In this document: positions 1-64,000 of the stretch, piece after piece
How positions within the stretch are numbered: position 1 is the stretch's first letter
Layout: the number at the start of each line of letters is the position of its first letter
Source: a virus
Virus record (IMG/VR): IMGVR_UViG_3300026097_000805
Location: 1-64,000 of that record
Reading direction: 5' to 3' (one strand)
Length of the DNA stretch: 64,000 nt
Position numbers and translations under genes: made by a program
Notes under the pieces: generated by a model
Databases searched by the model: none
The model's input: the letters and a program-made list of their open reading frames with translations, nothing else
Told to the model about the DNA's origin: nothing

Positions 1-6
1 AATTAT

Positions 7-312
7 ATGATTACGTTGAACAATCAGCGAAAACTAATTCAAGAAAAATTTCAAGAAGAATCAATTCATTATTATAACGGCGGCAAGTTTTGTGTTAGTA
101 GAGATTTAGTAGCATTTGTACAAAGCCTTATAGCACTTAAACAAACAAGTACTATTCTAATCGATGACAACGATATTCCTGTTGAAATTGAGGATCTAGA
201 AAAGTTTGCAACAGATTTATATAGTACATACTTTGAGGCAGCAAATAAATATCTCACAGAATACAACAATATTAAGAAAAATAGAAACGTACAGGGCTTA
301 ATAGATCTATGA
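7..312 (+). CDS. Small hypothetical protein, possibly partial
   Basis: Encodes 101 residues that I do not recognise. The protein is hydrophilic, probably mostly helical, and has no signal peptide or membrane segment. No ribosome binding site can be seen because only six bases precede the ATG and they contain no in-frame stop, so the true start may lie outside the window. Its last codons overlap the start of the next gene in an ATGA arrangement, so it is the first visible member of the + strand operon. Function unknown. Confidence 0.6.
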   Translation: MITLNNQRKLIQEKFQEESIHYYNGGKFCVSRDLVAFVQSLIALKQTSTILIDDNDIPVEIEDLEKFATDLYSTYFEAANKYLTEYNNIKKNRNVQGLIDL

Positions 313-1148
313 CAAAGGGTGTATTGCTTTTTGCACAGAACAACAGTCAAATAGATTATGTAAAACAGGCTCAGTTTTGTGCAAAACGTATAAAGAAATA
401 TTTGGATTTGCCTGTGTGTCTTGCTACAGATACGCTAGAATATCTTGATGAACATTACAAAGACTATCATAAGTATTTTGACCAAGTAATTGAATTAGAA
501 AGACAGCCCGTATATCATCGTAAAAAGTTTAGGGATGGTCTCTACAGTGAGAGATCTTTAGAATGGCGAAATCATAGTAGAGCAGATGCATGGGACATAA
601 CACCGTTTAACGAAACTATTGTAATGGACACAGATGTTATTATATCAAATAATGTACTTTTACATGCATTTGAGTCTAATCAAAATTTCCTTATTGCAAA
701 AGAATCAAAAGACTTAAAAACAACAAGATACATATATGAATTTAAACGCATTAGCGATAGAAGCATAGATATGTATTGGGCTACTCTTTTTTATTTTAAA
801 AAAAATGACAACACACGTATGCTGTTTGATCTTATTAAGCATATCAGAGATAATTGGAACTTCTATAGACTAACATATAAAATTGTTGAAAAGAAGTTTA
901 GAAATGATTTTGCATTTAGTATTGCTATACACATCTTAAACGGTTTTAAAAAAACAAATTGGCCACTAGCTATGCCTGGTAATCTTTGGCATACTATTGA
1001 TAAAGATATATTAGTAGATCTAAAAGACGACAAACTGACATTTTTGTTAGAAAAAGATTGGGAGTATCAGGCAGCAAGTGTGCAAGGATTGAACGTACAC
1101 GTTATGAATAAGTTTAGTTTGAATAGGATTATAGATGAGCAACTCTAA
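309..1148 (+). CDS. Glycosyltransferase-like protein with DTD motif
   Basis: A 279-residue protein resembling GT-A glycosyltransferases of the GT8 type. After an N-terminal Rossmann-like strand (GVLLFAQNN) there is a predicted metal/nucleotide-sugar motif, VMDTDVIIS, with DTD at residues 107-109. It is a paralogue of the next gene: both begin with an AQNN...YVxQA segment and share the spacing to the DxD motif. It probably transfers a sugar in the cytoplasm. Start and stop overlap both neighbours, implying translational coupling. The family is inferred from motifs; donor and acceptor cannot be read. Confidence 0.6.
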   Translation: MTKGVLLFAQNNSQIDYVKQAQFCAKRIKKYLDLPVCLATDTLEYLDEHYKDYHKYFDQVIELERQPVYHRKKFRDGLYSERSLEWRNHSRADAWDITPFNETIVMDTDVIISNNVLLHAFESNQNFLIAKESKDLKTTRYIYEFKRISDRSIDMYWATLFYFKKNDNTRMLFDLIKHIRDNWNFYRLTYKIVEKKFRNDFAFSIAIHILNGFKKTNWPLAMPGNLWHTIDKDILVDLKDDKLTFLLEKDWEYQAASVQGLNVHVMNKFSLNRIIDEQL

Positions 1149-1965
1149 AGGGTTTTGTATACTTGCACAAAATAATACTACTACTAATTATGTAAGACAA
1201 GCATATGCTCTTGCAAGCAGTATACATCGTTTTAACAATGATCAAAAAGTGTGTCTTATTACTAATGATAATGTGCCTGAAGAATATGTATCTGTCTTTG
1301 ATCAAATAGTAAAAATACCATGGACTGACCAAGCAAATGATGCTGATTGGAAGATAGAAAATCGTTGGAAGATATATCATGCTAGTCCATACGATGAAAC
1401 TATTGTAATGGATGCAGATATGATAGTATTACAAAATATCGAACACTGGTGGAACTATTTAGAGCAACGAGATTTATTTTTTACTACAAACATAAAAACT
1501 TATAGAGGAGAGCCTGCCTTAAGCAGAGATTATCGTAAAGTATTTGATTCAAACGATCTGCCTGACCTCTATAGTGCATTTTATTATTTTAAAAAAAGCG
1601 ATGCTGCAAAACAGTTTTTTGTTATGCTAGAACTTATAATGATAAACTGGGAATACTTTTACGGCAAGTTTGCTCCTGTAGATTATCAAAAATGGTGTAG
1701 TGTAGATGTCAGTTGTGCTATTACTGCCAAGCTACTAGGGATTACTAATAATATTACTGATACGCACAGTCCTATCAGCGTTACGCATATGAAACCTAGA
1801 TTACAATATTGGCAACACACACCTGATCGTTGGACGAAGGTATTAGATTGTTTTATGAACGAACGATGCGAATTAATGATAGGTAATTTTTCACAGACTG
1901 GTATCCTACATTATGTAGAAGACGAATTTTTAACAGATAAAATATTATCAAGGATTGTAAAATGA
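1135..1965 (+). CDS. Glycosyltransferase-like protein with DAD motif
   Basis: A 276-residue paralogue of the preceding gene. Shared features are the N-terminal AQNNTTTNYVRQA segment and ETIVMDADMIVLQN, with the DxD-type motif DAD at residues 93-95, as expected for a GT-A sugar transferase. It overlaps the upstream gene by 14 bases and the downstream gene by 4, so the two paralogues look like an old tandem duplication kept in one operon. A nucleotide-sugar substrate is likely; the specific sugar and acceptor are unknown. Confidence 0.6.
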   Translation: MSNSKGFCILAQNNTTTNYVRQAYALASSIHRFNNDQKVCLITNDNVPEEYVSVFDQIVKIPWTDQANDADWKIENRWKIYHASPYDETIVMDADMIVLQNIEHWWNYLEQRDLFFTTNIKTYRGEPALSRDYRKVFDSNDLPDLYSAFYYFKKSDAAKQFFVMLELIMINWEYFYGKFAPVDYQKWCSVDVSCAITAKLLGITNNITDTHSPISVTHMKPRLQYWQHTPDRWTKVLDCFMNERCELMIGNFSQTGILHYVEDEFLTDKILSRIVK

Positions 1966-2537
1966 ACTATTACATTTATTATCAATCAGCAACAGGGAAC
2001 ATACTTGCCCTAACAAATGAGCAAGACAGCTCGTTCGGCGGGACTTATATCGAAACAAACAGTGAAGTGTTTGAAAAGTTTGTAAACGGTGAGCATAAGG
2101 TTCACGAGTGGGCTGTTCTTTCTAGTCCTAAAGATGAAGAGATTGTTGAACTTGTAAAACGTGTTCAAGAAGTAAAAGAATTTGATCCTGATCTTAGCAT
2201 AAAGCAAATTGATAAAGTATTAGACTCTACTGAAAATGCATTTGTTATCGAACAAAATACAAAAAAAGGCACTTGGAATATTACAACAACATTAGATGAC
2301 AAGCATTTAATATATTATAGTCAAACAGACGGCTACTCTGATCAGAAAAAACAGATCTTTGTTATACAAGAAGATAATCCTGCTGTACTGTTAGACACAT
2401 TTGTTATAGAATTTAAAGATTTATTGACAAAAAACAAATATAGTGTTAAAGTATACAATAAAGATATTTCAAAAAGAACGGACGTCAGCTTAATTTGCAG
2501 CAGAGTTGACGAAGAGTATGTACATATAGTGAGCTAG
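1962..2537 (+). CDS. Hypothetical protein
   Basis: A 191-residue protein that I do not recognise. It begins MNYYIYYQSATGNILAL and then alternates strand-like and acidic helix-like stretches. There are no transmembrane segments, no cysteine motif and no nucleotide-binding motif. It lies between two glycosyltransferase-like genes, overlaps the upstream one by 4 bases and is one base from the downstream one, so it is probably co-translated with them. A structural or adaptor role is as likely as an enzymatic one. Confidence 0.6.
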   Translation: MNYYIYYQSATGNILALTNEQDSSFGGTYIETNSEVFEKFVNGEHKVHEWAVLSSPKDEEIVELVKRVQEVKEFDPDLSIKQIDKVLDSTENAFVIEQNTKKGTWNITTTLDDKHLIYYSQTDGYSDQKKQIFVIQEDNPAVLLDTFVIEFKDLLTKNKYSVKVYNKDISKRTDVSLICSRVDEEYVHIVS

Positions 2538-2538
2538 A

Positions 2539-3459
2539 ATGAAAAAATTTAAAGTAATTGACTATGACATCATCTACTTGAGTTATGATGAACCTAATGC
2601 AGAAAAAAATTATGCAGATTTGTGTAGCAAAGTACCATGGGCTAAACGTGTTCATGGTGTAAAAGGATCAGATGCTGCACACAAAGCTTGTGCAGAACTA
2701 AGTGAAACAGATAGATTCATTACTGTCGACGGTGATAATATTGTACACCCTGACTTTTTACAGCAAGAATTAGATTTTGAAGAACACACAGATCTAGAAA
2801 ATTCAGTTATTAGTTGGTGCGGAGTTAATATAATAAACGGGCTCATGTACGGTAATGGTGGGTTAAAGTGTTGGCCGAAAACTCATGTACTTAATATGCG
2901 GACACATGAGAATGCAGATTCTGACAATCCACATGCCCAGGTAGATTTTTGTTGGGATTTAAATTATATACAACAAAACAGCTGGTTTAGTTATGTACAT
3001 AATAATGAAACACCTCAACAAGCGTGGAGAGCAGGTTTTCGCGAAGGTGTAAAAATGGCACTAGATCAGGGTGTAAAACCTACAAAAGAAAATTTTCTTA
3101 ATGGGCATTGGAAAAACTTACATCGTCTTTGGATCTGGTTAATGATAGGCTCTGATGTCAAACACGGCCTTTGGGCAATATACGGTGCAAGACAAGGACT
3201 TTATATGACAATGTGCTCAGATTGGGATTATATAAACGTGCGAGATTTTGATTATCTCAACAACATGTGGAATAATGAAAAACATAAAGAAGATGGACTA
3301 CTAATTCAAATACAAGCACTAGGAAATGATCTCAAGGACGAGCTTGATATACCGATAGATGCTAATCCGTTATTACCCGACCAGAGTAAATTTTTTAAAA
3401 CTGTGTATCAAAATCCCAGTAGAAATCCTAATCAACAATTTATTATAGATCCAGAATGA
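2539..3459 (+). CDS. Glycosyltransferase-like protein, single domain
   Basis: A 306-residue protein with IIYLSYDEPNAEKNY near the N-terminus and ITVDGDNIVHPDF at about residues 61-73, where DGD takes the place of the GT-A DxD. It matches the C-terminal domain of the repeat protein at 13648-15273, which has ISYNEPNADANY, HGVKG and IVDGDAQI in the same order, so the two are homologues of different architecture. The likely role is glycan transfer. It overlaps the following radical-SAM gene by the ATGA junction. Confidence 0.6.
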   Translation: MKKFKVIDYDIIYLSYDEPNAEKNYADLCSKVPWAKRVHGVKGSDAAHKACAELSETDRFITVDGDNIVHPDFLQQELDFEEHTDLENSVISWCGVNIINGLMYGNGGLKCWPKTHVLNMRTHENADSDNPHAQVDFCWDLNYIQQNSWFSYVHNNETPQQAWRAGFREGVKMALDQGVKPTKENFLNGHWKNLHRLWIWLMIGSDVKHGLWAIYGARQGLYMTMCSDWDYINVRDFDYLNNMWNNEKHKEDGLLIQIQALGNDLKDELDIPIDANPLLPDQSKFFKTVYQNPSRNPNQQFIIDPE

Positions 3460-4874
3460 CAGATAAACAAAAAGGAGATGAGGTAAAGCTACTAAAGGGA
3501 AAGTACCAATCACAGTATTTTGAGAGTAGTAAAGACCTTTTACAAGGACTTAATAATGTTAGTCCTAGTTTCTGTTTGGCTAAGTGGTACAGTGTAAGTT
3601 TACATTTACCTACTGGCAAGACACACAGTTGCTATCACCCGCCTGCACATAATATTCCACTAGAAGAATTAAATATAACTCCGGATGCATTACATAATAC
3701 ACAGTATAAAAAACAACAACGTGCTAAAATGCTTAAAGGAGAACGACCTAAAGAGTGTGAGTTTTGTTGGGCATTAGAAGATCAAGGAAATATAAGTGAC
3801 CGTGCATATCGTAGTAAAGATGTATTTGAGCCTGGACTAATCGAAGCTGCACAAGTAGAAGAAAATCCTAAACCCAAATACTTAGAAGTAAACTTTAATC
3901 AAGCCTGTAATTTAAAGTGTGCATATTGTAGTCCACATCTGTCAACAGAGTGGCACAAAGAAGTTAAAAAACATGGTGCATACCATTTAGATGGATTTAA
4001 ACACAATGATCCTCTTTGGGTCGACAATTTAGGTATTAATAATGCTCCAGATAGTCCGTATGTGCAAGCGTTTTGGGAATGGTTTCCTACGGTATATCCT
4101 ACATTAAAAACATTTCGTATGACTGGTGGCGAGCCACTTATGGATAAAAACACATTTCGTGTGTTTGACTATATAAAAAATAATCCTAATAATAAATTGA
4201 ATTTGAGTATTACTAGTAATTGTAGTCCTCCTAAAGGTCAGTGGACTAAATTTATGACTAGTCTAAAAGAAATTACAGATAAAGATGCGATAGATCATTT
4301 CATGTTGTTTTGCAGTCTTGACAGTTGGGGGCCCCAGGCAGAATATATAAGACATGGATTAGACTTTGACGAATTATATAAGAATATTACGCAATATTTA
4401 AGTGAAAGCAAAAACCACAGCTTAACTTTTATTATAACGGCAAATCTGCTAAGTTTACCAGGTTGGTTAGATTATGTCAAAAACATTTTAAAATTGCGTA
4501 AAACTTTTAACACTAATCGACAATTGATCTGGTTTGATACACCTATGCTACATGATCCCAAATGGATGAGTATGAAATTAGCGACACCCGAACTGTTGAA
4601 GCCTTTACAAGACAGTATCGATTACATGGAAGAAAATAAAGAAACTATACATAACAGGTTCAAAGGATTTAAGGACTTTGAAGTAGATAAAGTCAGACGA
4701 CTGTATGAGTGGGCGTCAGAACCGTTAAATACCACACAAGAACTAACAGCAAAGAAGAATTTTGATTTGTTTTTTAAACAGCATGATATTCGTAGAGATA
4801 CTGATATACAAAAAACATTTCCTGAACTAATAACTTTCATAGAAGAATGTGAGGTATTATATAATGAGCGATAA
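3456..4874 (+). CDS. Radical-SAM protein, class A
   Basis: A 472-residue radical-SAM enzyme. The cluster-binding CNLKCAYC lies at residues 151-158, followed by the SAM-binding TGGEP. Ahead of the core is a Cys-rich segment with C40, C59 followed by YHP, and C101-x2-C104, which looks like a SPASM/twitch-like auxiliary-cluster domain moved to the N-terminus. Radical-SAM enzymes cleave SAM reductively to a 5'-deoxyadenosyl radical; the substrate here is unknown. Its closest sister is the next gene, which shares the CYHP variant where most class-A proteins have CC. Confidence 0.85.
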   Translation: MTDKQKGDEVKLLKGKYQSQYFESSKDLLQGLNNVSPSFCLAKWYSVSLHLPTGKTHSCYHPPAHNIPLEELNITPDALHNTQYKKQQRAKMLKGERPKECEFCWALEDQGNISDRAYRSKDVFEPGLIEAAQVEENPKPKYLEVNFNQACNLKCAYCSPHLSTEWHKEVKKHGAYHLDGFKHNDPLWVDNLGINNAPDSPYVQAFWEWFPTVYPTLKTFRMTGGEPLMDKNTFRVFDYIKNNPNNKLNLSITSNCSPPKGQWTKFMTSLKEITDKDAIDHFMLFCSLDSWGPQAEYIRHGLDFDELYKNITQYLSESKNHSLTFIITANLLSLPGWLDYVKNILKLRKTFNTNRQLIWFDTPMLHDPKWMSMKLATPELLKPLQDSIDYMEENKETIHNRFKGFKDFEVDKVRRLYEWASEPLNTTQELTAKKNFDLFFKQHDIRRDTDIQKTFPELITFIEECEVLYNER

Positions 4875-6273
4875 TTATATGAATCGTGTTAAAGAAACCC
4901 GAGACTCATTAAATGAAGTAGGTCCAGGGTTCTGTGCAATGAAATGGTTAAACGAAACACTTTACTTGCAAACAGGGGACAACCATAGTTGCTATCATCC
5001 ACGTCCTCATCATATTCCTTTGCAGGAAATAGAAGAAAATCCAAATGCATTGCACAATACTAAATTTAAAAAATCAGTGCGTAAAGAAATGCTCGAAGGT
5101 AAGCGTCCTGAAGAATGTTATTATTGTTGGAATGTAGAAGACTTAGACGGAGAACACTATTCTGATAGAATGTTTCATAGTGCAAGTAATTGGGTTTCAA
5201 AAGAAGATTTAAATCTTATAAAAAGATCTCATTGGAACGATAACATTAATCCAAGATATTTAGAATTAAGTTTTGGCAATGGCTGCAATTTTTCTTGCGG
5301 TTATTGTTGCCCGCAAGCAAGTAGTCTTTGGGTAGATGAAATTAAAAAATACGGAAATTATGATATATCTTATAATCAATATGGTATAGAATTTCTTAAT
5401 GGTAATTTTTATAATGACAAAGAATACAACCCTTACGTAGAAGCCTTTTGGAAATGGTGGCCTGATCTAGTTAAAGATCTTAAAATTTTGAGAATTACCG
5501 GAGGCGAACCTTTGATGAATTCTAATACGTTTAAAATGTTAGACATGCTAGATGAAACTCCTGCTCCGGATTTAGAAATCAATATGAATAGTAATCTAGG
5601 TGTAACTAATGCTCGTGTTAAAAAATTAAGTAATAAAATAAAGAAGTTAATAAAAGAAAATAAAATTAAAACATTTAAACTCTATACAAGCATTGACGGT
5701 TGGGGAGAGCAGGCTGAATATATGCGTAGAGGATTAAAATGCGATTTATGGGAGAAAAATCTTGATACGTTTATTACGATTACTGAGTCGCCTGTAAATA
5801 TTATGATCACATATAACATCTTAGCAGTAGCAAACTTTAGAGATTTACTTGTTAAAATACTAGAACTTAGAGAAAAATATAATTCTAAAGATAATAGTCA
5901 GCAAATGTTAGGATTTGATACACCGTATTTAAAAGAACCACCTCATTGGATGATTAATCTGCTTCCGGTTGACGAGTTTGGACATTACTTAGATAACGAT
6001 TTAAAGTTTATTAAAGAAAACCTAAGAAATAATGGTAATGATACATTTAAATTTAGTAAACACGAATATGAAAAATTTAAGCGTGTACGTGACTATTTTT
6101 ATCAAGGTGGACAAAAAATTACTTCTGAGTTAATTGAGAGAGGCAGAAAGGATTTTTATAAATTTTTTACTGAATATGATAAACGTAGTAATTTAGATTT
6201 CAAAAAAACCTTTCCTTTATATAAGAAGTTTATGAAAGATTGTGAAAGATTAGTAAATGAGTCTAAGAAATAA
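4864..6273 (+). CDS. Radical-SAM protein, class A, sister of upstream gene
   Basis: A 469-residue radical-SAM enzyme with CNFSCGYC at residues 141-148 and TGGEP downstream. The N-terminal Cys segment has C24, C43-YHP and C85-x2-C88. I chose the ATG at 4864 over an in-frame ATG 15 bases earlier because GAGG at 4851-4854 sits nine bases before it. It overlaps the upstream gene by 11 bases. Length, order of motifs and the CYHP variant make it a tandem paralogue of the 3456-4874 gene. Substrate unknown. Confidence 0.85.
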   Translation: MSDNYMNRVKETRDSLNEVGPGFCAMKWLNETLYLQTGDNHSCYHPRPHHIPLQEIEENPNALHNTKFKKSVRKEMLEGKRPEECYYCWNVEDLDGEHYSDRMFHSASNWVSKEDLNLIKRSHWNDNINPRYLELSFGNGCNFSCGYCCPQASSLWVDEIKKYGNYDISYNQYGIEFLNGNFYNDKEYNPYVEAFWKWWPDLVKDLKILRITGGEPLMNSNTFKMLDMLDETPAPDLEINMNSNLGVTNARVKKLSNKIKKLIKENKIKTFKLYTSIDGWGEQAEYMRRGLKCDLWEKNLDTFITITESPVNIMITYNILAVANFRDLLVKILELREKYNSKDNSQQMLGFDTPYLKEPPHWMINLLPVDEFGHYLDNDLKFIKENLRNNGNDTFKFSKHEYEKFKRVRDYFYQGGQKITSELIERGRKDFYKFFTEYDKRSNLDFKKTFPLYKKFMKDCERLVNESKK

Positions 6274-7441
6274 TAAAACATTTTGTGTATTACCTTGGAT
6301 TCATTTACATTCGAATCCTGATAGCGAAATTAGACCTTGTTGTATAGCAAAAACTGACCAGTATAAGTTTGGTTATTTAAACAACACCACAGTACAAGAA
6401 GCATGGAATAGTAAATCTTATATGCGTGTTCGCAAGAATATGTTAAAAGGAAAGCCTATTCAAGTTTGTGAAAATTGTTATGAGACTGAAAAATATGGTT
6501 CAAACAGTTTACGCAATAATATGAATGAAAAATGGTTAACTACAGATCTTGAATCTACTATACTAACAAATACAGATTCTAAAGGTAGATATAATAGTCA
6601 AGGTCTTTTATACTGGGACATTAGATACAGTAATGTTTGTAACTTTAAATGTCGAATGTGCGGCCCTGCACTTAGCACAAAATGGTACGAAGATGTAGAA
6701 GGATGGAATCATACATTAACTAATATATCCGATATTAAAAGCTGGTGCGATCAAAATAAAGAATATTTAAAAACTTTAAAAGAAATTTATTTTGCAGGCG
6801 GCGAACCTCTAGTTCAGAAGCAGCATTACGAATTTTTAGAATGGTGTATAAAAAATAACATTTATCCTAGTCTTCATTATCAATCAAATGGAAGTAAGTT
6901 AAAATACGGTAAATGGAATATATTTGAACTTTGGAATCATTTTCCAAATGTTGCTTTTAGTCTTAGTTTAGATGCGTTTGGTGCTCTTGGGGAATATATC
7001 AGAACTGGATATATTGATAATGTTGTTAAAGACAATATGAATAGAATACTAGATTTTATGGGAAGTAATCATAGTATTTTAATAAACAGTACATGGCAGT
7101 TATACAACTCTTATTATATGACTGAGTTTTTTGACGAAGTAGATACTTACAAATGGGTGTTAAATAATAATAATTATACACAATTATTAATTAATCCTGA
7201 ATATCTACAACCTAAAGTTTTACCTGCTGAGCTTAAAAAAACAGCAATAAAAAAAATAGAAACAAGTAAATGGTTTAATATATACCCTAATAAATTTGAG
7301 TCGGTGCTTAATAACCTTAAAGAAGAAAGTTCACAGTTACAATGGAAAAAATTTGTTAAATACTCTAAGAACTTAGATAATATTAGAAAAGAATCATTAG
7401 TTGATGTCTTTCCGGAATTAAGGAAATATTATGAATCTTAG
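6257..7441 (+). CDS. Radical-SAM protein, class A
   Basis: A 394-residue radical-SAM enzyme. The N-terminal segment reads FCVLPWIHL, then CC at residues 28-29, then WNS...R...ML and C71-x2-C74, the standard class-A layout. The radical-SAM cluster motif CNFKCRMC is at 128-135 and AGGEP follows. It overlaps the upstream gene by 17 bases and the downstream gene by 11. The GxxRPCC...CxxC pattern resembles SPASM/twitch auxiliary-cluster ligands, but placed before rather than after the core. No substrate can be inferred. Confidence 0.85.
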   Translation: MSLRNNKTFCVLPWIHLHSNPDSEIRPCCIAKTDQYKFGYLNNTTVQEAWNSKSYMRVRKNMLKGKPIQVCENCYETEKYGSNSLRNNMNEKWLTTDLESTILTNTDSKGRYNSQGLLYWDIRYSNVCNFKCRMCGPALSTKWYEDVEGWNHTLTNISDIKSWCDQNKEYLKTLKEIYFAGGEPLVQKQHYEFLEWCIKNNIYPSLHYQSNGSKLKYGKWNIFELWNHFPNVAFSLSLDAFGALGEYIRTGYIDNVVKDNMNRILDFMGSNHSILINSTWQLYNSYYMTEFFDEVDTYKWVLNNNNYTQLLINPEYLQPKVLPAELKKTAIKKIETSKWFNIYPNKFESVLNNLKEESSQLQWKKFVKYSKNLDNIRKESLVDVFPELRKYYES

Positions 7442-8603
7442 ATGTGTTAATTTAGAATCTGGATTAAGAATTGAAAACGATGGAACATGTAAATCGTGTT
7501 GCATGATGAAAGATAAATTTTGGAAAACCAAAAGAGAAAAATATAATTTGTATTCAGATACATTCGATGATATAATGAAATCTAAAGCAAGACGTAAAAT
7601 AGTAAAGGCATTAGAAAAAGGCGAAAAACACCCTGCGTGTCAGCGTTGCTGGGACGAAGAAGCAACTGGCAAGAAAAGTAAACGTCTAAGAGATAATGAA
7701 ACATTTATAGATACTAAGCCTGGTACTGTACAGATTATTGATGTTAGTATGGGTACACAATGTAACATTAAGTGTAGAACTTGTGGTCCTTTTAACAGCA
7801 GTTTTTGGAATAATGAATGGTTTGATACAGGCTACTTTGGCGGAACTAAAGAAGAGTACAAGTCCTATTTAAAGCGTCTAAATTGTGCTTTTGACGATGA
7901 TAGTAGTTTTTGGGATCAATTTAAACAAAATTTAAAAAATACGTTACACATTGATTTTTATGGAGGCGAGCCTTTTTTAGTCAAAAAGCAATGGAATATG
8001 TTAGAATATGCTATAGAACACGGATATAGTAAAGATATTGCAGTTCATTATAATACAAATGGTACTATATGGAATGACAGTGTATATGATATTCTTAAAG
8101 AATTTAAAGCTGTTTATATAGATTTTAGTATTGACGGAGTATACGATAAATTAACATACATTAGGTATCCTGCAAAATGGGATACAGTTTACAATAATCT
8201 TCTCAAACTAAAGGAAGTATCGGATAAAGATACTAAGTTTAAAATTAATATTTGTAATACAATTAGTATTTTAAATGTCTATTATATTCCAGAAATGTAT
8301 GAAGTATTTGCCGAGTTAGGTAATTCTATGTATTTAAATTTAGTATTCGGTCCTGATTATTACTGTATAAAAAATATACCTAAGCCTATAAAAAAAGAAA
8401 TTACTCAACATTTAGAAAACAGTGAAGAGCGTTATTGGACAACTAGTATTCTTAATTTTATGAATGGTAATAAAGACAATCCTAAAGAATGGGAAAGATT
8501 TTTAAAAATAACTAAAAAACACGACGAGTACAGAGGACAATCATTTAAAGAAATATTTCCTGAATTTTACGATATTATAAAAAAGAACGGATTTAGCCTA
8601 TGA
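7431..8603 (+). CDS. Radical-SAM protein, class A
   Basis: A 390-residue radical-SAM enzyme with CNIKCRTC at residues 111-118 and YGGEP downstream. The N-terminal domain has C5, C20, CC at 23-24 and C70-x2-C73. The usual FCxxPW opening is shortened to LRCVNLESG, so this copy is slightly divergent at its N-terminus. It is joined to the next gene by the ATGA overlap. Assigned to the same family as its neighbours; substrate unknown. Confidence 0.82.
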   Translation: MNLRCVNLESGLRIENDGTCKSCCMMKDKFWKTKREKYNLYSDTFDDIMKSKARRKIVKALEKGEKHPACQRCWDEEATGKKSKRLRDNETFIDTKPGTVQIIDVSMGTQCNIKCRTCGPFNSSFWNNEWFDTGYFGGTKEEYKSYLKRLNCAFDDDSSFWDQFKQNLKNTLHIDFYGGEPFLVKKQWNMLEYAIEHGYSKDIAVHYNTNGTIWNDSVYDILKEFKAVYIDFSIDGVYDKLTYIRYPAKWDTVYNNLLKLKEVSDKDTKFKINICNTISILNVYYIPEMYEVFAELGNSMYLNLVFGPDYYCIKNIPKPIKKEITQHLENSEERYWTTSILNFMNGNKDNPKEWERFLKITKKHDEYRGQSFKEIFPEFYDIIKKNGFSL

Positions 8604-9820
8604 AGAATTTTACCTGGAAAGAATCTAAAGTAACACATATGCACATAGAGTTATCTAATTTTTGTAATGCAGCATGTCCGTTTTGTCCTAGGTATGTAGA
8701 TAGCACTGCAAGAGTTAGACCAGAGTTACAATTGAATTCTATAACACTAGAACAATTTAAAAAATGGTTTCCTTTAAATTTTATGAAAAGTGTAGAGCGT
8801 ATTTTATTTTGTGGAACACACGGCGATCCACTGATGGCAAAGGATGTTATAGAAATTATAGATTATATACAAACGTCATCACCAAAGTGTACCATACAAG
8901 TGAACACTAATGGAGGCATGCGATCTCCTGAATTTTTTAGAGCATTAGGAAAAAAATTAGTTGAGCATGGAACTAATCATAAAGTAGTTTTTAGTATAGA
9001 CGGGTTAAAAGATACAAATCATTTATACAGAAGAAATGTAAAGTGGGAAAAACTTATAGAAAACGCAATAGCTTTTAACAGTACCGGTGCTCGGGGTCTG
9101 TGGGAATATCTTATTTTTGAACACAACGAGCATCAATTAGAAGAAGCCAAACAATTATCAGAAGAATTAGGGTTTTATGATATAAAATTTAAAAAAGCAT
9201 TAGGTTTTGATCCTAATAAGTCAGGGCAATTAAAAGCTAGAGGAGTGTATGATAAAAATGGCGATCTAGAGTACATCATAAGTCCGCCTAGTGACCAGTC
9301 AATGATAAACTCGTCGTGTGTGCCAAACAGTGTAGATAAAAATGTTAAGACCTCAAAAGACATAACATACTTAAAAGACTTTAAACCCGGAGTAAATCCT
9401 ATTGTCGAAAGCAAAGTAGCTAATTTTGACGAGGCAAAAATACCACATTGGAACACTTATATTAAACAGTTTGAAAACAGTGCTATAAATTGTAAAAGCT
9501 GTGTTAAGTCAAAATCGTCAGAAATTTATGTAAGCTGTGACGGTATTGTATTTCCTTGTTGTTTTATAGGAACACGAGTTGATAGTGCAATAGATTTGTA
9601 CGAAGATACACAATTAAGACATCATATAAAACAGTTTGGTAAAGATAAATTTGATTTAAAAAAGACTTCTATTAAAAAAATTATAAAACGGGGCTATTTA
9701 GACAGTGTGTATACGGACAGTTGGGATAAAGAGTCATATACTAACGGTAAACTTTCTTATTGTGCAATGACCTGTGGAAATAATAGTGAGATAGATAGGA
9801 TTTACGATAGAGATGATTGA
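8600..9820 (+). CDS. Radical-SAM/SPASM protein, class B
   Basis: A 406-residue radical-SAM enzyme of the second class. CNAACPFC starts at residue 22, almost at the N-terminus, with no Cys-rich domain before it. The conserved block IDGLKDTNHLYRRN and the HNEHQ motif define the class. The C-terminus carries SPASM-like cysteines: INCKSC, then FPCC, then CAMTCG. Such domains usually hold auxiliary Fe-S clusters used in peptide or sugar oxidation. It is followed immediately by an SGNH hydrolase, one of several class-B genes paired with a small enzyme. Confidence 0.85.
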   Translation: MKNFTWKESKVTHMHIELSNFCNAACPFCPRYVDSTARVRPELQLNSITLEQFKKWFPLNFMKSVERILFCGTHGDPLMAKDVIEIIDYIQTSSPKCTIQVNTNGGMRSPEFFRALGKKLVEHGTNHKVVFSIDGLKDTNHLYRRNVKWEKLIENAIAFNSTGARGLWEYLIFEHNEHQLEEAKQLSEELGFYDIKFKKALGFDPNKSGQLKARGVYDKNGDLEYIISPPSDQSMINSSCVPNSVDKNVKTSKDITYLKDFKPGVNPIVESKVANFDEAKIPHWNTYIKQFENSAINCKSCVKSKSSEIYVSCDGIVFPCCFIGTRVDSAIDLYEDTQLRHHIKQFGKDKFDLKKTSIKKIIKRGYLDSVYTDSWDKESYTNGKLSYCAMTCGNNSEIDRIYDRDD

Positions 9821-10598
9821 TTATAAAAAATATGATAGACTAGTGTCTTATGGTTGTAGTTGGACAGCAGGAGATGAAATAAGAGATCATATAATATTAG
9901 ACTTACCGTATCAAAAGTGTAGAAAGCTAAAACTTGATTTAGGTTTTACAAATTTTGGAAATTTAAAGACAAAAGCAGGAGATAGATACAGCACTTTACT
10001 AGATAAAAATAAGCATATTAATAGTAACGCATCTTGGACTTCATATTTGGCTAAAAATTTAGATCTTAAGTTTAAAAATAGAGCTCAAGGCGGTAGCAGT
10101 ATGGATCAGATTTTATATAACATTGTGAAAGATACTGGAAATGGACTATTAAGTAGTAAAGATTTAATAATAGTAGGAATTACTACTCCAGCTAGATCAT
10201 TTATGTGGAAAGACGGAGAATCTCCTAGTAGCTATGTATTAGGAACAACAACGCAAATTCCTGCAAAAGTCAAGGACTGGTGTTTGACAAATATTTGGTC
10301 AGACAGCCAGCTTATTTACAATTGGCTAAAAACAATTAACACTATAGCTATGATGCAAGAAAATGTATACTTTCTTTTTATTCGTCCTATATGCAATCCT
10401 GTAGAATCTGAAAACTATAAAGTAAGTCACGAAAATAAATTCTTTTATGACCAAACAATGCAAAAATTAGGACACAAATTTTTAGACCTTAAATTACACT
10501 TAGAATTAGGAGACGAACATTGCGGTTTTGGACATCCTCAAGAAAAAGAACATATTAAGTTAGCAAATAAACTTACTAATTTAATTAAAGGAAATTAG
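9813..10598 (+). CDS. SGNH/GDSL-like hydrolase
   Basis: A 261-residue protein beginning with YGCSWTAGDE, whose serine (S16) fits the block I nucleophile of SGNH hydrolases. The segment AQGGSSMDQ fits block III loosely, and GFGHPQEKEH near the C-terminus supplies a histidine, although the usual DxxH aspartate is not obvious. Members remove or transfer acyl or acetyl groups, often on polysaccharides. It overlaps the upstream class-B radical-SAM gene by 8 bases. No signal peptide, so it acts in the cytoplasm. The call is moderately secure. Confidence 0.55.
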   Translation: MIDYKKYDRLVSYGCSWTAGDEIRDHIILDLPYQKCRKLKLDLGFTNFGNLKTKAGDRYSTLLDKNKHINSNASWTSYLAKNLDLKFKNRAQGGSSMDQILYNIVKDTGNGLLSSKDLIIVGITTPARSFMWKDGESPSSYVLGTTTQIPAKVKDWCLTNIWSDSQLIYNWLKTINTIAMMQENVYFLFIRPICNPVESENYKVSHENKFFYDQTMQKLGHKFLDLKLHLELGDEHCGFGHPQEKEHIKLANKLTNLIKGN

Positions 10599-10599
10599 G

Positions 10600-11775
10600 T
10601 TGATCCACTTTTTATATCCTACCGATGATTTTAGTTTTGACATTTATAATAAGACAGAAACTACGTTTTCTTCTTCGGATGCTGAAGATTGCTGGTCAAT
10701 GGAATGGTTATTGACCCAAATAGGAATTCCGTATAAAAATATAACACAAGAAACTTTAGAAACATGTTATGTAAAATTTAATTTAAACTTTCCTACAGAA
10801 TATACTGATTTAGATAATATTCCAGATACTACATGGAAAAAAATAAAAAACCAACACAATGTATATTTGTTATTGTATCAGGCAACAGAAGCTACTCCAT
10901 TTTATTTTTGGAATTATAGATGGAGTATATTAAAAGATTTCTTACAATGTAAGAATATACCGCCACAAAAAGTTAAGTTTATTTGCGGAGATGTAGATGC
11001 TACTGCTAATCATAAAATAAATGTAGATGATTATTGGTCATTTGTAGATGTTATAGGAATAGATATTTTCGAGTTAGTACATAACTATAGACATTATCTT
11101 GATAGTAACCCTACAGATATTAGAAAAACTTTAAAGGGTTATTTGAAACAAAAAACTAAAAAGAACTTTTTATGCTTTAACAGACGTCCGCGACCTAATA
11201 AGCAGTCTTTAATTTTTTATCTTAAAAAATATAATCATTTTGATAAAGGTTTAGTCAGTAATCTTTGGGAGGAAGAAGACAAACTAATATCTAAAGAAGA
11301 GTTTGAAATTTATAATTTTGATAACTCTGATTATAATGAGTTAACGCCTCTAGTGCCTGTTCGAAATGAAATACAAGAAGGAAACTTTGTTGCAAATCAG
11401 TCATCACCGGCTGATCTATATAAAAAATCAAATTTTAGTCTAGTTAGTGAAACATTTACAGGTTCTACTGTTAGATTCATAACGGAAAAAACTTATAAGC
11501 CTATAATGATGGGACATCCTTTTCTAATACATGGTACTACAGGAACTTTAAGTTATTTACAGAGCCTAGGTTACGAAACTTTTCAAAACATTTTTGATGA
11601 AACTTATGATTTAGAAAAAGATCCTAAAAAACAACTAGAAAAAATTATTAAAAATTTAGATTGTAATTTTAAGTTAAGTGCCCTTACTATAGAAAAGATC
11701 AAACACAATCAAAATAATTTTCTTAAATTAAATACTAGAAACCGTATAAAAAATCAGCTAGAAGAATTTTTATAA
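10600..11775 (+). CDS. Putative glycosyltransferase, TTG start
   Basis: A 391-residue protein with a TTG start at 10600 preceded by AAAGG. The C-terminal half has ADLYKKSNFSLVSE and TEKTYKPIMMGHPF (from about residue 294), a pattern I associate with phage and marine bacterial glycosyltransferase-like proteins of GT-B/fucosyltransferase type. CFNRRPRPNKQS in the middle may bind phosphate. It ends a run of overlapping genes and is followed by the largest gap in the island. Sugar-transfer activity is inferred, not proven. Confidence 0.45.
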   Translation: MIHFLYPTDDFSFDIYNKTETTFSSSDAEDCWSMEWLLTQIGIPYKNITQETLETCYVKFNLNFPTEYTDLDNIPDTTWKKIKNQHNVYLLLYQATEATPFYFWNYRWSILKDFLQCKNIPPQKVKFICGDVDATANHKINVDDYWSFVDVIGIDIFELVHNYRHYLDSNPTDIRKTLKGYLKQKTKKNFLCFNRRPRPNKQSLIFYLKKYNHFDKGLVSNLWEEEDKLISKEEFEIYNFDNSDYNELTPLVPVRNEIQEGNFVANQSSPADLYKKSNFSLVSETFTGSTVRFITEKTYKPIMMGHPFLIHGTTGTLSYLQSLGYETFQNIFDETYDLEKDPKKQLEKIIKNLDCNFKLSALTIEKIKHNQNNFLKLNTRNRIKNQLEEFL

Positions 11776-11937
11776 AACAAATTGTTAATTAGTCTGATAC
11801 TAAATGTATCTAATCTACAAAATTTTGTCTATACGGAGTATCAACTAACTCAATAGGAATAGTCAAAATGTTTGTGTCTATGTATGCGTACATTATAAAT
11901 ACCTTGTAGTTATTTATAGGAATTAAACATTTAAATT
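11776..11937. other. Largest intergenic gap of the island
   Basis: These 162 bases carry no ORF that I can support. They separate the first gene run (309-11775) from the second. The only clear signal is a TATAAATA box followed by its own reverse complement. The rest is AT-rich without a GC stem, so no rho-independent terminator is visible after the upstream gene. Confidence 0.6.
11892..11899 (+). promoter_or_regulatory. Late-type promoter TATAAATA
   Basis: An exact TATAAATA, the T4 late-promoter -10 element, sits 38 bases before the ATG at 11938 in the largest intergenic gap of the island. The expected start point would be near 11905. An exact reverse complement lies at 11909-11916, so the pair could also serve an antisense start or form an 8-bp hairpin. 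It probably drives the gene run beginning at 11938. Confidence 0.6.
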
Positions 11938-12405
11938 ATGAAATTAGATTATCAAAAACTTGGTATTGTTGTCATGGATGTAGGCCTACCTCAAAATTCT
12001 TATAGATATAACGAAGAAAAATCCACAAATGATGCGTTTGTGTCTTATTTAAATCAACGATTACACGATCTTAAAAAACAAGGTGCTAAAATTATAGAAA
12101 TCAACTATATTTCTCTAGATAGTACACATCCATTGATAGACACAGAGTTTGATCTAAGGACTCTTAATTTGAAGGAACTTGAGGAGTACATAAAAAGAAG
12201 CGGAATTAAACATTTGATTTATACAGGGTTCCATTATCCTATCTGTACAAATGGTGAAAGAGAATTAAGTAGTTATAATTTAGAATCAAACAAAAATCTA
12301 GAGCAAGTTTCTATTGCTGTTCAGTTAACAAGATCTATAAGTAGAGACTACACTGTTCCTTTAGTAGATACGTATAAGTACGGAGTATGGCAGGTGATGT
12401 TATGA
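11938..12405 (+). CDS. Hypothetical protein, possibly isochorismatase-like
   Basis: A 155-residue protein. It opens with a hydrophobic strand ending in an aspartate (GIVVMDVG, D14) and later has LIYTGFHYPICT with C103, which fits the Asp...Cys order of isochorismatase-like cysteine hydrolases. The lysine of that triad is not obvious and the protein is short, so the call is tentative. It is the first gene after a TATAAATA box and overlaps the sugar dehydrogenase downstream by ATGA. Confidence 0.4.
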   Translation: MKLDYQKLGIVVMDVGLPQNSYRYNEEKSTNDAFVSYLNQRLHDLKKQGAKIIEINYISLDSTHPLIDTEFDLRTLNLKELEEYIKRSGIKHLIYTGFHYPICTNGERELSSYNLESNKNLEQVSIAVQLTRSISRDYTVPLVDTYKYGVWQVML

Positions 12406-13628
12406 AGATATGTTTTATAGGATTAGGTAAATTAGGATTACCGTGTGCAGAAGTTATAGCAAGCAAAGGGCACGATGTAACTGGTTATGATATTAAAAAA
12501 TGTAAAACTACTAGGGTCTATCAGTTTCCTACTATAGAAGGAGCAGTTAAAAACAGAGATATTGTATTTGTTGCAGTACCAACTCCGCACGATCCTGATT
12601 ATGACGGTAGTTCGCCTACAGCACACTTAGAACCTAAAGACTTTGACTATACTATTGTAAAAGATGTATTAGTAGAAGCAAACAAGTATATGAACAAAGA
12701 TCAACTGCTAGTTCTTATATCAACAGTGCTTCCTGGTACTGTTCGCAGAGAATTTGTAGATCTAGTACCTAATGCTAGATTTGTTTACAATCCTTATCTT
12801 ATTGCTATGGGCAGTGTTGCTTGGGATATGGTTAATCCTGAAATGGTAATGATCGGAACAGAAGACGGCTCAGAAACAGGCGATGCTAAAAAACTTGTAG
12901 AATTTTATAAAACCATCATGGAAAACGATCCTCGCTATGTTATAGGAACATGGGATGAATGCGAATGCATTAAAGTATTTTACAACACCTTTATTAGTGC
13001 TAAAATAAGTCTTGTTAATATGATTCAAGACGTAGCAGTACAACAGGGTAATATTAATGTAGATGTCGTTACAGACGCTTTAGCGCAGTCTACGATGCGT
13101 ATTATGAGCTCACAGTATATGAAGGCTGGAATGGGCGACGGAGGAGCCTGTCATCCAAGAGACAACATTGCACTTAGATACATGGCACAAGAACTAAATC
13201 TAGGTTATGATCTGTTTGACAGCATAATGAACGCAAGAGAAATCCAAGCAGAAAATCTTGCTATGTTTTTAGTAGACATCGCTAACGAAAAAAATCTTCC
13301 TATTTATATACACGGTAAAGCATATAAGCCGGACGTTCCTTATACGGACGGTAGTTACAGTTTACTAGTAGGGCATTATTGCGAACATCACGGATTTGCA
13401 CCAGAATATATTGATCCTCTTACAGGAGATACTTTATATCCAACCGAACCGTGTGTAATGTTAATGGCACATAGTTCTAGCACTACTTATGAATACACAG
13501 GTAAAGAAACCAAAGACGAGTTATATTATTCTATACCTGCCGGAAGTGTAATAGTTGACCCGTGGCGAAAAATAACTAGCTCAGTTAGCACTGTAATTCA
13601 TTACGGCAATACTAGACAAATAAAATAA
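12402..13628 (+). CDS. UDP-glucose/GDP-mannose dehydrogenase-like protein
   Basis: A 408-residue protein of the nucleotide-sugar dehydrogenase family, which oxidises the C6 alcohol of a UDP- or GDP-sugar to the acid with two NAD+. The N-terminal Rossmann motif is GLGKLG (residues 7-12). GMGDGGACHPRD matches the catalytic loop, with the nucleophile at C250, and VPTP and GKAYKPD fit the family. I placed the start at 12402, where ATGA overlaps the previous stop and AGGTG lies upstream. It points to uronic-acid sugar-nucleotide production for the island's transferases. Confidence 0.8.
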   Translation: MKICFIGLGKLGLPCAEVIASKGHDVTGYDIKKCKTTRVYQFPTIEGAVKNRDIVFVAVPTPHDPDYDGSSPTAHLEPKDFDYTIVKDVLVEANKYMNKDQLLVLISTVLPGTVRREFVDLVPNARFVYNPYLIAMGSVAWDMVNPEMVMIGTEDGSETGDAKKLVEFYKTIMENDPRYVIGTWDECECIKVFYNTFISAKISLVNMIQDVAVQQGNINVDVVTDALAQSTMRIMSSQYMKAGMGDGGACHPRDNIALRYMAQELNLGYDLFDSIMNAREIQAENLAMFLVDIANEKNLPIYIHGKAYKPDVPYTDGSYSLLVGHYCEHHGFAPEYIDPLTGDTLYPTEPCVMLMAHSSSTTYEYTGKETKDELYYSIPAGSVIVDPWRKITSSVSTVIHYGNTRQIK

Positions 13629-13647
13629 AAGGTGCTATTATATAAAA

Positions 13648-15273
13648 ATGTATGATATTGTTTTTATTGGTCCTAAGAACGACGAATGGATAAAACTTAA
13701 AAGTCGATTTATCACAGCAAAACATGCTGAATCGTTTGAACAGGCACGATCCATTGTTTTTACAAAAATGTTTTGGGTTATATGGCCCGACGTTGATGTT
13801 TGTGATAACTTTAAGTTTGATTATCGTGCAGATGAATGGAGTCAAGATTACATTCACACATTTTTAAACGGCGACACTCATGATGGCATAATACTTGTAC
13901 CTAAACGTGCTGAAATAGCAGAACGTGAATTACGTCATAGATTCTTTATAAACAAAAAAGAAGTAGACATAGTAGCAAGTACACCTAAGCCGTTTGACTT
14001 GTACTACGTAGACACCTGGGAAGACTACGAATATGCACTTGAGAACAGCTCAACAGAAATGTTTTGGGCAGTTTCGCATAATCTAAAATACAGCATGTCA
14101 TACATAAACAATTTTTATTTTAGTCACCACAATAGCTACGACAGAAAGGAAAATCATGCATTTGTACATGAAGTTAATGGAAAGAAATTATATAATGGAG
14201 TATTCCTGTGTTCGAGAAACAAGCCGCTAAACAAAAAAGAGATAGAATATAGATTTCTTGTAAATGCAAAACAGTGGAACGACGTAGTTAGCGGCCCAAG
14301 ACAGTATGACATATTTACAATAGATACATATGAAGATTATGAGTATGCATTAAAAAATAGTTCGACAGAAATGTTCTGGTTAGTACCTTCTCATGTACAA
14401 ACAAAAGATAATTTTAAGTTTGACTTGTATTTCAGCCACGATAACAAATACGATAGAAATATTAATCACGTATTCCTAAATGGCAAATATCATGACGGAA
14501 TTATCTTGTGCAGTAAAACAGCAGAAATATCTAAAAAAGAGTTTGATTACAAATTTTTAACTAATAAGAAAGAAGTAGATACAATTGCTAGTACGCCTAA
14601 ACCTTACGACATTGTATTCATTAGCTATAACGAGCCAAACGCAGATGCTAACTATGCTGCTTTACAACAGCATTTTCCAAGAGCAAAGCGTATACACGGA
14701 GTAAAAGGAATACACCAAGCACATATCGCCGCTGCCGAGCTCTGTGATACCGATATGTTTTGGATTGTAGATGGAGATGCGCAAATAGCAGATGGTTTTA
14801 ATTTTGATTTTCAATCTCCAACGTGGCAGAGAGATAATGTGTATGTGTGGAGAAGTATAAATCCAATCAACGACTTGGTGTATGGCTATGGTGGAATAAA
14901 ACTGTTTCCAAGAAAAGAAACTCTCAACATGGATACTTCAAAACCTGATATGACCACAAGTATCAGTTCAAAGTTTAATGCCATGCCACAAATATCAAAT
15001 ATAACAGCATTCAACACTGATCCATTTAACACTTGGAAAAGCGCATTTAGGGAATGTGCTAAATTAAGTAGTAAAGTAATTGACAGACAAAAGGAAGATG
15101 AAACAAATGCAAGACTCGAAACTTGGACAACCGTGGGACACGATAGAAACTTTGGTGAGTATGCGATACGAGGTGCTAGGGCTGGTATGGAGTTTGGCCT
15201 TTCTCAGCGGGATAATCTGGGGCTAATTAACGACTTTGATTGGCTAGAGGAGAAGTTTAATGAACAATATTGA
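13648..15273 (+). CDS. Repeat protein with C-terminal glycosyltransferase-like domain
   Basis: A 541-residue modular protein. Modules of about 100 residues start near residues 2, 116, 220 and 319. The first three repeat the pattern DxxEDYEYAL, SSTEMFW, FSHxNxYDR, HDGI, KKE and STPKP, with the first copy the most degenerate. The last module is a transferase-like domain with ISYNEPNADANY, RIHGVKG and IVDGDAQI (DGD near 375), homologous to the 2539-3459 gene. The repeats may bind glycan or place the catalytic domain. It overlaps the following methyltransferase-like gene by 14 bases. Confidence 0.65.
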   Translation: MYDIVFIGPKNDEWIKLKSRFITAKHAESFEQARSIVFTKMFWVIWPDVDVCDNFKFDYRADEWSQDYIHTFLNGDTHDGIILVPKRAEIAERELRHRFFINKKEVDIVASTPKPFDLYYVDTWEDYEYALENSSTEMFWAVSHNLKYSMSYINNFYFSHHNSYDRKENHAFVHEVNGKKLYNGVFLCSRNKPLNKKEIEYRFLVNAKQWNDVVSGPRQYDIFTIDTYEDYEYALKNSSTEMFWLVPSHVQTKDNFKFDLYFSHDNKYDRNINHVFLNGKYHDGIILCSKTAEISKKEFDYKFLTNKKEVDTIASTPKPYDIVFISYNEPNADANYAALQQHFPRAKRIHGVKGIHQAHIAAAELCDTDMFWIVDGDAQIADGFNFDFQSPTWQRDNVYVWRSINPINDLVYGYGGIKLFPRKETLNMDTSKPDMTTSISSKFNAMPQISNITAFNTDPFNTWKSAFRECAKLSSKVIDRQKEDETNARLETWTTVGHDRNFGEYAIRGARAGMEFGLSQRDNLGLINDFDWLEEKFNEQY

Positions 15274-15961
15274 ATGGCAAGACGATAAAGATATCTACGG
15301 CCGGCTGCTTATTTTAACTGGCAATCCGTTATTCAATAATTTACGCAATGCTGTAGATAACCATAATGCTGATTTATCCGATGCACTATCGTGGGGACAG
15401 CTCAAAAGCAAACGATGGATAATCGACGAATTGGAAAAATTAGATATTTCTTTGGGTACTGTTTATATATGTGCAGGGTGGTACGGTACACTTGCTGCTA
15501 TGCTGTTTAATAGTAAGTGCAATATAGAAAAAATAAGAAGTTTTGACATAGACAATAATTGTTTAGAAATAGCCGATTGTATTAATCGTCTACAAGTAAA
15601 AGACGGATGGAAATTTAAAGCAATTACACAGAATATACACGACATTGATTATAAAAAACATATTTGGCAAACATGGAGCAAAGCCAACAATAGATTGAGC
15701 TATCCTATTGAAGACATACCTGATACGATTATTAACACCAGCTGTGAACACATAGAAAATTTCGCAGAATGGTATGATAAAATTCCAGATGGCAAGTTAG
15801 TAATTCTACAAAGCAATAACTACTATGACATAGAGGATCATGTAAATTGTGTGGCAGGACCTCTAGAGTTTGCAGAACAGTCGCCCATGGCCCGGGTCCT
15901 ATATCAAGGTGCCCTAGAATTACCCAAATATACGAGGTTTATGAGAATTGGAAGAAAATAA
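15260..15961 (+). CDS. SAM-dependent methyltransferase-like protein
   Basis: A 233-residue protein with a class I methyltransferase layout. YICAGWYGTLA (residues 69-79) stands at motif I and FDID (95-98) at the acidic end of strand 2, with INTSCEHI further on. The glycine motif is atypical, so enzymatic function is inferred. GAGGAGAAG precedes the ATG. Its last bases overlap a TTG start of the next gene. The final 41 bases of this region recur at 17273-17313 as part of a rearrangement scar. Confidence 0.5.
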   Translation: MNNIEWQDDKDIYGRLLILTGNPLFNNLRNAVDNHNADLSDALSWGQLKSKRWIIDELEKLDISLGTVYICAGWYGTLAAMLFNSKCNIEKIRSFDIDNNCLEIADCINRLQVKDGWKFKAITQNIHDIDYKKHIWQTWSKANNRLSYPIEDIPDTIINTSCEHIENFAEWYDKIPDGKLVILQSNNYYDIEDHVNCVAGPLEFAEQSPMARVLYQGALELPKYTRFMRIGRK

Positions 15962-15964
15962 AAA
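15924..15964 (+). repeat. Direct repeat copy 1 (methyltransferase tail and TTG start)
   Basis: This 41-base stretch matches 17273-17313 with a single mismatch. It covers the last codons of the methyltransferase-like gene, the GAGG ribosome site and the TTG start of the next radical-SAM gene. The repeat marks a tandem duplication of this gene junction. Confidence 0.9.
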
Positions 15965-17177
15965 AGCTCCTATTTGTTTATTTCCGTTTTACGCATTATA
16001 TTATAGGGGAGACGATCAAAAAATAGGAAGTTGTTGTTTGCAAACCCCTTTGCCAAGCAAGATGAAAGGAGATGATATTTACACTTGGTTTACAAGTGAT
16101 GACGCAATCAAGATAAGACAACAATTTATGGACGGTGAATGGCCAGATAGTTGTAAAATTTGTATGAACGCGGAAAATTCTAACGTCAAAAGCTACAGAC
16201 AACGCTGGGAACATAATTTGTTTAAAGCAGGAGCATGCTATGATGATTTGGATGTAGAAAAAGGCAATAGTACAGGTCATGCTTTTTTTACAGATCTTAG
16301 ACCTGACAACTTTTGTAATTTAAGCTGTTCTATGTGTAATCCAGGGGCAAGTAGTAAAATTGAACAAATGGTAAAAGATCTAGATATAAGCGTGTGGGGT
16401 GACCCAGAACGCAAGCAAGAATTTACAGCTATCAATACACTCAAAACAGCTATTACTAAGCACACTAAAAGATTAAAACTTAATGGCGGCGAACCTACTA
16501 TAAATAACAAAATTAAAAGTCTATATCAGTACTCTATTGACAACGACTTTGCAAAAAATATTGAATTGCAGTTTACAACTAATTTTACTAATTATAATAA
16601 AACTTTTCAGATGCTTGATAATTTTAAAAGTGTAATTGTGACAGCTAGTTTAGATGGAACCAGAGACACATACAATTATATTCGAACCCCTGCTAAATGG
16701 AACACTACTAAAAAAAATATAATTAAATTCAAAGAACAAATGGATGCTAGACGTGATATATTTAATTTTGGTGTAAACACTGTATGGTATGTCGCCACAG
16801 CTTTTACGGTAGATGATTGGCTTCCTGAATTGTTGGATTTTTTCAATAAACATTTTCCTCATAAAGCAGGATCGAAAAATCAGTATATTCATGTAAACCA
16901 AGCACAGAATCCTATATGGCAAAATCTTTCTATTATTCCTCCCGAATACAGAGACGATATTTATGAAAACATAGAACGATATCGATCGCAAGATAGATAC
17001 GCACATCAACGAGAAAGATGTATGGATCAATTAATTTTTGGACTAGATAATTTCCAGTTCAATCCAGAAAATTTGCGCACTTGGCAAGAATTAAATCCTA
17101 AAATGGACGCTTATAAAAAAGTTGATATTACTACACTTCACCCTAGATTTAAAGACCTAATGAATTATAATGTATAA
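15948..17177 (+). CDS. Radical-SAM protein, class A, duplicated copy 1
   Basis: A 409-residue radical-SAM enzyme starting at a TTG inside the last codons of the upstream gene. The N-terminal segment has C10, CC at 29-30 and C69-x2-C72; the core motif CNLSCSMC is at 123-130 and NGGEP follows. The ending HPRFKDLMNYNV is nearly identical to that of the gene at 17297-18499, and both open with MEENK, so the two are tandem duplicates. It overlaps the scar ORF at 17170 by 8 bases, as its sister overlaps a complete class-B gene. Confidence 0.85.
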   Translation: MEENKKAPICLFPFYALYYRGDDQKIGSCCLQTPLPSKMKGDDIYTWFTSDDAIKIRQQFMDGEWPDSCKICMNAENSNVKSYRQRWEHNLFKAGACYDDLDVEKGNSTGHAFFTDLRPDNFCNLSCSMCNPGASSKIEQMVKDLDISVWGDPERKQEFTAINTLKTAITKHTKRLKLNGGEPTINNKIKSLYQYSIDNDFAKNIELQFTTNFTNYNKTFQMLDNFKSVIVTASLDGTRDTYNYIRTPAKWNTTKKNIIKFKEQMDARRDIFNFGVNTVWYVATAFTVDDWLPELLDFFNKHFPHKAGSKNQYIHVNQAQNPIWQNLSIIPPEYRDDIYENIERYRSQDRYAHQRERCMDQLIFGLDNFQFNPENLRTWQELNPKMDAYKKVDITTLHPRFKDLMNYNV

Positions 17178-17310
17178 ACTAGAAGAAGTTTTCGGCAAGA
17201 TGGGTGCTGTTATTTTCAGCGTTGACGGCCTACGGGACACTAATCATATATATCAAAGAGAGTTAAAATTATCCAAATACACGAGGTTTATGAGAATTGG
17301 AAGAAAATAA
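17170..17310 (+). pseudogene. Recombination-scar ORF: class-B fragments fused to methyltransferase tail
   Basis: A 46-codon open frame made of three pieces. The first five codons match the start of the class-B gene at 18492. Codons from about 6 to 28 match codons in the middle of that gene (71 bases, two mismatches, against 18827-18897). The end, YTRFMRIGRK, matches the C-terminus of the methyltransferase-like gene at 15961. It therefore looks like the remnant of a tandem duplication followed by internal deletion. It still ends over the TTG start of the next gene and may work as a coupling leader. Confidence 0.85.
17184..17254 (+). repeat. Repeat of mid class-B radical-SAM gene, scar copy
   Basis: These 71 bases equal 18827-18897 apart from two C/T differences. 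In the intact gene the segment encodes VFGKMGAVIFSVDGLRDTNH. The near identity at synonymous sites indicates a recent copy. Confidence 0.92.
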
Positions 17311-17313
17311 AAA
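17273..17313 (+). repeat. Direct repeat copy 2 (methyltransferase tail and TTG start)
   Basis: Second copy of the 41-base junction at 15924-15964, one mismatch. It rebuilds the GAGG site and the TTG start for the duplicated radical-SAM gene at 17297. Confidence 0.9.
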
Positions 17314-18499
17314 CAAATCGATAGTATGTCTGTTACCTTTCTATGCCATTTATTTTAGTGGTCGTCATGGAAAAATGGGCTCGTGTTGTCTACAAAAACC
17401 TCTTACATCTAGTTTAAAAAAAGACAGTATTGCTAGTTTTTGGAAAAGTGAAGAACAACAAAAGATACGAAAAATGTTTATAAAAGGAGAATGGCCTGAC
17501 AGTTGTTCTATATGTAAAAAACAAGAACAAAGCGGCGTACTTAGTTATAGACAACAGTGGAACGATAATTTTATGACTCGTATTGGAGCTACTGAAGAGG
17601 ATATCGATATAGAATACGGTAACCCGTATAAAGAACCTATATATTTAGATTATAGACCTGATAATATGTGTAATTTATCTTGTACTATGTGTAATCCTGA
17701 TAATGCTAATAAAATAGAAAAAATGGCCAAAGATTTAGATTTAAATCTATGGGATCTATCTGGCGAAGATGCTGATTATAATGCTGAAGAATTTATTAAA
17801 ACTATTTCAAAGAATACTCGACGCATAAAACTAAATGGTGGCGAACCTACAATAAGTAAAAAAATACATAAAATTTTTGATTATTTAATACATAAAGGTT
17901 ATTCAAAAAATATCGAATTACAATTTACTACAAATTTTACAAACTATAACAAAACATTCGAGTTATTAAAGGAATTTAAGACTGTAAGAGTATCTGCTAG
18001 TTTAGACGGTACAAGTGATACTTATGAATATATCAGAAGTCCTGCTAAATGGAAAAAAATTACAGAAAATATTTTAAAATTTGTACAAGACAGAAAACAT
18101 TTTGATAATCGATTTGCTGTTAATTCAGTATGGTTTAGTGCCACTGCGTTTACTATAAAAGACTGGGTACCAGAACTGCTAGATTTTATTGATGAGAATT
18201 TTGAAGAAAAAATCCTCATTCATATGAACCAGTGCCAAAAACCTGCTTGGCAGAATCTTAGTATTATTCCTAATGAATTTAGAAGTGAGATATATAAAGA
18301 TATTGAAGATCTAAAACTTAAATATCCTAAATATTTAAAAATGTTTCAAGCTATGAAATTTGGATTGGATAACTATGCGTTCAATAAGGATAATTTAAAA
18401 ATATGGCAGGACATAACTCCTAAAACAGATGCTTATAGAAAAACAGATATTACAAAGCTCCATCCGAGATTTAAAGACCTAATGGATTATAATGTATAA
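17297..18499 (+). CDS. Radical-SAM protein, class A, duplicated copy 2
   Basis: A 400-residue tandem paralogue of the gene at 15948-17177. N-terminal cysteines are C11, CC at 30-31 and C70-x2-C73; the core motif CNLSCTMC is at 125-132, followed by NGGEP. It has the same TTG start and the same overlapping GAGG context as its sister. The two proteins have diverged clearly, while the flanking repeats have not, so the flanks may have been homogenised by recombination. The end overlaps the class-B gene at 18492. Confidence 0.85.
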   Translation: MEENKNKSIVCLLPFYAIYFSGRHGKMGSCCLQKPLTSSLKKDSIASFWKSEEQQKIRKMFIKGEWPDSCSICKKQEQSGVLSYRQQWNDNFMTRIGATEEDIDIEYGNPYKEPIYLDYRPDNMCNLSCTMCNPDNANKIEKMAKDLDLNLWDLSGEDADYNAEEFIKTISKNTRRIKLNGGEPTISKKIHKIFDYLIHKGYSKNIELQFTTNFTNYNKTFELLKEFKTVRVSASLDGTSDTYEYIRSPAKWKKITENILKFVQDRKHFDNRFAVNSVWFSATAFTIKDWVPELLDFIDENFEEKILIHMNQCQKPAWQNLSIIPNEFRSEIYKDIEDLKLKYPKYLKMFQAMKFGLDNYAFNKDNLKIWQDITPKTDAYRKTDITKLHPRFKDLMDYNV

Positions 18500-19565
18500 A
18501 CTAGAAGATATAAAAACAATTCATTTAGAAATTACGCAAAATTGTCAGGCTAGCTGTCCTATGTGCGATAGGAACATGAATGGCGAAGGTGTCAATCCTC
18601 ATATCAACCTCGATGAACTTTCGCTAGACGATTGTAAACTGATATTTCCTCCGGAGTTTATCGCACAGTTGAAAACAATGTATATGTGTGGAAACCTAGG
18701 TGATCCTATTGTAGCACGAGATACATTAGAAATATTTCGATACTTTAGAGAACACAATCCAAGCATGTGGTTGAGCATGAACACAAACGCAGGAGCAAGA
18801 GATGAAGAATGGTGGAGAGAACTTGCAGAAGTTTTCGGCAAGATGGGTGCTGTTATTTTCAGCGTTGATGGCCTACGGGATACTAATCATATATATCGTC
18901 AAGGTGTGAACTGGGACAGAGTTGAAACATCTATGCGAGCATTTACCAGCGCCGGGGGTAGAGCTCGTTGGGATTTCCTAGTATTTGAACATAATCAGCA
19001 TCAAATAGAACAAGCAGAACGACTAGCCGATGAATGGGGCTTTGAAAAGTTTATTGCTAAAAAGACAGGAAGATTTGTCACGGCAAAAACAGATGCTAAA
19101 GAAAAACACCAAGCAAAAGATAGAAAGGGTAAGGAGACTACAGAACTTAAAAAACCCGATCTTAAATATCAAAACCGCGCTCTTACTAAACAAGATAAAC
19201 TTATTGAGAAGTATGGGTCTATGGATGCTTACTACGATGCTGCTCCTATCCGATGTAAAGTAAAAGAGGAAGGCAGTCTTTTTATAACAGCCGAAGGACT
19301 AGCATTACCTTGCTGTTGGACAGCTGGTCGTATGTATAAGTGGTGGCACAAGGATCCTCGTGTAGAACAAATATGGGACCATATAGGCGATAAATCTAGT
19401 ATTGATGCTAGGCAAGGATTAGATCAAGTATTTGCTACAGGTATTTTTGACAGTATAGAATCTAGTTGGAACATGTCAAATTGTAGTGAAGGAAAATTAA
19501 AAGTTTGTGCTACTAAATGCGGAACAGAATGGGACCCATTTAGCGAACAATTTACAAAGGAATAA
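18492..19565 (+). CDS. Radical-SAM/SPASM protein, class B
   Basis: A 357-residue radical-SAM enzyme with CQASCPMC at residues 18-25. The class block VDGLRDTNHIYRQ and HNQHQ follow, and SPASM-like cysteines lie at the C-terminus (PCCW, then CATKCG). Between them is a charged Lys-rich stretch. This is the intact parent of the fragments found in the scar ORF. It is followed one base later by a 2-oxoglutarate/Fe(II) oxygenase-like gene, forming a radical-SAM/oxygenase couplet. Confidence 0.85.
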   Translation: MYKLEDIKTIHLEITQNCQASCPMCDRNMNGEGVNPHINLDELSLDDCKLIFPPEFIAQLKTMYMCGNLGDPIVARDTLEIFRYFREHNPSMWLSMNTNAGARDEEWWRELAEVFGKMGAVIFSVDGLRDTNHIYRQGVNWDRVETSMRAFTSAGGRARWDFLVFEHNQHQIEQAERLADEWGFEKFIAKKTGRFVTAKTDAKEKHQAKDRKGKETTELKKPDLKYQNRALTKQDKLIEKYGSMDAYYDAAPIRCKVKEEGSLFITAEGLALPCCWTAGRMYKWWHKDPRVEQIWDHIGDKSSIDARQGLDQVFATGIFDSIESSWNMSNCSEGKLKVCATKCGTEWDPFSEQFTKE

Positions 19566-19566
19566 C

Positions 19567-20139
19567 ATGGCTGAAACTTTTTATAAAATAAAAAACTTTC
19601 CAAAGGATATAAAACAAGAATTATGCGAAGCCTGGTCGGAAAATAAATGGCAAGAAATAAAAGAAGTGCTCACTAACAGGATGTGGCATTATTGTTTAAA
19701 TTATGATCATAAACTTTCTACATATTTTGAGGCAGAATGTTATATAGAATATTATGTTGTCAGTAGTGGATGTTCGAATAGGCCTCATTTAGATCGAGGT
19801 AGATTGTGTGCTATTAATGTTCCAATTGAAGTAGACTATGAAAATAGTTTTTTCTTTTGCGGAAAATATATGAGACTAGGATTATACAAAGAAGATGTAT
19901 TACAAACAACATCATATGGTCACAAAGCAAAATATAAAGGACGAAACGGATTTTATGTCTATCAAGATAAAATGTTTGAAACATATAATCTAGAAGATCC
20001 TGTTATATTTTCCACTAAAATACCGCACGGAGGAAACAACATTGCTGGCAAGACTCCTAGGGTAATAGCAAGTGTCGGATTTCCTAATGACACATACGAG
20101 CAAGTATTGAATAACTTACCTAACGAGTGGTTTGAATGA
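19567..20139 (+). CDS. 2-oxoglutarate/Fe(II) oxygenase-like protein
   Basis: A 190-residue protein with the 2OG/Fe(II) facial triad in sequence: HLD (H74, D76) in RPHLDRGR and H154 in PHGGNN, with R165 as probable 2-oxoglutarate ligand. Such enzymes hydroxylate or desaturate a substrate using O2. The ATG at 19567 is chosen because AAAGGA precedes it; upstream in-frame codons overlap the class-B gene. It is a paralogue of the protein at 21137, and the two flank another class-B radical-SAM gene. Confidence 0.65.
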   Translation: MAETFYKIKNFPKDIKQELCEAWSENKWQEIKEVLTNRMWHYCLNYDHKLSTYFEAECYIEYYVVSSGCSNRPHLDRGRLCAINVPIEVDYENSFFFCGKYMRLGLYKEDVLQTTSYGHKAKYKGRNGFYVYQDKMFETYNLEDPVIFSTKIPHGGNNIAGKTPRVIASVGFPNDTYEQVLNNLPNEWFE

Positions 20140-21137
20140 GTTTTTACAAATTACCGTTAAGCTATATTCATATTGAACTTACTACTAGATGTAATGCGGC
20201 ATGTCCAATGTGTCTTAGAAATATAAACGGAGACATGAAAAATCCATATTTGAAGTTAGATGACTTTGATATCAAATGGTTAGATAAAATAGATATTCCA
20301 GTTGGAAAAAAAGTACAGTTATGCGGTAATTATGGAGATCCAATAGTCTATCCCCATTTATTTGATTTTATTAAAGCATGGAAAGAAAAGTTTAACACTC
20401 CTATTACAATAATGACTAACGGGGGAGCAAGAAATACTGATTGGTGGAAAGAATTGGCTGAGATATTAGATAACAGGTGTAAGGTTGTATTTGGTATCGA
20501 CGGATTAGAAGATACCAACCATCTTTATCGTAGAAATGTAAAATGGAACAAACTAATGGAAAATGCTAAGGCTTTTATAGACGCTGGCGGCAGAGCATGG
20601 TGGAAGTTTATAGTTTTTAAACATAATCAACATCAAATAGAAGATGCTAAAATATTAGCCAAAAAAATGAAGTTCGAAAGTTTTGAAAAATTAAAAACTA
20701 ATAGATTTGATAGAGGAGTTTTGCCTGTACTGGATAAAAACGGAAACAATCTGTATAATATATATGAGCCAAATATTTCAAAAAAAGGATTTTTGGATAA
20801 AAACCCTTACAGAGCAGTAGCTAATAAAGACCCTGCTAGAGTAAAAATAGATTGCTATGCTAAAAAAGAATCTAGCATGTACATCGCAGCAGACGGCCGA
20901 GTGTATCCTTGCTGTAATACAGGATATCATTATAGTGGACCTAATCGAATAGAAATGGAAATAGCACAAGAAACACAAACTCCCTACAGTCTAACTAATA
21001 GCAAAGTATCAGAAATCATAAATGGCGATTTTTTTAGAGGATTTGAAAAAACTTGGACTTCTACTCCATATAAAAAATGTCACAGGGTATGTGGTTATAA
21101 AAGAGGAATTCTCCATAAAATAGAGGATCTTAAATAA
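20136..21137 (+). CDS. Radical-SAM/SPASM protein, class B
   Basis: A 333-residue radical-SAM enzyme: CNAACPMC at residues 19-26, IDGLEDTNHLYRRN, then HNQHQ, then C-terminal SPASM-like cysteines (PCCN and the CHRVCG end). It is joined by ATGA to the upstream oxygenase, and its stop overlaps the downstream oxygenase start by a single base. The order oxygenase, radical-SAM, oxygenase suggests successive steps on one substrate. Confidence 0.85.
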   Translation: MSFYKLPLSYIHIELTTRCNAACPMCLRNINGDMKNPYLKLDDFDIKWLDKIDIPVGKKVQLCGNYGDPIVYPHLFDFIKAWKEKFNTPITIMTNGGARNTDWWKELAEILDNRCKVVFGIDGLEDTNHLYRRNVKWNKLMENAKAFIDAGGRAWWKFIVFKHNQHQIEDAKILAKKMKFESFEKLKTNRFDRGVLPVLDKNGNNLYNIYEPNISKKGFLDKNPYRAVANKDPARVKIDCYAKKESSMYIAADGRVYPCCNTGYHYSGPNRIEMEIAQETQTPYSLTNSKVSEIINGDFFRGFEKTWTSTPYKKCHRVCGYKRGILHKIEDLK

Positions 21138-21706
21138 TGGAGACTTATTATAAATTAAATAATTTTCCAGAAAAAATTATTCAAGATATCAAGCAAAGCT
21201 GGATAGATAACGACTGGAAGATTATCATAGATACTTATAAAAGTCAATTTTTCCACTATCGTTTAGATAGATCAAAAAAGGTTTATGAACATTTTCCGGA
21301 ATGTGATAAAATAGAATTCTACGAACAAATACCCGGAGTAAAGAATAGACCTCATTCAGACCGAGGTAGATTTGCTGCTATAAATATACCTGTTGAAGTA
21401 GATTATGCGAATAGTTTTTTTTATATAGGAAAATATTTTGATTTGGCAGAATATTCAAGAGATTTTGGACCCAAAGTAGTTACGCAAGGTAACAAATCAA
21501 ATAAACTAGGACAACCTGTATTTTATAAATATGACGAAAAATTAATGGAAAAATATAATCTTAGAACACCTGTAATTTTTGATACAAAAGTACCCCACGG
21601 AGGCGTAAATACTGATTGTCCAACACGAAGAATTATTGCTAGCATAAGCTATCAGCAATATACATACGAACAAGTCCTTGGTATGATATCACCAGAGTGG
21701 TTCTAA
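21137..21706 (+). CDS. 2-oxoglutarate/Fe(II) oxygenase-like protein
   Basis: A 189-residue paralogue of the 19567 protein. The triad is visible as HSD (H73, D75) in RPHSDRGR and H154 in PHGGVN, with an arginine at 164-165. It shares the endings TYEQVL and EWF with its sister. The flanking positions around the class-B gene at 20136 suggest duplication of a couplet. Substrate unknown. Confidence 0.65.
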   Translation: METYYKLNNFPEKIIQDIKQSWIDNDWKIIIDTYKSQFFHYRLDRSKKVYEHFPECDKIEFYEQIPGVKNRPHSDRGRFAAINIPVEVDYANSFFYIGKYFDLAEYSRDFGPKVVTQGNKSNKLGQPVFYKYDEKLMEKYNLRTPVIFDTKVPHGGVNTDCPTRRIIASISYQQYTYEQVLGMISPEWF

Positions 21707-21721
21707 ATAAACTACGCACTT

Positions 21722-21729
21722 TATAAATA
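21722..21729 (+). promoter_or_regulatory. Late-type promoter TATAAATA, leaderless
   Basis: An exact TATAAATA in the 27-base gap before the class-A gene at 21734. Only four bases separate it from the ATG, so a transcript starting six or seven bases downstream would begin at or inside the start codon. No ribosome site is visible. This would allow the second half of the array to be transcribed on its own. Confidence 0.55.
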
Positions 21730-21733
21730 CTAT

Positions 21734-23131
21734 ATGAAAGAAATATCACCCACATTCTGCGCATTGCCGTGGCTACATCTTTCCAGTCGACCTGATGGAA
21801 AAATGAGAACCTGTTGTACATCAAACGCAAGCTCGGTCCAAGATCCAGACTCTAACAAAAAAGTAGGCGGAGGAGAAGTTGGCGTAGTAAAAAACGATGA
21901 CGGTATTCCGGCGAACTTTAATCACACCAGTCTCGAAGATGCTTGGAACAGTGCCTATATGCGTAATGTTCGCAAGATGATGTTGCGTGGTGAAAAACCA
22001 GCTAGTTGTTTAAAATGCTACAAAGAAGAAGAAGCAGGACATCGCAGTAAGAGAAATTGGGAAACGGAGTACTGGGGTAAAAGATATGATCTACAACAGT
22101 TAGTGGACGAAACACAAGAAGACGGAAGCACTCCTCCTAAGATACGCTATATTGATCTTAGAATGGGAACAAAGTGCCAACTAGCATGTGTTATGTGCTC
22201 ACCTCACGATAGTTCGGGGTGGGTTAAAGAATGGAATGAAATTTATCCTAATCTACAAAACGAAAAATTAAAACAAACAAGCGGATGGGATAATAAAGGT
22301 CGCAATCACGGCGCAAGTTATAATTGGCACAAAAACAATCCTCGATTCTGGAATGAGCTAATGGATCAAGTGCCTCATATGTATCAATTATATTTTGCTG
22401 GTGGAGAAAGTCTAATAATAGACGAACACTACGACTTGTTAGAGGAATGTATAAAACGAGGACATGCTAAAAATATAGAACTAAGATATAATTCAAATGC
22501 TGTAGAATGGCGTGATGACTTATTTGATTTATGGGCAGAGTTTAAGCGTGTAAGATTTCACTACAGTATAGATGCCCATGGAAGACAAAATGATTACATT
22601 AGATATCCTAGTCGTTGGGAACATCAAGAAGAAGTTTTTCATATTTTAGATAACACAACTGACAATGTAGAGATAACAACAGCAACAACACTTATGGCAT
22701 TGAATATTGCTTATATACCTGAGTTTATTCGTTGGAAAGTTGGACAAAACTTCCGTAAAATAAACAAATGGCCTCTAGGAGCAGGCGGTGTAAACATGCA
22801 TTTTGCCTATTGGCCACCACAACTAAATGTAAAAGTCCTGCCACAGGATATCAAACAACAGATTACAGAAAAGTATGAAAATGATTTTTATCCGTGGGTA
22901 GAAGATAATTGGGAAAAGTTTACAGGAGTGAAGGAAGCTGGTATTGATAAAGAAACTTTCTTAAAAGCAGATTATGGAATTCCTAGATACAAAGGTATCA
23001 TAAATTTTATGAATGCCGAAGACTGGAGCGCCAGAATGCCTGAATTTAAAGAATGGGTAAACAAGCTCAATCACACTAGAGGTTTTGACGATTTCGAAAA
23101 AATATTTCCTATATTCAAAGGATATCTATGA
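21734..23131 (+). CDS. Radical-SAM protein, class A
   Basis: A 465-residue radical-SAM enzyme. The N-terminal domain has FCALPW, CC at 27-28, WNS and C92-x2-C95, and carries a Gly/charged insertion at about residues 35-55. The core CQLACVMC is at 148-155 and AGGES stands where GGEP is usual. It lies directly behind a TATAAATA box. It overlaps the next class-A gene by ATGA. Substrate unknown. Confidence 0.85.
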   Translation: MKEISPTFCALPWLHLSSRPDGKMRTCCTSNASSVQDPDSNKKVGGGEVGVVKNDDGIPANFNHTSLEDAWNSAYMRNVRKMMLRGEKPASCLKCYKEEEAGHRSKRNWETEYWGKRYDLQQLVDETQEDGSTPPKIRYIDLRMGTKCQLACVMCSPHDSSGWVKEWNEIYPNLQNEKLKQTSGWDNKGRNHGASYNWHKNNPRFWNELMDQVPHMYQLYFAGGESLIIDEHYDLLEECIKRGHAKNIELRYNSNAVEWRDDLFDLWAEFKRVRFHYSIDAHGRQNDYIRYPSRWEHQEEVFHILDNTTDNVEITTATTLMALNIAYIPEFIRWKVGQNFRKINKWPLGAGGVNMHFAYWPPQLNVKVLPQDIKQQITEKYENDFYPWVEDNWEKFTGVKEAGIDKETFLKADYGIPRYKGIINFMNAEDWSARMPEFKEWVNKLNHTRGFDDFEKIFPIFKGYL

Positions 23132-24456
23132 TAGACAAAGATAAATTCTGTGTAGTTCCTTTTGTACAACTTAATACTCGCGGCAAAGGTGATGCCAGAG
23201 TTTGCTGTAGTATAGGAGGCATTGACCATGGCATACCAAAAGATCTAGTGCTTGACGAAATCAACCCAGACACATATAATTCAAACACAGAAGTTTTTAA
23301 CTTAGGATCTGACAATATTACAGATTTGTGGAATTCCAAGTTTATGAAAGATTTTCGTATGAAAATGCTCAATGGAGAAAACATACCCAATTGCGAATTC
23401 TGCCATAGAATGGAAGCAGGCGGACTCACGTCAAAAAGAATAGGAAAAAATAGTAGATTCCTTGAAAGAACTCTACCACTGCTTGAAAAATATAAAGAAA
23501 AGAATGGTTATGTTGATGTTATGCCACAATGGTGGGAAATTAGACTTTCAACTAAGTGTAATCTAAGTTGTATTATGTGTACTCCTGGATTAAGCAGTAT
23601 GATGTATAAAGAATACAATAAATGGGAAAAGCAAGGAACCATTGCTGATATAATGAAAGGAAGTCTAGATATAGCAAAAGAAAGCGGAGAAGAGTATCTG
23701 TCAAAAAGTGAATTTTTCCGCAACCAAATTTTAGATAATTTAGACCATTGTCTCTTTATGGAATTTCGAGGCGGCGAAGTTTTTTCCGATGTAGACAGTA
23801 TAAGATTTATTGAAGAAATTAGTAAAACACCCCAAGCAAAAAATATACAACTAGATATCAGCACAAATGCTACTTTGTTAGATAATAAAATAGTAGAAAT
23901 ATTAAATAGATTCGCCGGAGGTACTCTCCGCTATAGTATTGACTCATTCCACAAAGAAGATGAGCTTATAAGATATCATACAAAGTGGACTGATGTTATT
24001 GCTAGCATGGATACTTGTTTAAATCTTCATAACGATTGGAGATTTTTAACTCAAACTACACTACAAATGTTAAATTGTCTTTCTATGGACAAGCTAATTG
24101 TGTTTTTAAACGAATACATTGAGAAAAATAATCTAGATAGATTTTGGCTAGGATTTACTACGGTAAGGGGTAAAGATTATCTTAGACATGAAATGGTCAC
24201 TAATGAATTAAGAAATCAACAGATAAAAAAATTAGAATTATTAAAAACAAAATTATATATTTTTACAAAACATAAAAACAAAGAGATTTATCTAAAAAGT
24301 TTAGATATGCTTATAAACACACTTAAAACCCAAGAATATAATAATAATGACTTAAGATACAAAGCAAAATATTATTTTGAAAGTCTTAACGCAAATAGAG
24401 GTATTGACTATTTCGATTCTTTTAAACATCTAAAAGAGAGCGTAGAACCAAAATGA
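23128..24456 (+). CDS. Radical-SAM protein, class A
   Basis: A 442-residue radical-SAM enzyme. N-terminal domain: FCVVPF, CC at 26-27, LWNS, C89-x2-C92. Core: CNLSCIMC at 144-151, then RGGEV in place of GGEP, and a YSIDSF strand. The C-terminus is Lys/Leu-rich and probably helical. It is followed through an ATGA overlap by a Rossmann-fold reductase-like gene, which may act on the same product. Confidence 0.83.
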   Translation: MIDKDKFCVVPFVQLNTRGKGDARVCCSIGGIDHGIPKDLVLDEINPDTYNSNTEVFNLGSDNITDLWNSKFMKDFRMKMLNGENIPNCEFCHRMEAGGLTSKRIGKNSRFLERTLPLLEKYKEKNGYVDVMPQWWEIRLSTKCNLSCIMCTPGLSSMMYKEYNKWEKQGTIADIMKGSLDIAKESGEEYLSKSEFFRNQILDNLDHCLFMEFRGGEVFSDVDSIRFIEEISKTPQAKNIQLDISTNATLLDNKIVEILNRFAGGTLRYSIDSFHKEDELIRYHTKWTDVIASMDTCLNLHNDWRFLTQTTLQMLNCLSMDKLIVFLNEYIEKNNLDRFWLGFTTVRGKDYLRHEMVTNELRNQQIKKLELLKTKLYIFTKHKNKEIYLKSLDMLINTLKTQEYNNNDLRYKAKYYFESLNANRGIDYFDSFKHLKESVEPK

Positions 24457-25028
24457 AAATTTATTTTATAGGCGGAACCGGCGAGTTTAGTTCAAAAATT
24501 GTTGAAGATTTAGATACTATTTACGGACATGAGGTAATTGGCGTAGGCAGAACTACTGGACACGCTGTACCTGAAGAAAATAAAAAAATATGTAAAGAAG
24601 CACTTGATAGTGATGTAATTGTTTTGTTTACATATGCTTCCGGATCTCAACTCGAACTGGTGCATGATATATTCAAAACCCTCAAAATAAACAAGTGGGG
24701 CGGACATTTTATTAATATAGGAAGCACGATTGTGCTACACCCTAAAGGAACCAAAGACAAGACGTTAGATCCTTGGCAAGTAAATATATACCGCACAAAG
24801 AAAAAAGCTATAAGGGATTATGGATACGAAATCAGTAGGGATTTTACTAAACATGATTTTAAATTTACACAACTACATGTAGGCATGTTAGCCAATAAAA
24901 AAATGAAACAGCTAGATGACTATAGAAACAACTGTCTACAGCATAACGATATAAGCAATATGATCAACTGGATTGCTTGTGCTCCAAAAAACTGGAATCT
25001 TCACGAGATTATGATCGATGGGTATTGA
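24453..25028 (+). CDS. SDR-like Rossmann oxidoreductase
   Basis: A 191-residue protein with an NAD(P)-binding opening, IYFIGGTGEFSSKI, a strand ending INIGS, and YRTKK as the probable SDR YxxxK. It is shorter than typical SDR enzymes. Members interconvert carbonyls and alcohols, or epimerise sugars. It sits between two class-A radical-SAM genes and overlaps both. A similar gene occurs at 28725, again inside the array. Confidence 0.55.
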   Translation: MKIYFIGGTGEFSSKIVEDLDTIYGHEVIGVGRTTGHAVPEENKKICKEALDSDVIVLFTYASGSQLELVHDIFKTLKINKWGGHFINIGSTIVLHPKGTKDKTLDPWQVNIYRTKKKAIRDYGYEISRDFTKHDFKFTQLHVGMLANKKMKQLDDYRNNCLQHNDISNMINWIACAPKNWNLHEIMIDGY

Positions 25029-26265
25029 AAAACAAGACAACGGTGTATTCTGTGTAATGCCCTGGACACACATAGGCATTAAGCCAGACGGCATAATACG
25101 TCCCTGTAGTTGGGCATCTCATGATTTTAGAGTTGATAACGGTTGGTACAATGCTAATGATCACGATATATCCAAGCACCAACAAGTTGAAAGTGTGAAA
25201 CAACTTAAACAAAATATGTTAAATGGTGTTAAATCTCCCATGTGTGTGAGATGCTACGAGCAAGAAAAAGCATGTGGTAGCAGTAAAAGGACTATGGAAA
25301 CATATACAATACAAAAAAGTAGTGCCGAACAAATTCTAGCAGGACTCGATGTACCTATAAAAGAATTAGAATTTAGATTGGGTAATATGTGTAATATAGG
25401 ATGTATAAGTTGCGATGCTTCCAGCAGTAATTTTTTTATTAGAGAAATCAACAAAACTAACACAGATGCTAATCAGTTCGAAAAAAAATTTAGTTCAAAA
25501 TATTTTAATTTTAAAGATAAAAACTTAAATTGGTATCAAAATAAAGATTTTTGGGACAGCATAGAGACGCACATTAGCAATCTAGAGTATCTTTATTTGG
25601 CAGGCGGAGAACCTACTATTATACCAGAAAACTGGAATTTTTTAGAAAGGATTATTGACCTAGGCTACGCAGATAAAATACATCTAGGCGTGAGCACCAA
25701 TCTAACAAATGTTCAACCTAGACATATAGAAATTTATAATAGTTTTAAAAAAACAAGCATCTATTGTAGTATTGACGGATATAAAGAAGTGAACGATTAC
25801 ATAAGATATCCTTCCAAATGGGCTGCTATATCGAAAAATTTTGAAACTCTTGCTAGGGAAACAAAAGATAATGTTGAAATGAAAACAATACCAGTTATAA
25901 GTATCTTCTCTATATGGAATCTTGATAAACTAGCTGAATATATATATTATGTAAGAACGACATATAACAAACCTATTGTTTTTTCAGCCCATACACTTTT
26001 GTATACTCCTAACTGGATGAGTATAGCTAATCTTCCTGAGGAAGCAAAACAACAGGCTCTTGAAGTTATAAAAAATATAGAAAGTAAAAACTATCCATTT
26101 GCGAATCATCATATGGAAAAAATTAAACAGTATCTATTAAATAGTACACCTAACGAAAATATATTTAAAGAAGGTCCAGAAAAAATATTACCCTTTGATA
26201 TAATGAGAAACAACAGTTGGCAAAAAGTTGTGCCTGAATTAAAAAAATATTGGAACTATAAATGA
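25018..26265 (+). CDS. Radical-SAM protein, class A
   Basis: A 415-residue radical-SAM enzyme. N-terminal domain: FCVMPW, then a single C30 (RPCSW) where sisters have CC, then C76-x2-C79 and a further C86. Core: CNIGCISC at residues 125-132, AGGEP and CSIDGY. The single cysteine at the CC position could alter auxiliary-cluster ligation. It overlaps the reductase-like gene upstream by 11 bases and the next class-A gene by 4. Confidence 0.83.
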   Translation: MGIEKQDNGVFCVMPWTHIGIKPDGIIRPCSWASHDFRVDNGWYNANDHDISKHQQVESVKQLKQNMLNGVKSPMCVRCYEQEKACGSSKRTMETYTIQKSSAEQILAGLDVPIKELEFRLGNMCNIGCISCDASSSNFFIREINKTNTDANQFEKKFSSKYFNFKDKNLNWYQNKDFWDSIETHISNLEYLYLAGGEPTIIPENWNFLERIIDLGYADKIHLGVSTNLTNVQPRHIEIYNSFKKTSIYCSIDGYKEVNDYIRYPSKWAAISKNFETLARETKDNVEMKTIPVISIFSIWNLDKLAEYIYYVRTTYNKPIVFSAHTLLYTPNWMSIANLPEEAKQQALEVIKNIESKNYPFANHHMEKIKQYLLNSTPNENIFKEGPEKILPFDIMRNNSWQKVVPELKKYWNYK

Positions 26266-27638
26266 ACGAATGTAATAAAAATATTTTATGTCCAATACCA
26301 TGGATGAGTCAAAGCCTTAGAGCTAACGGCGATATTCGTGTGTGCTGTCAAGCACAGCACGGCCCTACCGGTGGAATACTCAAAGACGAAGCAGGCAATG
26401 CATATAATGCTAAAACAGCGGATTTAAAAAAAGTTCGCAACAGCAATCTCAGCAAAGAAATACGTCAATTTATGATGCAGGGAAAATGGCATCCTGAATG
26501 TATACGCTGTCAAACTGAAAGCGAAGCAGGAATGAATGCCCGTATCGATTATGAGAATGACATATGGGTTAGTCGAGGCGAGTTTGACTGGGACGATTTA
26601 CTTGCAAAAACAGACGAAGATGGCACTATTAGAGAAGACGAAATCAACTGTAGTTTTTACGATGTTAGATTTGGAAATCTCTGCAATCTAAAATGTCGTA
26701 TGTGCGGTCCAACTGACAGCAGTCAATGGTATGAGGATCAAGTAAAACTATGGGGAGACTCGTATAGAGACAGTCACGGAAAAGTAAAACTTGTTAAAAA
26801 TGCCAAAGGCAAATACGAGCCAGAGACCGATTTATATAATTGGCATGAAAGCGACAACTACTGGGTGCAAATGGATAACAGTATTGAAGAAATACGCAAA
26901 CTCTATATAGTTGGCGGCGAACCATTACTAATTGACAGACACTATGAGTTTTTACAAAAGTGTGTTGATCAAGGACATGCACAAAATATTATTGTAGAGT
27001 ATAACACCAACTTGACTAATATACCTCAACGAGCTTGGGATATATGGAAACATTTTAAACAGGTTAATATTGGAGCTAGCATCGACGGTGTAGGTGACAT
27101 TAATTATTACATGAGGTATCCAAGTAATTTCGATAAGATATATGAAAACCTTGTAAAACTAAGCCAAGCAGAAGGCAATTTCAAAGTATGGATTGCTGCA
27201 ACTATAAATGTTTTTAATGCATTACATTTTCCAGAGTTCATGGAATGGATAATCAAAAACAAACTACCTCGAATTAACGATGATAATTTCAAACCAATCA
27301 TAACACCTCATCCTCTGCATGGCCCGAGATTCTATAACACAAGAATGTTCCCCCAAAAGGTGAAGGATATAGTTCATCAAAAATATCAAGATTACAAGCC
27401 TATACTTATAGATTTAATAGACAAGCAAAACTGGGAAGCAGACAGAAAGGTTGCGAGCAAAAAAGAAGTTGTAAGACTTTTGGATCAATACAGCAAATAC
27501 ATGTATGCCAAAGATTTTTCAGATGCTGTACCACAGTTTTGGAAAGCCACAAGAAGGTTAGACGAAATACGACAACACAGCATTGAAGATTACATCCCAG
27601 AATTATATGAGATCCTAAAAGAATATGAAGTATCTTAA
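26262..27638 (+). CDS. Radical-SAM protein, class A
   Basis: A 458-residue radical-SAM enzyme. N-terminal domain: LCPIPW, CC at 28-29 and C80-x2-C83, followed by an acidic linker. Core: CNLKCRMC at 141-148, GGEP and ASIDGVGDINYYMRYP. This copy looks closest to the consensus of class A. It overlaps the following class-B gene by 14 bases, so both are likely made together. Confidence 0.85.
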   Translation: MNECNKNILCPIPWMSQSLRANGDIRVCCQAQHGPTGGILKDEAGNAYNAKTADLKKVRNSNLSKEIRQFMMQGKWHPECIRCQTESEAGMNARIDYENDIWVSRGEFDWDDLLAKTDEDGTIREDEINCSFYDVRFGNLCNLKCRMCGPTDSSQWYEDQVKLWGDSYRDSHGKVKLVKNAKGKYEPETDLYNWHESDNYWVQMDNSIEEIRKLYIVGGEPLLIDRHYEFLQKCVDQGHAQNIIVEYNTNLTNIPQRAWDIWKHFKQVNIGASIDGVGDINYYMRYPSNFDKIYENLVKLSQAEGNFKVWIAATINVFNALHFPEFMEWIIKNKLPRINDDNFKPIITPHPLHGPRFYNTRMFPQKVKDIVHQKYQDYKPILIDLIDKQNWEADRKVASKKEVVRLLDQYSKYMYAKDFSDAVPQFWKATRRLDEIRQHSIEDYIPELYEILKEYEVS

Positions 27639-28728
27639 TCCGCAAGATGTTAAATATCTACAGATAGATCATAACTCTACCTGCAATCTAAGATGTCCGC
27701 AGTGTGCTAGAACACACGAGGGCGGAACAGTGCCAGGCCTACCTCTTACTGAATTAACTGTGGATGATTATAAATGGTTCTTAAATGACCTTAAAAACCT
27801 TAAGGATGTAATGTGGTGCGGGAATTATGGCGAAATAGCCGTTTCTGAGACTTGGTTAGATTGCCTACAATATGTTGTGGAAAATACCAGTGCAAAGTGC
27901 ATCATAACCACAAATGCTAGTGTCAGAGACGAAAAGTGGTGGAAAGAGGTCGCTAAAATACTCAAGGGACGAGGAAAAGTTAATTTTAGTATAGATGGAT
28001 TAGAAGATACAAATCATGTATATCGTGTTAACGCAAAATGGCAAAGAATTATGCGTAATGCACAAGCATTTATAGATGCAGGAGGCAGAGCACGATGGGA
28101 CTATCTGGTGTTTGGACATAATGAACATCAAGTAGATCAAGCTGTTGATATTGCAAGACAGATGGGGTTTGAGCAATTTCAATTAAAACTTACCAATCGT
28201 TTTGTGAATGACGAACAATACAAAAAAGGCAATGCTGTTAAAGATCAAACAGTGTCTACAAAGAAATCAGAATACATACTGAACATGCCTCGCAATCCAA
28301 ACTTCCAAGGTTCGGGCAAAAGTCAGAACGAACAAATACTTGAAAATTACGGATCTTGGGAAAACTATGTGAATAAGACTCCGATACAATGTAAATGGCA
28401 ACCTAACGGACAACTGTTTATCGATTTCGAATCAAGAGTATGGAGTTGCACCTGGACAGCCAGCGGTGTTTATCATTATGGTGAAAACACACAAAAGAAA
28501 CAGATAAATCAAATTTTTGATGTATATGGAAAGAATTTCAACAGTTTACGACATCACAGTCTTGCTGAAATATTAGATAATGATTATTTTGGTAGAGATT
28601 TTTGTGCTAGTTGGAAAGGAACAATGGACGACACAGTGCCCAAATTATTCGCATGTGGGAGAACTTGCGGTACTGATTACGAATTTAGTTCGGTTTACGG
28701 AAGCAATAATAGGTTGATTGATTTATGA
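27625..28728 (+). CDS. Radical-SAM/SPASM protein, class B
   Basis: A 367-residue radical-SAM enzyme with CNLRCPQC at residues 20-27, IDGLEDTNHVYR and HNEHQ. In the SPASM-like C-terminus the usual PCC is replaced by WSCTWT, and CGRTCG closes the motif, so one cluster ligand may be lost. It is followed by an SDR-like gene and an oxygenase-like gene in the same frame-overlap chain. Confidence 0.84.
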   Translation: MKYLNPQDVKYLQIDHNSTCNLRCPQCARTHEGGTVPGLPLTELTVDDYKWFLNDLKNLKDVMWCGNYGEIAVSETWLDCLQYVVENTSAKCIITTNASVRDEKWWKEVAKILKGRGKVNFSIDGLEDTNHVYRVNAKWQRIMRNAQAFIDAGGRARWDYLVFGHNEHQVDQAVDIARQMGFEQFQLKLTNRFVNDEQYKKGNAVKDQTVSTKKSEYILNMPRNPNFQGSGKSQNEQILENYGSWENYVNKTPIQCKWQPNGQLFIDFESRVWSCTWTASGVYHYGENTQKKQINQIFDVYGKNFNSLRHHSLAEILDNDYFGRDFCASWKGTMDDTVPKLFACGRTCGTDYEFSSVYGSNNRLIDL

Positions 28729-29288
28729 AAATATTAATAGCAGGAAATCCAGATTACGGATTAGCAAAATCTATAAAAACTATCTATCCTGATGCGGAGT
28801 TTTGTAGTAGAAGTCACAGCGATAGGGACTTAACACAATATCAAACGCAGAGAGATTTTGCTGAAAAAAGTTTAGACTATGATGTGGTAATTAGCGTTAG
28901 TTGCCTTTGGAAACATCATCAAACTAACTTAGTACAAGAAGTTGCTAAAAAATGGTTTGAGCATAAAAAAGACGGATACCTTATAGTCGTAGGCAGCAGT
29001 GCCGACACGCCTGTGAAAGGCACAGCGTGGATGTATCCTGCTGAAAAGAAAGCACTTAGAGCATATTGTAGACAAATCAGTCAAGCCAGTGCCGGAGAAA
29101 ATGATAATCCAATTAAGATGACTTATCTCAGTCCCGGTAATCTACACACTCCCAAACAAGATGAAAAAATGCCCAACACACCTAAACTGGATACAGACTA
29201 TGTAGCAGGCGTTATACAGTGGTTGATTGAACAACCAAAAGATGTTAACATTAGTGAGCTATGTCTAGATCGGAAAATAACAATATGA
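28725..29288 (+). CDS. SDR-like Rossmann protein
   Basis: A 187-residue protein with a short nucleotide-binding start (KILIAGNPDYGLAKSI), the strand VVGSS and the probable catalytic YPAEK (YxxxK). The glycine-rich loop is weaker than in classical SDR proteins. It is related in size and layout to the 24453 protein. Position right after a class-B radical-SAM gene suggests reduction or epimerisation of its product. Confidence 0.5.
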   Translation: MKILIAGNPDYGLAKSIKTIYPDAEFCSRSHSDRDLTQYQTQRDFAEKSLDYDVVISVSCLWKHHQTNLVQEVAKKWFEHKKDGYLIVVGSSADTPVKGTAWMYPAEKKALRAYCRQISQASAGENDNPIKMTYLSPGNLHTPKQDEKMPNTPKLDTDYVAGVIQWLIEQPKDVNISELCLDRKITI

Positions 29289-30022
29289 TTTATAATGAAC
29301 AAGATTTTTTAAATAAATGGGGGAATAAAAAAATAAATTTTTTTGATTATAGAAAAGATTTAGAAGCAGTATATAAACATGAAAATCCTGTTGTTTTTTT
29401 AGAACATAAAACAAGTTTGCCCTGGTTTAGTTATCCCCTTCCGGATGTTGATATCAAGGAAATTCAAAATGAATGTTTTGAAATTTTCCGTAATTCAGAA
29501 TATGAGTCTACGCACATTTCAGGACACAACCCCGATGGATGGAGAATTTATCACTTATACAAGTCTGAAAGTGGAGGTAGAGATAAACAAAGACATAAAG
29601 GTATAGAATACGAAAATTATTCTTTTGTGTACGATAAAAAATATCCTGCGCTTAAGGATTGTATCGAAAAATATAACTGTATAAACACCGGTGCTTGGAT
29701 AAGTGCCAACCCCCCCGGAAGTAAAATTCCTATACATTTTGATAAAGGAAATCCAAATAAACAACTAACAAAAAAAAGATTATCTGTATTCTATCCTAAA
29801 GATTGTTTTTTGATAATGGAAGAAGGTGGTATAGTAGATTTTTATCATCAAGAGTTAGTCTGCTTTAATCATAAAAAACTTCATGGAGTTTGGAATAATT
29901 CACAAGAATGGAAGATAGATTTATCTATAGTGGGCTTCCCACAAAATAATGTCTTAAGAAGTAAAGTCAACAATACAATAAAAAATAAGATAGAGCAATT
30001 ATTGGATAATAATGTATCATAG
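29285..30022 (+). CDS. Asp/Asn beta-hydroxylase-like 2OG/Fe(II) protein
   Basis: A 245-residue protein. The C-terminal half has GSKIPIHFDKG (H151, D153) and NHKKLHGVWN (H200), the order expected of the aspartyl/asparaginyl beta-hydroxylase branch of the 2-oxoglutarate oxygenases. The ATG at 29285 overlaps the previous stop as ATGA, so I prefer it to the upstream in-frame ATG. It overlaps the next class-B gene by 11 bases. Substrate unknown. Confidence 0.55.
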   Translation: MIYNEQDFLNKWGNKKINFFDYRKDLEAVYKHENPVVFLEHKTSLPWFSYPLPDVDIKEIQNECFEIFRNSEYESTHISGHNPDGWRIYHLYKSESGGRDKQRHKGIEYENYSFVYDKKYPALKDCIEKYNCINTGAWISANPPGSKIPIHFDKGNPNKQLTKKRLSVFYPKDCFLIMEEGGIVDFYHQELVCFNHKKLHGVWNNSQEWKIDLSIVGFPQNNVLRSKVNNTIKNKIEQLLDNNVS

Positions 30023-31124
30023 TTTTGACAGTGTTAGAGACCTACATGTAGAAATTACAAATCGTTGTAATGCGGCCTGTCCTATGTGTGCTAGGAATGA
30101 CTTTGGCGGCAAAACCAAAGAGGATCTAGTATTAGATGAATGGACACGGGAAGACGTTGATCGTATTTTTGATAGACAGTTTCCAGATCTAGAAAATGTT
30201 ATGTTCTGCGGCACCCACGGTGATCCTGTTGTTGCTAAAGAAAGTTTATACGCTATAGAACGGATCAAAGAAACCACAGATGCCACGGTAGAGTTTTATT
30301 CAAATGCTAGCCTACGCACACCCAACTGGTGGGCAGAACTAGGCAAACTCATGCAGGATAAAAAACCTGACCATGAACACTATAGAAAAAACGACTTAGC
30401 TATTTTTAGCATAGACGGTCTAGCCGACACAAATCATCTGTATAGAAGAAACACAGATTTTGAAAAGATTATAGCAAACGCACAAGCATATCTTGCCGCA
30501 GGTGGTATTGCTCGTTGGGACTACATTGTATTCAAACACAACGAACATCAAGTCGAAGCCGCAGAAGCACTAGCCAAGAAGATGGGCTTCAAACAATTTC
30601 GTGTTCGTAAAACCAGTCGGTTTGATTATTCACCAGACGGTCCTGATAAATGGCGTGTTAAAAACAAGCAAGGCGATATCGAATATTATCTAGAACCACC
30701 CGGTGAAGAATATCGCAATCCGCAGAGTAAGAAAATCCAAGAACTTACACAACAATACGGCAGCATAGAAAAGTATTACAATGTTGCTCCTATCGATTGC
30801 CTATATAAAAATGAGTTTAAGAGATTGTATGTAAACGCATATGCTCAGGTGTTTCCTTGTTGCTATATTTCTAATGATATCTATCCCAATAAAAATAAAA
30901 TAATGGATGACACTCACGAAAAGCTGTTCAAAAAATACGGCACAGAGTTCAATAGCCTTAGAACAAATTCTTGGAACGATATTTTAAATCATCCTTGGTT
31001 TGCTAGCGAGCTAGAAGCCAGTTGGGATAAAGATCTAGAGGGTGGTAAATTAATGAGATGTGCTAGAACCTGTGGGAAAGGATACTCACCTATCAAAAGT
31101 CAAAGTACGGATACGACTCTTTAA
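30012..31124 (+). CDS. Radical-SAM/SPASM protein, class B
   Basis: A 370-residue radical-SAM enzyme: CNAACPMC at residues 19-26, IDGLADTNHLYRRN, HNEHQ, then SPASM-like PCCY and CARTCG. It is the last gene of a + strand run. Its 3' end overlaps the end of the inverted class-A gene by 32 bases, so both coding frames share this DNA on opposite strands. No terminator separates them. Confidence 0.85.
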   Translation: MYHSFDSVRDLHVEITNRCNAACPMCARNDFGGKTKEDLVLDEWTREDVDRIFDRQFPDLENVMFCGTHGDPVVAKESLYAIERIKETTDATVEFYSNASLRTPNWWAELGKLMQDKKPDHEHYRKNDLAIFSIDGLADTNHLYRRNTDFEKIIANAQAYLAAGGIARWDYIVFKHNEHQVEAAEALAKKMGFKQFRVRKTSRFDYSPDGPDKWRVKNKQGDIEYYLEPPGEEYRNPQSKKIQELTQQYGSIEKYYNVAPIDCLYKNEFKRLYVNAYAQVFPCCYISNDIYPNKNKIMDDTHEKLFKKYGTEFNSLRTNSWNDILNHPWFASELEASWDKDLEGGKLMRCARTCGKGYSPIKSQSTDTTL

Positions 31125-32214
31125 AACTCTGTCCGCGACTGCTGTCTAGAAACTCTGTGTGACGTTTAAACTCCGGTAGTTTACTACTGTTGTCTTCACT
31201 GTTCATGTAGTTGGCAATGTATTCACAGCTCTTGCGTGTGAGGTCGTTTTTAAAATCATAGTTGGCAAACTTTTCGCTTACTAGTTGTTTAGCAGATTGT
31301 GGCAGCACAGTCACGCTCAAGTGTTCTGGATATGCCAAGTGCGTGGCATTATGTCGTATGTTCATGTCGTCCAGCCATTCCAATGTTTCGGGTAGGTGAT
31401 ATACATTGAGTAGTGTCACGGTGGGCCTAGCAATCACATGTAGATCAATTTCTTTTTGTAGCTCAACAAATCTCTGGATATTAGCAACAACTTCTTCTTG
31501 CTTTGTTCCGTGACGCAGATACTCATTTTCTTGTGGTACAATGCTGTCTAAACTAATCGCTAGTTCAATATATTCAAACTTACGCCAGCGATCTACTATG
31601 TGTTGTTTTGGGTATACAGTACAGTTGGTGCTGTAGTTTAGATATATGTGATGAGCATGTCCTTCGTCAATAATGTAATCCAACAGTCGCCAATGATCTG
31701 GAGTAATAAGAGGTTCGCCGCCTGTTATCTTTAGATGTTTGAGATTGGGCACATGTGGAAATACACTTTCAACGGGCATTTTTGTCCGTGCTGTTTGTGT
31801 AAATGTTTTGCCGTAGTATTCAAATTCTTCTGCGAATATTTTGTGACTGTAGCGACTGTCGCACATTCTACAGGCAAGATTACAATCGTTAGATATAGCA
31901 AGTTCCAACCATTCTATTCTAGGAGCATCTTTTGCTATAGTTTCTATCCCTAGTTTAGCATGTTGATTATATCTTTGTCGCAGACTTTTCTTGCCTGAAT
32001 CTTCCTCTTGCCAACAGCGTGTACAGCCAGGATGCCGCTCACCGGCAATCATTGATTTTCTTACAGCAGACATTTTTTCGTTGTTAAAATTAAGATCAAT
32101 GTCGCCTTCTAACTGTCCGAGATTGCCTTGAAAACGGCAACAGGGTTTTACTCTCCCAGAACCATCAATAAACTGATGATTCCAAATCATCGAACATAAG
32201 GTATCTTTTGCCAT
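31093..32214 (-). CDS. Radical-SAM protein, class A, inverted gene
   Basis: A 373-residue radical-SAM enzyme and the only - strand gene in the first 42.6 kb. Core: CNLACRMC at residues 111-118 and TGGEP. N-terminal domain: C7, CC at 25-26 and C64-x2-C67. I start it at the ATG at 32214, because the frame further upstream lacks family sequence and lies over the next + strand gene. A TATAAATA box lies just ahead. The 3' end overlaps the class-B gene by 32 bases. Confidence 0.85.
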   Translation of the reverse strand: MAKDTLCSMIWNHQFIDGSGRVKPCCRFQGNLGQLEGDIDLNFNNEKMSAVRKSMIAGERHPGCTRCWQEEDSGKKSLRQRYNQHAKLGIETIAKDAPRIEWLELAISNDCNLACRMCDSRYSHKIFAEEFEYYGKTFTQTARTKMPVESVFPHVPNLKHLKITGGEPLITPDHWRLLDYIIDEGHAHHIYLNYSTNCTVYPKQHIVDRWRKFEYIELAISLDSIVPQENEYLRHGTKQEEVVANIQRFVELQKEIDLHVIARPTVTLLNVYHLPETLEWLDDMNIRHNATHLAYPEHLSVTVLPQSAKQLVSEKFANYDFKNDLTRKSCEYIANYMNSEDNSSKLPEFKRHTEFLDSSRGQSFKESYPYFDF

Positions 32215-32219
32215 AAATA

Positions 32220-32227
32220 TATTTATA
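32220..32227 (-). promoter_or_regulatory. Late-type promoter TATAAATA for inverted gene
   Basis: On the - strand TATAAATA ends five bases before the ATG at 32214, giving a leaderless or nearly leaderless transcript. On the + strand the overlapping CATAAATA at 32212-32219 is one mismatch from the same box and could serve the gene at 32254, so this may be a compact divergent promoter. Confidence 0.55.
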
Positions 32228-32253
32228 TACGCACTTAATAATGAGATATCACA

Positions 32254-33453
32254 TTGAAACCTGTAGCAAGTTATTTTAAGCACAATCCAACCGGGGCATT
32301 TAGTGTTGATTGGTACATAGGGAAACGCTGTAATTTCAGTTGTTCTTACTGTGTTGACTATCTGCATGACAATCATTCCCCTCATGTTCCCTATGAAAAC
32401 ATGCGGGCCCTTGCTGACACTATCATAGACGCCCACGGCATAAATGTTTTTTGGAGCCTCACGGGCGGTGAACCCACTATCAATCCAGATTTCATGAAAC
32501 TGTGTAAGTATATCAAACATGAGCGGGGCGCAAAACATGTTAGTCTAACCACCAACGGCAGCAGAACAGCAGCCTATCTCAAAGAGCTATATCAGTATTT
32601 AGACGGTATAACACTTAGCTTTCACTTTGAACACATGAAACATCGTATTGATGAATTCATAGACAAATGTATTCAACTAGAAGATTGGCGCAGGCAGTGG
32701 AATGCGGAGCAGGAAGCAAGCAACAACAAGTTTCCAGACTGGGACACAGGTTATATCAAAAAAACACTGATACTTAGATTCATGGTTTATCCAGGACAGT
32801 TTGAAAATGTTGAACGCATGGAACAGGCATTTCGCGATCACGGCATCACTAACATAGAACACCGTTATATTCGTCCGCCAGGCGGCAACTCTAACGAATT
32901 ATTGCCTGATAAGAAACTAGATTTTAAAACCAACAATGATACAGAATCAAAATACAAACTGTTGAGCAATGCTGACCAGACAGATATCAAAGCTATCGAA
33001 ACCAGAGAGAAAAAGTTTTATCGAGAAGGTGAACAAGAAAAAATCAAACAATTGTACGAAAACAAGATAACTCCAGACAAACGCAAATTAAAGTTTTGGT
33101 TCGACAACGACGGTGATCTAGTTGATCAAGATTTTCATTACAATGAACTAAATTTTGACAAGAAAAACAACTATGAAGGTTGGTTATGCTGGGCTGGGGT
33201 AAAACATTTGAAAGTGACACCCACAGGAGATATCTATATAGGAAGTTGTCATGTGGGAGGCAAGCGTGGTAATATATATGATAGCGGCAGCATTGATTTG
33301 CCAACTGAACCGATTCGTTGCCCTAAATGGCGCTGTACTGATAACCTAGATCTCAAAGTACCAAAGATTCGAGATTGGGAATATTACCATCTAGTTAAAG
33401 ACATGATAGAGTGGAAAGATTCTACGGATTCAATAGATATTGACAAACTATAA
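32254..33453 (+). CDS. Compact radical-SAM protein with Cys-rich tail
   Basis: A 399-residue radical-SAM enzyme that fits neither class A nor class B. CNFSCSYC is at residues 26-33, then TGGEP and a LSFHFEH strand. The C-terminus has WLCWAG, IGSCHVGG and CPKWRC, cysteines that could bind an auxiliary cluster. The start is a TTG at 32254, since an in-frame stop lies shortly before it and the core begins soon after. It is related to the next gene. Confidence 0.8.
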   Translation: MKPVASYFKHNPTGAFSVDWYIGKRCNFSCSYCVDYLHDNHSPHVPYENMRALADTIIDAHGINVFWSLTGGEPTINPDFMKLCKYIKHERGAKHVSLTTNGSRTAAYLKELYQYLDGITLSFHFEHMKHRIDEFIDKCIQLEDWRRQWNAEQEASNNKFPDWDTGYIKKTLILRFMVYPGQFENVERMEQAFRDHGITNIEHRYIRPPGGNSNELLPDKKLDFKTNNDTESKYKLLSNADQTDIKAIETREKKFYREGEQEKIKQLYENKITPDKRKLKFWFDNDGDLVDQDFHYNELNFDKKNNYEGWLCWAGVKHLKVTPTGDIYIGSCHVGGKRGNIYDSGSIDLPTEPIRCPKWRCTDNLDLKVPKIRDWEYYHLVKDMIEWKDSTDSIDIDKL

Positions 33454-33474
33454 AGAATATGTTATATTAATAGT

Positions 33475-34590
33475 ATGAATGAAAATTTAAAATGGTCCAA
33501 CTATGACTTCACTAAAATACCACTTGATGACATTGTCAGTGTTGGTCAACGCACTTTGCTTTATCGTGATCTTTTTACTGTATCGTGGTTGCTTGGAAGA
33601 TTCTGTAATTACAGATGCTCCTACTGTTGGCCATATGCCCGTTCCGACCGTAAAGACCATAGACCTACCGAGCTCTGCTTGCGCACAGTGGATGAAATTA
33701 AACGTCAAGCCAGACTCAACGGCTTCAATTCTTTCCACTTCTCCCTGTCAGGAGGAGAACCTACTTTCCATCCTGGCTACTTCGACATTTTAAAACATCT
33801 AGCTCAAGATATCGAAAACACAAACTACACCAGTATTCACATGACTTCTAACTGTAGTCGTAAAATGAAATGGTTTGAAGAGTATGTAGAGATAGCAAAG
33901 TCCTTTCACAGAGCTAGTATTACAGCAAGTCTACATACCGAACATGTAGACAACAAAGAAAAAATGCAGGAGTTTGCGGATAAACTTATTCTCTGTCAGG
34001 AAAATGATGTACAAATTACTATTAACATGGTCATGGTCCCAGAATGGTTTGATCGAGATTGGGAAAACGCTCTTTTCTTCCACGAGCAAGGAATAAACGT
34101 CACCCTTAAACCACAGAGCGATCCTACAGCGTCCAGAGTCGTAGAGGGCTACACAGAAGAACAGCTACAAACACTCTACAACGGAATGCCACAGCGAGGA
34201 TATACTGACGTAAAACGCAAGTGGGCAAATAGACCCAAACCAAACTTTCAAATACCCAAAGGAATAATGGGAAAAAATGATGCTAGTGTTCCGTGGAACA
34301 TGCAGGTTGAGCTTGAAGACTCTCAAGGAGAAAAATGGTATATGGATCAAGCAGAACGATTCAATGCCTTTAATTTTAACAAGTTTACTGACTGGAGTTG
34401 TAATGCTGGATATCAAGGCATAATTATAAGAGAGCCTGACGGAAATATCAAAAGGTCCTATAGCTGTCACGACGAACCCTTGGGTCATATTGAGACTGGA
34501 TTTACTTTGTTTAAAGAACCCAAGAAATGTATAACACCTAGTTGTGTAAGCAGTGCCGATAGCAAAATACCAAAGAGAAAATATGGGTAA
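33475..34590 (+). CDS. Compact radical-SAM protein with Cys-rich tail
   Basis: A 371-residue relative of the preceding gene. CNYRCSYC is at residues 44-51, then SGGEP and ITASLHTEH. The C-terminal cysteine set is WSCNAG, YSCHDEP and CITPSC. The pair probably came from a duplication and acts on related substrates. It overlaps the following class-A gene by 8 bases. Confidence 0.8.
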   Translation: MNENLKWSNYDFTKIPLDDIVSVGQRTLLYRDLFTVSWLLGRFCNYRCSYCWPYARSDRKDHRPTELCLRTVDEIKRQARLNGFNSFHFSLSGGEPTFHPGYFDILKHLAQDIENTNYTSIHMTSNCSRKMKWFEEYVEIAKSFHRASITASLHTEHVDNKEKMQEFADKLILCQENDVQITINMVMVPEWFDRDWENALFFHEQGINVTLKPQSDPTASRVVEGYTEEQLQTLYNGMPQRGYTDVKRKWANRPKPNFQIPKGIMGKNDASVPWNMQVELEDSQGEKWYMDQAERFNAFNFNKFTDWSCNAGYQGIIIREPDGNIKRSYSCHDEPLGHIETGFTLFKEPKKCITPSCVSSADSKIPKRKYG

Positions 34591-35776
34591 AGCAAAAATA
34601 ACCAGCAAAAATAAAGATACTATTTGTACATTTCCGTGGGAGATGTATAGCATAGACACGGGCTTTGGGTGGTATCGTTCCTGTCCTAGAATACCCTATC
34701 AAAAACTAGAAGACTTGGACTTTCACAATCATGGTAAAATTGTTGATTTAAGACAAGGGTTGCGAGACGGTGTAAAACACGACCTTTGTAAAGATTGCTG
34801 GTATGCCGAAGACAACGGCGCAAAGAGCTACAAACAAGTTTTAAAAACTAATTACGCCTACAAAAACAGCGATCAAGATTATGTCGCACATCCTAGAATA
34901 TTAGAAGTAAAGTTTAGCAATCTTTGTAATTTAAGATGTATTTTTTGTAGCAGTAAATGTAGCAGTCTATGGGAAGATGAACAGCCTATTACCGAGGATA
35001 TGTTAGGTTCTAAAAAAGGTGCTGAAGTTAATACAGCCCTATTAAAGTACATTAACGAAAACTATAAAAATCTTGAGATGTTTCAGTTGTTTGGCGGCGA
35101 ACCAGTACTACACAAAGAGTTCAACGATATATTTGACATTATTCTTAAAAAGCCAGAAAGTGACGGGCAAAAAGAAATTAGTTTCAGTACCAATCTATAT
35201 TACAACGACACATACAGGAAAAAATTCGAAGATAACATAAAAGGTTGCCTAGATAAAGGTCATAAGATCTATATGCGAATGAGCATAGACGGTGTATACA
35301 ATCAAGGAAAATATCTAAGACAAGGAATTGACTGGAGCGTATTTGAAAAGAATCTAGACAGTTTCATGGACAAGTTCCACGACTGGCCCAACTTTGGTAG
35401 GCTTAGATGTAATATTGCTTTAAATGCCACAAACATAATGTACTTAGATACAATCATGCACTATCTCAATGATAGAGGTTTAGATAATGTAGAACCGCAT
35501 TATAATTATGTTAGTAATCCTAAATACTTTTATGTTCAAACATATGGCACTCGTTTACAACAAGCTATAGATATTATCAAATCCCAAGACTATAGAATCT
35601 ATGACAAATATAAAACTCATGTATTGGATCTACTAGGTAGCATGGTTCATTTAGAACCACAGACTGATGTAATTGAGCAAGGAAAAGACTGGCTAAATAC
35701 ATATGATATTAAAACCAATCAGAACTTTTTAGAAGTTTTTCCACTTAATAGGTATATGTTTGATGATAGATTGTAG
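34583..35776 (+). CDS. Radical-SAM protein, class A
   Basis: A 397-residue radical-SAM enzyme. N-terminal domain: C15 in TICTFPW, C34, C69-x2-C72. Core: CNLRCIFC at 115-122 with an extra C126, then FGGEP and MSIDGVYNQGKYLRQG. I use the ATG at 34583, preceded by AGAGAAAA, rather than an earlier in-frame codon inside the upstream gene. The CC pair is reduced to one cysteine here. Confidence 0.84.
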   Translation: MGKAKITSKNKDTICTFPWEMYSIDTGFGWYRSCPRIPYQKLEDLDFHNHGKIVDLRQGLRDGVKHDLCKDCWYAEDNGAKSYKQVLKTNYAYKNSDQDYVAHPRILEVKFSNLCNLRCIFCSSKCSSLWEDEQPITEDMLGSKKGAEVNTALLKYINENYKNLEMFQLFGGEPVLHKEFNDIFDIILKKPESDGQKEISFSTNLYYNDTYRKKFEDNIKGCLDKGHKIYMRMSIDGVYNQGKYLRQGIDWSVFEKNLDSFMDKFHDWPNFGRLRCNIALNATNIMYLDTIMHYLNDRGLDNVEPHYNYVSNPKYFYVQTYGTRLQQAIDIIKSQDYRIYDKYKTHVLDLLGSMVHLEPQTDVIEQGKDWLNTYDIKTNQNFLEVFPLNRYMFDDRL

Positions 35777-37205
35777 TCTAGTAGCAATTCCTCCCCTTGT
35801 TCTAAATGGACCTCCTATTGGAATTGCCTTACTCAAAGCACTTGCTGAAGAAAATGGCTATAAGTGCCAATGCTTTAATCCGAGTATTGACGTCTGGGAA
35901 AAACTAGAAAAGAATGAGAAAAGAACTTGGCCATATACACGCTTTACAAAAGAGTTTGAAGAAAAATACGATGTAGATGCTTGGGTAGCAGAGATAGTTG
36001 ATAACGCTTTGGCTCCTAATCCAAAATTCATAGGACTGTCATCGCATACCTGGAGCAGTGAATATTTTTTATTGAAAATTTCAAAACGATTCAAAGAAGT
36101 TCGTCCTGACCTAAAACTAGTATTAGGCGGTGCCGCAGCCATGGAACTTTTTGATACTGTGAGAAAACACAATGATATAGATTATATTGTGGTAGGCGAT
36201 GGCGAAAAAGCATTTTTAAATTGTTTGGAAGGCAAATTTGATTTTGAAGGACTTAACACAAAGGTTTCTCATTCTCTAAGTCCGGAAGAATTTAATAATT
36301 TACCATATCCAGATTTTAGTGATTTAAGGGTAGATTGGCACAAAGCAAAAAACCCTAAAGAAAACAGAATATATCTCATAGGCAGCAGAGGTTGTGTGTA
36401 TAACTGTAGTTTTTGTAATGTGCCTACAATGATGAAATATCGTTTCAAAGACGGAGCAAAATTTGCTCATGAAATACGCCACATGCAGAATCTATACACG
36501 CCTACCAATATTGAATTTGGCGACAGCTTAATTAATGGAAGTCTTAGAGAATATAAAAAACTTATATATACGCTAGCAGAATTAAACAAACAAGATCCTG
36601 TTAACAAACCAAAGATAGTCAGTTTCTATAGAATTAGACCAGAAGCACAAAGTCCTGAAGAAGACTTCAAAGCCGCAGCTGAAGCAGGATTTTACAGATT
36701 TAAAATAGGTGTGGAAAGCGGAAGCGATCAAGTTAGAAGTCACATAGGTAAACAAGAAACCAACGAGGACATAGAATACACCCTTAGAATGATGAAGAAG
36801 TATGGCATCAACGCTAACTTATTAATTATTGTTGGATACCCTACCGAAACAGAAAAAGATTTCCAAGAAACACTCGACATGCTTCAGATGATGGTGGATA
36901 CAGGGTTAGACAGTGTTGTTGACAGAGCAGTTGTAAACGAACTATATATCAGCACTGGTACACGCATAAGTGAGCAGATAGATGAGTTGGGCATTAGAGA
37001 TGCCTATGGCAGCGCAGAAGAAAAAATGAGTAGACCGTGGAGTGTGACTCTGCCTAACGGTGAAATCATTGACGAGGAAGTGCGAGAACGCAGACTACAC
37101 ACTGTGCTAGACTTTATTGAAAACAAGTTTCAAAATGCGCAAAACCTCATGGTTTTTAGCGGCAAGGAGGACAGCAGCCGCAACAGGGAAGGTGACAAGA
37201 CCTAA
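35763..37205 (+). CDS. B12-binding-type radical-SAM protein
   Basis: A 480-residue protein of the cobalamin-dependent radical-SAM layout. The N-terminal 190 residues hold a Rossmann-like domain with IGLSSHTW, VLGGAAA and VVGDGEKAF, typical of B12-binding regions. The cluster motif CVYNCSFC follows at 211-218, and IGVESGSD and GYPTETEKDF match the HemN/elongator-like core. Such enzymes often do radical methylation or ring rearrangement. The ATG at 35763 is preferred over an in-frame TTG just before it. Confidence 0.8.
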   Translation: MIDCSLVAIPPLVLNGPPIGIALLKALAEENGYKCQCFNPSIDVWEKLEKNEKRTWPYTRFTKEFEEKYDVDAWVAEIVDNALAPNPKFIGLSSHTWSSEYFLLKISKRFKEVRPDLKLVLGGAAAMELFDTVRKHNDIDYIVVGDGEKAFLNCLEGKFDFEGLNTKVSHSLSPEEFNNLPYPDFSDLRVDWHKAKNPKENRIYLIGSRGCVYNCSFCNVPTMMKYRFKDGAKFAHEIRHMQNLYTPTNIEFGDSLINGSLREYKKLIYTLAELNKQDPVNKPKIVSFYRIRPEAQSPEEDFKAAAEAGFYRFKIGVESGSDQVRSHIGKQETNEDIEYTLRMMKKYGINANLLIIVGYPTETEKDFQETLDMLQMMVDTGLDSVVDRAVVNELYISTGTRISEQIDELGIRDAYGSAEEKMSRPWSVTLPNGEIIDEEVRERRLHTVLDFIENKFQNAQNLMVFSGKEDSSRNREGDKT

Positions 37206-38107
37206 TGTGGCCTTACAGCGCAGATCAAGTTGAAAAACTACATCTTGAAACTGGCACCTTTTGTAATCTAGAGTGTCCAGGTTGTCTTCGCACATTTGAT
37301 AACACCGCACAATCGCACCTAAATACTAATTTTCTTACATACAAAAAAGTATCCACATGGTTTCAACCCAATGTATTACCGTCAGTAAACAAAGTAATAT
37401 ATAGCGGGCAGATTGATGAGCCTGCTGCTAATCCAGAAATAAAAGAAATCACAGAATATTTTCTTGACAATTGGAGCCTTAAAGTTCTAATCATGCAGAG
37501 TCACGGAAGCATACGAACCGAAAACTTTTGGACCGAACTAGGCAATCTTAGTAGAGAGTCAGGTCATATTTTTAGAGTAGAATTTAGCATAGACGGATTG
37601 GAAGACTCAAATCATATCTACAGACAAGGCAGTAATTGGCACAGAATTATAAACAATGTTAACGCATACATACAAGCAGGCGGCTATGCCAGCTGGAAGT
37701 TTATTAAATTCAAACACAATGAACATCAAGTGGATCAAGCACTAGAACTTAGTAAGAAGCTAGGCTTTAAACAGTTTGTGACCGTTGACAGTGCTAGGCC
37801 TTCTAGCAAGGAAATAAATACACCTTTTGATTTTAAATCCAACGACAGTGTTAAATGTAGAGCATTTGACGACAAATGGTTGTATGTTCACTATGATGGT
37901 GTTTTACAGCCTTGTTGCTACTTTGGATATGACGAACGCAGTGACGATCCAGAAGATAATTTAAACCACAACACCATAGATAATTATTTTAGTAATAGTA
38001 AATTTTTACATGATCTACAAGATGGTTGGGATACTCCTAGCTGTAATCCAAGATGCTATACCAAATGTAAATTAAATTTACGAGATAACAGGACGGTATA
38101 CGAATGA
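37205..38107 (+). CDS. Radical-SAM/SPASM protein, class B, short form
   Basis: A 300-residue radical-SAM enzyme, the shortest of class B: CNLECPGC at residues 20-27, IDGLEDSNHIYRQG, HNEHQ, and at the C-terminus QPCCY plus CNPRCYTKC. It lacks the Lys-rich linker of the longer members. TAATG joins it to the B12-type gene, and ATGA joins it to the oxygenase-like gene behind it, giving another class-B/oxygenase couplet. Confidence 0.84.
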   Translation: MWPYSADQVEKLHLETGTFCNLECPGCLRTFDNTAQSHLNTNFLTYKKVSTWFQPNVLPSVNKVIYSGQIDEPAANPEIKEITEYFLDNWSLKVLIMQSHGSIRTENFWTELGNLSRESGHIFRVEFSIDGLEDSNHIYRQGSNWHRIINNVNAYIQAGGYASWKFIKFKHNEHQVDQALELSKKLGFKQFVTVDSARPSSKEINTPFDFKSNDSVKCRAFDDKWLYVHYDGVLQPCCYFGYDERSDDPEDNLNHNTIDNYFSNSKFLHDLQDGWDTPSCNPRCYTKCKLNLRDNRTVYE

Positions 38108-38649
38108 TAGAAATCTATGACAACTTTTTGGATGAAAAAGTCTTTAAACAAGTTCAACAAGAAGTTCTTGGTTTGAGCTATGAGCCTATACAACACGGCG
38201 ACGATGTAGCATATAAACTAGACAGCGGTACAATTTATAAAACCAAACACAAACAGTGGTCAGATAACCCAACAGCACTACAGGTGTTTTTTGATGCTAT
38301 GGCACAACAAGATTTTCTTCCATCTGATGTATTTTCTATTATGGTTCATGTTTACGAACCAGGAGCAGAAATCAGTTGGCACAGAGATTATGCCTCACTT
38401 GCTTCATATTCTTTTTATATACACGACGAATGGCGCAGTGAGTGGGGAGGACAGTTAATGGTCACAGATTCTTCAGACCGCCACGGAAATAACGGCAATG
38501 TTTTTGACCACAGGCAAGATGTTATGACACCCGGTGTAGGACAATACTATGAACCTATTCCTAATAGACTTGTGATTATAAAAGACTGTCTACACAAAGT
38601 AAACCGTTGTAATCACAGACGCACTAGCCTTACAGGATTTTTCAAATAA
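38104..38649 (+). CDS. 2-oxoglutarate/Fe(II) oxygenase (P4H-like)
   Basis: A 181-residue protein with a clear prolyl-4-hydroxylase-type core: WHRD (H93, D95), WGGQLMV, H164 in CLHKVN, and R173 in RTSLTGFF as the 2-oxoglutarate ligand. It is the most confident oxygenase call in the island. It overlaps the neighbours on both sides by 4 bases and 1 base. The hydroxylated substrate is unknown. Confidence 0.75.
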   Translation: MIEIYDNFLDEKVFKQVQQEVLGLSYEPIQHGDDVAYKLDSGTIYKTKHKQWSDNPTALQVFFDAMAQQDFLPSDVFSIMVHVYEPGAEISWHRDYASLASYSFYIHDEWRSEWGGQLMVTDSSDRHGNNGNVFDHRQDVMTPGVGQYYEPIPNRLVIIKDCLHKVNRCNHRRTSLTGFFK

Positions 38650-39689
38650 TGGCTTACTGCATGGCACCTTTCAGAAATGTCTACATCAACAACGGCAAAG
38701 CACGGCCCTGCTGTTGGTATGAACGCAGAGAACTCACTAACAAAGTAGACAATCTTATTGAAGTTGTTGATGTATTCAACAGCAATGAATTTGATGCGAT
38801 AAGAAACAACCCCAGCAATAAACCCAGCGGATGTTGGAAGTGTCAGATGCATGAAGACAATGGCGGCGTTAGTCATAGGATGCTATGGAATAAGCGCGAA
38901 AAGGATAACGGAGATGTCAAGCTGACTGATTTAGATATCTACATGGGCAATCTTTGTAATCTTGCTTGTGTGACCTGTAGCAGTCACAACAGTTCTAAAT
39001 GGATCGCTGAAGAAAAACAAATTTATGGATCCAGCTTCAAAGACAAGCAAGACGACATAGACATCAATCTCAACTGGGAGTTGGTAAAGGATTTAAAACG
39101 AATCAAACTAGCTGGAGGGGAAGTCACACTCATGCCCCATCACGAACCATTTTTACAACAGTTGATTGACTTTGATGTGGCAAAAAATATCACCCTAGTT
39201 TATATTGTCAACAGCACACAAGATCCTAGAAAGTTTGAAAATTTGTGGAGCAAATTTAAAAACATAGAATTTATAGTAAGCCTAGACGGTGTTGGCGAGC
39301 TCAGTGACTATATTAGATATCACAGTGATTGGAATACCGTAAGCACAAATATTATTCGCGCCACAGAAATGGGCATTCAAATCAGTGCCAACAGTGTGGT
39401 TAACATTTTGAATGTATACCATTTGCCCGAAATACTGGAGTGGTGGAAACACAAAGGCAGTGTGCTATGGCGCATTTTAGATTATCCGCAACCATTGAGC
39501 ATTGTCAATCTCAAGCCCGAACACAAGGATCTTGTGGCAGAGAGATTGAAAGACTATGATGAGCTTGCGCATGTGATAGAACACATGTACAAAGAACAAG
39601 GCGACTGGAATAGCTTTGTAGATTGGATCACTCCTATAGATAACAACAGAAAGTATAACTGGCAACAGTTTAATCCACAATATGTCTGA
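38649..39689 (+). CDS. Radical-SAM protein, class A, short form
   Basis: A 346-residue radical-SAM enzyme. N-terminal domain: C4, CC at 21-22, C62-x2-C65. Core: CNLACVTC at residues 103-110, AGGEV and VSLDGVGELSDYIRYH. It is the last radical-SAM gene of the array on the + strand. It overlaps the following oxygenase-like gene by 8 bases. Confidence 0.84.
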   Translation: MAYCMAPFRNVYINNGKARPCCWYERRELTNKVDNLIEVVDVFNSNEFDAIRNNPSNKPSGCWKCQMHEDNGGVSHRMLWNKREKDNGDVKLTDLDIYMGNLCNLACVTCSSHNSSKWIAEEKQIYGSSFKDKQDDIDINLNWELVKDLKRIKLAGGEVTLMPHHEPFLQQLIDFDVAKNITLVYIVNSTQDPRKFENLWSKFKNIEFIVSLDGVGELSDYIRYHSDWNTVSTNIIRATEMGIQISANSVVNILNVYHLPEILEWWKHKGSVLWRILDYPQPLSIVNLKPEHKDLVAERLKDYDELAHVIEHMYKEQGDWNSFVDWITPIDNNRKYNWQQFNPQYV

Positions 39690-40344
39690 ACCACAAGTAA
39701 TAGATTTATTCGACAGCGAAGAGATTACCTATCTAGCAGAAGTTAGGCACAAGTATCCGCTGAAAGAAAAAATGAGCGGGACTCGCAACTGGCAATGGAA
39801 ATCGCATGACGAAGTCTGTCATTTCCTATTAGAAAAACTTGATCCATACATAGGCAAGTGCTTTAGACATGGTGGGAACTATTTTGAAACACCCAATCCC
39901 TTTCATCCGCACACAGACACTACCAAACAATCAGAGTTTCCAAATAGCCAACCATATAAGAATGTTGTAATACCTCTAACAGAAAACCCAAATATATACA
40001 CAGTGATTTTTGAACAAAGATGGACAGGACCAGCCAGTCATTTTTGGCAGGGCAGTCTGTTCGGATATCTTCCAGATCCGCTGTACAATGAAAGGAAAAC
40101 AGATCTAATTGGTGTAGAAAATGTATGCGATGAACCTTTTCCTGTAGAAGATTATATGAAGTATCTTACTCACCTACCATATGAAAGTTTACAAGGGTTC
40201 AGCATACTGGGAGCATACCCTTGGAAAATAGGGCAAGCATTGATATTTGATTGCCAAAACATACATTGCGGAAGCAACTTTAGACACCACGGAATAAACA
40301 ATAAACTAGGACTTAGTCTTTTTACTAGCAGATATGTGGAATAA
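39682..40344 (+). CDS. 2-oxoglutarate/Fe(II) oxygenase-like protein
   Basis: A 220-residue protein with PFHPHTDT (H77, D79) and FDCQNIHCGSNF (H195), the triad order of 2OG/Fe(II) oxygenases. Between them is an unusually long insert with aromatic residues. It is not closely similar to the other oxygenase-like proteins of the island. It overlaps its neighbours, so it is part of the same operon. Confidence 0.6.
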   Translation: MSEPQVIDLFDSEEITYLAEVRHKYPLKEKMSGTRNWQWKSHDEVCHFLLEKLDPYIGKCFRHGGNYFETPNPFHPHTDTTKQSEFPNSQPYKNVVIPLTENPNIYTVIFEQRWTGPASHFWQGSLFGYLPDPLYNERKTDLIGVENVCDEPFPVEDYMKYLTHLPYESLQGFSILGAYPWKIGQALIFDCQNIHCGSNFRHHGINNKLGLSLFTSRYVE

Positions 40345-40861
40345 ATTTCAAACAACACACCCAGGTGTAGGCACACTAGTAGATGTCTACATCGACGAGG
40401 ATCAGCAATACATCAAACGAATATTTGATGCTGACTCAATTACCTGCGACGGTAAGCCCAATCGTTTTAACCAATCTCAGGTTAAAGAATTTTTTGAATG
40501 GGAGTGCTATTGGCTAAACATGTTTAAACACAGTGAATGGGTGCCAGAGTTAATTGAAATAGGCGAAAACTATACCATTCAAAAATATTATAGATCATGT
40601 GTGTTAGATGACCTACATGTAAATATGCCAGACATCACAGATCAAATTGTAGAAATGTACAAGTTCTTTAAAACACAAAAAGTATTTAAACGCAACGGCA
40701 GTTTAAGCAATCTTACCCTTAACGGAGATAAGTTGATTGCGTTTGATTTTAAATGGGCAAGGCCCCGACCAGTGGGTATTAACATGGAACTTAAAAGTTA
40801 TTCACAATGGCTCAACAAGGCTGATCCCACTGTTGAACAGAAATTGTTGGATCTACTATGA
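40334..40861 (+). CDS. Kinase/aminoglycoside-phosphotransferase-like protein
   Basis: A 175-residue protein. The segment GSLSNLTLNGDKLIAFDFKWA (about residues 132-152) resembles the catalytic-to-metal-binding stretch of APH-type and lipopolysaccharide kinases, where the usual HGD...N...IDF pattern sits. Here the catalytic aspartate position is altered, so it could be an inactive or divergent kinase. It overlaps both the upstream oxygenase-like and downstream aminotransferase-like genes. Confidence 0.4.
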   Translation: MWNKFQTTHPGVGTLVDVYIDEDQQYIKRIFDADSITCDGKPNRFNQSQVKEFFEWECYWLNMFKHSEWVPELIEIGENYTIQKYYRSCVLDDLHVNMPDITDQIVEMYKFFKTQKVFKRNGSLSNLTLNGDKLIAFDFKWARPRPVGINMELKSYSQWLNKADPTVEQKLLDLL

Positions 40862-41697
40862 TAACATACAGAGCAATAGCAGTAAATGATCCAGAAGTCA
40901 AACTAACTATAGAGTCTGTTGATCTACACAATTTCATATATAGTAAGCCGGATCTAGGCGCATTTGTAGAACAATATAGATCATGGTTAGATGAACCGCT
41001 CAATGACTGGCAGGCTTTTGTCACAGACGGAGTCACAGGTGCTTATGATAACTTTGAAAGAGAATATCCCCATCTTCAAACAGTGACATTCAAAGGCGAG
41101 TATCCATATCATCGCAGTTTAGGTGCTGAATGCGTTAACCTAGAACAACTACAAAAAGGCATGAAGTTGGTCATAAGCGATCCATGGGCGGCCACAGGAT
41201 CAAGGCATGAACAGCTCGCAGATATATATCGTGTGTGTAATCAAAAACAAATACCTGTTTTCCTAGATAGGGCATTTTATGGAGCAGCTACCACTGAATT
41301 GTACATAGACGAATGTGTCACGCACATTGCCTACAGTTTCAGCAAAGCATTTTACACAGGGCGTGTAAAAACAGGCATATGCTTTACCAAACAACACACA
41401 GTATCTCCTATGCGGGTATTGAATGAATATGCTTATGTAAACAGTGTTGGGCTAGGACTTCACAAGGTGTTAATGGAAAAGTTTCACAAGTTTTACATAC
41501 ACAATACCTATCGAGATGCGCAATTGGATTATTGTAAAAAGTTGGATATTACGGCCAGTGACACTGTGTTTCTAGGATATACATTTGATGGCAAATACAA
41601 AGGCTTCAATAGAGAAGGCACAGCCAACAGAATATGTTTCAGTAATATATTCAACACAGATATAGATATAACAGCAGTGCCTTGGGAAACAAAATGA
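40858..41697 (+). CDS. PLP-dependent aminotransferase-like protein
   Basis: A 279-residue protein resembling a minimal fold-type I aminotransferase. FLDRAFYG (D137) fits the pyridine-nitrogen aspartate and SFSKAF (K163) the Schiff-base lysine. The usual C-terminal domain is shortened. It would move an amino group to a keto-sugar or keto acid. The GNAT gene behind it overlaps by ATGA, and amination followed by acetylation is a familiar order in amino-sugar pathways. Confidence 0.6.
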   Translation: MITYRAIAVNDPEVKLTIESVDLHNFIYSKPDLGAFVEQYRSWLDEPLNDWQAFVTDGVTGAYDNFEREYPHLQTVTFKGEYPYHRSLGAECVNLEQLQKGMKLVISDPWAATGSRHEQLADIYRVCNQKQIPVFLDRAFYGAATTELYIDECVTHIAYSFSKAFYTGRVKTGICFTKQHTVSPMRVLNEYAYVNSVGLGLHKVLMEKFHKFYIHNTYRDAQLDYCKKLDITASDTVFLGYTFDGKYKGFNREGTANRICFSNIFNTDIDITAVPWETK

Positions 41698-42125
41698 TAG
41701 TCAGACAGATTGAGTTCGAAACACTTAAAAATTATTGGATCGAAGTAGATCATTTTAAAGATCCTAACAAGCGCATTGTGGAAGTTATAAGGCGTCTAGG
41801 ACCGCATACAACGACCTACAGCGACCCTCGACGCATAGCCTATGGGCTTTATGACGATCACAAACTCATAGGTGCTACACAGCTAGTACAGTGGAGTGCT
41901 ACACATATACGATATAGAACATTAAATATTAGAAAAGAATATAGAGGACAAGGACTAGGTTGGAAACTTTTACAATCAGCATATGAACAGGATTGGCTAG
42001 GCAAAGGAAATTTGTTTGGATGGATAAGAGACACACATTATGATTGGGCTCTAGCACATGGATTTACAGATTTAGATGCGGAGTGGACAGAAGATCATAT
42101 TGCTATGGAAAGGAAGATGACGTGA
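41694..42125 (+). CDS. GNAT-family N-acetyltransferase
   Basis: A 143-residue GNAT protein. The acetyl-CoA loop is RGQGLG (residues 84-89) in RKEYRGQGLGWKLL, followed by helix and GFTDL near the C-terminus. I take the ATG at 41694, which forms ATGA with the previous stop, over an in-frame ATG 12 bases earlier. It probably acetylates the amine made by the neighbouring aminotransferase-like protein; that link is inferred from context. Confidence 0.75.
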   Translation: MIVRQIEFETLKNYWIEVDHFKDPNKRIVEVIRRLGPHTTTYSDPRRIAYGLYDDHKLIGATQLVQWSATHIRYRTLNIRKEYRGQGLGWKLLQSAYEQDWLGKGNLFGWIRDTHYDWALAHGFTDLDAEWTEDHIAMERKMT

Positions 42126-42685
42126 ATGTAGAACCTTTAGAATATAATTTTGACATACAACAATTAAAAGATGAATGTGAAAATTTAATCAGCACTGTTG
42201 GATTACACAAACATCATAATCAAATCAGTCTCAAACACACCGCTGATGAACTATTAGATAATCCATGGTACCAAGGCTGCGGCAGTTTAAAATATAAATT
42301 TGGCGAGGACTTTATAGACCAAAATGGTAATCTCAAAGAATCTGAAGCCAAACTAGAACAGAGTGATTTTACTAGATTAAATAAAGTACTCACAGGTACA
42401 TATCTAGAAGAAGTACATGATACGGTTGCTCAAGAATACAAGTTTGGACGAATGAGACTAATGGCAATGCCGCATAAAAAATGCATGAGCATACACACTG
42501 ATACAAGCAAGCGTATACATATACCTATAATAACCAATGAAAACTGTCTAATGATAATAGACAATAAAGTGTATCATATGCCTGCCAACGGCAATGCTTA
42601 TTTAACAGATACAACAAAGCCGCACACTGCTCTTAATGCTAATCACAGTTTTATGCGGCTTCATTTATTATTTGATTTATTTTAG
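42122..42685 (+). CDS. Asp/Asn beta-hydroxylase-like 2OG/Fe(II) protein
   Basis: A 187-residue protein with SIHTDTSKRIHIP (H125, D127), KPHTALN (H168) and R179, matching the aspartyl/asparaginyl beta-hydroxylase-like branch. The GTG at 42122 overlaps the GNAT stop and is preceded by AAAGGAAG, so I prefer it to the ATG within the GNAT gene. It is the last gene of the island, and its stop TAG overlaps the tail-fibre stop on the other strand. Confidence 0.6.
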   Translation: MNVEPLEYNFDIQQLKDECENLISTVGLHKHHNQISLKHTADELLDNPWYQGCGSLKYKFGEDFIDQNGNLKESEAKLEQSDFTRLNKVLTGTYLEEVHDTVAQEYKFGRMRLMAMPHKKCMSIHTDTSKRIHIPIITNENCLMIIDNKVYHMPANGNAYLTDTTKPHTALNANHSFMRLHLLFDLF

Positions 42686-44163
42686 CTAACAGCATAAGCA
42701 GGCACTACATAATCTGTACCGTCTACATTAATTTTAAAATATGTTGAAGGAGTAGCAGGAAGTGCATTTGCTCCTCCAGCTGCACCAACAGTAGATTGTG
42801 TAGGTACATTTAGCTGGACAGTGCCGGTGCCGCTAGTACGTAATTCTAAATTCGCATTTGAAGATGTTGTAGAAATATAGTTATCATCTATAAGTATTTC
42901 TTCTGCTTGGATAGACCCGGTAAATATTGCATTTCCTCGAACATCTAGTTTAGCAGTTGGGGTATATGTACCGAATCCAAAATTACCTTCTTTGAGTGTA
43001 AAGTATTTTGATTCGTCACTGATAAGTGCAGTTTGAGTATCATGAGCCATACGCATATCTGCTGAACGACCACGAATTGTACAATCTGACCTATCTGTTG
43101 TTGAATCTTCGTATCCAAAATTAATTGACCCATAGTAGCCGCTATAAGATGAAAGGTCTCCTGTTAGATCGACTGTGTTGATATTGACCCTAGATCTTGT
43201 TTGTTTACTTTCGATTCTAAGGTCTAAAATATCTCCGTTATCGGGGCGTGTAATTGTGACTCTAGCTGTATCTGAATTTTTTGGAAGTATTTCAAGTATA
43301 TTAAGACTACTATTTGCGGTATCTAATAATAGCGCATCATCCTGGTGATATATAAATCCATTAACATTTCCTCTATATTCTCCTGTTGGAAAATCAAATA
43401 CTTTTACACCACTTTGATCAAATATATTAGCATGTAAAGGGGCATTTAATTTATTATCAACACCGTCTACTAATAACGTGCTGTCGTCACCAAAAACACT
43501 ACCTACTAGTTCTCCCACTACATTACCAGTTAAAGTACCGTTTAACGTATTACTCACTGCGTCAACAAGTAGTGTGCTGTCGTCACCAAACACAGATCCA
43601 AGTACATCGCCTGTATGAATCCCAGATGTGTTTCCTACGACATTTCCTGTAAATGTTCCTGTAAGAGATTCTGCTCTTAAATTACCAGTGCTAGAATCAA
43701 AAACAACAGTGCTATCGTCACCTATTAAATTTGCATTTATAGAAAGTGCATTTATTTGACCGTCGGCTACTATACTGTGAGCATATACATTGCCCCATCT
43801 TCTAGATAGACTTCCTAAGTCGAACGCAGAATCATTAGTAGGTGTAAGATTGGACCCAATTTGACCGCTTACAATAATATTATCTTCTACACCGTCGCCT
43901 AAATTGATATTACCTGTTGCTGTTATAGTTCCATCGATATTAATATTACCAGTGCCTGTAATATTATTGCCATTTAGATCTAAGTTGCCGCCTAGTTGCG
44001 GTGATGTATCGTCGACAAGGTCGCCACTAATTAATGTACCACCTGCTGTAGTACCATCGCCGATATAAACTTCTTTAGTATCGGTAACATATAATAATTC
44101 GCCTTCTATAGGCGTTATACTTGATCTATCTGCTTCTAAACCACGTCTAATTTGTAGGGCCAT
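42682..44163 (-). CDS. Tail fibre / virion structural protein
   Basis: A 493-residue virion protein. The N-terminus MALQIRRGLEADR...GELLYVTDTK...IGDGTTAGG is the short domain found at the head-proximal end of many phage fibres. Gly/Asn/Thr-rich repeats follow, with GDDST at residues 148, 193 and 224 inside longer repeated segments (GSVFGDDSTLLVD). TPTAKLDVRGNA near the end is also typical of fibres. CCAGGAG precedes the ATG. It probably contacts the host or carries the receptor-binding tip. Confidence 0.8.
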   Translation of the reverse strand: MALQIRRGLEADRSSITPIEGELLYVTDTKEVYIGDGTTAGGTLISGDLVDDTSPQLGGNLDLNGNNITGTGNINIDGTITATGNINLGDGVEDNIIVSGQIGSNLTPTNDSAFDLGSLSRRWGNVYAHSIVADGQINALSINANLIGDDSTVVFDSSTGNLRAESLTGTFTGNVVGNTSGIHTGDVLGSVFGDDSTLLVDAVSNTLNGTLTGNVVGELVGSVFGDDSTLLVDGVDNKLNAPLHANIFDQSGVKVFDFPTGEYRGNVNGFIYHQDDALLLDTANSSLNILEILPKNSDTARVTITRPDNGDILDLRIESKQTRSRVNINTVDLTGDLSSYSGYYGSINFGYEDSTTDRSDCTIRGRSADMRMAHDTQTALISDESKYFTLKEGNFGFGTYTPTAKLDVRGNAIFTGSIQAEEILIDDNYISTTSSNANLELRTSGTGTVQLNVPTQSTVGAAGGANALPATPSTYFKINVDGTDYVVPAYAVS

Positions 44164-44195
44164 TTATGAACTCCTGGTAAAATATTCTACAACAG

Positions 44196-44203
44196 TATTT
44201 ATG
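44196..44203 (-). promoter_or_regulatory. Late-type promoter variant CATAAATA
   Basis: On the - strand CATAAATA, one base from the TATAAATA consensus, lies 32 bases before the ATG of the tail-fibre gene, with CCAGGAG between them. A late promoter here fits a structural gene. Confidence 0.5.
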
Positions 44204-44218
44204 CCTTTTGCTACAAAA

Positions 44219-44530
44219 TCATTTGCGTTTTTTCATAAAGATATGCGTTCTGCTTTTGATATCTTGCTTTACCTTTTCAGTGTCCAATCGAAAATCTATA
44301 TTTACAATTACATCTTCATAAACTTCCAACAAGTCCTCTATAGCAGATTCTATATCTACTTCAGGTTTTTCTCTAGAAGATTTTACATCTACATCCCAAA
44401 CCTTGCCATCTTCAAATTCTATACGAACAGAATCTAAATACTCAATAGGTATAACATCAATATTAATTTCATCGAATACCTCCGGCCAGTGATCTATTAC
44501 ATCTGGTGGCAGTTTTTTATTTTTAGGCAC
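44219..44530 (-). CDS. Small conserved phage protein
   Basis: A 103-residue acidic/basic protein. It has no motif that I can name; the sequence alternates helix-like charged stretches (DVDVKSSREKPEVDIESAIEDLL) and ends in a basic tail. It sits between the tail-fibre gene and a conserved virion-region gene and overlaps the latter by 8 bases, which suggests a structural or assembly role. Confidence 0.6.
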   Translation of the reverse strand: MPKNKKLPPDVIDHWPEVFDEINIDVIPIEYLDSVRIEFEDGKVWDVDVKSSREKPEVDIESAIEDLLEVYEDVIVNIDFRLDTEKVKQDIKSRTHIFMKKRK

Positions 44531-45143
44531 TCTCTGTTTTCTTTGTTGTTTTTTTCTTGGTCGGGCTAAGAGTTTCGGCTTCTTCTCTTAGTCTTTTTGC
44601 TTCCTTAAACATAGCATCTGCTTGTGAACGATATTGAGCCGCAAGTGCTTCGTCGGTAATAACTCCATCGGCACTAGCTTCGGTAGGTGATTTAGTGTAG
44701 TCAGCAACCGGATCGGCTGTAGGTTCTTCTACAGGCGCTTTTACTGTTTGTCCATCTGGACCTTTGATTGCTAACTCGTCAACAGTAAGACCTCGCTGTT
44801 CTGCAATTAAGTTATTCAACTCAGATAACATAACCTTTGTTTTGTTGTCAGGAGTCATCTCAATTGTATTAGTTGGAAACTTTCTAAGCTTGCCTGTTGT
44901 ATGGAATCCTGCTAGCATATTTCTACCATCAGGAAGTGTAGCTCTTGCCATTGCTTCACCAAACTCATATGCTTCTTGACCTGCCGCTGATTCTACAGCT
45001 TTAATCAAAGCATCGTGTTCTCCTGCATCTAGATTTTCTGTTTGTACAACTAAGCAGTGCTCTGGCTCACCAGGTACTACTCTATATGCTACAATTACTT
45101 TTCTTTGATTAGCCGCAATGCGGCCTACATGTTTTAGTGCCAT
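44523..45143 (-). CDS. Conserved marine T4-like phage protein, virion region
   Basis: A 206-residue protein beginning MALKHVGRIAANQRKVIVAYRVVPG and containing QEAYEFGEAMARATLPDGRNML. I recognise this N-terminal block as common among marine T4-like phages, where it is annotated as hypothetical. The C-terminal third is Ala/Glu/Lys-rich and probably a flexible or coiled region. GGAG precedes the ATG. Likely a virion-associated protein. Confidence 0.65.
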   Translation of the reverse strand: MALKHVGRIAANQRKVIVAYRVVPGEPEHCLVVQTENLDAGEHDALIKAVESAAGQEAYEFGEAMARATLPDGRNMLAGFHTTGKLRKFPTNTIEMTPDNKTKVMLSELNNLIAEQRGLTVDELAIKGPDGQTVKAPVEEPTADPVADYTKSPTEASADGVITDEALAAQYRSQADAMFKEAKRLREEAETLSPTKKKTTKKTESA

Positions 45144-45146
45144 TTT

Positions 45147-45383
45147 TTATTCTCCTTGTGCTTGTCCTTGTTGAGATGCAACAGCGTTTAGGAATAGTTC
45201 TAGCTTGTTATAAGTTGTTCCTATCACAGCCATTTCGTTTGGCTTAAACGCACCTCTGCTACTTGCAACATCAATAATTTGCTTAATAGCACTAAGATCT
45301 GTCACAGTAAGTTCAGGTGCTTGCTCGGTTTGAGATGCAGACTGTTCAACTGATTGTGTCTCAACTGCTTGTTCTTCACTCAT
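45147..45383 (-). CDS. Small conserved phage protein
   Basis: A 78-residue protein with a low-complexity Gln/Glu/Ser N-terminus and a conserved-looking core LTVTDLSAIKQIIDVASSRGAFKPNEM, followed by a short helical end. AAAAAGGAG lies before the ATG. It is three bases from the next gene. I associate the core with marine T4-like phages; function unknown. Confidence 0.6.
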   Translation of the reverse strand: MSEEQAVETQSVEQSASQTEQAPELTVTDLSAIKQIIDVASSRGAFKPNEMAVIGTTYNKLELFLNAVASQQGQAQGE

Positions 45384-45415
45384 TTATTATACTCCTTTTT
45401 AAGTGTCATGTGTAT

Positions 45416-45700
45416 TTAATTGTATTTTAAGTGTGGACATGCCAAAGTGAAATAAGAACATTCTTTTGGCTCTTCAAATCCAACCTTCATTACTGTATCT
45501 ATATTACCGTCATTTGACAAGTGTACAGCTTTGCCTAAATAATACCTACCCTTTAAATTCTCAGTAATCCATTTAACTAGGCTTTGCTCTAAATTATATG
45601 TAATAGGTATGTGAATATATTCAAAATGAGAGCAAGGCACCTCTTGGCGCCTTATCTCAAAAAAGTTTAAAGGGTTTGGGTCTTTATGTCTCTGCATCAC
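45416..45700 (-). CDS. Hypothetical protein
   Basis: A 94-residue protein with no recognised domain. It contains three cysteines, CSHFEYIHIP near the start and CSYFTLACPH at the end, but no obvious metal site. The ATG overlaps the stop of the VWA-domain gene by 4 bases, so it is probably co-translated with it. Confidence 0.55.
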   Translation of the reverse strand: MMQRHKDPNPLNFFEIRRQEVPCSHFEYIHIPITYNLEQSLVKWITENLKGRYYLGKAVHLSNDGNIDTVMKVGFEEPKECSYFTLACPHLKYN

Positions 45701-47022
45701 GCCTCGTCATAGTGTGCTGTCTGTCCAAATGGTGCCTGCAAGTTCTTATCATGGTGACTGTGAATAACAAATACTGTATCGCAGTAGTCATCTTCTCCCC
45801 AGCTATCCCAAGCATACCCGTCTGTAAACATAAGGAACTTCTTAGGCTGGATGTCGTTCTCACGCATATACTTCCAGTTCGCCATAAAGTCAGTGCCACC
45901 ACCGCCTTTGATTTCATATTCCATCAAGTCGCGTCCGTCGTCAGCACTAAAGTCATCTTCACCATATACTTCTGTGTCAAAGCACCAAATCTTAATCTTG
46001 TAGTCTTTGTACTCGTCCATAATGCCTTTTACTTCTCCCAAGAAGTCTTCGGCTTGTGCATTACCAATACTGCCACTCATGTCAAGTGCAATGCAAATAT
46101 CAATAGTTTCGTCAAAATTCATACCAGGCAGTACTGCACCGCTCATCTGACCCTTTCGACTAGGGCGACTAAACGTATAGTCGCTTTTGATAGTACTCTG
46201 GATTTGTTGACGCAACAGTTCACGCCAGTTCATTTTAGGCTCAGTAAGCTCTTTGATCATACGCTGAACGCCTGCAGGAACATTGCCTGCGCCAGCGGCT
46301 TGTGCGGCATTAATTGTAGCTTCTTTGATCTCGTCTTTGATCTTTTTCAATTCTTCTTTAGAATATTTAGCAGGCTTTTTGCTGACATTATTGCCGTTGC
46401 TGTCTTGGCCTTCTTCACCATCTTCGCCTTCACCATCATCGCCTTCGTTGTCGAGGTGCTCGTCCAGCATTTCGCCTTCTTTATCTAGTTCTTTTAACAA
46501 GTCGGCAAGTTCTTTTCCTTGCTCTTCGACCTGCTTAAATAGTTCGTCGTACACTTCCTCTGAAGTCCATCCTTCGTATTTAAAATCTTGGAAACAGTCT
46601 ACAATCTTAGGTGTTTCTCCAATACGATCGCGTACAAGTGTGTTGTTTACAATATAGTCCGCCGCAATATTGTACAGCATGGGACTCCGGTCATCTCTAC
46701 GTCCTAAGTGATCAAACACCATATGCAGAATTTCGTGAGCAACAACAAATTCAATTTCTTTGTTAGACATTGCATTAAAGAACTGTGTGTTATAATACAA
46801 ATTGCGTCCGTCTACAGCGGCAGTAGGCAACCAATCGTCTGCTGCCAAAATACGTAAGCGTGTGGCCATATTACCGAAGAAGGGATGACGCAATAGTAAG
46901 CCTACTCGTGCAACAATAATACGATCGAGTACTTCTACACGCATTTCTTCTAGCTGTTCTTCTGTAATGTTAGGATCAGGTTGCCAGTTTTTAAGTTTAC
47001 TTGCGGTATCTTTAGCTGCCAT
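45697..47022 (-). CDS. VWA-domain protein with HExxH metallopeptidase-like motif
   Basis: A 441-residue protein of the VWA-like/DUF2201 type. VVAHEILHMVFDH (HExxH at residues 96-100) looks like a zinc site. An acidic low-complexity linker (GEDGEEGQD) follows, and IALDMSGSIG gives the MIDAS DxSxS at 314-318. Such proteins work with MoxR AAA+ ATPases, one of which is encoded just upstream. The pair probably remodels or inserts cofactors into a protein complex. A sigma70-type promoter lies immediately ahead. Confidence 0.75.
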   Translation of the reverse strand: MAAKDTASKLKNWQPDPNITEEQLEEMRVEVLDRIIVARVGLLLRHPFFGNMATRLRILAADDWLPTAAVDGRNLYYNTQFFNAMSNKEIEFVVAHEILHMVFDHLGRRDDRSPMLYNIAADYIVNNTLVRDRIGETPKIVDCFQDFKYEGWTSEEVYDELFKQVEEQGKELADLLKELDKEGEMLDEHLDNEGDDGEGEDGEEGQDSNGNNVSKKPAKYSKEELKKIKDEIKEATINAAQAAGAGNVPAGVQRMIKELTEPKMNWRELLRQQIQSTIKSDYTFSRPSRKGQMSGAVLPGMNFDETIDICIALDMSGSIGNAQAEDFLGEVKGIMDEYKDYKIKIWCFDTEVYGEDDFSADDGRDLMEYEIKGGGGTDFMANWKYMRENDIQPKKFLMFTDGYAWDSWGEDDYCDTVFVIHSHHDKNLQAPFGQTAHYDEA

Positions 47023-47054
47023 GTTGCACCTTTATTGCTAGTTTCTATAGTATA

Positions 47055-47083
47055 ACTATAACATTATTTACAGGGTTTGTCAA
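47055..47083 (-). promoter_or_regulatory. Sigma70-type promoter for VWA gene
   Basis: TTGACA at 47083-47078 and TATAGT at 47060-47055 on the - strand are separated by exactly 17 bases, inside a 106-base gap, about 30 bases before the ATG. A short inverted repeat (TATAGT-ATA-ACTATA) covers the -10 region and could bind a regulator. Confidence 0.8.
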
Positions 47084-47094
47084 CCGAGAAAAGA

Positions 47095-47122
47095 AAAAGT
47101 GGGCCCATAAGAGCCCACTTTT
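47095..47122 (-). terminator. Rho-independent terminator after MoxR gene
   Basis: On the - strand AAAAGTGGGC and GCCCACTTTT form a perfect 10-bp stem with an 8-base loop, followed by a T-rich run (TCTTTTCTC). It lies just after the MoxR stop codon and before the promoter of the VWA gene, so the two partners are transcribed separately. Confidence 0.88.
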
Positions 47123-47128
47123 GGAACA

Positions 47129-48208
47129 TTATGCAGACTGTGCTGCCTTAATGTATTTGCCATAACGCTCGTGGAACTCGTCAAAACACTCCACTTCGTC
47201 TGGATCAATGGGCAATTGATACTGGGTAAGTGCAAGTTTAATGCCCATAACTACTAGTTCAGTATCAAAATTGTCCATTGCAAAGCGCAAGAAGTTATTA
47301 ACTTTATCGTCGAACTTCTTGTCGCCGTTATCGCAGGCTTCTTTAAGTTCGTAGCAGAGTGAGACAGTTAAGGAATACATAGCACTGATTTCTTTTGCCT
47401 TCATCTCTTTTACTTTGCCTGCAAGAATATCAGTTGGATTAGGCATACTCGCCGCTACTTTACGGTGAGCCATAAACTTCACAGCCAAACCCTCGCCAAC
47501 CGAACCGGACACAAGATCAGTAGTAGTATTTTCGTCTAGCTCGTCCTCGACTAATTCGCTTACAAAAGACCAGGAACGAGGTGTTGCAAACGAACGACTT
47601 GGGCTCTTAGGATCAAAATCGTACAAATCCTTCTTACTAAAAGTAAGGAACCCTACTACATCTTTGTGAATATTATTATTAACTGCCCACTGGAACCAGT
47701 CGTCAAAGTCAACACGCATTTCCAAGTGTACAAAGCGGTTAGCCAACGGAGCAGGCATACGATATGTGACTCCTTTGTCAGCTTCGCGATTACCTGCCGC
47801 AACAATATAAACATTGTCTGGCAAGTGATACTGTCCTACCTTGCGGTTAAGAATCAACTGATATGCTGCCGCTTGTACAGCAGGTGCCGCTGAGTTCATT
47901 TCGTCAAGGAAAAGCACAATAGCTTCATGTTGTGTTGCCATTTCTGTGTCGGGCAGTTCTGCAGGAGCACCCCATACCATTTTGTTAGCATTACTATCAA
48001 AGTAAGGAATGCCTTTAATGTCAGTAGGCTCCCAAAGTGACAAGCGAATGTCGATAACATGTGCATTAATAGTGTCGGCAATCTGATGAACAATGTCAGA
48101 TTTACCAATACCCGGAGGTCCCCAAAGAAAGATAGGACGTTTTTTAGCAATAGCGTGTTTAATAGAAGCCTTTGCGGCATTTGGGCTTACAGTACGTGCA
48201 GTATCCAT
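47129..48208 (-). CDS. MoxR-type AAA+ ATPase
   Basis: A 359-residue AAA+ ATPase: Walker A GPPGIGKS at residues 30-37, Walker B LFLDEMN at 99-105, sensor region AAGNREAD, and PAPLANRF near the arginine finger. MoxR ATPases act with VWA partners as chaperones or activators of metalloenzymes. Here the partner follows in the next gene but behind a terminator. AAGAGG precedes the ATG. A CobS-type ATPase is less likely on sequence. Confidence 0.8.
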   Translation of the reverse strand: MDTARTVSPNAAKASIKHAIAKKRPIFLWGPPGIGKSDIVHQIADTINAHVIDIRLSLWEPTDIKGIPYFDSNANKMVWGAPAELPDTEMATQHEAIVLFLDEMNSAAPAVQAAAYQLILNRKVGQYHLPDNVYIVAAGNREADKGVTYRMPAPLANRFVHLEMRVDFDDWFQWAVNNNIHKDVVGFLTFSKKDLYDFDPKSPSRSFATPRSWSFVSELVEDELDENTTTDLVSGSVGEGLAVKFMAHRKVAASMPNPTDILAGKVKEMKAKEISAMYSLTVSLCYELKEACDNGDKKFDDKVNNFLRFAMDNFDTELVVMGIKLALTQYQLPIDPDEVECFDEFHERYGKYIKAAQSA

Positions 48209-48256
48209 AGTATATTCCTCTTAGTTGGATCAGTGCTTATTTCTAACTATGTATTT

Positions 48257-48285
48257 AATATAGCAAATGATTGCTACTCTGTCAA
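48257..48285 (-). promoter_or_regulatory. Sigma70-type promoter for MoxR gene
   Basis: TTGACA at 48285-48280 and TATATT at 48262-48257 on the - strand, 17-base spacer. The -35 box overlaps the last codons of the upstream gene. About 48 bases separate the -10 box from the ATG. Confidence 0.8.
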
Positions 48286-48680
48286 CCGTTATCTGAATCT
48301 TTCTTGTGCCGATTCATTGCTTTTAACAAGCCGTATTTACGTATGTCACCAGAAAAAAGATGCAATTCCATAGCTTTCTTTTCGTCTGTGACTGTGATAC
48401 CGTTGCGTCCCATAAAGTAAGGACAATCGATAAATTTATCTAAGAAGATTATTACTTGAGTAGTTATGTCAAAGTTTGCAGGATACGGAATATCATAAGT
48501 AGCAAGGTTTAATTCTTCTGATACAAAACGAAACCCCTCCTCAGTGAGTCGCAAGCCTCCACTGTCTTTTAATCTTATGTTTTGCCACCATACCGGCATA
48601 TGTTCTTTTATAGTAGCTTCTGTGACAGCTTTATTTGCCTGTTTCAGAAATATCTTAGTATATACTTCTTTCCAGTTCAT
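48282..48680 (-). CDS. Conserved hypothetical phage protein
   Basis: A 132-residue protein that I do not recognise with confidence. It has LRLTEEGFRFV and CPYFMGRNGITV segments and a basic end; the first part could be a small winged-helix-like fold. Its stop region overlaps the promoter of the MoxR gene. It overlaps the gene upstream by 4 bases. Confidence 0.55.
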   Translation of the reverse strand: MNWKEVYTKIFLKQANKAVTEATIKEHMPVWWQNIRLKDSGGLRLTEEGFRFVSEELNLATYDIPYPANFDITTQVIIFLDKFIDCPYFMGRNGITVTDEKKAMELHLFSGDIRKYGLLKAMNRHKKDSDNG

Positions 48681-48967
48681 TCTTCTTCAACTATTTCGCC
48701 TGCGGTAAGTTTTACTACCACAAAATCTTCGCATTTGAACATGTCGTTCAATTTTTTTGCTAGATTATGAGCGTGACCTGGATTTGAAAATGAAACTTTT
48801 TTATATTTAGGTCCTGGATAATTAGTAAGTACATTTGCAGACTTTAAATTGAAAGGTTTGTTTTTAAAAAATACAGCCCAGATAGCTTCTGCTTCTAAGA
48901 TTTGTTCAGTTTTATATGTTTTTTTATCTACGTATTCTACGAGTACCGTAGGTTTAGGCCTGCTCAT
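48677..48967 (-). CDS. Hypothetical protein
   Basis: A 96-residue basic protein, no recognised domain. Pattern VSFSNPGHAHNLAKKLNDMF suggests a small alpha/beta fold. AAAGGA lies before the ATG at 48967, and a GATAAATA box stands ahead of it. Function unknown. Confidence 0.55.
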   Translation of the reverse strand: MSRPKPTVLVEYVDKKTYKTEQILEAEAIWAVFFKNKPFNLKSANVLTNYPGPKYKKVSFSNPGHAHNLAKKLNDMFKCEDFVVVKLTAGEIVEEE

Positions 48968-49034
48968 ATGCGTAATTCCTTTAAATTAACTACGCATATA
49001 TTTATCTCTTTTGTTTAATTATCTACGCACATTA

Positions 49035-49277
49035 TTACCAACCACTACCTGAATCCATATTAATTTGAATAATTTGGTCTTCATTAGAGCCTTGCTTTGC
49101 TAATATTTTTTCTAGATCTCCATTTAATCTGCTCATTACTTCTCCTAGTGTAAAAGCAAGGCGTTTAGCATTTTGTATATCTAGTTTCAATTCTCTAGAA
49201 TTACTCAAATCAGCACTTTTTACCTGTGCGATGAACTGTTGAATTGGTGCTGTATTCAAAGGTTCATTTGTTGACAC
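49035..49277 (-). CDS. Small conserved phage protein
   Basis: An 80-residue, mostly helical protein (PIQQFIAQVKSADLS, KRLAFTLGEVMSRLNGDLEKIL) ending in a Gly/Ser tail. I associate this layout with small marine T4-like phage proteins of unknown role. It overlaps the next upstream gene by 14 bases. Confidence 0.6.
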   Translation of the reverse strand: MSTNEPLNTAPIQQFIAQVKSADLSNSRELKLDIQNAKRLAFTLGEVMSRLNGDLEKILAKQGSNEDQIIQINMDSGSGW

Positions 49278-49728
49278 GACTTAACTCCTGACGCATTTCG
49301 ATATCAGTTTTGAACGGTCCGCGTGTTTCATATCGCTCTACCGTAATTAACTTAGGGCAAAAACTTTTAACCCAACCTTTATCAAAGTGTATGATATAAT
49401 ACCCTGCACAATATAAGCTTTTAGACTTTTCGCTTTTTGTAAAAAGCGGCAGTTTACGCTTTACATCGTACATATTATTATATGGCTCACAGCTCGTAGG
49501 AAATCCGTGAACTTCCTTGGGTAGTGTTTCTGTTATATTTAATTGTGTCCATTTAATACTGCTTTTAAAAGATTTTTGCAATTGTTTTGTGTTCTGAAAA
49601 AACTTAGTCCCTTGAACATCACTAAGCATATATTGATCTTCTGAAATACTTAATGTACCTATGCGCACACCGTTATCTTCTACGATCCAAAATTTATCTT
49701 TTACGATTTCTTTTGCATTAATTGTCAT
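49264..49728 (-). CDS. Conserved hypothetical phage protein
   Basis: A 154-residue protein starting MTINAKEIVKDKFWIVEDNG. I place the start at 49728, where the ATG overlaps the exonuclease stop; the longer open frame upstream lies wholly inside the exonuclease gene. FWIVEDNGVRIGTL and SFKSSIKW resemble a small beta-rich domain of marine T4-like phages. No catalytic motif seen. Confidence 0.6.
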   Translation of the reverse strand: MTINAKEIVKDKFWIVEDNGVRIGTLSISEDQYMLSDVQGTKFFQNTKQLQKSFKSSIKWTQLNITETLPKEVHGFPTSCEPYNNMYDVKRKLPLFTKSEKSKSLYCAGYYIIHFDKGWVKSFCPKLITVERYETRGPFKTDIEMRQELSRVNK

Positions 49729-50707
49729 TCGAGTACCTCGCTTGTAGTGGTTCCGCAAAACTTGCCGCTTGATCTGCAATTCTCTGCATATCCCATTTAG
49801 CACAAAATTTCATAAGACGCATTCCGACTTGTGTAATGTCCTTAGGTTGTACTTCTCTAATGGTATTATTAATTATCTCTCTAATATCTGTAGGCTGTGC
49901 TGTTAAGTCACATAATGTCACATTGCGACTGTAATCATCTAACACACGATGTTCTACACCTTCGTGATCTGTCCAACGCTGTAGCATCATGTTGTTCCAG
50001 TTGAAGCCTTTTGTGCCTTTATCTTCAAATGCTTCGATCAAACCAACTTTGTTCTTAGTGCCTTTCTTGCGTACACCAGGATAAGCACTGAATACGTTAT
50101 CACTAGTATCGCCACGCATACACTTCTCAAACAGCATAAACGCAGGATCAGGAGCAGGCTTTGCTTCTTTAGTCTTCTTGTCAATTACAGGAGCACCTTT
50201 GTCGTCAAAGTAGCCTTCGTGTGTAATTGTAGTATTGCTAACACCATTATATTGCTTTACATTAGGAGCAATCAGCTGTGCAAAGTCCCCGTCTGTACTA
50301 ATAATCACATGATTGTCCTTAGGATGGTTCTGTACCCATCCGGCAATAAGATCATCTGCTTCTAGTTGCGGATGTTGAATTACAGTGCAATTAGTTTTTT
50401 CTGCAACAAAATTTTTAAACTCATCAAAAATTTCAAAGAACACAGCATCTTCTTCAGCTTCTTTAGGACTCATTGCATCGCGTGTTTCTTTACGATTACG
50501 CTTGTATGGCTCGTAATAGTCCTTACGCCAGCTACGTCCTTCTAAGCAGAAAACAACATGATCTGCATCAAAGTCTGTCCACGCTTTCTTAATACTATTA
50601 AGTGTAATATGAATTGCCATACCTACTTTTGTGTCAATGTCGCCGCGTACTACATGCCGTGCTCTAAAGAAAGTATTAAGTGTGTCTACTATAACATATG
50701 TGCTCAT
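49718..50707 (-). CDS. FLAP-type 5'-3' exonuclease (T4 RNase H-like)
   Basis: A 329-residue nuclease of the FLAP/PIN family that removes RNA primers and flaps during replication. The acidic metal ligands are in place: D8 in IVDTLNTFFRA, EADDLIAG, STDGDFAQL and GDTSDNV, with a helix-hairpin-helix-like stretch after it. Length and order fit T4 Rnh. It overlaps the upstream gene by ATGA and has its own sigma70-type promoter inside that gene. Confidence 0.82.
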   Translation of the reverse strand: MSTYVIVDTLNTFFRARHVVRGDIDTKVGMAIHITLNSIKKAWTDFDADHVVFCLEGRSWRKDYYEPYKRNRKETRDAMSPKEAEEDAVFFEIFDEFKNFVAEKTNCTVIQHPQLEADDLIAGWVQNHPKDNHVIISTDGDFAQLIAPNVKQYNGVSNTTITHEGYFDDKGAPVIDKKTKEAKPAPDPAFMLFEKCMRGDTSDNVFSAYPGVRKKGTKNKVGLIEAFEDKGTKGFNWNNMMLQRWTDHEGVEHRVLDDYSRNVTLCDLTAQPTDIREIINNTIREVQPKDITQVGMRLMKFCAKWDMQRIADQAASFAEPLQARYSNDN

Positions 50708-51096
50708 GATACTGAACTACGTCCTTTGTCTATTGGTACTACATTAATATAACCCATTTCCCGCTGTGTGTCAAGTCCTTCTTCTTCCAACATCTGAACG
50801 ACAATGGTGCGGAACCAAGCATCTACAATTTCTTCGTTGCTTTCTCCGCTATAACCTGCATCTAATAGCTGTTCAATAAACTCATTGTTCCAGTCGAGTT
50901 CAAAGAAGCCGTTTCGGATATTATCAGGATTTACCTGTGTGTCTAATACAGCAACCCATGGTTCACCTGCTTCAGTAGCAGCCGCTTTGTCTGCATCTAG
51001 TGCCTCGCGACGAATTTGTTCTGAAGTCTTCTCAATAGGTTCTTCAACTTGCTCTTGCGTCTTCTTATCTCTTACGAGTTTGTTCCACCAACCCAT
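50704..51096 (-). CDS. Conserved hypothetical phage protein
   Basis: A 130-residue acidic protein starting MGWWNKLVRDKK. NGFFELDWNNEFIEQL and DAWFRTIV are patterns that I associate with a conserved marine T4-like phage family of unknown function. It sits between QueE and the exonuclease; the TAATG junction couples it to the small ORF upstream. Confidence 0.62.
   Translation of the reverse strand: MGWWNKLVRDKKTQEQVEEPIEKTSEQIRREALDADKAAATEAGEPWVAVLDTQVNPDNIRNGFFELDWNNEFIEQLLDAGYSGESNEEIVDAWFRTIVVQMLEEEGLDTQREMGYINVVPIDKGRSSVS
50746..50774 (-). promoter_or_regulatory. Sigma70-type promoter for exonuclease gene
   Basis: TTGACA at 50774-50769 and TATATT at 50751-50746 on the - strand with a 17-base spacer, inside the preceding gene and about 38 bases before the exonuclease ATG. 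Confidence 0.78.
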
Positions 51097-51185
51097 TATA
51101 TATTTCTCCTAATACGTTCAAATTCTTCTTGTGATTGAATGCCACGTGGCATTTCTTTTAATTTTTTATTAAGTTCCCCAGGCAT
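51096..51185 (-). CDS. Small ORF between QueE and hypothetical gene
   Basis: A 29-residue open frame, MPGELNKKLKEMPRGIQSQE and so on, filling the gap between QueE and the next gene. It overlaps QueE by 17 bases and ends TAATG on the next start. The amphipathic, charged sequence looks like a real short helix, but a longer out-of-frame ORF on the same frame inside QueE makes the start uncertain. Confidence 0.45.
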   Translation of the reverse strand: MPGELNKKLKEMPRGIQSQEEFERIRRNI

Positions 51186-52065
51186 TTCCGAATAGTGATA
51201 TGTGGAGTCGGGGACTGAATCGCCATCCTCGTTGCATACAGAGGTCTGCGACTTCTTGAACATTGAGGGTATATTCTTCACTGCGTCCGCCCATCGGCAT
51301 AAGATATACTGGACATTCCACCCCGGCATCCCTGTATAACTGAACAGCTCGAGTAACTTCGTCAACGTCATCTTGATCGGCAACCACAAACTTAAAGTAA
51401 ATGTCACCACCACGTACACCAGCGTATTGGCGAGCAACTTCAGGCTTAATAGCATCTTCCCAAGATTCTCCCGAAACGGAGAGCTTTGGAGAGCATGAAA
51501 ATGTGACCGTGAAGCGTCCTTGAGTGCTGAGGTATTCCGCAAAATCGCTATGTAGCGGCTGTGTTGTATTTGTTTCAATAGTGACATTTTTTAAGTCCTT
51601 CATTTTAGGATGTTCAAACAATTCTACATATAGCCGTTGCCAAGCTAACAAAGGCTCGCCGCCAGTTAGGATAAGGTGAACATCTTGCCCATTATCCATA
51701 GTCCACTTGCCTTCGGGCAACAAACTAAGCAAGTGATCTACTACTTCGTCCACTTCTGCTTGTCTATTTAGGTGCTTAAACTCTGCGTAGATGCTTGCAT
51801 ATGTATCACAACCTGTGTGTACAATAGGCAAGTCCTCAAATCGTTTTGCTGTATTATGTACATCTTTAGCAATCAAATCTGCTACTTCTGGGTTATACTT
51901 TTCGCCTCGTGCATGTTTGTCCCAACGGTTGCCATCTTCTTTAGGTAATCCAAAGTTCATACAGCGGAAATTACAACCAAATGTACGTAGGAATACGCTA
52001 GGCACTCCTACAAACTTGCCTTCGCCTTGTACTGAATAAAACGCCTCAGTGTAATGTAGTTTCAT
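51169..52065 (-). CDS. queE: 7-carboxy-7-deazaguanine synthase (QueE), atypical cluster motif
   Basis: A 298-residue QueE-like radical-SAM enzyme that makes 7-carboxy-7-deazaguanine from carboxy-tetrahydropterin. FYSVQGEGKFVGVPSVFLR and LTGGEPLL are classic, and SPRLHISLFGN closes it. The cluster motif is CNFRCMNF (C31, C35); the third cysteine is missing there, and C86 in HTGCDTYASIY after an insert is the likely replacement. With FolE, QueD and a DpdA-like protein it forms the DNA 7-deazaguanine pathway. Confidence 0.85.
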   Translation of the reverse strand: MKLHYTEAFYSVQGEGKFVGVPSVFLRTFGCNFRCMNFGLPKEDGNRWDKHARGEKYNPEVADLIAKDVHNTAKRFEDLPIVHTGCDTYASIYAEFKHLNRQAEVDEVVDHLLSLLPEGKWTMDNGQDVHLILTGGEPLLAWQRLYVELFEHPKMKDLKNVTIETNTTQPLHSDFAEYLSTQGRFTVTFSCSPKLSVSGESWEDAIKPEVARQYAGVRGGDIYFKFVVADQDDVDEVTRAVQLYRDAGVECPVYLMPMGGRSEEYTLNVQEVADLCMQRGWRFSPRLHISLFGNAWGT

Positions 52066-52255
52066 CTTTAATCTCCCAATAGAACACTTTTTTACCTGTG
52101 CGTTCTTCTACAGCTGGCAAAGCAATATAATTATCGTCTACTTCAGTGCGTCCTACATAGTGCCAACTGTGTCCTTGTGCTTGACGCTCTTCTACCATCT
52201 CAAAAAATTCTGCATTGTCTGCTGCAAACAATGCTACAAATACCGCCCAAATCAT
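52046..52255 (-). CDS. Small hypothetical protein with hydrophobic N-terminus
   Basis: A 69-residue protein. The first 15 residues (MIWAVFVALFAADN) are hydrophobic enough for a weak membrane anchor, then a soluble part with WHYVGRTEVDDNYIALP. It overlaps QueE by 20 bases and the 36-residue ORF upstream by 4, so the three are co-translated. No function inferred. Confidence 0.55.
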   Translation of the reverse strand: MIWAVFVALFAADNAEFFEMVEERQAQGHSWHYVGRTEVDDNYIALPAVEERTGKKVFYWEIKDETTLH

Positions 52256-52362
52256 AGCGGCAACCTTCCTGTATAAAGTTCGATACCTAAACTGATCATG
52301 CCCATTATAAACACTGCTACAATAAACACTTGTGCCATACGCACTGCAATATAATCACTCAT
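52252..52362 (-). CDS. 36-residue single-span membrane protein
   Basis: A short open frame with start MSDYIAVRMAQ and a long hydrophobic span (VFIVAVFIMGMISLGIEL), giving one predicted transmembrane helix. It begins in a TAATG overlap with the FolE stop and ends in an ATGA overlap with the next gene, which supports real translation. GCAGGAG sits 15 bases ahead of its ATG. Role unknown. Confidence 0.65.
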   Translation of the reverse strand: MSDYIAVRMAQVFIVAVFIMGMISLGIELYTGRLPL

Positions 52363-53045
52363 TAGCAACTAAACTCCTGCTGTAGTTTAATGTTGTCAAA
52401 GAACTCTTTCTTTGTACCAGGATCGTCTTTGAATGAACCCTTTAGCACAGTTGTCTGTGTAAGACTGCTATGTGCCATAATACCACGATTCTCGCAACAG
52501 CCGTGTGTTGCTTGAATGTATACACCCAAGTGTTCTGCACCAGTTGAGTATGCAATCTCACGTGCAATATCATTTGCAAGTTCTTCTTGCAGTGTGCCGC
52601 GTCGAGCGCACCACTGTGCAATGCGTGTGTACTTAGATAGTCCGATAAGTTTGTCTGCGGCAATAATACCAATATATGCAACACCGCTTACTGGCTGGTG
52701 ATGGTGCGAACACATACTCTTTAGCTCTGAGCGTACCACAAGCATGCCTTCGTAGCGGTCTTCTGAATCATTAGGAAATGCAGTTGCATCTGGACGATAA
52801 TCATAACGTCCTGCCATAATCTCATTGAAGTACATCTTAGCCAGTCGACGTGCTGTACCCTTGCTGTTAGGATCAGTATGTCGATCAATCACTAGCGTGT
52901 CTAGTACAGTTTCAAATGCTTCTGTAGCTTCTTCAATCAATTGTTCTTTGTCGCCACTCTGTAGCAAGCGAGCAATGTTGTCGCCCGCCCAATAACGCTT
53001 GTCTGCGTTCTTACAGCGTTCGATAATTTCTTCGTATTTTTTCAT
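52362..53045 (-). CDS. folE: GTP cyclohydrolase I
   Basis: A 227-residue GTP cyclohydrolase I, which converts GTP to dihydroneopterin triphosphate, the first step of 7-deazaguanine and folate synthesis. Zinc ligands are visible in MCSHHHQPV and CCENRG; IGLSKYTRI and QEELANDIA are family signatures. CGGAGAACTAA precedes the ATG. A sigma70-type promoter and a 10-bp inverted repeat stand ahead of it. In this window it feeds QueD, QueE and the DpdA-like protein. Confidence 0.88.
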   Translation of the reverse strand: MKKYEEIIERCKNADKRYWAGDNIARLLQSGDKEQLIEEATEAFETVLDTLVIDRHTDPNSKGTARRLAKMYFNEIMAGRYDYRPDATAFPNDSEDRYEGMLVVRSELKSMCSHHHQPVSGVAYIGIIAADKLIGLSKYTRIAQWCARRGTLQEELANDIAREIAYSTGAEHLGVYIQATHGCCENRGIMAHSSLTQTTVLKGSFKDDPGTKKEFFDNIKLQQEFSC

Positions 53046-53082
53046 TTAGTTCTCCGAGTTAAAGACGAGGATGTCATAAAAA

Positions 53083-53112
53083 ATGGTATACTCATATTAT
53101 TAAGTATACCAT
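53083..53112 (-). promoter_or_regulatory. Perfect inverted repeat over folE promoter
   Basis: ATGGTATACT and AGTATACCAT are perfect 10-base arms separated by 10 bases. The right arm contains the -10 box and the left arm lies just past the expected start point. It may be a repressor operator, or a hairpin at the 5' end of the folE message. Confidence 0.6.
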
Positions 53113-53131
53113 ATATTTAGGCTTTTGTCAA
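53103..53131 (-). promoter_or_regulatory. Sigma70-type promoter for folE
   Basis: TTGACA at 53131-53126 and TATACT at 53108-53103 on the - strand, 17-base spacer, close to the full consensus. The -35 box overlaps the stop codon of the gene upstream. Confidence 0.85.
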
Positions 53132-53331
53132 GCATTAAAATATTTTTTTGCCATTTCTAGCATATCATCATATTCTGCAATCTGTTTCATTTCTGTTTCG
53201 ATTGCTTCAATGATGTCTGGGTGCTCGCCGATACCTGCTGGATTATGTAGATATACTTCTACATTTGCTCGATGCTTTTCGATGTGTCCCTTTGCGTGTG
53301 ACACAAACGCTTGTAATAGTTGTTCTCTCAT
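53128..53331 (-). CDS. Small conserved phage protein
   Basis: A 67-residue protein starting MREQLLQAFVSHAKGHIEKHRANVEVYLHNPAGIG. I place the start at 53331, where AGAAAGG stands before the ATG; an upstream in-frame ATG lies within the HIT gene. The sequence is helical with a central HNPAGIGEHPD turn. I associate it with marine T4-like phages; function unknown. Confidence 0.65.
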   Translation of the reverse strand: MREQLLQAFVSHAKGHIEKHRANVEVYLHNPAGIGEHPDIIEAIETEMKQIAEYDDMLEMAKKYFNA

Positions 53332-53344
53332 ATTTTTTTCCTTT

Positions 53345-53743
53345 CTAACAACCGTCGCCGTAAACAATGTCTACAACTTCATCTATATTTAGATTATCTT
53401 TTTTGTAATTTCCTTTTTCTGGAATTACATGTCTTACTCCACCGCGCGGATCATCCATATCGCCTTTGCGTCTTGGAATAAGGTGTACATGAGGATAGTC
53501 AACAGTTTGCCCTGCTTCTGTGCCTACATTCTGCCCGACATTATAAGCATCACAGTAGCCTGATTGCACCCAGTCATAACCCCATGCATATGCTGCCTTA
53601 TAACACTTTGCAAGATGTTCCCAGTCTTCTACTTTAGGAACAAAAAGGACATGGCCTTCTGTCACAGGGTATCCATCTTCAAACACAGTAAATTCTCTAC
53701 AATCTAAAACTACATCAGTCCAAGGTATTTCGTTAAACTCCAT
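53345..53743 (-). CDS. HIT-family nucleotide hydrolase/transferase
   Basis: A 132-residue HIT-like protein. VEDWEHLAKC and GTEAGQTVDYPHVHLIPRR match the family; the triad reads Y-P-H-V-H, so the first histidine is replaced by tyrosine while the middle, catalytic one is kept. HIT proteins hydrolyse dinucleotide or nucleoside-phosphoramidate bonds. It overlaps the HhH-GPD gene by 11 bases. Confidence 0.7.
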   Translation of the reverse strand: MEFNEIPWTDVVLDCREFTVFEDGYPVTEGHVLFVPKVEDWEHLAKCYKAAYAWGYDWVQSGYCDAYNVGQNVGTEAGQTVDYPHVHLIPRRKGDMDDPRGGVRHVIPEKGNYKKDNLNIDEVVDIVYGDGC

Positions 53744-54146
53744 AAAATTCTTCCTCGATATATCGTTTAAGTTCGTGGTCCCCTACATTATTAGGAACAC
53801 GTTTTTTATAAAATAATTCATAACTATCCGAGCCGTACTTACCAATACCATATAATTTAGTAGCATCTTCTCCGTCCCATTTGAGGTAATCTTCGGTCAT
53901 TCTCCGTAAACGGTTTGCTCTAACATTTACCATACCTAAAGATTCTATAATATCCTTGATGATATCTTCTGGTGCTTGCAAAAACAATTCAGGTGTTGGA
54001 CAAACTAAAAATAGTTGTGGTAAAACCCTTTTTACCTGTTTACGATTGGTTAAGTTTAAACAAATAACACCTACCATGTGTTGCCATACTGTAGATACCT
54101 GCTGTTGCACCATTAGATCGTCTCTCATTTTTTTATGTTCTTTCAT
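53733..54146 (-). CDS. HhH-GPD DNA glycosylase-like protein, short
   Basis: A 137-residue protein resembling endonuclease III/MBD4 glycosylases. SLGMVNVRANRLRRM is followed by LYGIGKYGSDSYELF, the helix-hairpin-helix plus the catalytic aspartate in GSDSYELF. It lacks the iron-sulphur cluster of endonuclease III and is shorter than bacterial members. It would remove a damaged or mispaired base. In a phage with modified guanine it may also discriminate damaged DNA; that is inference. Confidence 0.65.
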   Translation of the reverse strand: MKEHKKMRDDLMVQQQVSTVWQHMVGVICLNLTNRKQVKRVLPQLFLVCPTPELFLQAPEDIIKDIIESLGMVNVRANRLRRMTEDYLKWDGEDATKLYGIGKYGSDSYELFYKKRVPNNVGDHELKRYIEEEFYGV

Positions 54147-54742
54147 GAATAATCATCCTGCACTGTGAAGTTAAAAGCAATTGTTATTCTTTCATTGTCA
54201 GAAGTTTGTTGTTCTACTTCGTGATCTAGATAACTTGGGAAAATAATAAGACTACCTGTTTTTGGCTGTAGTCTGAATAAAGTAGAATTTAATTCGTTTG
54301 CTTCTATCCTATTACAATACGGCCAAGCGTTATCTAGATTTTTGTTTATAAATGTAATTTCTGAATCTTGTTCGTCGCATTGAACATAGTACACACCACT
54401 CCATGTACACGGTAAATGATTGTGCTTACCGTGAAATGCATATTTTCTATTAATACTAAACCAACTATCCTGTAATACTACATTCCCTGCTAATCCATTA
54501 TGTGCATGGAAATTAGCCACATTGATTCCAATAAAATCTAATAACTCACTACATTCTTTCCAAAAAAGTATATTTTCATTATTTCCATATGAGGTGTATC
54601 CTCCGTAACAGTAGTTTTCACACGGGTTATTTTTTTCATATTCTTTGAATAAAGGAACTAGCGTATCTTTTGTATTGGAAAAATTTTCAAAATCTCCTAA
54701 CACAACTGGAACAGGAAAGATATTAAAAATAGTAAAATTCAA
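54143..54742 (-). CDS. 2-oxoglutarate/Fe(II) oxygenase-like protein
   Basis: A 199-residue protein similar to the TIGR02466-type 2OG oxygenases of marine phages. Triad candidates are GKHNH (107-109), H174 in YLDHEVEQQT and R185 in NERITIAFNF. It shares little with the island oxygenases. It overlaps the phosphoribosyltransferase and glycosylase genes by 4 bases on each side. Substrate unknown. Confidence 0.65.
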   Translation of the reverse strand: MNFTIFNIFPVPVVLGDFENFSNTKDTLVPLFKEYEKNNPCENYCYGGYTSYGNNENILFWKECSELLDFIGINVANFHAHNGLAGNVVLQDSWFSINRKYAFHGKHNHLPCTWSGVYYVQCDEQDSEITFINKNLDNAWPYCNRIEANELNSTLFRLQPKTGSLIIFPSYLDHEVEQQTSDNERITIAFNFTVQDDYS

Positions 54743-55302
54743 CTACCTACGTTCTCCCAAGGATATACAAGCCAAACAGGATCTTCAGCTTTGTTAACTT
54801 CGTGTGTATAATATCGTACACCACCAAATTCGCTTGACAAGTTTTCTGTAATAACAGCAAAACGAACATTTGCTCGATCGCCTTCCCATACAGCATTCCA
54901 TGCATTTTCTTCGTTGGGCAAACAACTGCTCTGCCAGTCTTGCTTGATCCAGTTAAACGTAGCACCAGTATCATTGATATCATCTACTATCAAAATGTTC
55001 TTACGTTGCTTAATGTCCCAACGAGCACCAGTGACACCAGTTTCTTCAGGATAGTTATAACCAAACGCATCCTCGCTCATCCAGCAGTTAGTTTCTGGAC
55101 CCATACTATCATCACGCAAACTAACCTTAAGTGCTTCACAACGTATGCCTAACATGTTGCTGAGGATAGTAGCAGGAACATTGCCGCCGCGTGTAATGCC
55201 TACAATATAGTCAGGACACCACGCATCCTTGTACATCTGTAGAGCAATGTTAGTACAAGCGTTCTCAACGTCTTGCCACGAATAATAATGTTTTTTAATC
55301 AT
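54739..55302 (-). CDS. Purine-type phosphoribosyltransferase
   Basis: A 187-residue phosphoribosyltransferase. GITRGGNVPATILS binds the base side and ILIVDDINDTGATFNW is the PRPP motif; VWLVYPWE near the end is common in xanthine/hypoxanthine enzymes. The ATG at 55302 makes ATGA with the previous stop, so I use it rather than an ATG 15 bases earlier. It likely salvages purines for phage nucleotide pools. Confidence 0.72.
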   Translation of the reverse strand: MIKKHYYSWQDVENACTNIALQMYKDAWCPDYIVGITRGGNVPATILSNMLGIRCEALKVSLRDDSMGPETNCWMSEDAFGYNYPEETGVTGARWDIKQRKNILIVDDINDTGATFNWIKQDWQSSCLPNEENAWNAVWEGDRANVRFAVITENLSSEFGGVRYYTHEVNKAEDPVWLVYPWENVGS

Positions 55303-55541
55303 TTTATTGCTTCCCAAGTTTTGTATTTTTCAAGTTGTGCCTCGTAAGCATCCTTTAGTTTTTTCAGTTTAGGATACTTTGATTCCATGTCTACGTCACG
55401 CTTTAATAATAACAGAGCATCACGCATTTCGTCAAGTTCTTTCATAACGTCTCTGCCATCTACTATTAGTGTAGGGTTAACAGTATCTTCTCTAATAGTG
55501 ATATCGTTAGGAGCATATGTGTAGTCCTGCATACTAATCAT
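55299..55541 (-). CDS. Small coiled-coil phage protein
   Basis: An 80-residue protein starting MISMQDYTYAPNDITIRED and ending in a charged helix (DMESKYPKLKKLKDAYEAQL). The start at 55541 is supported by AGGGGCG before it and an 8-base overlap with the cupin stop. The longer frame upstream is inside the cupin gene. I associate it with marine T4-like phages; role unknown. Confidence 0.62.
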   Translation of the reverse strand: MISMQDYTYAPNDITIREDTVNPTLIVDGRDVMKELDEMRDALLLLKRDVDMESKYPKLKKLKDAYEAQLEKYKTWEAIK

Positions 55542-55980
55542 CTTTGGCGCCCCTAGCAAGGTATTGTTCATTGTGTATCCATTCTCCGTCTTTGAGGAAA
55601 CCCCAAGAACCTGCCTTACGCCCCATAAAGAAAAGACTCCAACAAGGTTTTTCATTACCTTCCGCATCTCGTTCTAACTCCAACCAATGTAAGTCACTTG
55701 CCTTGCGATAGCGAAAGTGTCCTGGACCTCTCCAGTAGCGTCCTTGAGGAGTGTTCTCCCAATAGCCGCCTGCGATAATAAATGTAGCATACGACCAAGG
55801 ATGATCGTGTAGCGTAGGTTCATCACTTACCAACACTTTGTGCAGTGTGATGTTAAAAGGAAAACGCTTTCTGTCTTTCAAGAACACGTAGTAGCGGATT
55901 AGATAAGGTACGTCACTATCACGTTCTGTAATAACTCGACGTCTGCCAAGTTTGTCCATAATGTTAGAAAGAAAAGTCAT
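55534..55980 (-). CDS. Cupin-like protein
   Basis: A 148-residue protein with a cupin-like strand set: LHDHPWSYATFIIAGGYWE (His-His-Gly pattern of the first cupin motif), then HWLELERD and WSLFFMGRKAGSWGF. Cupins bind metals and act as oxygenases, isomerases or sugar binders. It sits among nucleotide-metabolism genes. Activity cannot be told from the sequence. Confidence 0.6.
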   Translation of the reverse strand: MTFLSNIMDKLGRRRVITERDSDVPYLIRYYVFLKDRKRFPFNITLHKVLVSDEPTLHDHPWSYATFIIAGGYWENTPQGRYWRGPGHFRYRKASDLHWLELERDAEGNEKPCWSLFFMGRKAGSWGFLKDGEWIHNEQYLARGAKDD

Positions 55981-56347
55981 CGTCTACTTCACCTGCTTTC
56001 TTTTTACCTTCCCAGTCTTGTTTAACCATGTCGTATACGCTTTTAAAGTTGCGCCAAGTTTTTTCTAAACTAGGATACTCTTTACACATACGTTCAACTT
56101 CATTAGGATCTATATTCATATTATTGTAGATCCAATTAATATCGATAGTATTCGCTGTATCTATACCAACAGTAAATGTAGGATCAGATACAGTTATAGT
56201 ATCGTTTGACCACATTGTTGTAGTTGCTCCATAGGTATCATCTAGATTGATAGTAATAGTATCATCGTTCGATAAACCTAGATCACTCAAATCTAATTCA
56301 TCAATATTAATTGTACTTTCAAAGTCAGTCTTCTTTGATTGCGTCAT
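55964..56347 (-). CDS. Acidic hypothetical protein
   Basis: A 127-residue, strongly acidic protein. The first half is Asp/Thr/Ile-rich (DELDLSDLGLSNDDTITI) and the second a helical domain with NEVERMCKEYPSLEKTWRNF. No catalytic motif. It overlaps both neighbours, so it is co-translated with the glycosyltransferase and cupin genes. Confidence 0.55.
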   Translation of the reverse strand: MTQSKKTDFESTINIDELDLSDLGLSNDDTITINLDDTYGATTTMWSNDTITVSDPTFTVGIDTANTIDINWIYNNMNIDPNEVERMCKEYPSLEKTWRNFKSVYDMVKQDWEGKKKAGEVDDDFSF

Positions 56348-57416
56348 ACAGTGCCGCTCCGCTAAAAAATTCTTTGTTTAATCGAGTACGTTGCTTGTCT
56401 AAACTTACTAGATAGTCGTTGTAGTTTTCCATATAGTCGCGAATCTTAGCAACAAGCTCTCCGCGATATTTTACATAACTAGACCAGTCTTCTGTCCATT
56501 TGCTAGGATACTTAAACTCAGGCAGTGCCATTTCTGTATAGCTGAGTCTATCCGGAACCATAGGAATAGCATTTACAAGAGATCCTTCGTACCAACTAAT
56601 ACCAAGTGTTTCCTGCAAGTTAGCACTGAACACCAACTTTGCTTCACCAAGCAAGTTGTGATACTCGTTCTTAGTAAGTTCACGTTCTTGACACACAACA
56701 AACTCATACTCGGGTAGATGTTGTGCAAGGTCACGGAAGATGTCTACTTGTTTCTCAGGAGCAATACGATGTGGGAATAAAATAACATCACGCTTGTCCA
56801 TACCACTGTAGGATACAAGGCTATCACGCAAATACTCCATAGGCCAACCTACACGAGAAATACGATCTTCTTCACCGTTGAGTGCTTCTTCTACCATGTC
56901 TTCAACATACGGATCGTCTGCAAACAGTGTGCGTACAAACATCTCAATATGAAAGTTTGTTGCAAAGAAATTGTCATCATATGTGTAGTACATGCTCTTT
57001 TCAGCATGTCTTACCCAAGGTGCATCTCCTATGAGACGACCCAGGAAATCGTGAGGATCATAACTACCAGCATGCCAAAGGCCACCGATTCCAATGTCGA
57101 CCCCAAGGAGTTCAGCCATGTAGCGCAACTGGATAACAGTTGGGTTCCACGCATCTGTATATAGGAAATAATCTCCATCTTTAATTTCTCCGTTGCAAAA
57201 CCTCTCACCAATCTGTTCCAGCTGTTTCGATTTATAAACGTTAGTACCGCCAAAGTTAAGGAAAGCCCCAGGCGTAGTTGCCTGAGGCGTTTCCCCGCCA
57301 CTGATAACAACCACATCGTTGTTTGTAGCATTACGCACTTGTCTAGGCAAATAGTCCTTCCATTGCTTAGTATAGCGTGTGTCCACTGCTTCGATATCAA
57401 CGATGTAAATAGTCAT
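56325..57416 (-). CDS. GT-B glycosyltransferase
   Basis: A 363-residue GT-B protein. DVILFPHRIAPEKQVDIFRDL starts the donor domain, and ETLGISWYEGSLVNAIPMVP holds the acidic sugar-binding motif near the end, as in GT4-type enzymes. CGGAGAAACTA precedes the ATG. Lying within the 7-deazaguanine set, it could glycosylate phage DNA or a virion protein, but that is inference. Sugar donor unknown. Confidence 0.68.
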   Translation of the reverse strand: MTIYIVDIEAVDTRYTKQWKDYLPRQVRNATNNDVVVISGGETPQATTPGAFLNFGGTNVYKSKQLEQIGERFCNGEIKDGDYFLYTDAWNPTVIQLRYMAELLGVDIGIGGLWHAGSYDPHDFLGRLIGDAPWVRHAEKSMYYTYDDNFFATNFHIEMFVRTLFADDPYVEDMVEEALNGEEDRISRVGWPMEYLRDSLVSYSGMDKRDVILFPHRIAPEKQVDIFRDLAQHLPEYEFVVCQERELTKNEYHNLLGEAKLVFSANLQETLGISWYEGSLVNAIPMVPDRLSYTEMALPEFKYPSKWTEDWSSYVKYRGELVAKIRDYMENYNDYLVSLDKQRTRLNKEFFSGAALYDAIKED

Positions 57417-57622
57417 TAGTTTCTCCGCTGATTCACATTACGACTTGCATTGCGAGCCTTCGCACGTAGCCATCCTTGATATTTTTGATAAGCAATCCAG
57501 TTAGGATCTTGCTTGTTATAAAGTGCTCGTTCGTCAAACACTTTGCCTTCGAAACGACAAAAATCACGATATGCATCCAAGTCATTGAATACTTTGTTTA
57601 CAGTGGGATTTGCGATTGTCAT
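57416..57622 (-). CDS. Small basic hypothetical protein
   Basis: A 68-residue protein, NKVFNDLDAYRDFCRFEGKVFDE then QDPNWIAYQKYQGWLRAKAR, with a basic tail. AAGAGG precedes its ATG. It overlaps the glycosyltransferase start by one base. I associate it with marine T4-like phages, function unknown. Confidence 0.6.
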   Translation of the reverse strand: MTIANPTVNKVFNDLDAYRDFCRFEGKVFDERALYNKQDPNWIAYQKYQGWLRAKARNASRNVNQRRN

Positions 57623-57640
57623 AATTTATAATTCCTCTTG

Positions 57641-58096
57641 TTATGACTTAGGGTAAAAAATAGAACAGCCATTTTCGTTGTCTTCAGCGACACTAATCTC
57701 TACAAATCGGCCGGGATATTTTGCAGAAATTTCTTTATACAAGTCATCTGCGATCATCTCACAGCTCTTGTGGTTTAACTCTAGTACGCCTTCGACGTCA
57801 TAGAGTCGTTGCATCCAGCGTTTAAACTGAATGAACTCAATATCGCGATCGTTATGAAATACTTCAATACGCACACGAAAGTGAAAGATATGACGATGTG
57901 GAACACCAAGGAACGATACGTCATCCCAATCGCCTGTTGCTAGTTTAGGATCAGTATCTGCACCTGGGTACATATGTACCCCTTCTTTCGAAAAAGTGAC
58001 CCAGATACTTCTTTCTGCTTTTGTCATAAGATTACTCATTTTGTAGTCTTCTTCTCTCATTCTACGTTGCATATAATCGTGATAGCGTTCTTGCAT
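57641..58096 (-). CDS. queD: 6-carboxytetrahydropterin synthase-like protein (QueD)
   Basis: A 151-residue QueD/PTPS-like protein making carboxy-tetrahydropterin from the FolE product. VPHRHIFHFRV holds the zinc histidines (H67, H69, H72), LNHKSCEMIADDLY the substrate side, and AEDNENGC the acidic binding end. If the promoter at 58104-58132 is used, an mRNA from the first ATG would have no leader, so translation may start at Met20 (58039). It feeds QueE. Confidence 0.8.
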   Translation of the reverse strand: MQERYHDYMQRRMREEDYKMSNLMTKAERSIWVTFSKEGVHMYPGADTDPKLATGDWDDVSFLGVPHRHIFHFRVRIEVFHNDRDIEFIQFKRWMQRLYDVEGVLELNHKSCEMIADDLYKEISAKYPGRFVEISVAEDNENGCSIFYPKS

Positions 58097-58103
58097 TCTT
58101 TAT

Positions 58104-58132
58104 AGTATACTTTCATGTAATAACATTGTCAA
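58104..58132 (-). promoter_or_regulatory. Sigma70-type promoter for queD
   Basis: TTGACA at 58132-58127 and TATACT at 58109-58104 on the - strand, 17-base spacer. It lies over the end of the preceding gene, and the -10 box falls within the palindrome AGTATACT. Confidence 0.8.
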
Positions 58133-58631
58133 GGCCATATTTGCTCCAATCTGTGAATTTATCACGATCCATTAGATCATGCAGACTGTGACACCATACG
58201 CCAGGATTAGTTGCCTTGAAATCTACATCATCAATCTTAACCATTGTGTTGTAGTTCCAAAGCTTCGTGTAAGGCAACGGAACACGAATTTGCGGAATAA
58301 AGTTATCGTATTCAGCAAGTCCGCCGTCATGGAACTCGCGACAAGTATCTAACGGAAGATCAAGAGTACAAAGATAGTCTTTCTTAAGGAAGTGTTCGAT
58401 CATGTCTTCCCACGCTTCCCAGTCATCGTTAACAACTGGATTGTATGAGTGATTAGCACCGAAGAAGATGTGTTCGCACTGTTCTTCGTCGTAATGTTTT
58501 TGTACAACATCACAAGGTTGTACGCCTGTCACAAACAGCGTCTTCATTCCAAATGCAGGAGTCTTTTCAACTTCTACACCCGTAAAGAATGTAATATTGT
58601 CCGCTGTACCTGTTTCGTAATCTCGTTTCAT
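58113..58631 (-). CDS. Conserved hypothetical protein in 7-deazaguanine cluster
   Basis: A 172-residue protein that I do not recognise. PAFGMKTLFVTGVQPCDVV and CEHIFFGANHSYNPV are conserved-looking, with cysteines at C40, C52 and others but no standard cluster motif. It stands between DpdA-like and QueD genes, so a role in the deazaguanine pathway is possible. It does not look like QueC, which has an SGGxDS motif. Confidence 0.55.
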   Translation of the reverse strand: MKRDYETGTADNITFFTGVEVEKTPAFGMKTLFVTGVQPCDVVQKHYDEEQCEHIFFGANHSYNPVVNDDWEAWEDMIEHFLKKDYLCTLDLPLDTCREFHDGGLAEYDNFIPQIRVPLPYTKLWNYNTMVKIDDVDFKATNPGVWCHSLHDLMDRDKFTDWSKYGLDNVIT

Positions 58632-58837
58632 TCTAAACCTTTTTGTACAAGATATGCATTGATTCGGTGCATTTCGTCTTTTAAGTATAACTTCATAGTC
58701 TTCATACGTCTAGCTTCTTCTGTAGCTGACTCGTTATTATAACGCTCTAGTAAGTCCTTGTCAAGTTCTCTATGCTTGCGCTCCAATTCTTCATAATGTG
58801 CTAGAAGTTTGTCTTTAGTTTCAGTCCAGTTGCTCAT
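58628..58837 (-). CDS. Small coiled-coil protein
   Basis: A 69-residue, highly charged, helical protein (DKLLAHYEELERKHRELDKDLLERY). It is probably a short coiled coil. GGAGAAACTA precedes the ATG. It overlaps the DpdA-like stop by 17 bases and the next gene by 4. No function inferred. Confidence 0.58.
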   Translation of the reverse strand: MSNWTETKDKLLAHYEELERKHRELDKDLLERYNNESATEEARRMKTMKLYLKDEMHRINAYLVQKGLE

Positions 58838-60368
58838 CTAGTTTCTCCAACTTAGTTTCTTCCTCTTCAGAGAAAACACCGTCTTCGTGCTCGTCTTCAG
58901 GCTCAGGTTCTTCTACATCAAAGAGTGCGTTAAAGTGTGTACTAGCGTTTACAGTCTTTTTACCAATTGCACCTCTAGTACCAGGTATTGCCATCCAAAA
59001 CTTTGAATAGTCATCTATCTTAGCTAGTGCTTCGTCTCTGTCTGTGATTGCAAATATTTCTTCCACAACATCTCTAAATAGAATCCTGTCAAACTGTTCT
59101 TGCACAAGCATCCGTGGAATAACTCCTGCATCGTATTGTCTGTTTGCTTCTTGTACAGCATTGATATGACTCCATACGTTATGGCCCATCTGAATAGCAT
59201 AGCTAAAGCTATCCCAAGACGTTTTACCTTCTTTGCCGATTTTGTTTAGATCTCCGGGAGCATAAGTGCAAACGTCAGATACTTTGAGTTCGGCAGTGAG
59301 CGGACTGTCTTCAAAGTTTTTAAATATCCCATCTGATATAACAGCATCTCTGAACAGTCTGTTGTCTGTAGCATATTTTTTATCGTCAACACTTGGCACC
59401 ATTCGATATGTCCATTTCGACCGATCCTCAGTTTCATTCTGGATGTAAATCTGTCCGTTTGCGGTTGCGAGGAAAGGACTTGCACAGTCAAAAGTAATAG
59501 TAAAGTTCTCATTATAGTTTTTCCGTACAGCACGTTGAATATCAGTAAGCAAACAAGCCCACTCTAACTTTGATGTTCCTAGGAAGTGCATTACATCGTG
59601 TATGCCTTTTTCTAATAAGCCGTCAAAGTGCATAGTCACAATACGTTTTAGTACCAAGTGTACGTCACACATGTTCTGTCCACCCATTGCCCACCCATTA
59701 AAGTGATTGTCTGGATACTGCTTAGGATCGCAGTACTTCTTCATGCGATCATACCAATCATCTGCTTCTGCGTGATTCTCACCTTGTAGCACGTTTAAGA
59801 ACTTACAAGCACCTGTGCGATTGGCAATCCAATAGTCATTGTTGATGTATGTGCCTTCAACAGCTTCCATATATGATGTAATGCCAGTAGCTTCACGTCC
59901 TGCTGGCGAGCGACATACCCAAGCAGGAATATCAAGGATCATACCATAGTCCATATAAGCATCCATCCAACGGAGAACTTGTTCTCTTTTCTTTTGTGCT
60001 TTAGGACAGTTAGGATTTTTCCAGTCTCCTTCCCATACGCCTTTACCAATCTGGAAGCCACCTGAGTCACCCAAGATCCAGCTATTCTGTCTATCTCTAT
60101 TACGCACCATGTCTTCTTTAGGTGCGTGTTTGTTTACATCAAGTTCAGCATGTCCTGCTGAGTACAGTGTCCATTGATACTGGAACTGTCCTTCTTGTTG
60201 ATTAAGATAGTTTAGACTTTCAACACCGTGTGTAAAGTTGCTAGGAACACGAGACTTATCCACATATTCGTCATAACGCTGTTTGCCCACATAAGTTGCA
60301 TAGAAGCCACTCAGTGCAGGTAGGAATCTAGCGTAATCCTTTTGTTCTGCGGTTAAGTCTTTTTTCAT
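58821..60368 (-). CDS. dpdA: DpdA-like DNA guanine transglycosylase
   Basis: A 515-residue TGT-fold protein. SWILGDSGGFQIGKG (DSGG at 101-104) and ILDIPAW (D146) hold the catalytic pattern of tRNA-guanine transglycosylases, and NGWAMGGQNM and MHFLGTSK fit as well. The DpdA branch exchanges guanine in DNA for a 7-deazaguanine. The protein is longer than bacterial TGT, as phage DpdA proteins are. It overlaps the clamp stop by one base and sits between clamp and deazaguanine genes. Confidence 0.8.
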   Translation of the reverse strand: MKKDLTAEQKDYARFLPALSGFYATYVGKQRYDEYVDKSRVPSNFTHGVESLNYLNQQEGQFQYQWTLYSAGHAELDVNKHAPKEDMVRNRDRQNSWILGDSGGFQIGKGVWEGDWKNPNCPKAQKKREQVLRWMDAYMDYGMILDIPAWVCRSPAGREATGITSYMEAVEGTYINNDYWIANRTGACKFLNVLQGENHAEADDWYDRMKKYCDPKQYPDNHFNGWAMGGQNMCDVHLVLKRIVTMHFDGLLEKGIHDVMHFLGTSKLEWACLLTDIQRAVRKNYNENFTITFDCASPFLATANGQIYIQNETEDRSKWTYRMVPSVDDKKYATDNRLFRDAVISDGIFKNFEDSPLTAELKVSDVCTYAPGDLNKIGKEGKTSWDSFSYAIQMGHNVWSHINAVQEANRQYDAGVIPRMLVQEQFDRILFRDVVEEIFAITDRDEALAKIDDYSKFWMAIPGTRGAIGKKTVNASTHFNALFDVEEPEPEDEHEDGVFSEEEETKLEKLDEQLD

Positions 60369-61096
60369 TACTTACTCTGCGCTGGAAGAATATAATCGTA
60401 TTTTACCATACCTGAATCTACACTAATCTTCATAGCGCCTTGATCCGAAATACTCATAGTCAAGTCACCATCTAAGTTTAGAATAGCTTGCGTTTGTGCT
60501 ACAGGCCAACTCCATGTGTGCTGTAGTGTGCCTGCTACGCCTGCTTCAAATACAAACTCACCTGCGTGTGTGCTTGCATCACCAAACGAGAATACCAAGT
60601 TGCCGTCTTTTGTGCTTACATTAAACGTAGGCTCTTCGCTGTGTGCTGCACTCATCAACTTCATACGTGCAATAGCAGCCATGCTTGGAGTAAACTCTAC
60701 ATTCCAGCTAGCACCTTTAAACTTAACAGTTTTTAACTTCTCCTCAATAATTGCTTTGTTCATAAAGCGATAGTCATTCTGGAAGTCACCTGCGGCATTC
60801 TCAAAGTGAATGTGTGTAGGAATAGTTTCACCGTTGCGTTCTGCTTGCACAACGTCAATCTTTGCATCATCCTTGTACTCTGGATTCTTCAAATGCAATG
60901 CAAGTTTGTCTAAGTTAGGCATACCAAATGTGCCTACAAATTCGTTAACAGGCGAGTGTGTTTCCGCTGAAAGAATAACACTACGATCCTCTGCCATTGA
61001 GTCAATTGCTGTGCCGTCTTCGTTGCTTACTTTAACAAGCGACAGGAAGCCTAGTGCGTGAGTATGTGCTACTACGTCTTGTAAGATGTCTTTCAT
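60368..61096 (-). CDS. T4-type sliding clamp (gp45-like)
   Basis: A 242-residue DNA polymerase processivity clamp. The first domain includes LGFLSLVKV, the middle EFTPSMAAIARMKLMS, and the C-terminus ends VKYDYILPAQSK, as T4-like clamps do. Length fits the T4 homologue (228). It rings DNA as a trimer and in T4 activates late transcription, which matches the TATAAATA boxes in this window. CGGAGAAACTAA precedes its ATG. Confidence 0.8.
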   Translation of the reverse strand: MKDILQDVVAHTHALGFLSLVKVSNEDGTAIDSMAEDRSVILSAETHSPVNEFVGTFGMPNLDKLALHLKNPEYKDDAKIDVVQAERNGETIPTHIHFENAAGDFQNDYRFMNKAIIEEKLKTVKFKGASWNVEFTPSMAAIARMKLMSAAHSEEPTFNVSTKDGNLVFSFGDASTHAGEFVFEAGVAGTLQHTWSWPVAQTQAILNLDGDLTMSISDQGAMKISVDSGMVKYDYILPAQSK

Positions 61097-61860
61097 TTAG
61101 TTTCTCCGTTGAATAGTTTAAGTATATTGCCTAAGTTGTTGTTTGTCAAGAACTTTTCTACCGTAATCTTCGGTTCCCATCCTAGTGCTCTCATTTGCTC
61201 TATGTTAGCACAAGTATATTCTCTCTCTCCTGGGGTATTTAGACGAACCGGTAGATCAGGCGCCAAATCTTGGATCCTAACAGGATTCCCCGTACCAATG
61301 TCTAATACACCTTTTACATGATCTTTGACAATAAGTATTTCTATAGCATCTAATACATCTTCTAGATGTACAAAGTCTCTATAGTGTTTAGTTGTATATT
61401 CTAGTGTACCATTAAAAAGTTTTTTAAAGAACATATTTTCTCTAGGACAATCTGCTGAATAAACTGTATGAAAACGCATACCTAGCGTATTTGAGTGACG
61501 TACGGCAAGTTCTTCTAGAATATATTTACTTGCAGCATAAGGATTTAAATCTGGTTCGTAGGCTGTGCTACTACTGGCATAGATAATACGTGTATCAGCA
61601 TAGCGTTCGAAAAGTCGTCTACTTGCTTCTACATTACTAAACCAATAGGATGCAGGGTCTTTATGGCTCTCTCTAACACCACTTTTACCTGCAAGATGTA
61701 TGACTAAGTCAACTTTTGTAGGCCAATCTGTATAGTTTACTAAATCGAATTGAGGACCGTCCTTAATATCAATTCCATGTATATTATGTCCCAATTTCTC
61801 TAAGCGTTTTTGTAATGCGCTTCCAACAAATCCTTTATTTCCTGTTATTAGTATATTCAT
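61093..61860 (-). CDS. NAD-dependent sugar epimerase/dehydratase
   Basis: A 255-residue extended SDR. ITGNKGFVGSAL is the dinucleotide motif, SSSTAYEPD stands for the catalytic Ser, and YAASK is the YxxxK. Such enzymes epimerise or dehydrate nucleotide sugars. It is shorter than the usual 310 residues, so the C-terminal sugar-binding part is reduced. The clamp promoter lies within its end. Overlaps the HAD gene by 26 bases. Confidence 0.75.
   Translation of the reverse strand: MNILITGNKGFVGSALQKRLEKLGHNIHGIDIKDGPQFDLVNYTDWPTKVDLVIHLAGKSGVRESHKDPASYWFSNVEASRRLFERYADTRIIYASSSTAYEPDLNPYAASKYILEELAVRHSNTLGMRFHTVYSADCPRENMFFKKLFNGTLEYTTKHYRDFVHLEDVLDAIEILIVKDHVKGVLDIGTGNPVRIQDLAPDLPVRLNTPGEREYTCANIEQMRALGWEPKITVEKFLTNNNLGNILKLFNGETK
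61121..61149 (-). promoter_or_regulatory. Sigma70-type promoter for sliding clamp
   Basis: TTGACA at 61149-61144 and TATACT at 61126-61121 on the - strand, 17-base spacer. It lies inside the end of the epimerase gene, 24 bases from the -10 box to the clamp ATG. Confidence 0.82.
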
Positions 61861-62557
61861 TTTGTAATATCTCCCATGTTTCTTTCCAATCTGTTGTCCA
61901 ATGGTTCTTTCCTTGATAAGAGTTTTTATTTAAAGTATTTGCTAATGGATAATCATTGCCGCCTTCATCCATTCGATCTCCAAAGAATACGATAAAATCA
62001 TCCTTGCTGAAGTCTTGGAGTATTTGACTTTTATCTGCACCCTTAGGAGCAATATCAATACCAGTTTCGCCGCCTACAGTTGCAGTAATATCTGGGAATA
62101 GTTGATTAAACTCGTCTGCTATCCTACGCCTATCGCCATTCCACGCTTCATAGTCAACCCAAGATCGACGCTGTTCTAGTGTAGCATTGCGTCCTACGAT
62201 ACTAAAGTTTACCATGCCCGGTCGATGTTCAAAATGCGAGCCTGTGCGAATGTTAAAATCACATTTAGTTAACTGCGTAGTTAACCATTCGTGTGCAGAC
62301 TCTGGCAATGTCCAATTGTTTCTACGCACATTTACATCACCTTCATAAACATCACTGCCACTGCAATTGTATACACGCTTGCACTTATGATATATAAACT
62401 CGCCAACTTGCTCTACAGTCTTTGCACGATCTGATCCGGTTACTAAGTATACATCGTTGTCTTCACAAAACTTACTAAACCACGAAGCAAAGTGTTTGTT
62501 CATGCGACCTCTACTGGGTGTTAGTGTGCCGTCTACGTCAAATATAAACTTATTCAT
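61835..62557 (-). CDS. HAD-family phosphomannomutase-like phosphatase
   Basis: A 240-residue HAD protein with FDVDGTLTPSR (nucleophile region, residues 6-16), TGSDRAKT, GMVNFSIVGRN and FFGDRMDEGGND (acidic motif IV). The GMVN block matches eukaryotic-type phosphomannomutases, which interconvert mannose 6- and 1-phosphate. It would supply sugar for nucleotide-sugar synthesis with the adjacent epimerase. A plain sugar-phosphatase is the alternative. Confidence 0.68.
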   Translation of the reverse strand: MNKFIFDVDGTLTPSRGRMNKHFASWFSKFCEDNDVYLVTGSDRAKTVEQVGEFIYHKCKRVYNCSGSDVYEGDVNVRRNNWTLPESAHEWLTTQLTKCDFNIRTGSHFEHRPGMVNFSIVGRNATLEQRRSWVDYEAWNGDRRRIADEFNQLFPDITATVGGETGIDIAPKGADKSQILQDFSKDDFIVFFGDRMDEGGNDYPLANTLNKNSYQGKNHWTTDWKETWEILQNEYTNNRK

Positions 62558-62711
62558 TCTCTTGTTTTAATCTCCATTGGCAGTAAGCCTCCCAACCAAA
62601 CTCATAAAGTGCGTATGCTGCAACAAAGCCTACATACGGAATAGTAAACGCCATAGTTAGCATTATGTCTGCGGCTAGCAATGCTGCTGGATAATCATAC
62701 CATCTAATCAT
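62550..62711 (-). CDS. 53-residue small membrane-associated protein
   Basis: Starts MIRWYDYPAALLAADIMLT at 62711, where GCAGGAG precedes it and the ATG forms ATGA with the stop of the 28-residue ORF. The longer frame upstream overlaps that ORF and lacks a start signal. A hydrophobic segment, MLTMAFTIPYVGFVAAYAL, is probably one transmembrane helix. It is joined to the HAD gene by an overlap of 8 bases. Confidence 0.62.
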   Translation of the reverse strand: MIRWYDYPAALLAADIMLTMAFTIPYVGFVAAYALYEFGWEAYCQWRLKQENE

Positions 62712-62794
62712 ACTAATAAAACTCCTGCAACTAATGATACTATCGCTACGATAGCAAGAGTACCTAATATCCACGGCATAATTTTATCTATCAT
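62708..62794 (-). CDS. 28-residue single-span membrane ORF
   Basis: A short frame whose peptide is MIDKIMPWILGTLAIVAIVS followed by VAGVLLV, nearly all hydrophobic and able to span the membrane once. It starts inside the end of the upstream membrane-protein gene and stops in ATGA overlap with the 53-residue gene. The position in a chain of coupled membrane ORFs supports it. Function unknown; a toxin- or lysis-like small peptide is only one idea. Confidence 0.55.
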   Translation of the reverse strand: MIDKIMPWILGTLAIVAIVSLVAGVLLV

Positions 62795-62966
62795 TGCCTA
62801 AACCAAAGCAAGGCGTAGCAAGTGACATATGACATTTTCGAGCATACTCTTCTGGTCCCATAATAGCAATGTTCATTAGCAACGGTACGCCTACCATAAA
62901 AAATGTAACGATTAAAATTGCCCAACCAAGACCTTTTAGTGTGCAATAATTTGTTTGTTCAGCCAT
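62784..62966 (-). CDS. 60-residue single-span membrane protein
   Basis: Starts MAEQTNYCTLKGLG, then a hydrophobic helix WAILIVTFFMVGVPLLMNIA, then a soluble tail with three cysteines in all. It overlaps the cytidylyltransferase-like gene by 8 bases and the 28-residue ORF by 11. Three small membrane ORFs follow one another here. Confidence 0.6.
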   Translation of the reverse strand: MAEQTNYCTLKGLGWAILIVTFFMVGVPLLMNIAIMGPEEYARKCHMSLATPCFGLGNDR

Positions 62967-63378
62967 TGTTTTGTCTTTCTGCTACTCTAGCTCTAAGATC
63001 GCTGCTACTAAAGCGATGATCACGTTTGTTAAAGTACAGTTCGATATCACGTTTTGCACAGATTGCTCTTCCTGTGAACTTTCCGTCTCTATACTCTTCT
63101 CCTATTACTCTAACATCAATATGATACATTGTCAAGATATCTTCTAGATCTTGTTCTGTGCTATACGGAATAATTTCGTCTACATAGCCAACTGCTTTGA
63201 GTTGTGTGTAGCGTTCTACAATAGTCTGAACTGGAGAGTTTTTTTCTTTCCTGTCCACACTAGGATCAATTTGTAATCCACATATTAGGTAATCACACTG
63301 TTGCTTTGCTTCACGCAACATTTGTACATGTCCTGCGTGAAGTAAATCGAAGGTTGATGCGGTAAATCCTACTCTCAT
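62959..63378 (-). CDS. Cytidylyltransferase-like nucleotidyltransferase
   Basis: A 139-residue protein with the nucleotidyltransferase signature HAGH (residues 14-17) and RFSSSDLR near the end in place of ISSTxLR, like glycerol-3-phosphate or other cytidylyltransferases. It activates a phosphorylated substrate with CTP or ATP. It overlaps the ferredoxin reductase gene by 4 bases and may supply activated sugars or polyols. Confidence 0.72.
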   Translation of the reverse strand: MRVGFTASTFDLLHAGHVQMLREAKQQCDYLICGLQIDPSVDRKEKNSPVQTIVERYTQLKAVGYVDEIIPYSTEQDLEDILTMYHIDVRVIGEEYRDGKFTGRAICAKRDIELYFNKRDHRFSSSDLRARVAERQNNG

Positions 63379-64000
63379 CCTACAAATGCCTTTTCTAATA
63401 CATATGACCCTTGCTCTTTTTTAGTGCCTTCGGACCATCCGTTCTTGTCTAACATTTCTTTGATGTCCAAATTAAACTCCATATTACCACAAAGCATAAC
63501 TTTATCTGTTTCAGGAGTAGCATTTGTCATAATCGCACCGTTTTTGACTAAATCTGTTATACGATCACTTGTGCCGTTCCACCCATCGCCTCGAGTAACC
63601 ACAGGAGTATAGTCAATGTCTTGTTCCTGTAAAAACTCATTGTATGCTAGTATTTCTGCTTCTGTTCTCACACTCCATACAACGTGTATACGCTTGTATT
63701 TAGATCGTGTAGCAGGATCACGCAACAAACTGATAAACGGAGCAATGCCTGTACCAGTTGCTAACAGCCATAGATTGTCACCTTCTGTTAGATTGTCAAT
63801 CAGCAATGTACCTGTGGGTTTATTGCCTACACTAACAGTATCACCTGGTTGAATCTTTTGCAGTTTACTTGTAAGAGGACCGTCCGGTACTTTGATGCTG
63901 TAAAACTCAACAAAGTCGTCTTCTGGTCCGCTTGTAATACTGTAAGCACGTTTAGGAGCGTCTTCTACACTAATCATAGTAAACTCGCCTGCACGGAACT
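63375..64000 (-). CDS. fpr: Ferredoxin-NADP reductase, 5' end beyond window
   Basis: A partial gene; the frame runs off the window edge without a start. The visible 208 residues begin in FRAGEFTM and carry RAYSITS (FAD binding), GTGIAPF (NADP binding), CGNMEFN and the C-terminal YVLEKAFVG, close to bacterial Fpr endings. It passes electrons between NADPH and ferredoxin or flavodoxin. That could feed the radical-SAM enzymes encoded in the island and QueE, an inference from co-occurrence. Confidence 0.78.
   Translation of the reverse strand, partial: FRAGEFTMISVEDAPKRAYSITSGPEDDFVEFYSIKVPDGPLTSKLQKIQPGDTVSVGNKPTGTLLIDNLTEGDNLWLLATGTGIAPFISLLRDPATRSKYKRIHVVWSVRTEAEILAYNEFLQEQDIDYTPVVTRGDGWNGTSDRITDLVKNGAIMTNATPETDKVMLCGNMEFNLDIKEMLDKNGWSEGTKKEQGSYVLEKAFVG

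Follow-up and report, generated by a model that had tools for sequence, protein, structure and literature searches.

The DNA analysed here, referred to below as the window, comprises the 64,000 nucleotides at the beginning of a 180-kb IMG/VR contig. It carries an array of radical SAM (rSAM) genes, which is organised with its neighbours as follows (letters name gene families; GT, glycosyltransferase).

309-1965, +: 'g g', two adjacent GT-like proteins (309-1148, 1135-1965), cassette start; family in 31 contigs
2539-3459, +: G, GT-A-fold glycosyltransferase, conserved partner (AF2 pLDDT 92.4; best PDB matches GT-A transferases)
3456-4874, +: N-twitch rSAM (NF033640, 312 bits)
4849-6273, +: N-twitch rSAM (PF04055, twitch Cys set)
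6257-7441, +: N-twitch rSAM (NF033640, 347 bits)
7431-8603, +: N-twitch rSAM (NF033640, 309 bits)
8600-9820, +: C-terminal SPASM/twitch rSAM (PF04055, C-terminal Cys set)
10600-11775, +: 'u', putative GT-B-type glycosyltransferase, recurrently adjoining D; family in 18 contigs
12387-13628, +: D, UDP-glucose/GDP-mannose dehydrogenase (PF03721, PF00984); family in 14 contigs
13648-15273, +: G-type glycosyltransferase with degenerate repeats (HMM family shared with 2539)
15260-15961, +: M, class I methyltransferase-fold protein, conserved partner (AF2 pLDDT 91.6; Foldseek)
15948-17177, +: N-twitch rSAM, tandem pair with 17297 (53% identity to the 17297 protein)
17178-17296, +: recombination scar with S-gene and M-gene remnants (repeats of 18820-18897 and 15900-15951)
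17297-18499, +: N-twitch rSAM (PF04055, twitch Cys set)
18492-19565, +: S, C-terminal SPASM rSAM, core member (by identity to other phage arrays)
19567-20139, +: putative small 2OG-oxygenase-like protein, 3' of S gene (paralogue of 21137; no Pfam match)
20136-21137, +: C-terminal SPASM rSAM (PF04055, C-terminal Cys set)
21137-21706, +: putative small 2OG-oxygenase-like protein, 3' of S gene (paralogue of 19567; no Pfam match)
21734-23131, +: N-twitch rSAM, core member (60-80% identity in other phage arrays)
23128-24456, +: N-twitch rSAM (PF04055, twitch Cys set)
24453-25028, +: 'e', NAD-dependent SDR/epimerase-like protein (same family as 28725)
25018-26265, +: N-twitch rSAM (NF033640, 297 bits)
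26262-27638, +: N-twitch rSAM (PF04055, twitch Cys set)
27625-28728, +: C-terminal SPASM rSAM (PF04055, C-terminal Cys set)
28725-29288, +: 'e', SDR-like protein (weak PF00106); family in 24 contigs
29261-30022, +: Asp/Arg hydroxylase-family 2OG oxygenase (PF05118)
30012-31124, +: C-terminal SPASM rSAM (PF04055, C-terminal Cys set)
31093-32211, -: N-twitch rSAM, sole inverted member (NF033640, 325 bits)
32254-33453, +: rSAM with C-terminal Cys set, 'compact' (PF04055; Cys 312, 332, 356, 361)
33475-34590, +: rSAM with C-terminal Cys set, 'compact', core member (70-84% identity in other phage arrays)
34553-35776, +: N-twitch rSAM (NF033640, 212 bits)
35760-37205, +: B12-binding rSAM (PF02310, PF04055; best NCBIfam models all far under cut-off)
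37205-38107, +: C-terminal SPASM rSAM (PF04055, C-terminal Cys set)
38104-38649, +: 2OG-Fe(II) oxygenase (PF13640)
38649-39689, +: N-twitch rSAM (NF033640, 254 bits)
39682-42685, +: operon tail with 2OG oxygenases, kinase-like protein, aminotransferase and GNAT (PF00155, PF13508, PF05118; other assignments putative)
42682-44163, -: tail-fibre-like protein with Mtd_N domain, first right-flank gene (PF18454, E 1.3e-11)

The 22 rSAM genes that a preliminary description had counted at 3456-39689 are all present and intact, with one CxxxCxxC motif apiece; every one of them gives a PF04055 match at E ≤ 1e-3, as expected of radical SAM superfamily members. A search of the whole record returned the same 22 and a 23rd match (51271-51696), which belongs to the gene of a divergent QueE-like protein (51169-52065) outside the array. 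No other ORF of at least 100 aa past 42 kb of the contig contains CxxxCxxC, so the cluster is not a product of chance. The class split also stands: 13 genes are of the N-terminal-twitch type (NF033640), six of the C-terminal SPASM/twitch type with a conserved C-terminal Cys set in all six, two are others with C-terminal cysteines, and one is B12-type with a B12-binding domain (PF02310). Four twitch cysteines are invariant in all 13 N-type proteins. The seven of these that were scored individually reached 212-347 bits against the curated NF033640 (N_Twi_rSAM) cut-off of 170 bits, and the other six have all four invariant cysteines; the SPASM-type protein at 8600 (60 bits) and the 'compact' protein at 33475 (45 bits) did not reach this cut-off. 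Some details of the preliminary description need amendment. Both genes that it called compact (32254 and 33475) encode rSAM proteins, but each has four C-terminal cysteines, from which we conclude that they probably hold an auxiliary cluster. The GGE segment said to follow the motif in most genes is mostly replaced by GDP or GEI in the six SPASM-type genes. The minus-strand gene, listed as 31093-32538, most likely starts near 32211 rather than 32538.

The phage origin of the contig is borne out by its DNA polymerase, which matches 2,616 phage records. Its lineage is jumbo-type, within the T4 superfamily, marine and abundant, and the contig is probably a partial genome, with polymerase kin as long as 275 kb. 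The Moraphages (PMC12619734), in whose description rSAM enzymes are not mentioned, were weighed as its lineage and rejected. A direct search of 50,697 phage records yielded no DNA-level match to the array.

A stereotyped cassette of glycosyltransferases, UDP-glucose dehydrogenase, G, M, SPASM rSAM and N-twitch rSAMs, in the order 'g g. G. u D G M S N N N', recurs across dozens of IMG/VR viral contigs. The same partners in the same order support the earlier proposal of a dedicated multi-gene system in place of single auxiliary genes, although the array is not the singular case it had seemed, given these contigs, arrays in Bdellovibrionota and published phage clusters. Among 91 rSAM-bearing viral contigs, the G family occurs in 65 and the M family in 72. 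Searching PDB sequences with the G and M profiles was uninformative, and AlphaFold and Foldseek were then used for both. M (15260) matched methyltransferases at a Foldseek E of about 1e-8, while the TM-scores of G (2539) to its best PDB matches, GT-A transferases, were low (0.25-0.36) and its Pfam GT2 score was weak. The 'g g' proteins (309-1965) have no Pfam match and could be GT8-like, judging by their DxD motifs; 'u' (10600-11775) has no Pfam or PDB match. Between phages, core rSAMs are 52-84% identical, whereas most payload rSAMs are 25-50% identical; the S core member (18492) shares 52-75%, and up to 81%, identity with its counterparts in other phage arrays. Glycan loci whose ends are fixed show a comparable pattern.

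The island lies between conserved flanks, whose gene order is kept in other array contigs and whose genes are up to 86% identical in one of them (G037). Its first right-flank gene carries an Mtd_N tropism-determinant domain and probably assists host recognition. The locus thus combines the hallmarks of the host-recognition hypervariable islands of T4-like phages, namely fixed position, variable content, an adjacent tail-fibre gene and glycosyltransferases. We therefore read the array, with a probability of about one half, as the variable core of a hypervariable host-interaction island, encoding a soluble machine that makes and tailors a glycan. The conserved neighbours speak for a glycan, being sugar enzymes (G, D) and the methyltransferase-fold protein M. 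Glycosyltransferases, UDP-glucose dehydrogenase and SDR/epimerase-like enzymes would supply and join sugars; M, the 2OG oxygenases, the aminotransferase, the acetyltransferase and, above all, some 20 rSAMs of differing specificity would then alter C-H bonds in the sugars or in a sugar-bearing acceptor by dehydration, epimerisation, oxidation and C-methylation. Payload swaps between phages would alter the product. While enzyme families, intact catalytic motifs, gene order, core, payload, location and the lack of membrane genes are observed, we infer the glycan product, the reactions and the acceptor.

The machinery would be soluble and cytosolic. The array genes include no multi-pass membrane protein, and three or more hydrophobic spans occur in 5 of the 802 neighbouring ORFs of viral arrays. 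Flippase, polymerase and exporter genes of the Wzx/Wzy or ABC-exporter locus type are absent from the array, so a complete surface polysaccharide could not be made from this locus alone. The acceptor may be a virion or receptor-binding protein of the phage, which we slightly favour because the locus encodes no membrane step; alternatively, it may be a precursor of the host envelope, with export left to the host.

Several points count against a glycan. Many characterised SPASM/twitch rSAMs act on peptides, we know of no glycan that needs 22 tailoring enzymes, and array members have no biochemically characterised close relative. Maturation of a ribosomal product, as the preliminary description's term could imply, would have the rSAMs, methyltransferase, oxygenases and glycosyltransferases act on a small RiPP or on a phage tail or fibre protein. 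Besides the common use of peptide substrates, a weak resemblance to the PapB, mycofactocin and StsB maturases, the adjoining tail-fibre gene, and a set of oxygenase, methyltransferase and B12-rSAM that recalls proteusin pathways all point this way, and RiPP C-methyltransferases come closest to the B12 member, which scores 103 of the 282 bits required. We nevertheless consider this unlikely. Genes fill 98.9% of the array, only 392 of its 36,234 bases are non-coding, and the two larger gaps hold no plausible short ORF, leaving no room for a precursor-sized gene. Pfam scans of the window genes found no RiPP recognition domain, and no NCBIfam maturase model scored above cut-off among the genes scanned individually. 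A RiPP cluster was rejected on the absence of both precursor and recognition element; a simple RiPP would also leave UDP-glucose dehydrogenase and several glycosyltransferases unexplained.

Elsewhere the contig encodes an A-type carrier, an NfuA-like NifU domain, ferredoxin, rubrerythrin, peroxiredoxin and alternative oxidase. These Fe-S and redox genes would suit auxiliary metabolic genes that raise host metabolism with a phage-encoded Fe-S supply, a reading published for Campylobacter phages (PMC2853527) and a TARA genome (PMC5332604). It seems improbable here, since no metabolic equivalog scored above cut-off among the rSAMs scanned and the payload is exchanged rather than conserved. A strict Fe-S-supply link was rejected: the A-type carrier is present on 10 of 26 viral contigs and missing from the 243-kb contig G012, which has 23 rSAMs.

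Phage glycosyltransferases often glycosylate DNA, and the QueE-like rSAM at 51169-52065 and PP-loop/QueC-like proteins in other arrays bring to mind protection of the phage DNA from host nucleases, by a hypermodified base or by glycosylation. However, the QueE-like gene is not part of the array, Pfam scans of the array genes found no nucleotide-base transferase or DNA-binding domain, and DNA modification would predict neither a hypervariable island beside a tail-fibre gene nor bacterial chromosomal arrays; we regard it as very improbable. An anti-competitor or counter-defence role, with viperin-like rSAMs making modified nucleotides, is barely credible: 12 of the 22 rSAMs are weakly similar to the prokaryotic viperin model, but the best NF038283 score is 52 bits against a cut-off of 180 bits, on which viperin was rejected, and viperins lack the additional twitch/SPASM clusters.

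The 22 rSAMs are old, divergent paralogues and not one recent expansion. The phage-specific local expansion envisaged earlier does not fit the 13 N-twitch copies, which scatter over a viral and bacterial tree with one recent pair, and it was rejected as the source of the array save for the 15948/17297 pair and the S-plus-oxygenase pair. Between the former, the scar at 17178-17296 contains 78 bp that are 94.9% identical to 18820-18897 and 52 bp that are 84.6% identical to 15900-15951, and was left by one in-place duplication. The alternative of repeated host capture is, in its simple form, also a misfit, because the majority of nearest relatives belong to other phages.

Arrays of the same families do occur on Bdellovibrionota chromosomes, where a single genome can carry as many as 42 N-twitch rSAMs and about 13 lie within 30 kb of a 917-kb contig; these counts come from a sample found with the SPASM alignment, since the N-twitch sequences proved too dissimilar for a pattern scan, and so biased to genomes that have SPASM relatives as well. 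The neighbours of these arrays include GT2 transferases, methyltransferases, a DegT aminotransferase and Asp/Arg hydroxylases, which also favours a glycan product. The bacterial arrays share the N and S families with the window and, in some cases, the G-M pair, but they mix strands, form several dispersed islands and lack the 'g g. G u D G M' cassette. The finding that the preliminary description had named as refuting, the same array as an ordinary bacterial locus, is thus partly observed. We would raise, as a tentative and rather doubtful extension, that one diversity-generating chemical system serves both jumbo-type phages and predatory Bdellovibrionota; in it, a G-M-SPASM-N-twitch core and at most some 20 swappable cytosolic radical enzymes would build a novel class of heavily modified conjugate onto proteins of the virion or cell surface and change recognition in the manner of phase-variable glycans.

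In the open-access literature searched, neither the conserved core nor its occurrence in predatory bacteria appears to have been described, while rSAM-rich phage clusters have been in print since 2010 (PMC2853527, PMC5332604, PMC7029224). A single-genome puzzle of that date, why some T4-like phages carry a dozen rSAMs, becomes a recurring, testable system with a four-family conserved core, a variable enzyme payload, a fixed position adjoining a gene of the tropism type, and chromosomal relatives in predatory bacteria. The array also offers a large and as yet unexplored set of radical enzymes.

The T4-related Campylobacter phages CP220 and CPt10 have 11-12 rSAMs per genome and an interchangeable module, a ~10-kb cluster of five rSAMs and nucleotide-sugar-transferase genes that differs between near-identical phages (PMC2853527). 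Compared with the window, their rSAMs are half as many and dispersed; we counted 11 in CP220, which matched the window SPASM and N-twitch profiles weakly, and no G or M homologue was found in the 30.5-kb CP220 stretch examined. In the record of Vibrio phage K566 (OZ196521), likewise a phage, some 20 kb contain five N-twitch-type rSAMs, but neither a G nor an M homologue was found in the 37-kb stretch examined. The T4-like TARA_ERS488813_N000010 encodes 12 rSAMs along with Fe-S assembly proteins (PMC5332604); it resembles the window's phage in being marine and T4-like with many rSAMs and an A-type carrier on the same genome, but has 12 rSAMs against 22, a comparison made from the publication, which gives no array layout. 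Pelagimyophages have a hypervariable host-recognition cluster with tail fibres, LPS-type glycosyltransferases and rSAM cassettes (PMC7029224), a combination that favours the glycan reading. In this region, Pelagibacter phage Mosig resembles the window in having an S-like rSAM gene together with a homologue of M, although pelagimyophages have one to a few rSAMs (two PF04055 matches in Mosig) as opposed to 22. The contig NZHE01000012.1, binned as a Rickettsiales MAG, was discounted as viral: it shows the phage gene order, and its M is near-identical to that of an IMG/VR contig.

All 22 genes described as radical-SAM (rSAM) genes, between 3456 and 39689, match PF04055 and contain one CxxxCxxC motif each, and the motif is absent from every ORF of at least 100 aa beyond 42 kb of the contig. 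Thirteen are N-terminal-twitch (N-type) enzymes in which the Cys ligands of both clusters are invariant, and all seven N-type proteins scored individually exceeded the NF033640 cut-off. A further six are C-terminal SPASM/twitch (S) enzymes and one is, by domain content, B12-dependent. These classes agree with the preliminary description, except that the two genes it called compact also have C-terminal Cys sets. The array genes look intact, with complete motifs and overlapping or abutting reading frames (392 of 36,234 bases are uncovered). The G+C content of the array (about 0.28-0.40) is lower than that of most of the remaining window (0.36-0.43). A QueE-like protein (51169-52065, minus strand) has the motif CNFRCMNF, with Phe in place of the third Cys of CxxxCxxC and another Cys further on (TGCDTYAS).

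Apart from the 15948/17297 pair and 38649 (numbers are gene starts), every rSAM has closer relatives outside the array than among its neighbours; the matches of 38649 are about equally distant. Placed in a tree of 288 sequences, the 13 N-type members are interspersed with viral and bacterial sequences and most have viral neighbours; 15948/17297 is the one close pair. The array is thus an old, exchanged assortment and not the product of a recent local expansion. One rearrangement can be seen in the DNA, as a scar containing pieces of an S-type gene and the end of M, the methyltransferase-fold gene at 15260:

17178-17296, intergenic, recombination scar

The S remnant (78 bp) is 94.9% identical to 18820-18897, the M-end remnant (52 bp) is 84.6% identical to 15900-15951, and 15900-17186 is alignable with 17249-18508 at 65%; an M-N-S block was thus duplicated in place, with loss of the middle part. 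The two rSAM copies have diverged much more than the S remnant has, a contrast that suggests recombination with another phage.

A SPASM-family scan retrieved at least 568 viral loci, and whole viral contigs G012, G001 and G024 carry 23, 20 and 16 rSAM domains, respectively. Clustering neighbour genes and then reading gene order defined a cassette with a stereotyped order: two glycosyltransferase (GT)-like genes, a small protein, the glycosyltransferase G, sometimes an rSAM, a putative GT-B-type glycosyltransferase, UDP-glucose dehydrogenase, G, M, S and a run of N-type rSAMs. Despite many being short fragments, 65 of 91 rSAM-bearing contigs contain G and 72 contain M, and five proteins are fusions of G with M. 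High-confidence models (both pLDDT 92) show a GT-A fold for G, whose DxD motif is conserved, and a class I methyltransferase fold for M. The core proteins S-18492, N-21734, 33475, the dehydrogenase, G and M show, for the most part, good conservation across phages (core rSAMs 52-84% identical); most non-core rSAMs of the window have matches of only 25-50% in any one relative. The G-type glycosyltransferase at 13648-15273 follows a series of degenerate copies of its domain, and other arrays have versions as long as 1,522 aa.

Following SPASM hits led to 16 bacterial genomes, which encode 4 to 42 N-twitch rSAMs each, with the highest numbers in Bdellovibrionales. Strong members occur in 41 of 144 genomes sampled from Bdellovibrionota, with per-genome counts being lower bounds. 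In one bacterial array, about 13 N-twitch genes lie within 30 kb on a contig of 917 kb, and a G-M pair is present in some bacterial islands. In the M tree (root not fixed), several bacterial copies are basal and the phage copies mostly fall into a few large groups, which is compatible with few bacteria-phage transfers. The contig NZHE01000012.1 (loci L176, L205, L301 and L302), assigned to a Rickettsiales MAG, has the phage cassette and an M nearly exactly matching that of a viral contig, and is probably a misbinned virus.

Judged by family, the phage array neighbours (GTs, UDP-glucose dehydrogenase, SDR/epimerase-like, aminotransferase and GNAT proteins) are sugar enzymes, and the bacterial ones (GT2, methyltransferases, DegT) partly so. 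We found no membrane protein encoded by the locus, which therefore cannot alone make and export a polymer; its products would act on a soluble acceptor or depend on host export. The island is bounded on the left by one conserved gene (1-312) and on the right by a conserved block, several genes of which are 75-86% identical in contig G037. The right block begins beside the array with:

42682-44163, minus strand, tail-fibre-like gene with an Mtd_N (major tropism determinant N-terminal) domain

This adjoining tropism-type gene and the lack of a membrane protein slightly favour decoration of a virion protein over the O-antigen remodelling proposed for pelagimyophages (PMC7029224). Mycobacteriophages are known to encode glycosylation of their own virions (Freeman et al. 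2023, as cited in PMC12619734). Peptide maturation, with the array acting on a peptide or protein substrate, is a less likely alternative for which precursors were not found, but a large phage protein could serve as its acceptor.

T4-like phages rich in rSAMs are already known: CP220/CPt10 have an interchangeable module of five (PMC2853527; 11 rSAM domains in our recount of CP220), a TARA genome has 12 (PMC5332604), and pelagimyophages carry rSAM cassettes (PMC7029224). Among 50,697 phage records, G had no relative at E 1e-5, M had one distant relative (Pelagibacter phage Mosig), N-type similarity was confined to two Vibrio phages, and SPASM similarity was weak and in four records. Against the open-access literature, what seems to be new is how densely the rSAMs are packed, the combination of a conserved G-M-S-N core with a payload that is exchanged, and the fact that predatory bacteria share it.

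The source IMG/VR record is linear (179,647 bases; the window is its bases 1-64,000). Its family B DNA polymerase is closest, among isolates, to those of the jumbo phages Phosso and Atu_ph07 (45-49% identity). Relatives of this enzyme are encoded in nearly 600 IMG/VR stretches, with 89-95% identity for the best 80, which places the window in a common lineage of uncultured phages. One relative lies on the 275-kb contig G037, which has 18 rSAM domains, and the 179,647-base contig is therefore probably incomplete. The contig also carries, jointly:

177270-177860, 135351-136378, 105605-105961, 87935-88294 and 163928-164305 (whole contig), alternative oxidase, peroxiredoxin, rubrerythrin, A-type Fe-S carrier, ferredoxin and NifU-domain genes

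Proteins of this kind could feed and protect Fe-S enzymes, but not every array phage has the A-type carrier.

Follow-up and report, generated by a model that had tools for sequence, protein, structure and literature searches.

The stretch at 6257-8603 consists of two overlapping genes (6257-7441 and 7431-8603) inside a run of radical-SAM genes, and both gene products carry a twitch domain in front of the radical-SAM core. As judged from sequence comparison, this N-terminal block shares its ancestry with the twitch found at the C terminus of other radical-SAM enzymes, and the domain order of these class A proteins is permuted relative to the class B proteins encoded in the same cluster. We consider it likely that the class A proteins are radical-SAM enzymes with an N-terminal twitch, an auxiliary cluster and a swapped domain order, acting in a pathway shared with class B.

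The window, i.e., the whole stretch of DNA that was analyzed, covers 64,000 nucleotides (positions 1 to 64,000) of the virus record IMGVR_UViG_3300026097_000805. The record is that of a marine phage and is 179,647 bases long, with 23 PF04055 matches record-wide. Thirteen genes of the record score above the cut-off of NCBIfam NF033640 (N_Twi_rSAM; curated at 170 bits) and are referred to as class A (twitch before radical-SAM core). Class B comprises six genes in the window (8600, 18492, 20136, 27625, 30012, and 37205), with a second set of cysteines at the C terminus of the proteins. Class B gene 8600-9820 follows directly after 7431, just beyond 6257-8603, and serves as the comparison gene. 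The genes, named by their first position, and the domains discussed below are:

3456-4874, plus strand: class A gene (NF033640 over cut-off)
4849-6273, plus strand: class A gene (NF033640 over cut-off)
6257-7441, plus strand: class A gene with twitch, radical-SAM core and C-terminal helical extension, 394 aa (NF033640, E 1.1e-103, 347.4 bits over 1-398/398)
6284-6481, plus strand: N-terminal twitch of 6257, aa 10-75, with C10, C28, C29, C71, and C74 (PF13186, E 3.2e-11; match to the C-terminal twitch of BtrN)
6626-7048, plus strand: radical-SAM core of 6257, aa 124-264, CxxxCxxC at C128/C132/C135 (PF04055 over cut-off; aligns to solved radical-SAM enzymes, Z ~12)
7196-7438, plus strand: C-terminal helical extension of 6257, aa 314-394, without cysteines, P314 and P323 conserved (alignment A3; helices in the model)
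7431-8603, plus strand: class A gene, 390 aa, 4-base overlap with class B gene 8600 (NF033640, E 4.3e-92; PF13186)
7443-7652, plus strand: N-terminal twitch of 7431, aa 5-74 (PF13186, E 1.5e-5)
8600-9820, plus strand: class B gene with radical-SAM core, then C-terminal twitch, 406 aa (full-length alignment with SuiB, BlsE, SkfB, DesII, MoaA, and BtrN)
9491-9775, plus strand: C-terminal twitch region of 8600, aa 298-392, with C298, C320, C321, C388, and C392 (cysteine positions; hhalign)
15948-17177, plus strand: class A gene (NF033640 over cut-off)
17297-18499, plus strand: class A gene, overlaps class B gene 18492 (NF033640 over cut-off)
18492-19565, plus strand: class B gene (second cysteine set C-terminal)
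20136-21137, plus strand: class B gene, C-terminal SPASM/twitch at aa 243-316 (above Pfam cut-off; class A N-domain profile, E 2.5e-5)
21734-23131, plus strand: class A gene, top NF033640 score of the genome (419 bits)
23128-24456, plus strand: class A gene (NF033640)
25018-26265, plus strand: class A gene (NF033640)
26262-27638, plus strand: class A gene, overlaps class B gene 27625 (NF033640)
27625-28728, plus strand: class B gene (second cysteine set C-terminal)
30012-31124, plus strand: class B gene (second cysteine set C-terminal)
31093-32205, minus strand, opposite to the other genes listed: class A gene with an uncertain start codon (NF033640)
34553-35776, plus strand: class A gene (NF033640)
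37205-38107, plus strand: class B gene, C-terminal twitch at aa 220-300 (class A N-domain profile, E 4.3e-6)
38649-39689, plus strand: class A gene (NF033640)

The phage cluster also encodes a radical-SAM protein with a B12-binding domain (35760-37205). Two further radical-SAM proteins, encoded at 32254-34590, belong to neither class and have relatives in 17 scanned sources.

Cysteine pattern and identity of the N-terminal domain

The cysteines of 6257 are C10, C28, C29, C71, and C74, followed by C128/C132/C135 of the core, and those of 7431 are C5, C23, C24, C70, and C73, followed by C111/C115/C118. In 8600, CxxxCxxC (C22/C26/C29) comes first and the second set (C298, C320, C321, C388, and C392) comes last. 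The order which an earlier note had read from the DNA, with an N-terminal block before CxxxCxxC in class A and the equivalent cysteines last in class B, is thus the one we find. The ordered pattern C-X17/18-C ... CxxC ... CxxxCxxC is present in all class A proteins of the window (13/13) and in none of the class B proteins (0/6). It was absent from 44 other long ORFs and from 13,000 shuffled versions of class A proteins.

The details given in that note fit 6257 better than 7431. In 6257, FCxxPW, RPCC, and WNS all occur as written, whereas 7431 reads RCVNLE, KSCC, and MKSK. Likewise, the stated gap of about 50-60 residues between CxxC and CxxxCxxC applies to 6257 (54 residues), while 7431 has 38 and the family 36-64. 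Over 106 class A proteins C10, C71, C74 and the core residues C128, C132, and C135 are invariant, and C28 is found in 104 of them. The spacing is 18 for C10-C28 and 3 for C71-C74, each in 105 of the 106 proteins, and the second cysteine of the CC pair is absent in 4 of the 13 class A proteins of the window. The class A family alignment has four N-domain cysteines called invariant and one near-invariant.

Domain identity was computed with several profile methods. The Pfam SPASM model (PF13186) covers aa 10-75 of 6257 from end to end (E 3.2e-11) and matches aa 5-74 of 7431 (E 1.5e-5). At E 0.01 it matches 86 of the 106 class A relatives, all of which match PF04055 at the same threshold. A family profile of the 106 class A proteins (A3) was searched against all solved structures, and its positions 5-79 match residues 163-239 or 183-257 of BtrN in two entries (E 4e-8 and 2e-8, respectively). 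Residues 163-239 are the C-terminal twitch domain of BtrN. The N-domain alignment alone gave a modest match to BtrN (E 1.7e-4), with all four cysteines on BtrN cysteines. A single N-domain sequence of 88 aa matched nothing meaningful in the PDB, so a profile is needed to see the relationship.

The SPASM domain is described as a seven-cysteine motif, CX9-15GX4C-gap-CX2CX5CX3C-gap-C, with two auxiliary clusters (PMC6231123). This motif is absent from the class A N-domain, whose four invariant cysteines identify it as a twitch rather than a complete SPASM domain. The cysteines of 6257 lie in BtrN register, and the model has a hairpin (16-19/24-26) and helices as in a twitch.

The N-domain profile also recognizes C-terminal twitch domains in 25 other radical-SAM proteins, including two in the window (20136 and 37205), with the best match in a bacterial protein (L126, E 2.4e-13). 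It matched only 1 of 649 non-radical-SAM ORFs, and that ORF may be a cut-off class A gene. With hhalign, the class A N-domain matches the class B C-domain with a probability of 96% (E 3e-9), versus 3% for the class B core used as control. The four cysteines could in principle bind zinc, and weak zinc-finger matches were seen, although ranked below BtrN. Yet the Pfam SPASM match, the BtrN register, the hhalign result and the cross-recognition of C-terminal twitch domains make a zinc site or a structural knuckle with no relation to the twitch so improbable that we consider this reading ruled out. The same four lines of evidence bear out the earlier description of the block as SPASM/twitch-like, narrowed to a twitch.

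Domain order and its possible origin

Both proteins were modeled with high scores (pLDDT 94.1 and pTM 0.91 for the AlphaFold model of 6257; pLDDT 93.9 and pTM 0.92 for the predicted model of 8600). The class B model aligns over its full length with SuiB, BlsE, SkfB, DesII, MoaA, and BtrN (Z 15-18.5). The class A model aligns to similar enzymes mainly over the core (residues ~107-357, Z ~12), as expected from an order swap when a sequential aligner is used; such a core-only alignment says nothing on where the twitch packs against the barrel. BtrN is not among the best 50 VIA-align matches listed for class A, which is no evidence that the folds differ. To other phage proteins the class A model aligns over its full length (TM 0.60-0.85), and a BFVD fold search with class A returned proteins of Vibrio phages KVP40 and phi-pp2 (TM ~0.60-0.65).

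The homology between the class A N-domain and the class B C-terminal twitch means that the domain order is swapped between the classes, and as the order inside the twitch domain is unchanged, the domain moved as a whole. Among 396 radical-SAM proteins the twitch is in front of the core in 245, behind it in 106 and not detected in 45, and in none of the 396 is there a twitch on both sides. The proposal that class A is circularly permuted is borne out in so far as the same domains occur in opposite order in class B, and for the order only.

In a tree of 67 cores, the N-twitch label needs two changes as compared to 21.8 when the labels are shuffled. Constraining the N-twitch cores to a clade gave a tree whose log likelihood lies 19.7 units above that of the free tree found (p-AU 0.815), both being from a quick search with long branches. 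In the free tree one C-twitch pair (L131/L135) is placed among the N-twitch rows. This clustering of the core sequences is consistent with a single origin of the N-twitch cores, and the order of the two domains would apparently have been swapped once, long ago.

How the swap came about can be pictured in two ways. One real possibility is domain shuffling and not circular permutation, in which a foreign twitch was added before a twitch-less core and packs elsewhere on the barrel. The class A proteins do have a C-terminal helical extension of their own where C-twitch enzymes carry the twitch, and the cores of the two classes resemble each other only distantly, at 15% identity. The modules are also mobile, as seen from a TPR-core-twitch gene (L122:5887-7371) located beside TPR-twitch-core genes. 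However, no protein has a twitch on both sides of one core, as expected if the domain was moved and not added, and with a pTM of 0.91 the domain seems to be packed against the core in a fixed manner, though the score does not tell where.

The other route, possible but rather doubtful, is fusion in a tandem array followed by trimming, by which the core encoded by one gene acquired the C-terminal twitch of the overlapping gene before it. Overlaps of a few bases are common among the radical-SAM genes, 49 of 104 class B genes have a class A gene as immediate neighbor, and a natural fusion of 840 aa (L043:13938-16457) has two class A units arranged as twitch-core-twitch-core. Such a tandem fusion, together with the many overlapping neighbor genes, would offer a simple if conjectural route to the swapped order. 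But this fusion joins two class A units and may thus be recent and unrelated to the origin, and a core-twitch-core intermediate was not found.

Proposed chemistry, gene neighborhood and substrate

The CxxxCxxC motif of the core would bind the [4Fe-4S] cluster that cleaves SAM to give the 5'-deoxyadenosyl radical. From the four N-terminal cysteines C10, C28, C71, and C74 we infer one auxiliary [4Fe-4S] cluster, which is expected to be fully cysteine-ligated. This cluster might take an electron from the substrate radical, as in BtrN, or relay electrons. In BtrN the auxiliary cluster accepts the electron of the substrate radical in an oxidation (PMC9012708), and an electron-accepting role in class A is suggested by this analogy.

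Class A genes abut 49 of the 104 class B genes, and the pair 7431-8600 was found again in ~20 viral loci. The frequent adjacency and overlap of genes from the two classes make it probable that the encoded proteins work in a common pathway. The overlapping pairs and tandem fusions could also mean that the N-twitch of one class A enzyme serves the core of its neighbor as well. We find this very unlikely; if true, the array would operate as a series of radical enzymes whose subunits have auxiliary clusters in common.

The neighboring genes in the window encode UDP-glucose dehydrogenase-like, 2OG oxygenase, aspartyl-hydroxylase-like, acetyltransferase and aminotransferase proteins. In a Bacteroidetes MAG (L095) a class A gene overlaps a carbamoyltransferase gene, with PhyH oxygenases and an NAD epimerase nearby. 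With such neighbors in phage and Bacteroidota, a radical-based modification of surface sugars suggests itself, and we tentatively put forward the tailoring of sugars or surface glycans as the likeliest pathway. In published pelagimyophage genomes the cassettes of radical-SAM genes are located in the region for host recognition, together with glycosyltransferase genes whose presumed target is lipopolysaccharide (PMC7029224). The window itself has two genes (2539-3459 and 13648-15273) of a family with a DGDN stretch, perhaps glycosyltransferases, that is found in 49 scanned sources together with the cassettes; neither gene has a Pfam or PHROG match, which counts against the sugar reading.

It is less probable that the substrates are peptides or proteins, as in RiPP-like or tail-fiber modification, and not sugars. 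Peptides are frequent substrates of SPASM and twitch enzymes (PMC6231123), 2OG oxygenases co-occur, and the Elusimicrobia relatives carry fused TPR arrays, as might be expected if the substrate is a protein. On the other hand, no precursor peptide was noticed in an incidental view of the window, and the PDB match of the N-domain is BtrN, a sugar-alcohol enzyme. We thus keep sugars or glycans as our tentative choice.

Comparison with known radical-SAM systems

The order with the twitch before the core is already recognized by the curators of NCBIfam and is thus not new. All 13 class A proteins match NF033640, named "twitch domain-containing radical SAM protein" (212-419 bits), as do all 106 class A relatives, and the domain order is identical, whereas the class B proteins score under the cut-off. 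We read N_Twi as N-terminal twitch, based on the model name and the match position. In a literature search made mostly outside subscription journals we found no paper on N_Twi_rSAM or naming an N-terminal SPASM or twitch domain, and a review describes both as C-terminal extensions (PMC9012708). The twitch-before-core enzymes are thus known to curators and seem otherwise unstudied.

At E 1e-5 the only isolated phages matching class A are Vibrio phages K566/K567, next to a marine single-virus contig. Close relatives of many radical-SAM genes of the window, with 80% identity to 21734, occur on a contig recorded under the Rickettsiales MAG MED657 (L092); the contig could be of phage origin and have been binned with the MAG. 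An Elusimicrobia MAG (G006; L121, L122, and L123) has ~48 N_Twi_rSAM matches over the cut-off among the matches listed. Many of these proteins are 500-1200 aa long with TPR arrays before twitch and core, and their genes are in tandem with overlapping ends. The gene L122:5887-7371 of this genome encodes TPR, radical-SAM core and C-terminal SPASM and adjoins TPR-twitch-core genes, so that both domain orders are found side by side in TPR-bearing proteins of one bacterium.

Large sets of radical-SAM genes have been described in T4-like marine phages. According to the available text of these papers, phage TARA_ERS488813_N000010 has 12 radical-SAM genes (PMC5332604), compared with 23 matches in the record studied here, and pelagimyophage cassettes carry many radical-SAM genes in a variable region (PMC7029224), as here. 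Domain order is not discussed in the available text of either. Marine phages hold many such enzymes, with both orders in one gene cluster, and we found none that has been characterized. As a family in which the twitch precedes the core, and for which one origin fits the data, these enzymes provide a natural experiment on whether the auxiliary cluster has to occupy one place relative to the SAM cluster.

The class B proteins of the same cluster share with class A a radical-SAM core and one twitch-like domain, and their genes are often adjacent, but their twitch is C-terminal. Among solved structures, the butirosin dehydrogenase BtrN (PDB 4m7s and 4m7t) resembles class A in having a twitch with four cluster cysteines in matching register. 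The twitch of BtrN is C-terminal, while class A instead has an N-terminal twitch and a helical extension after the barrel.
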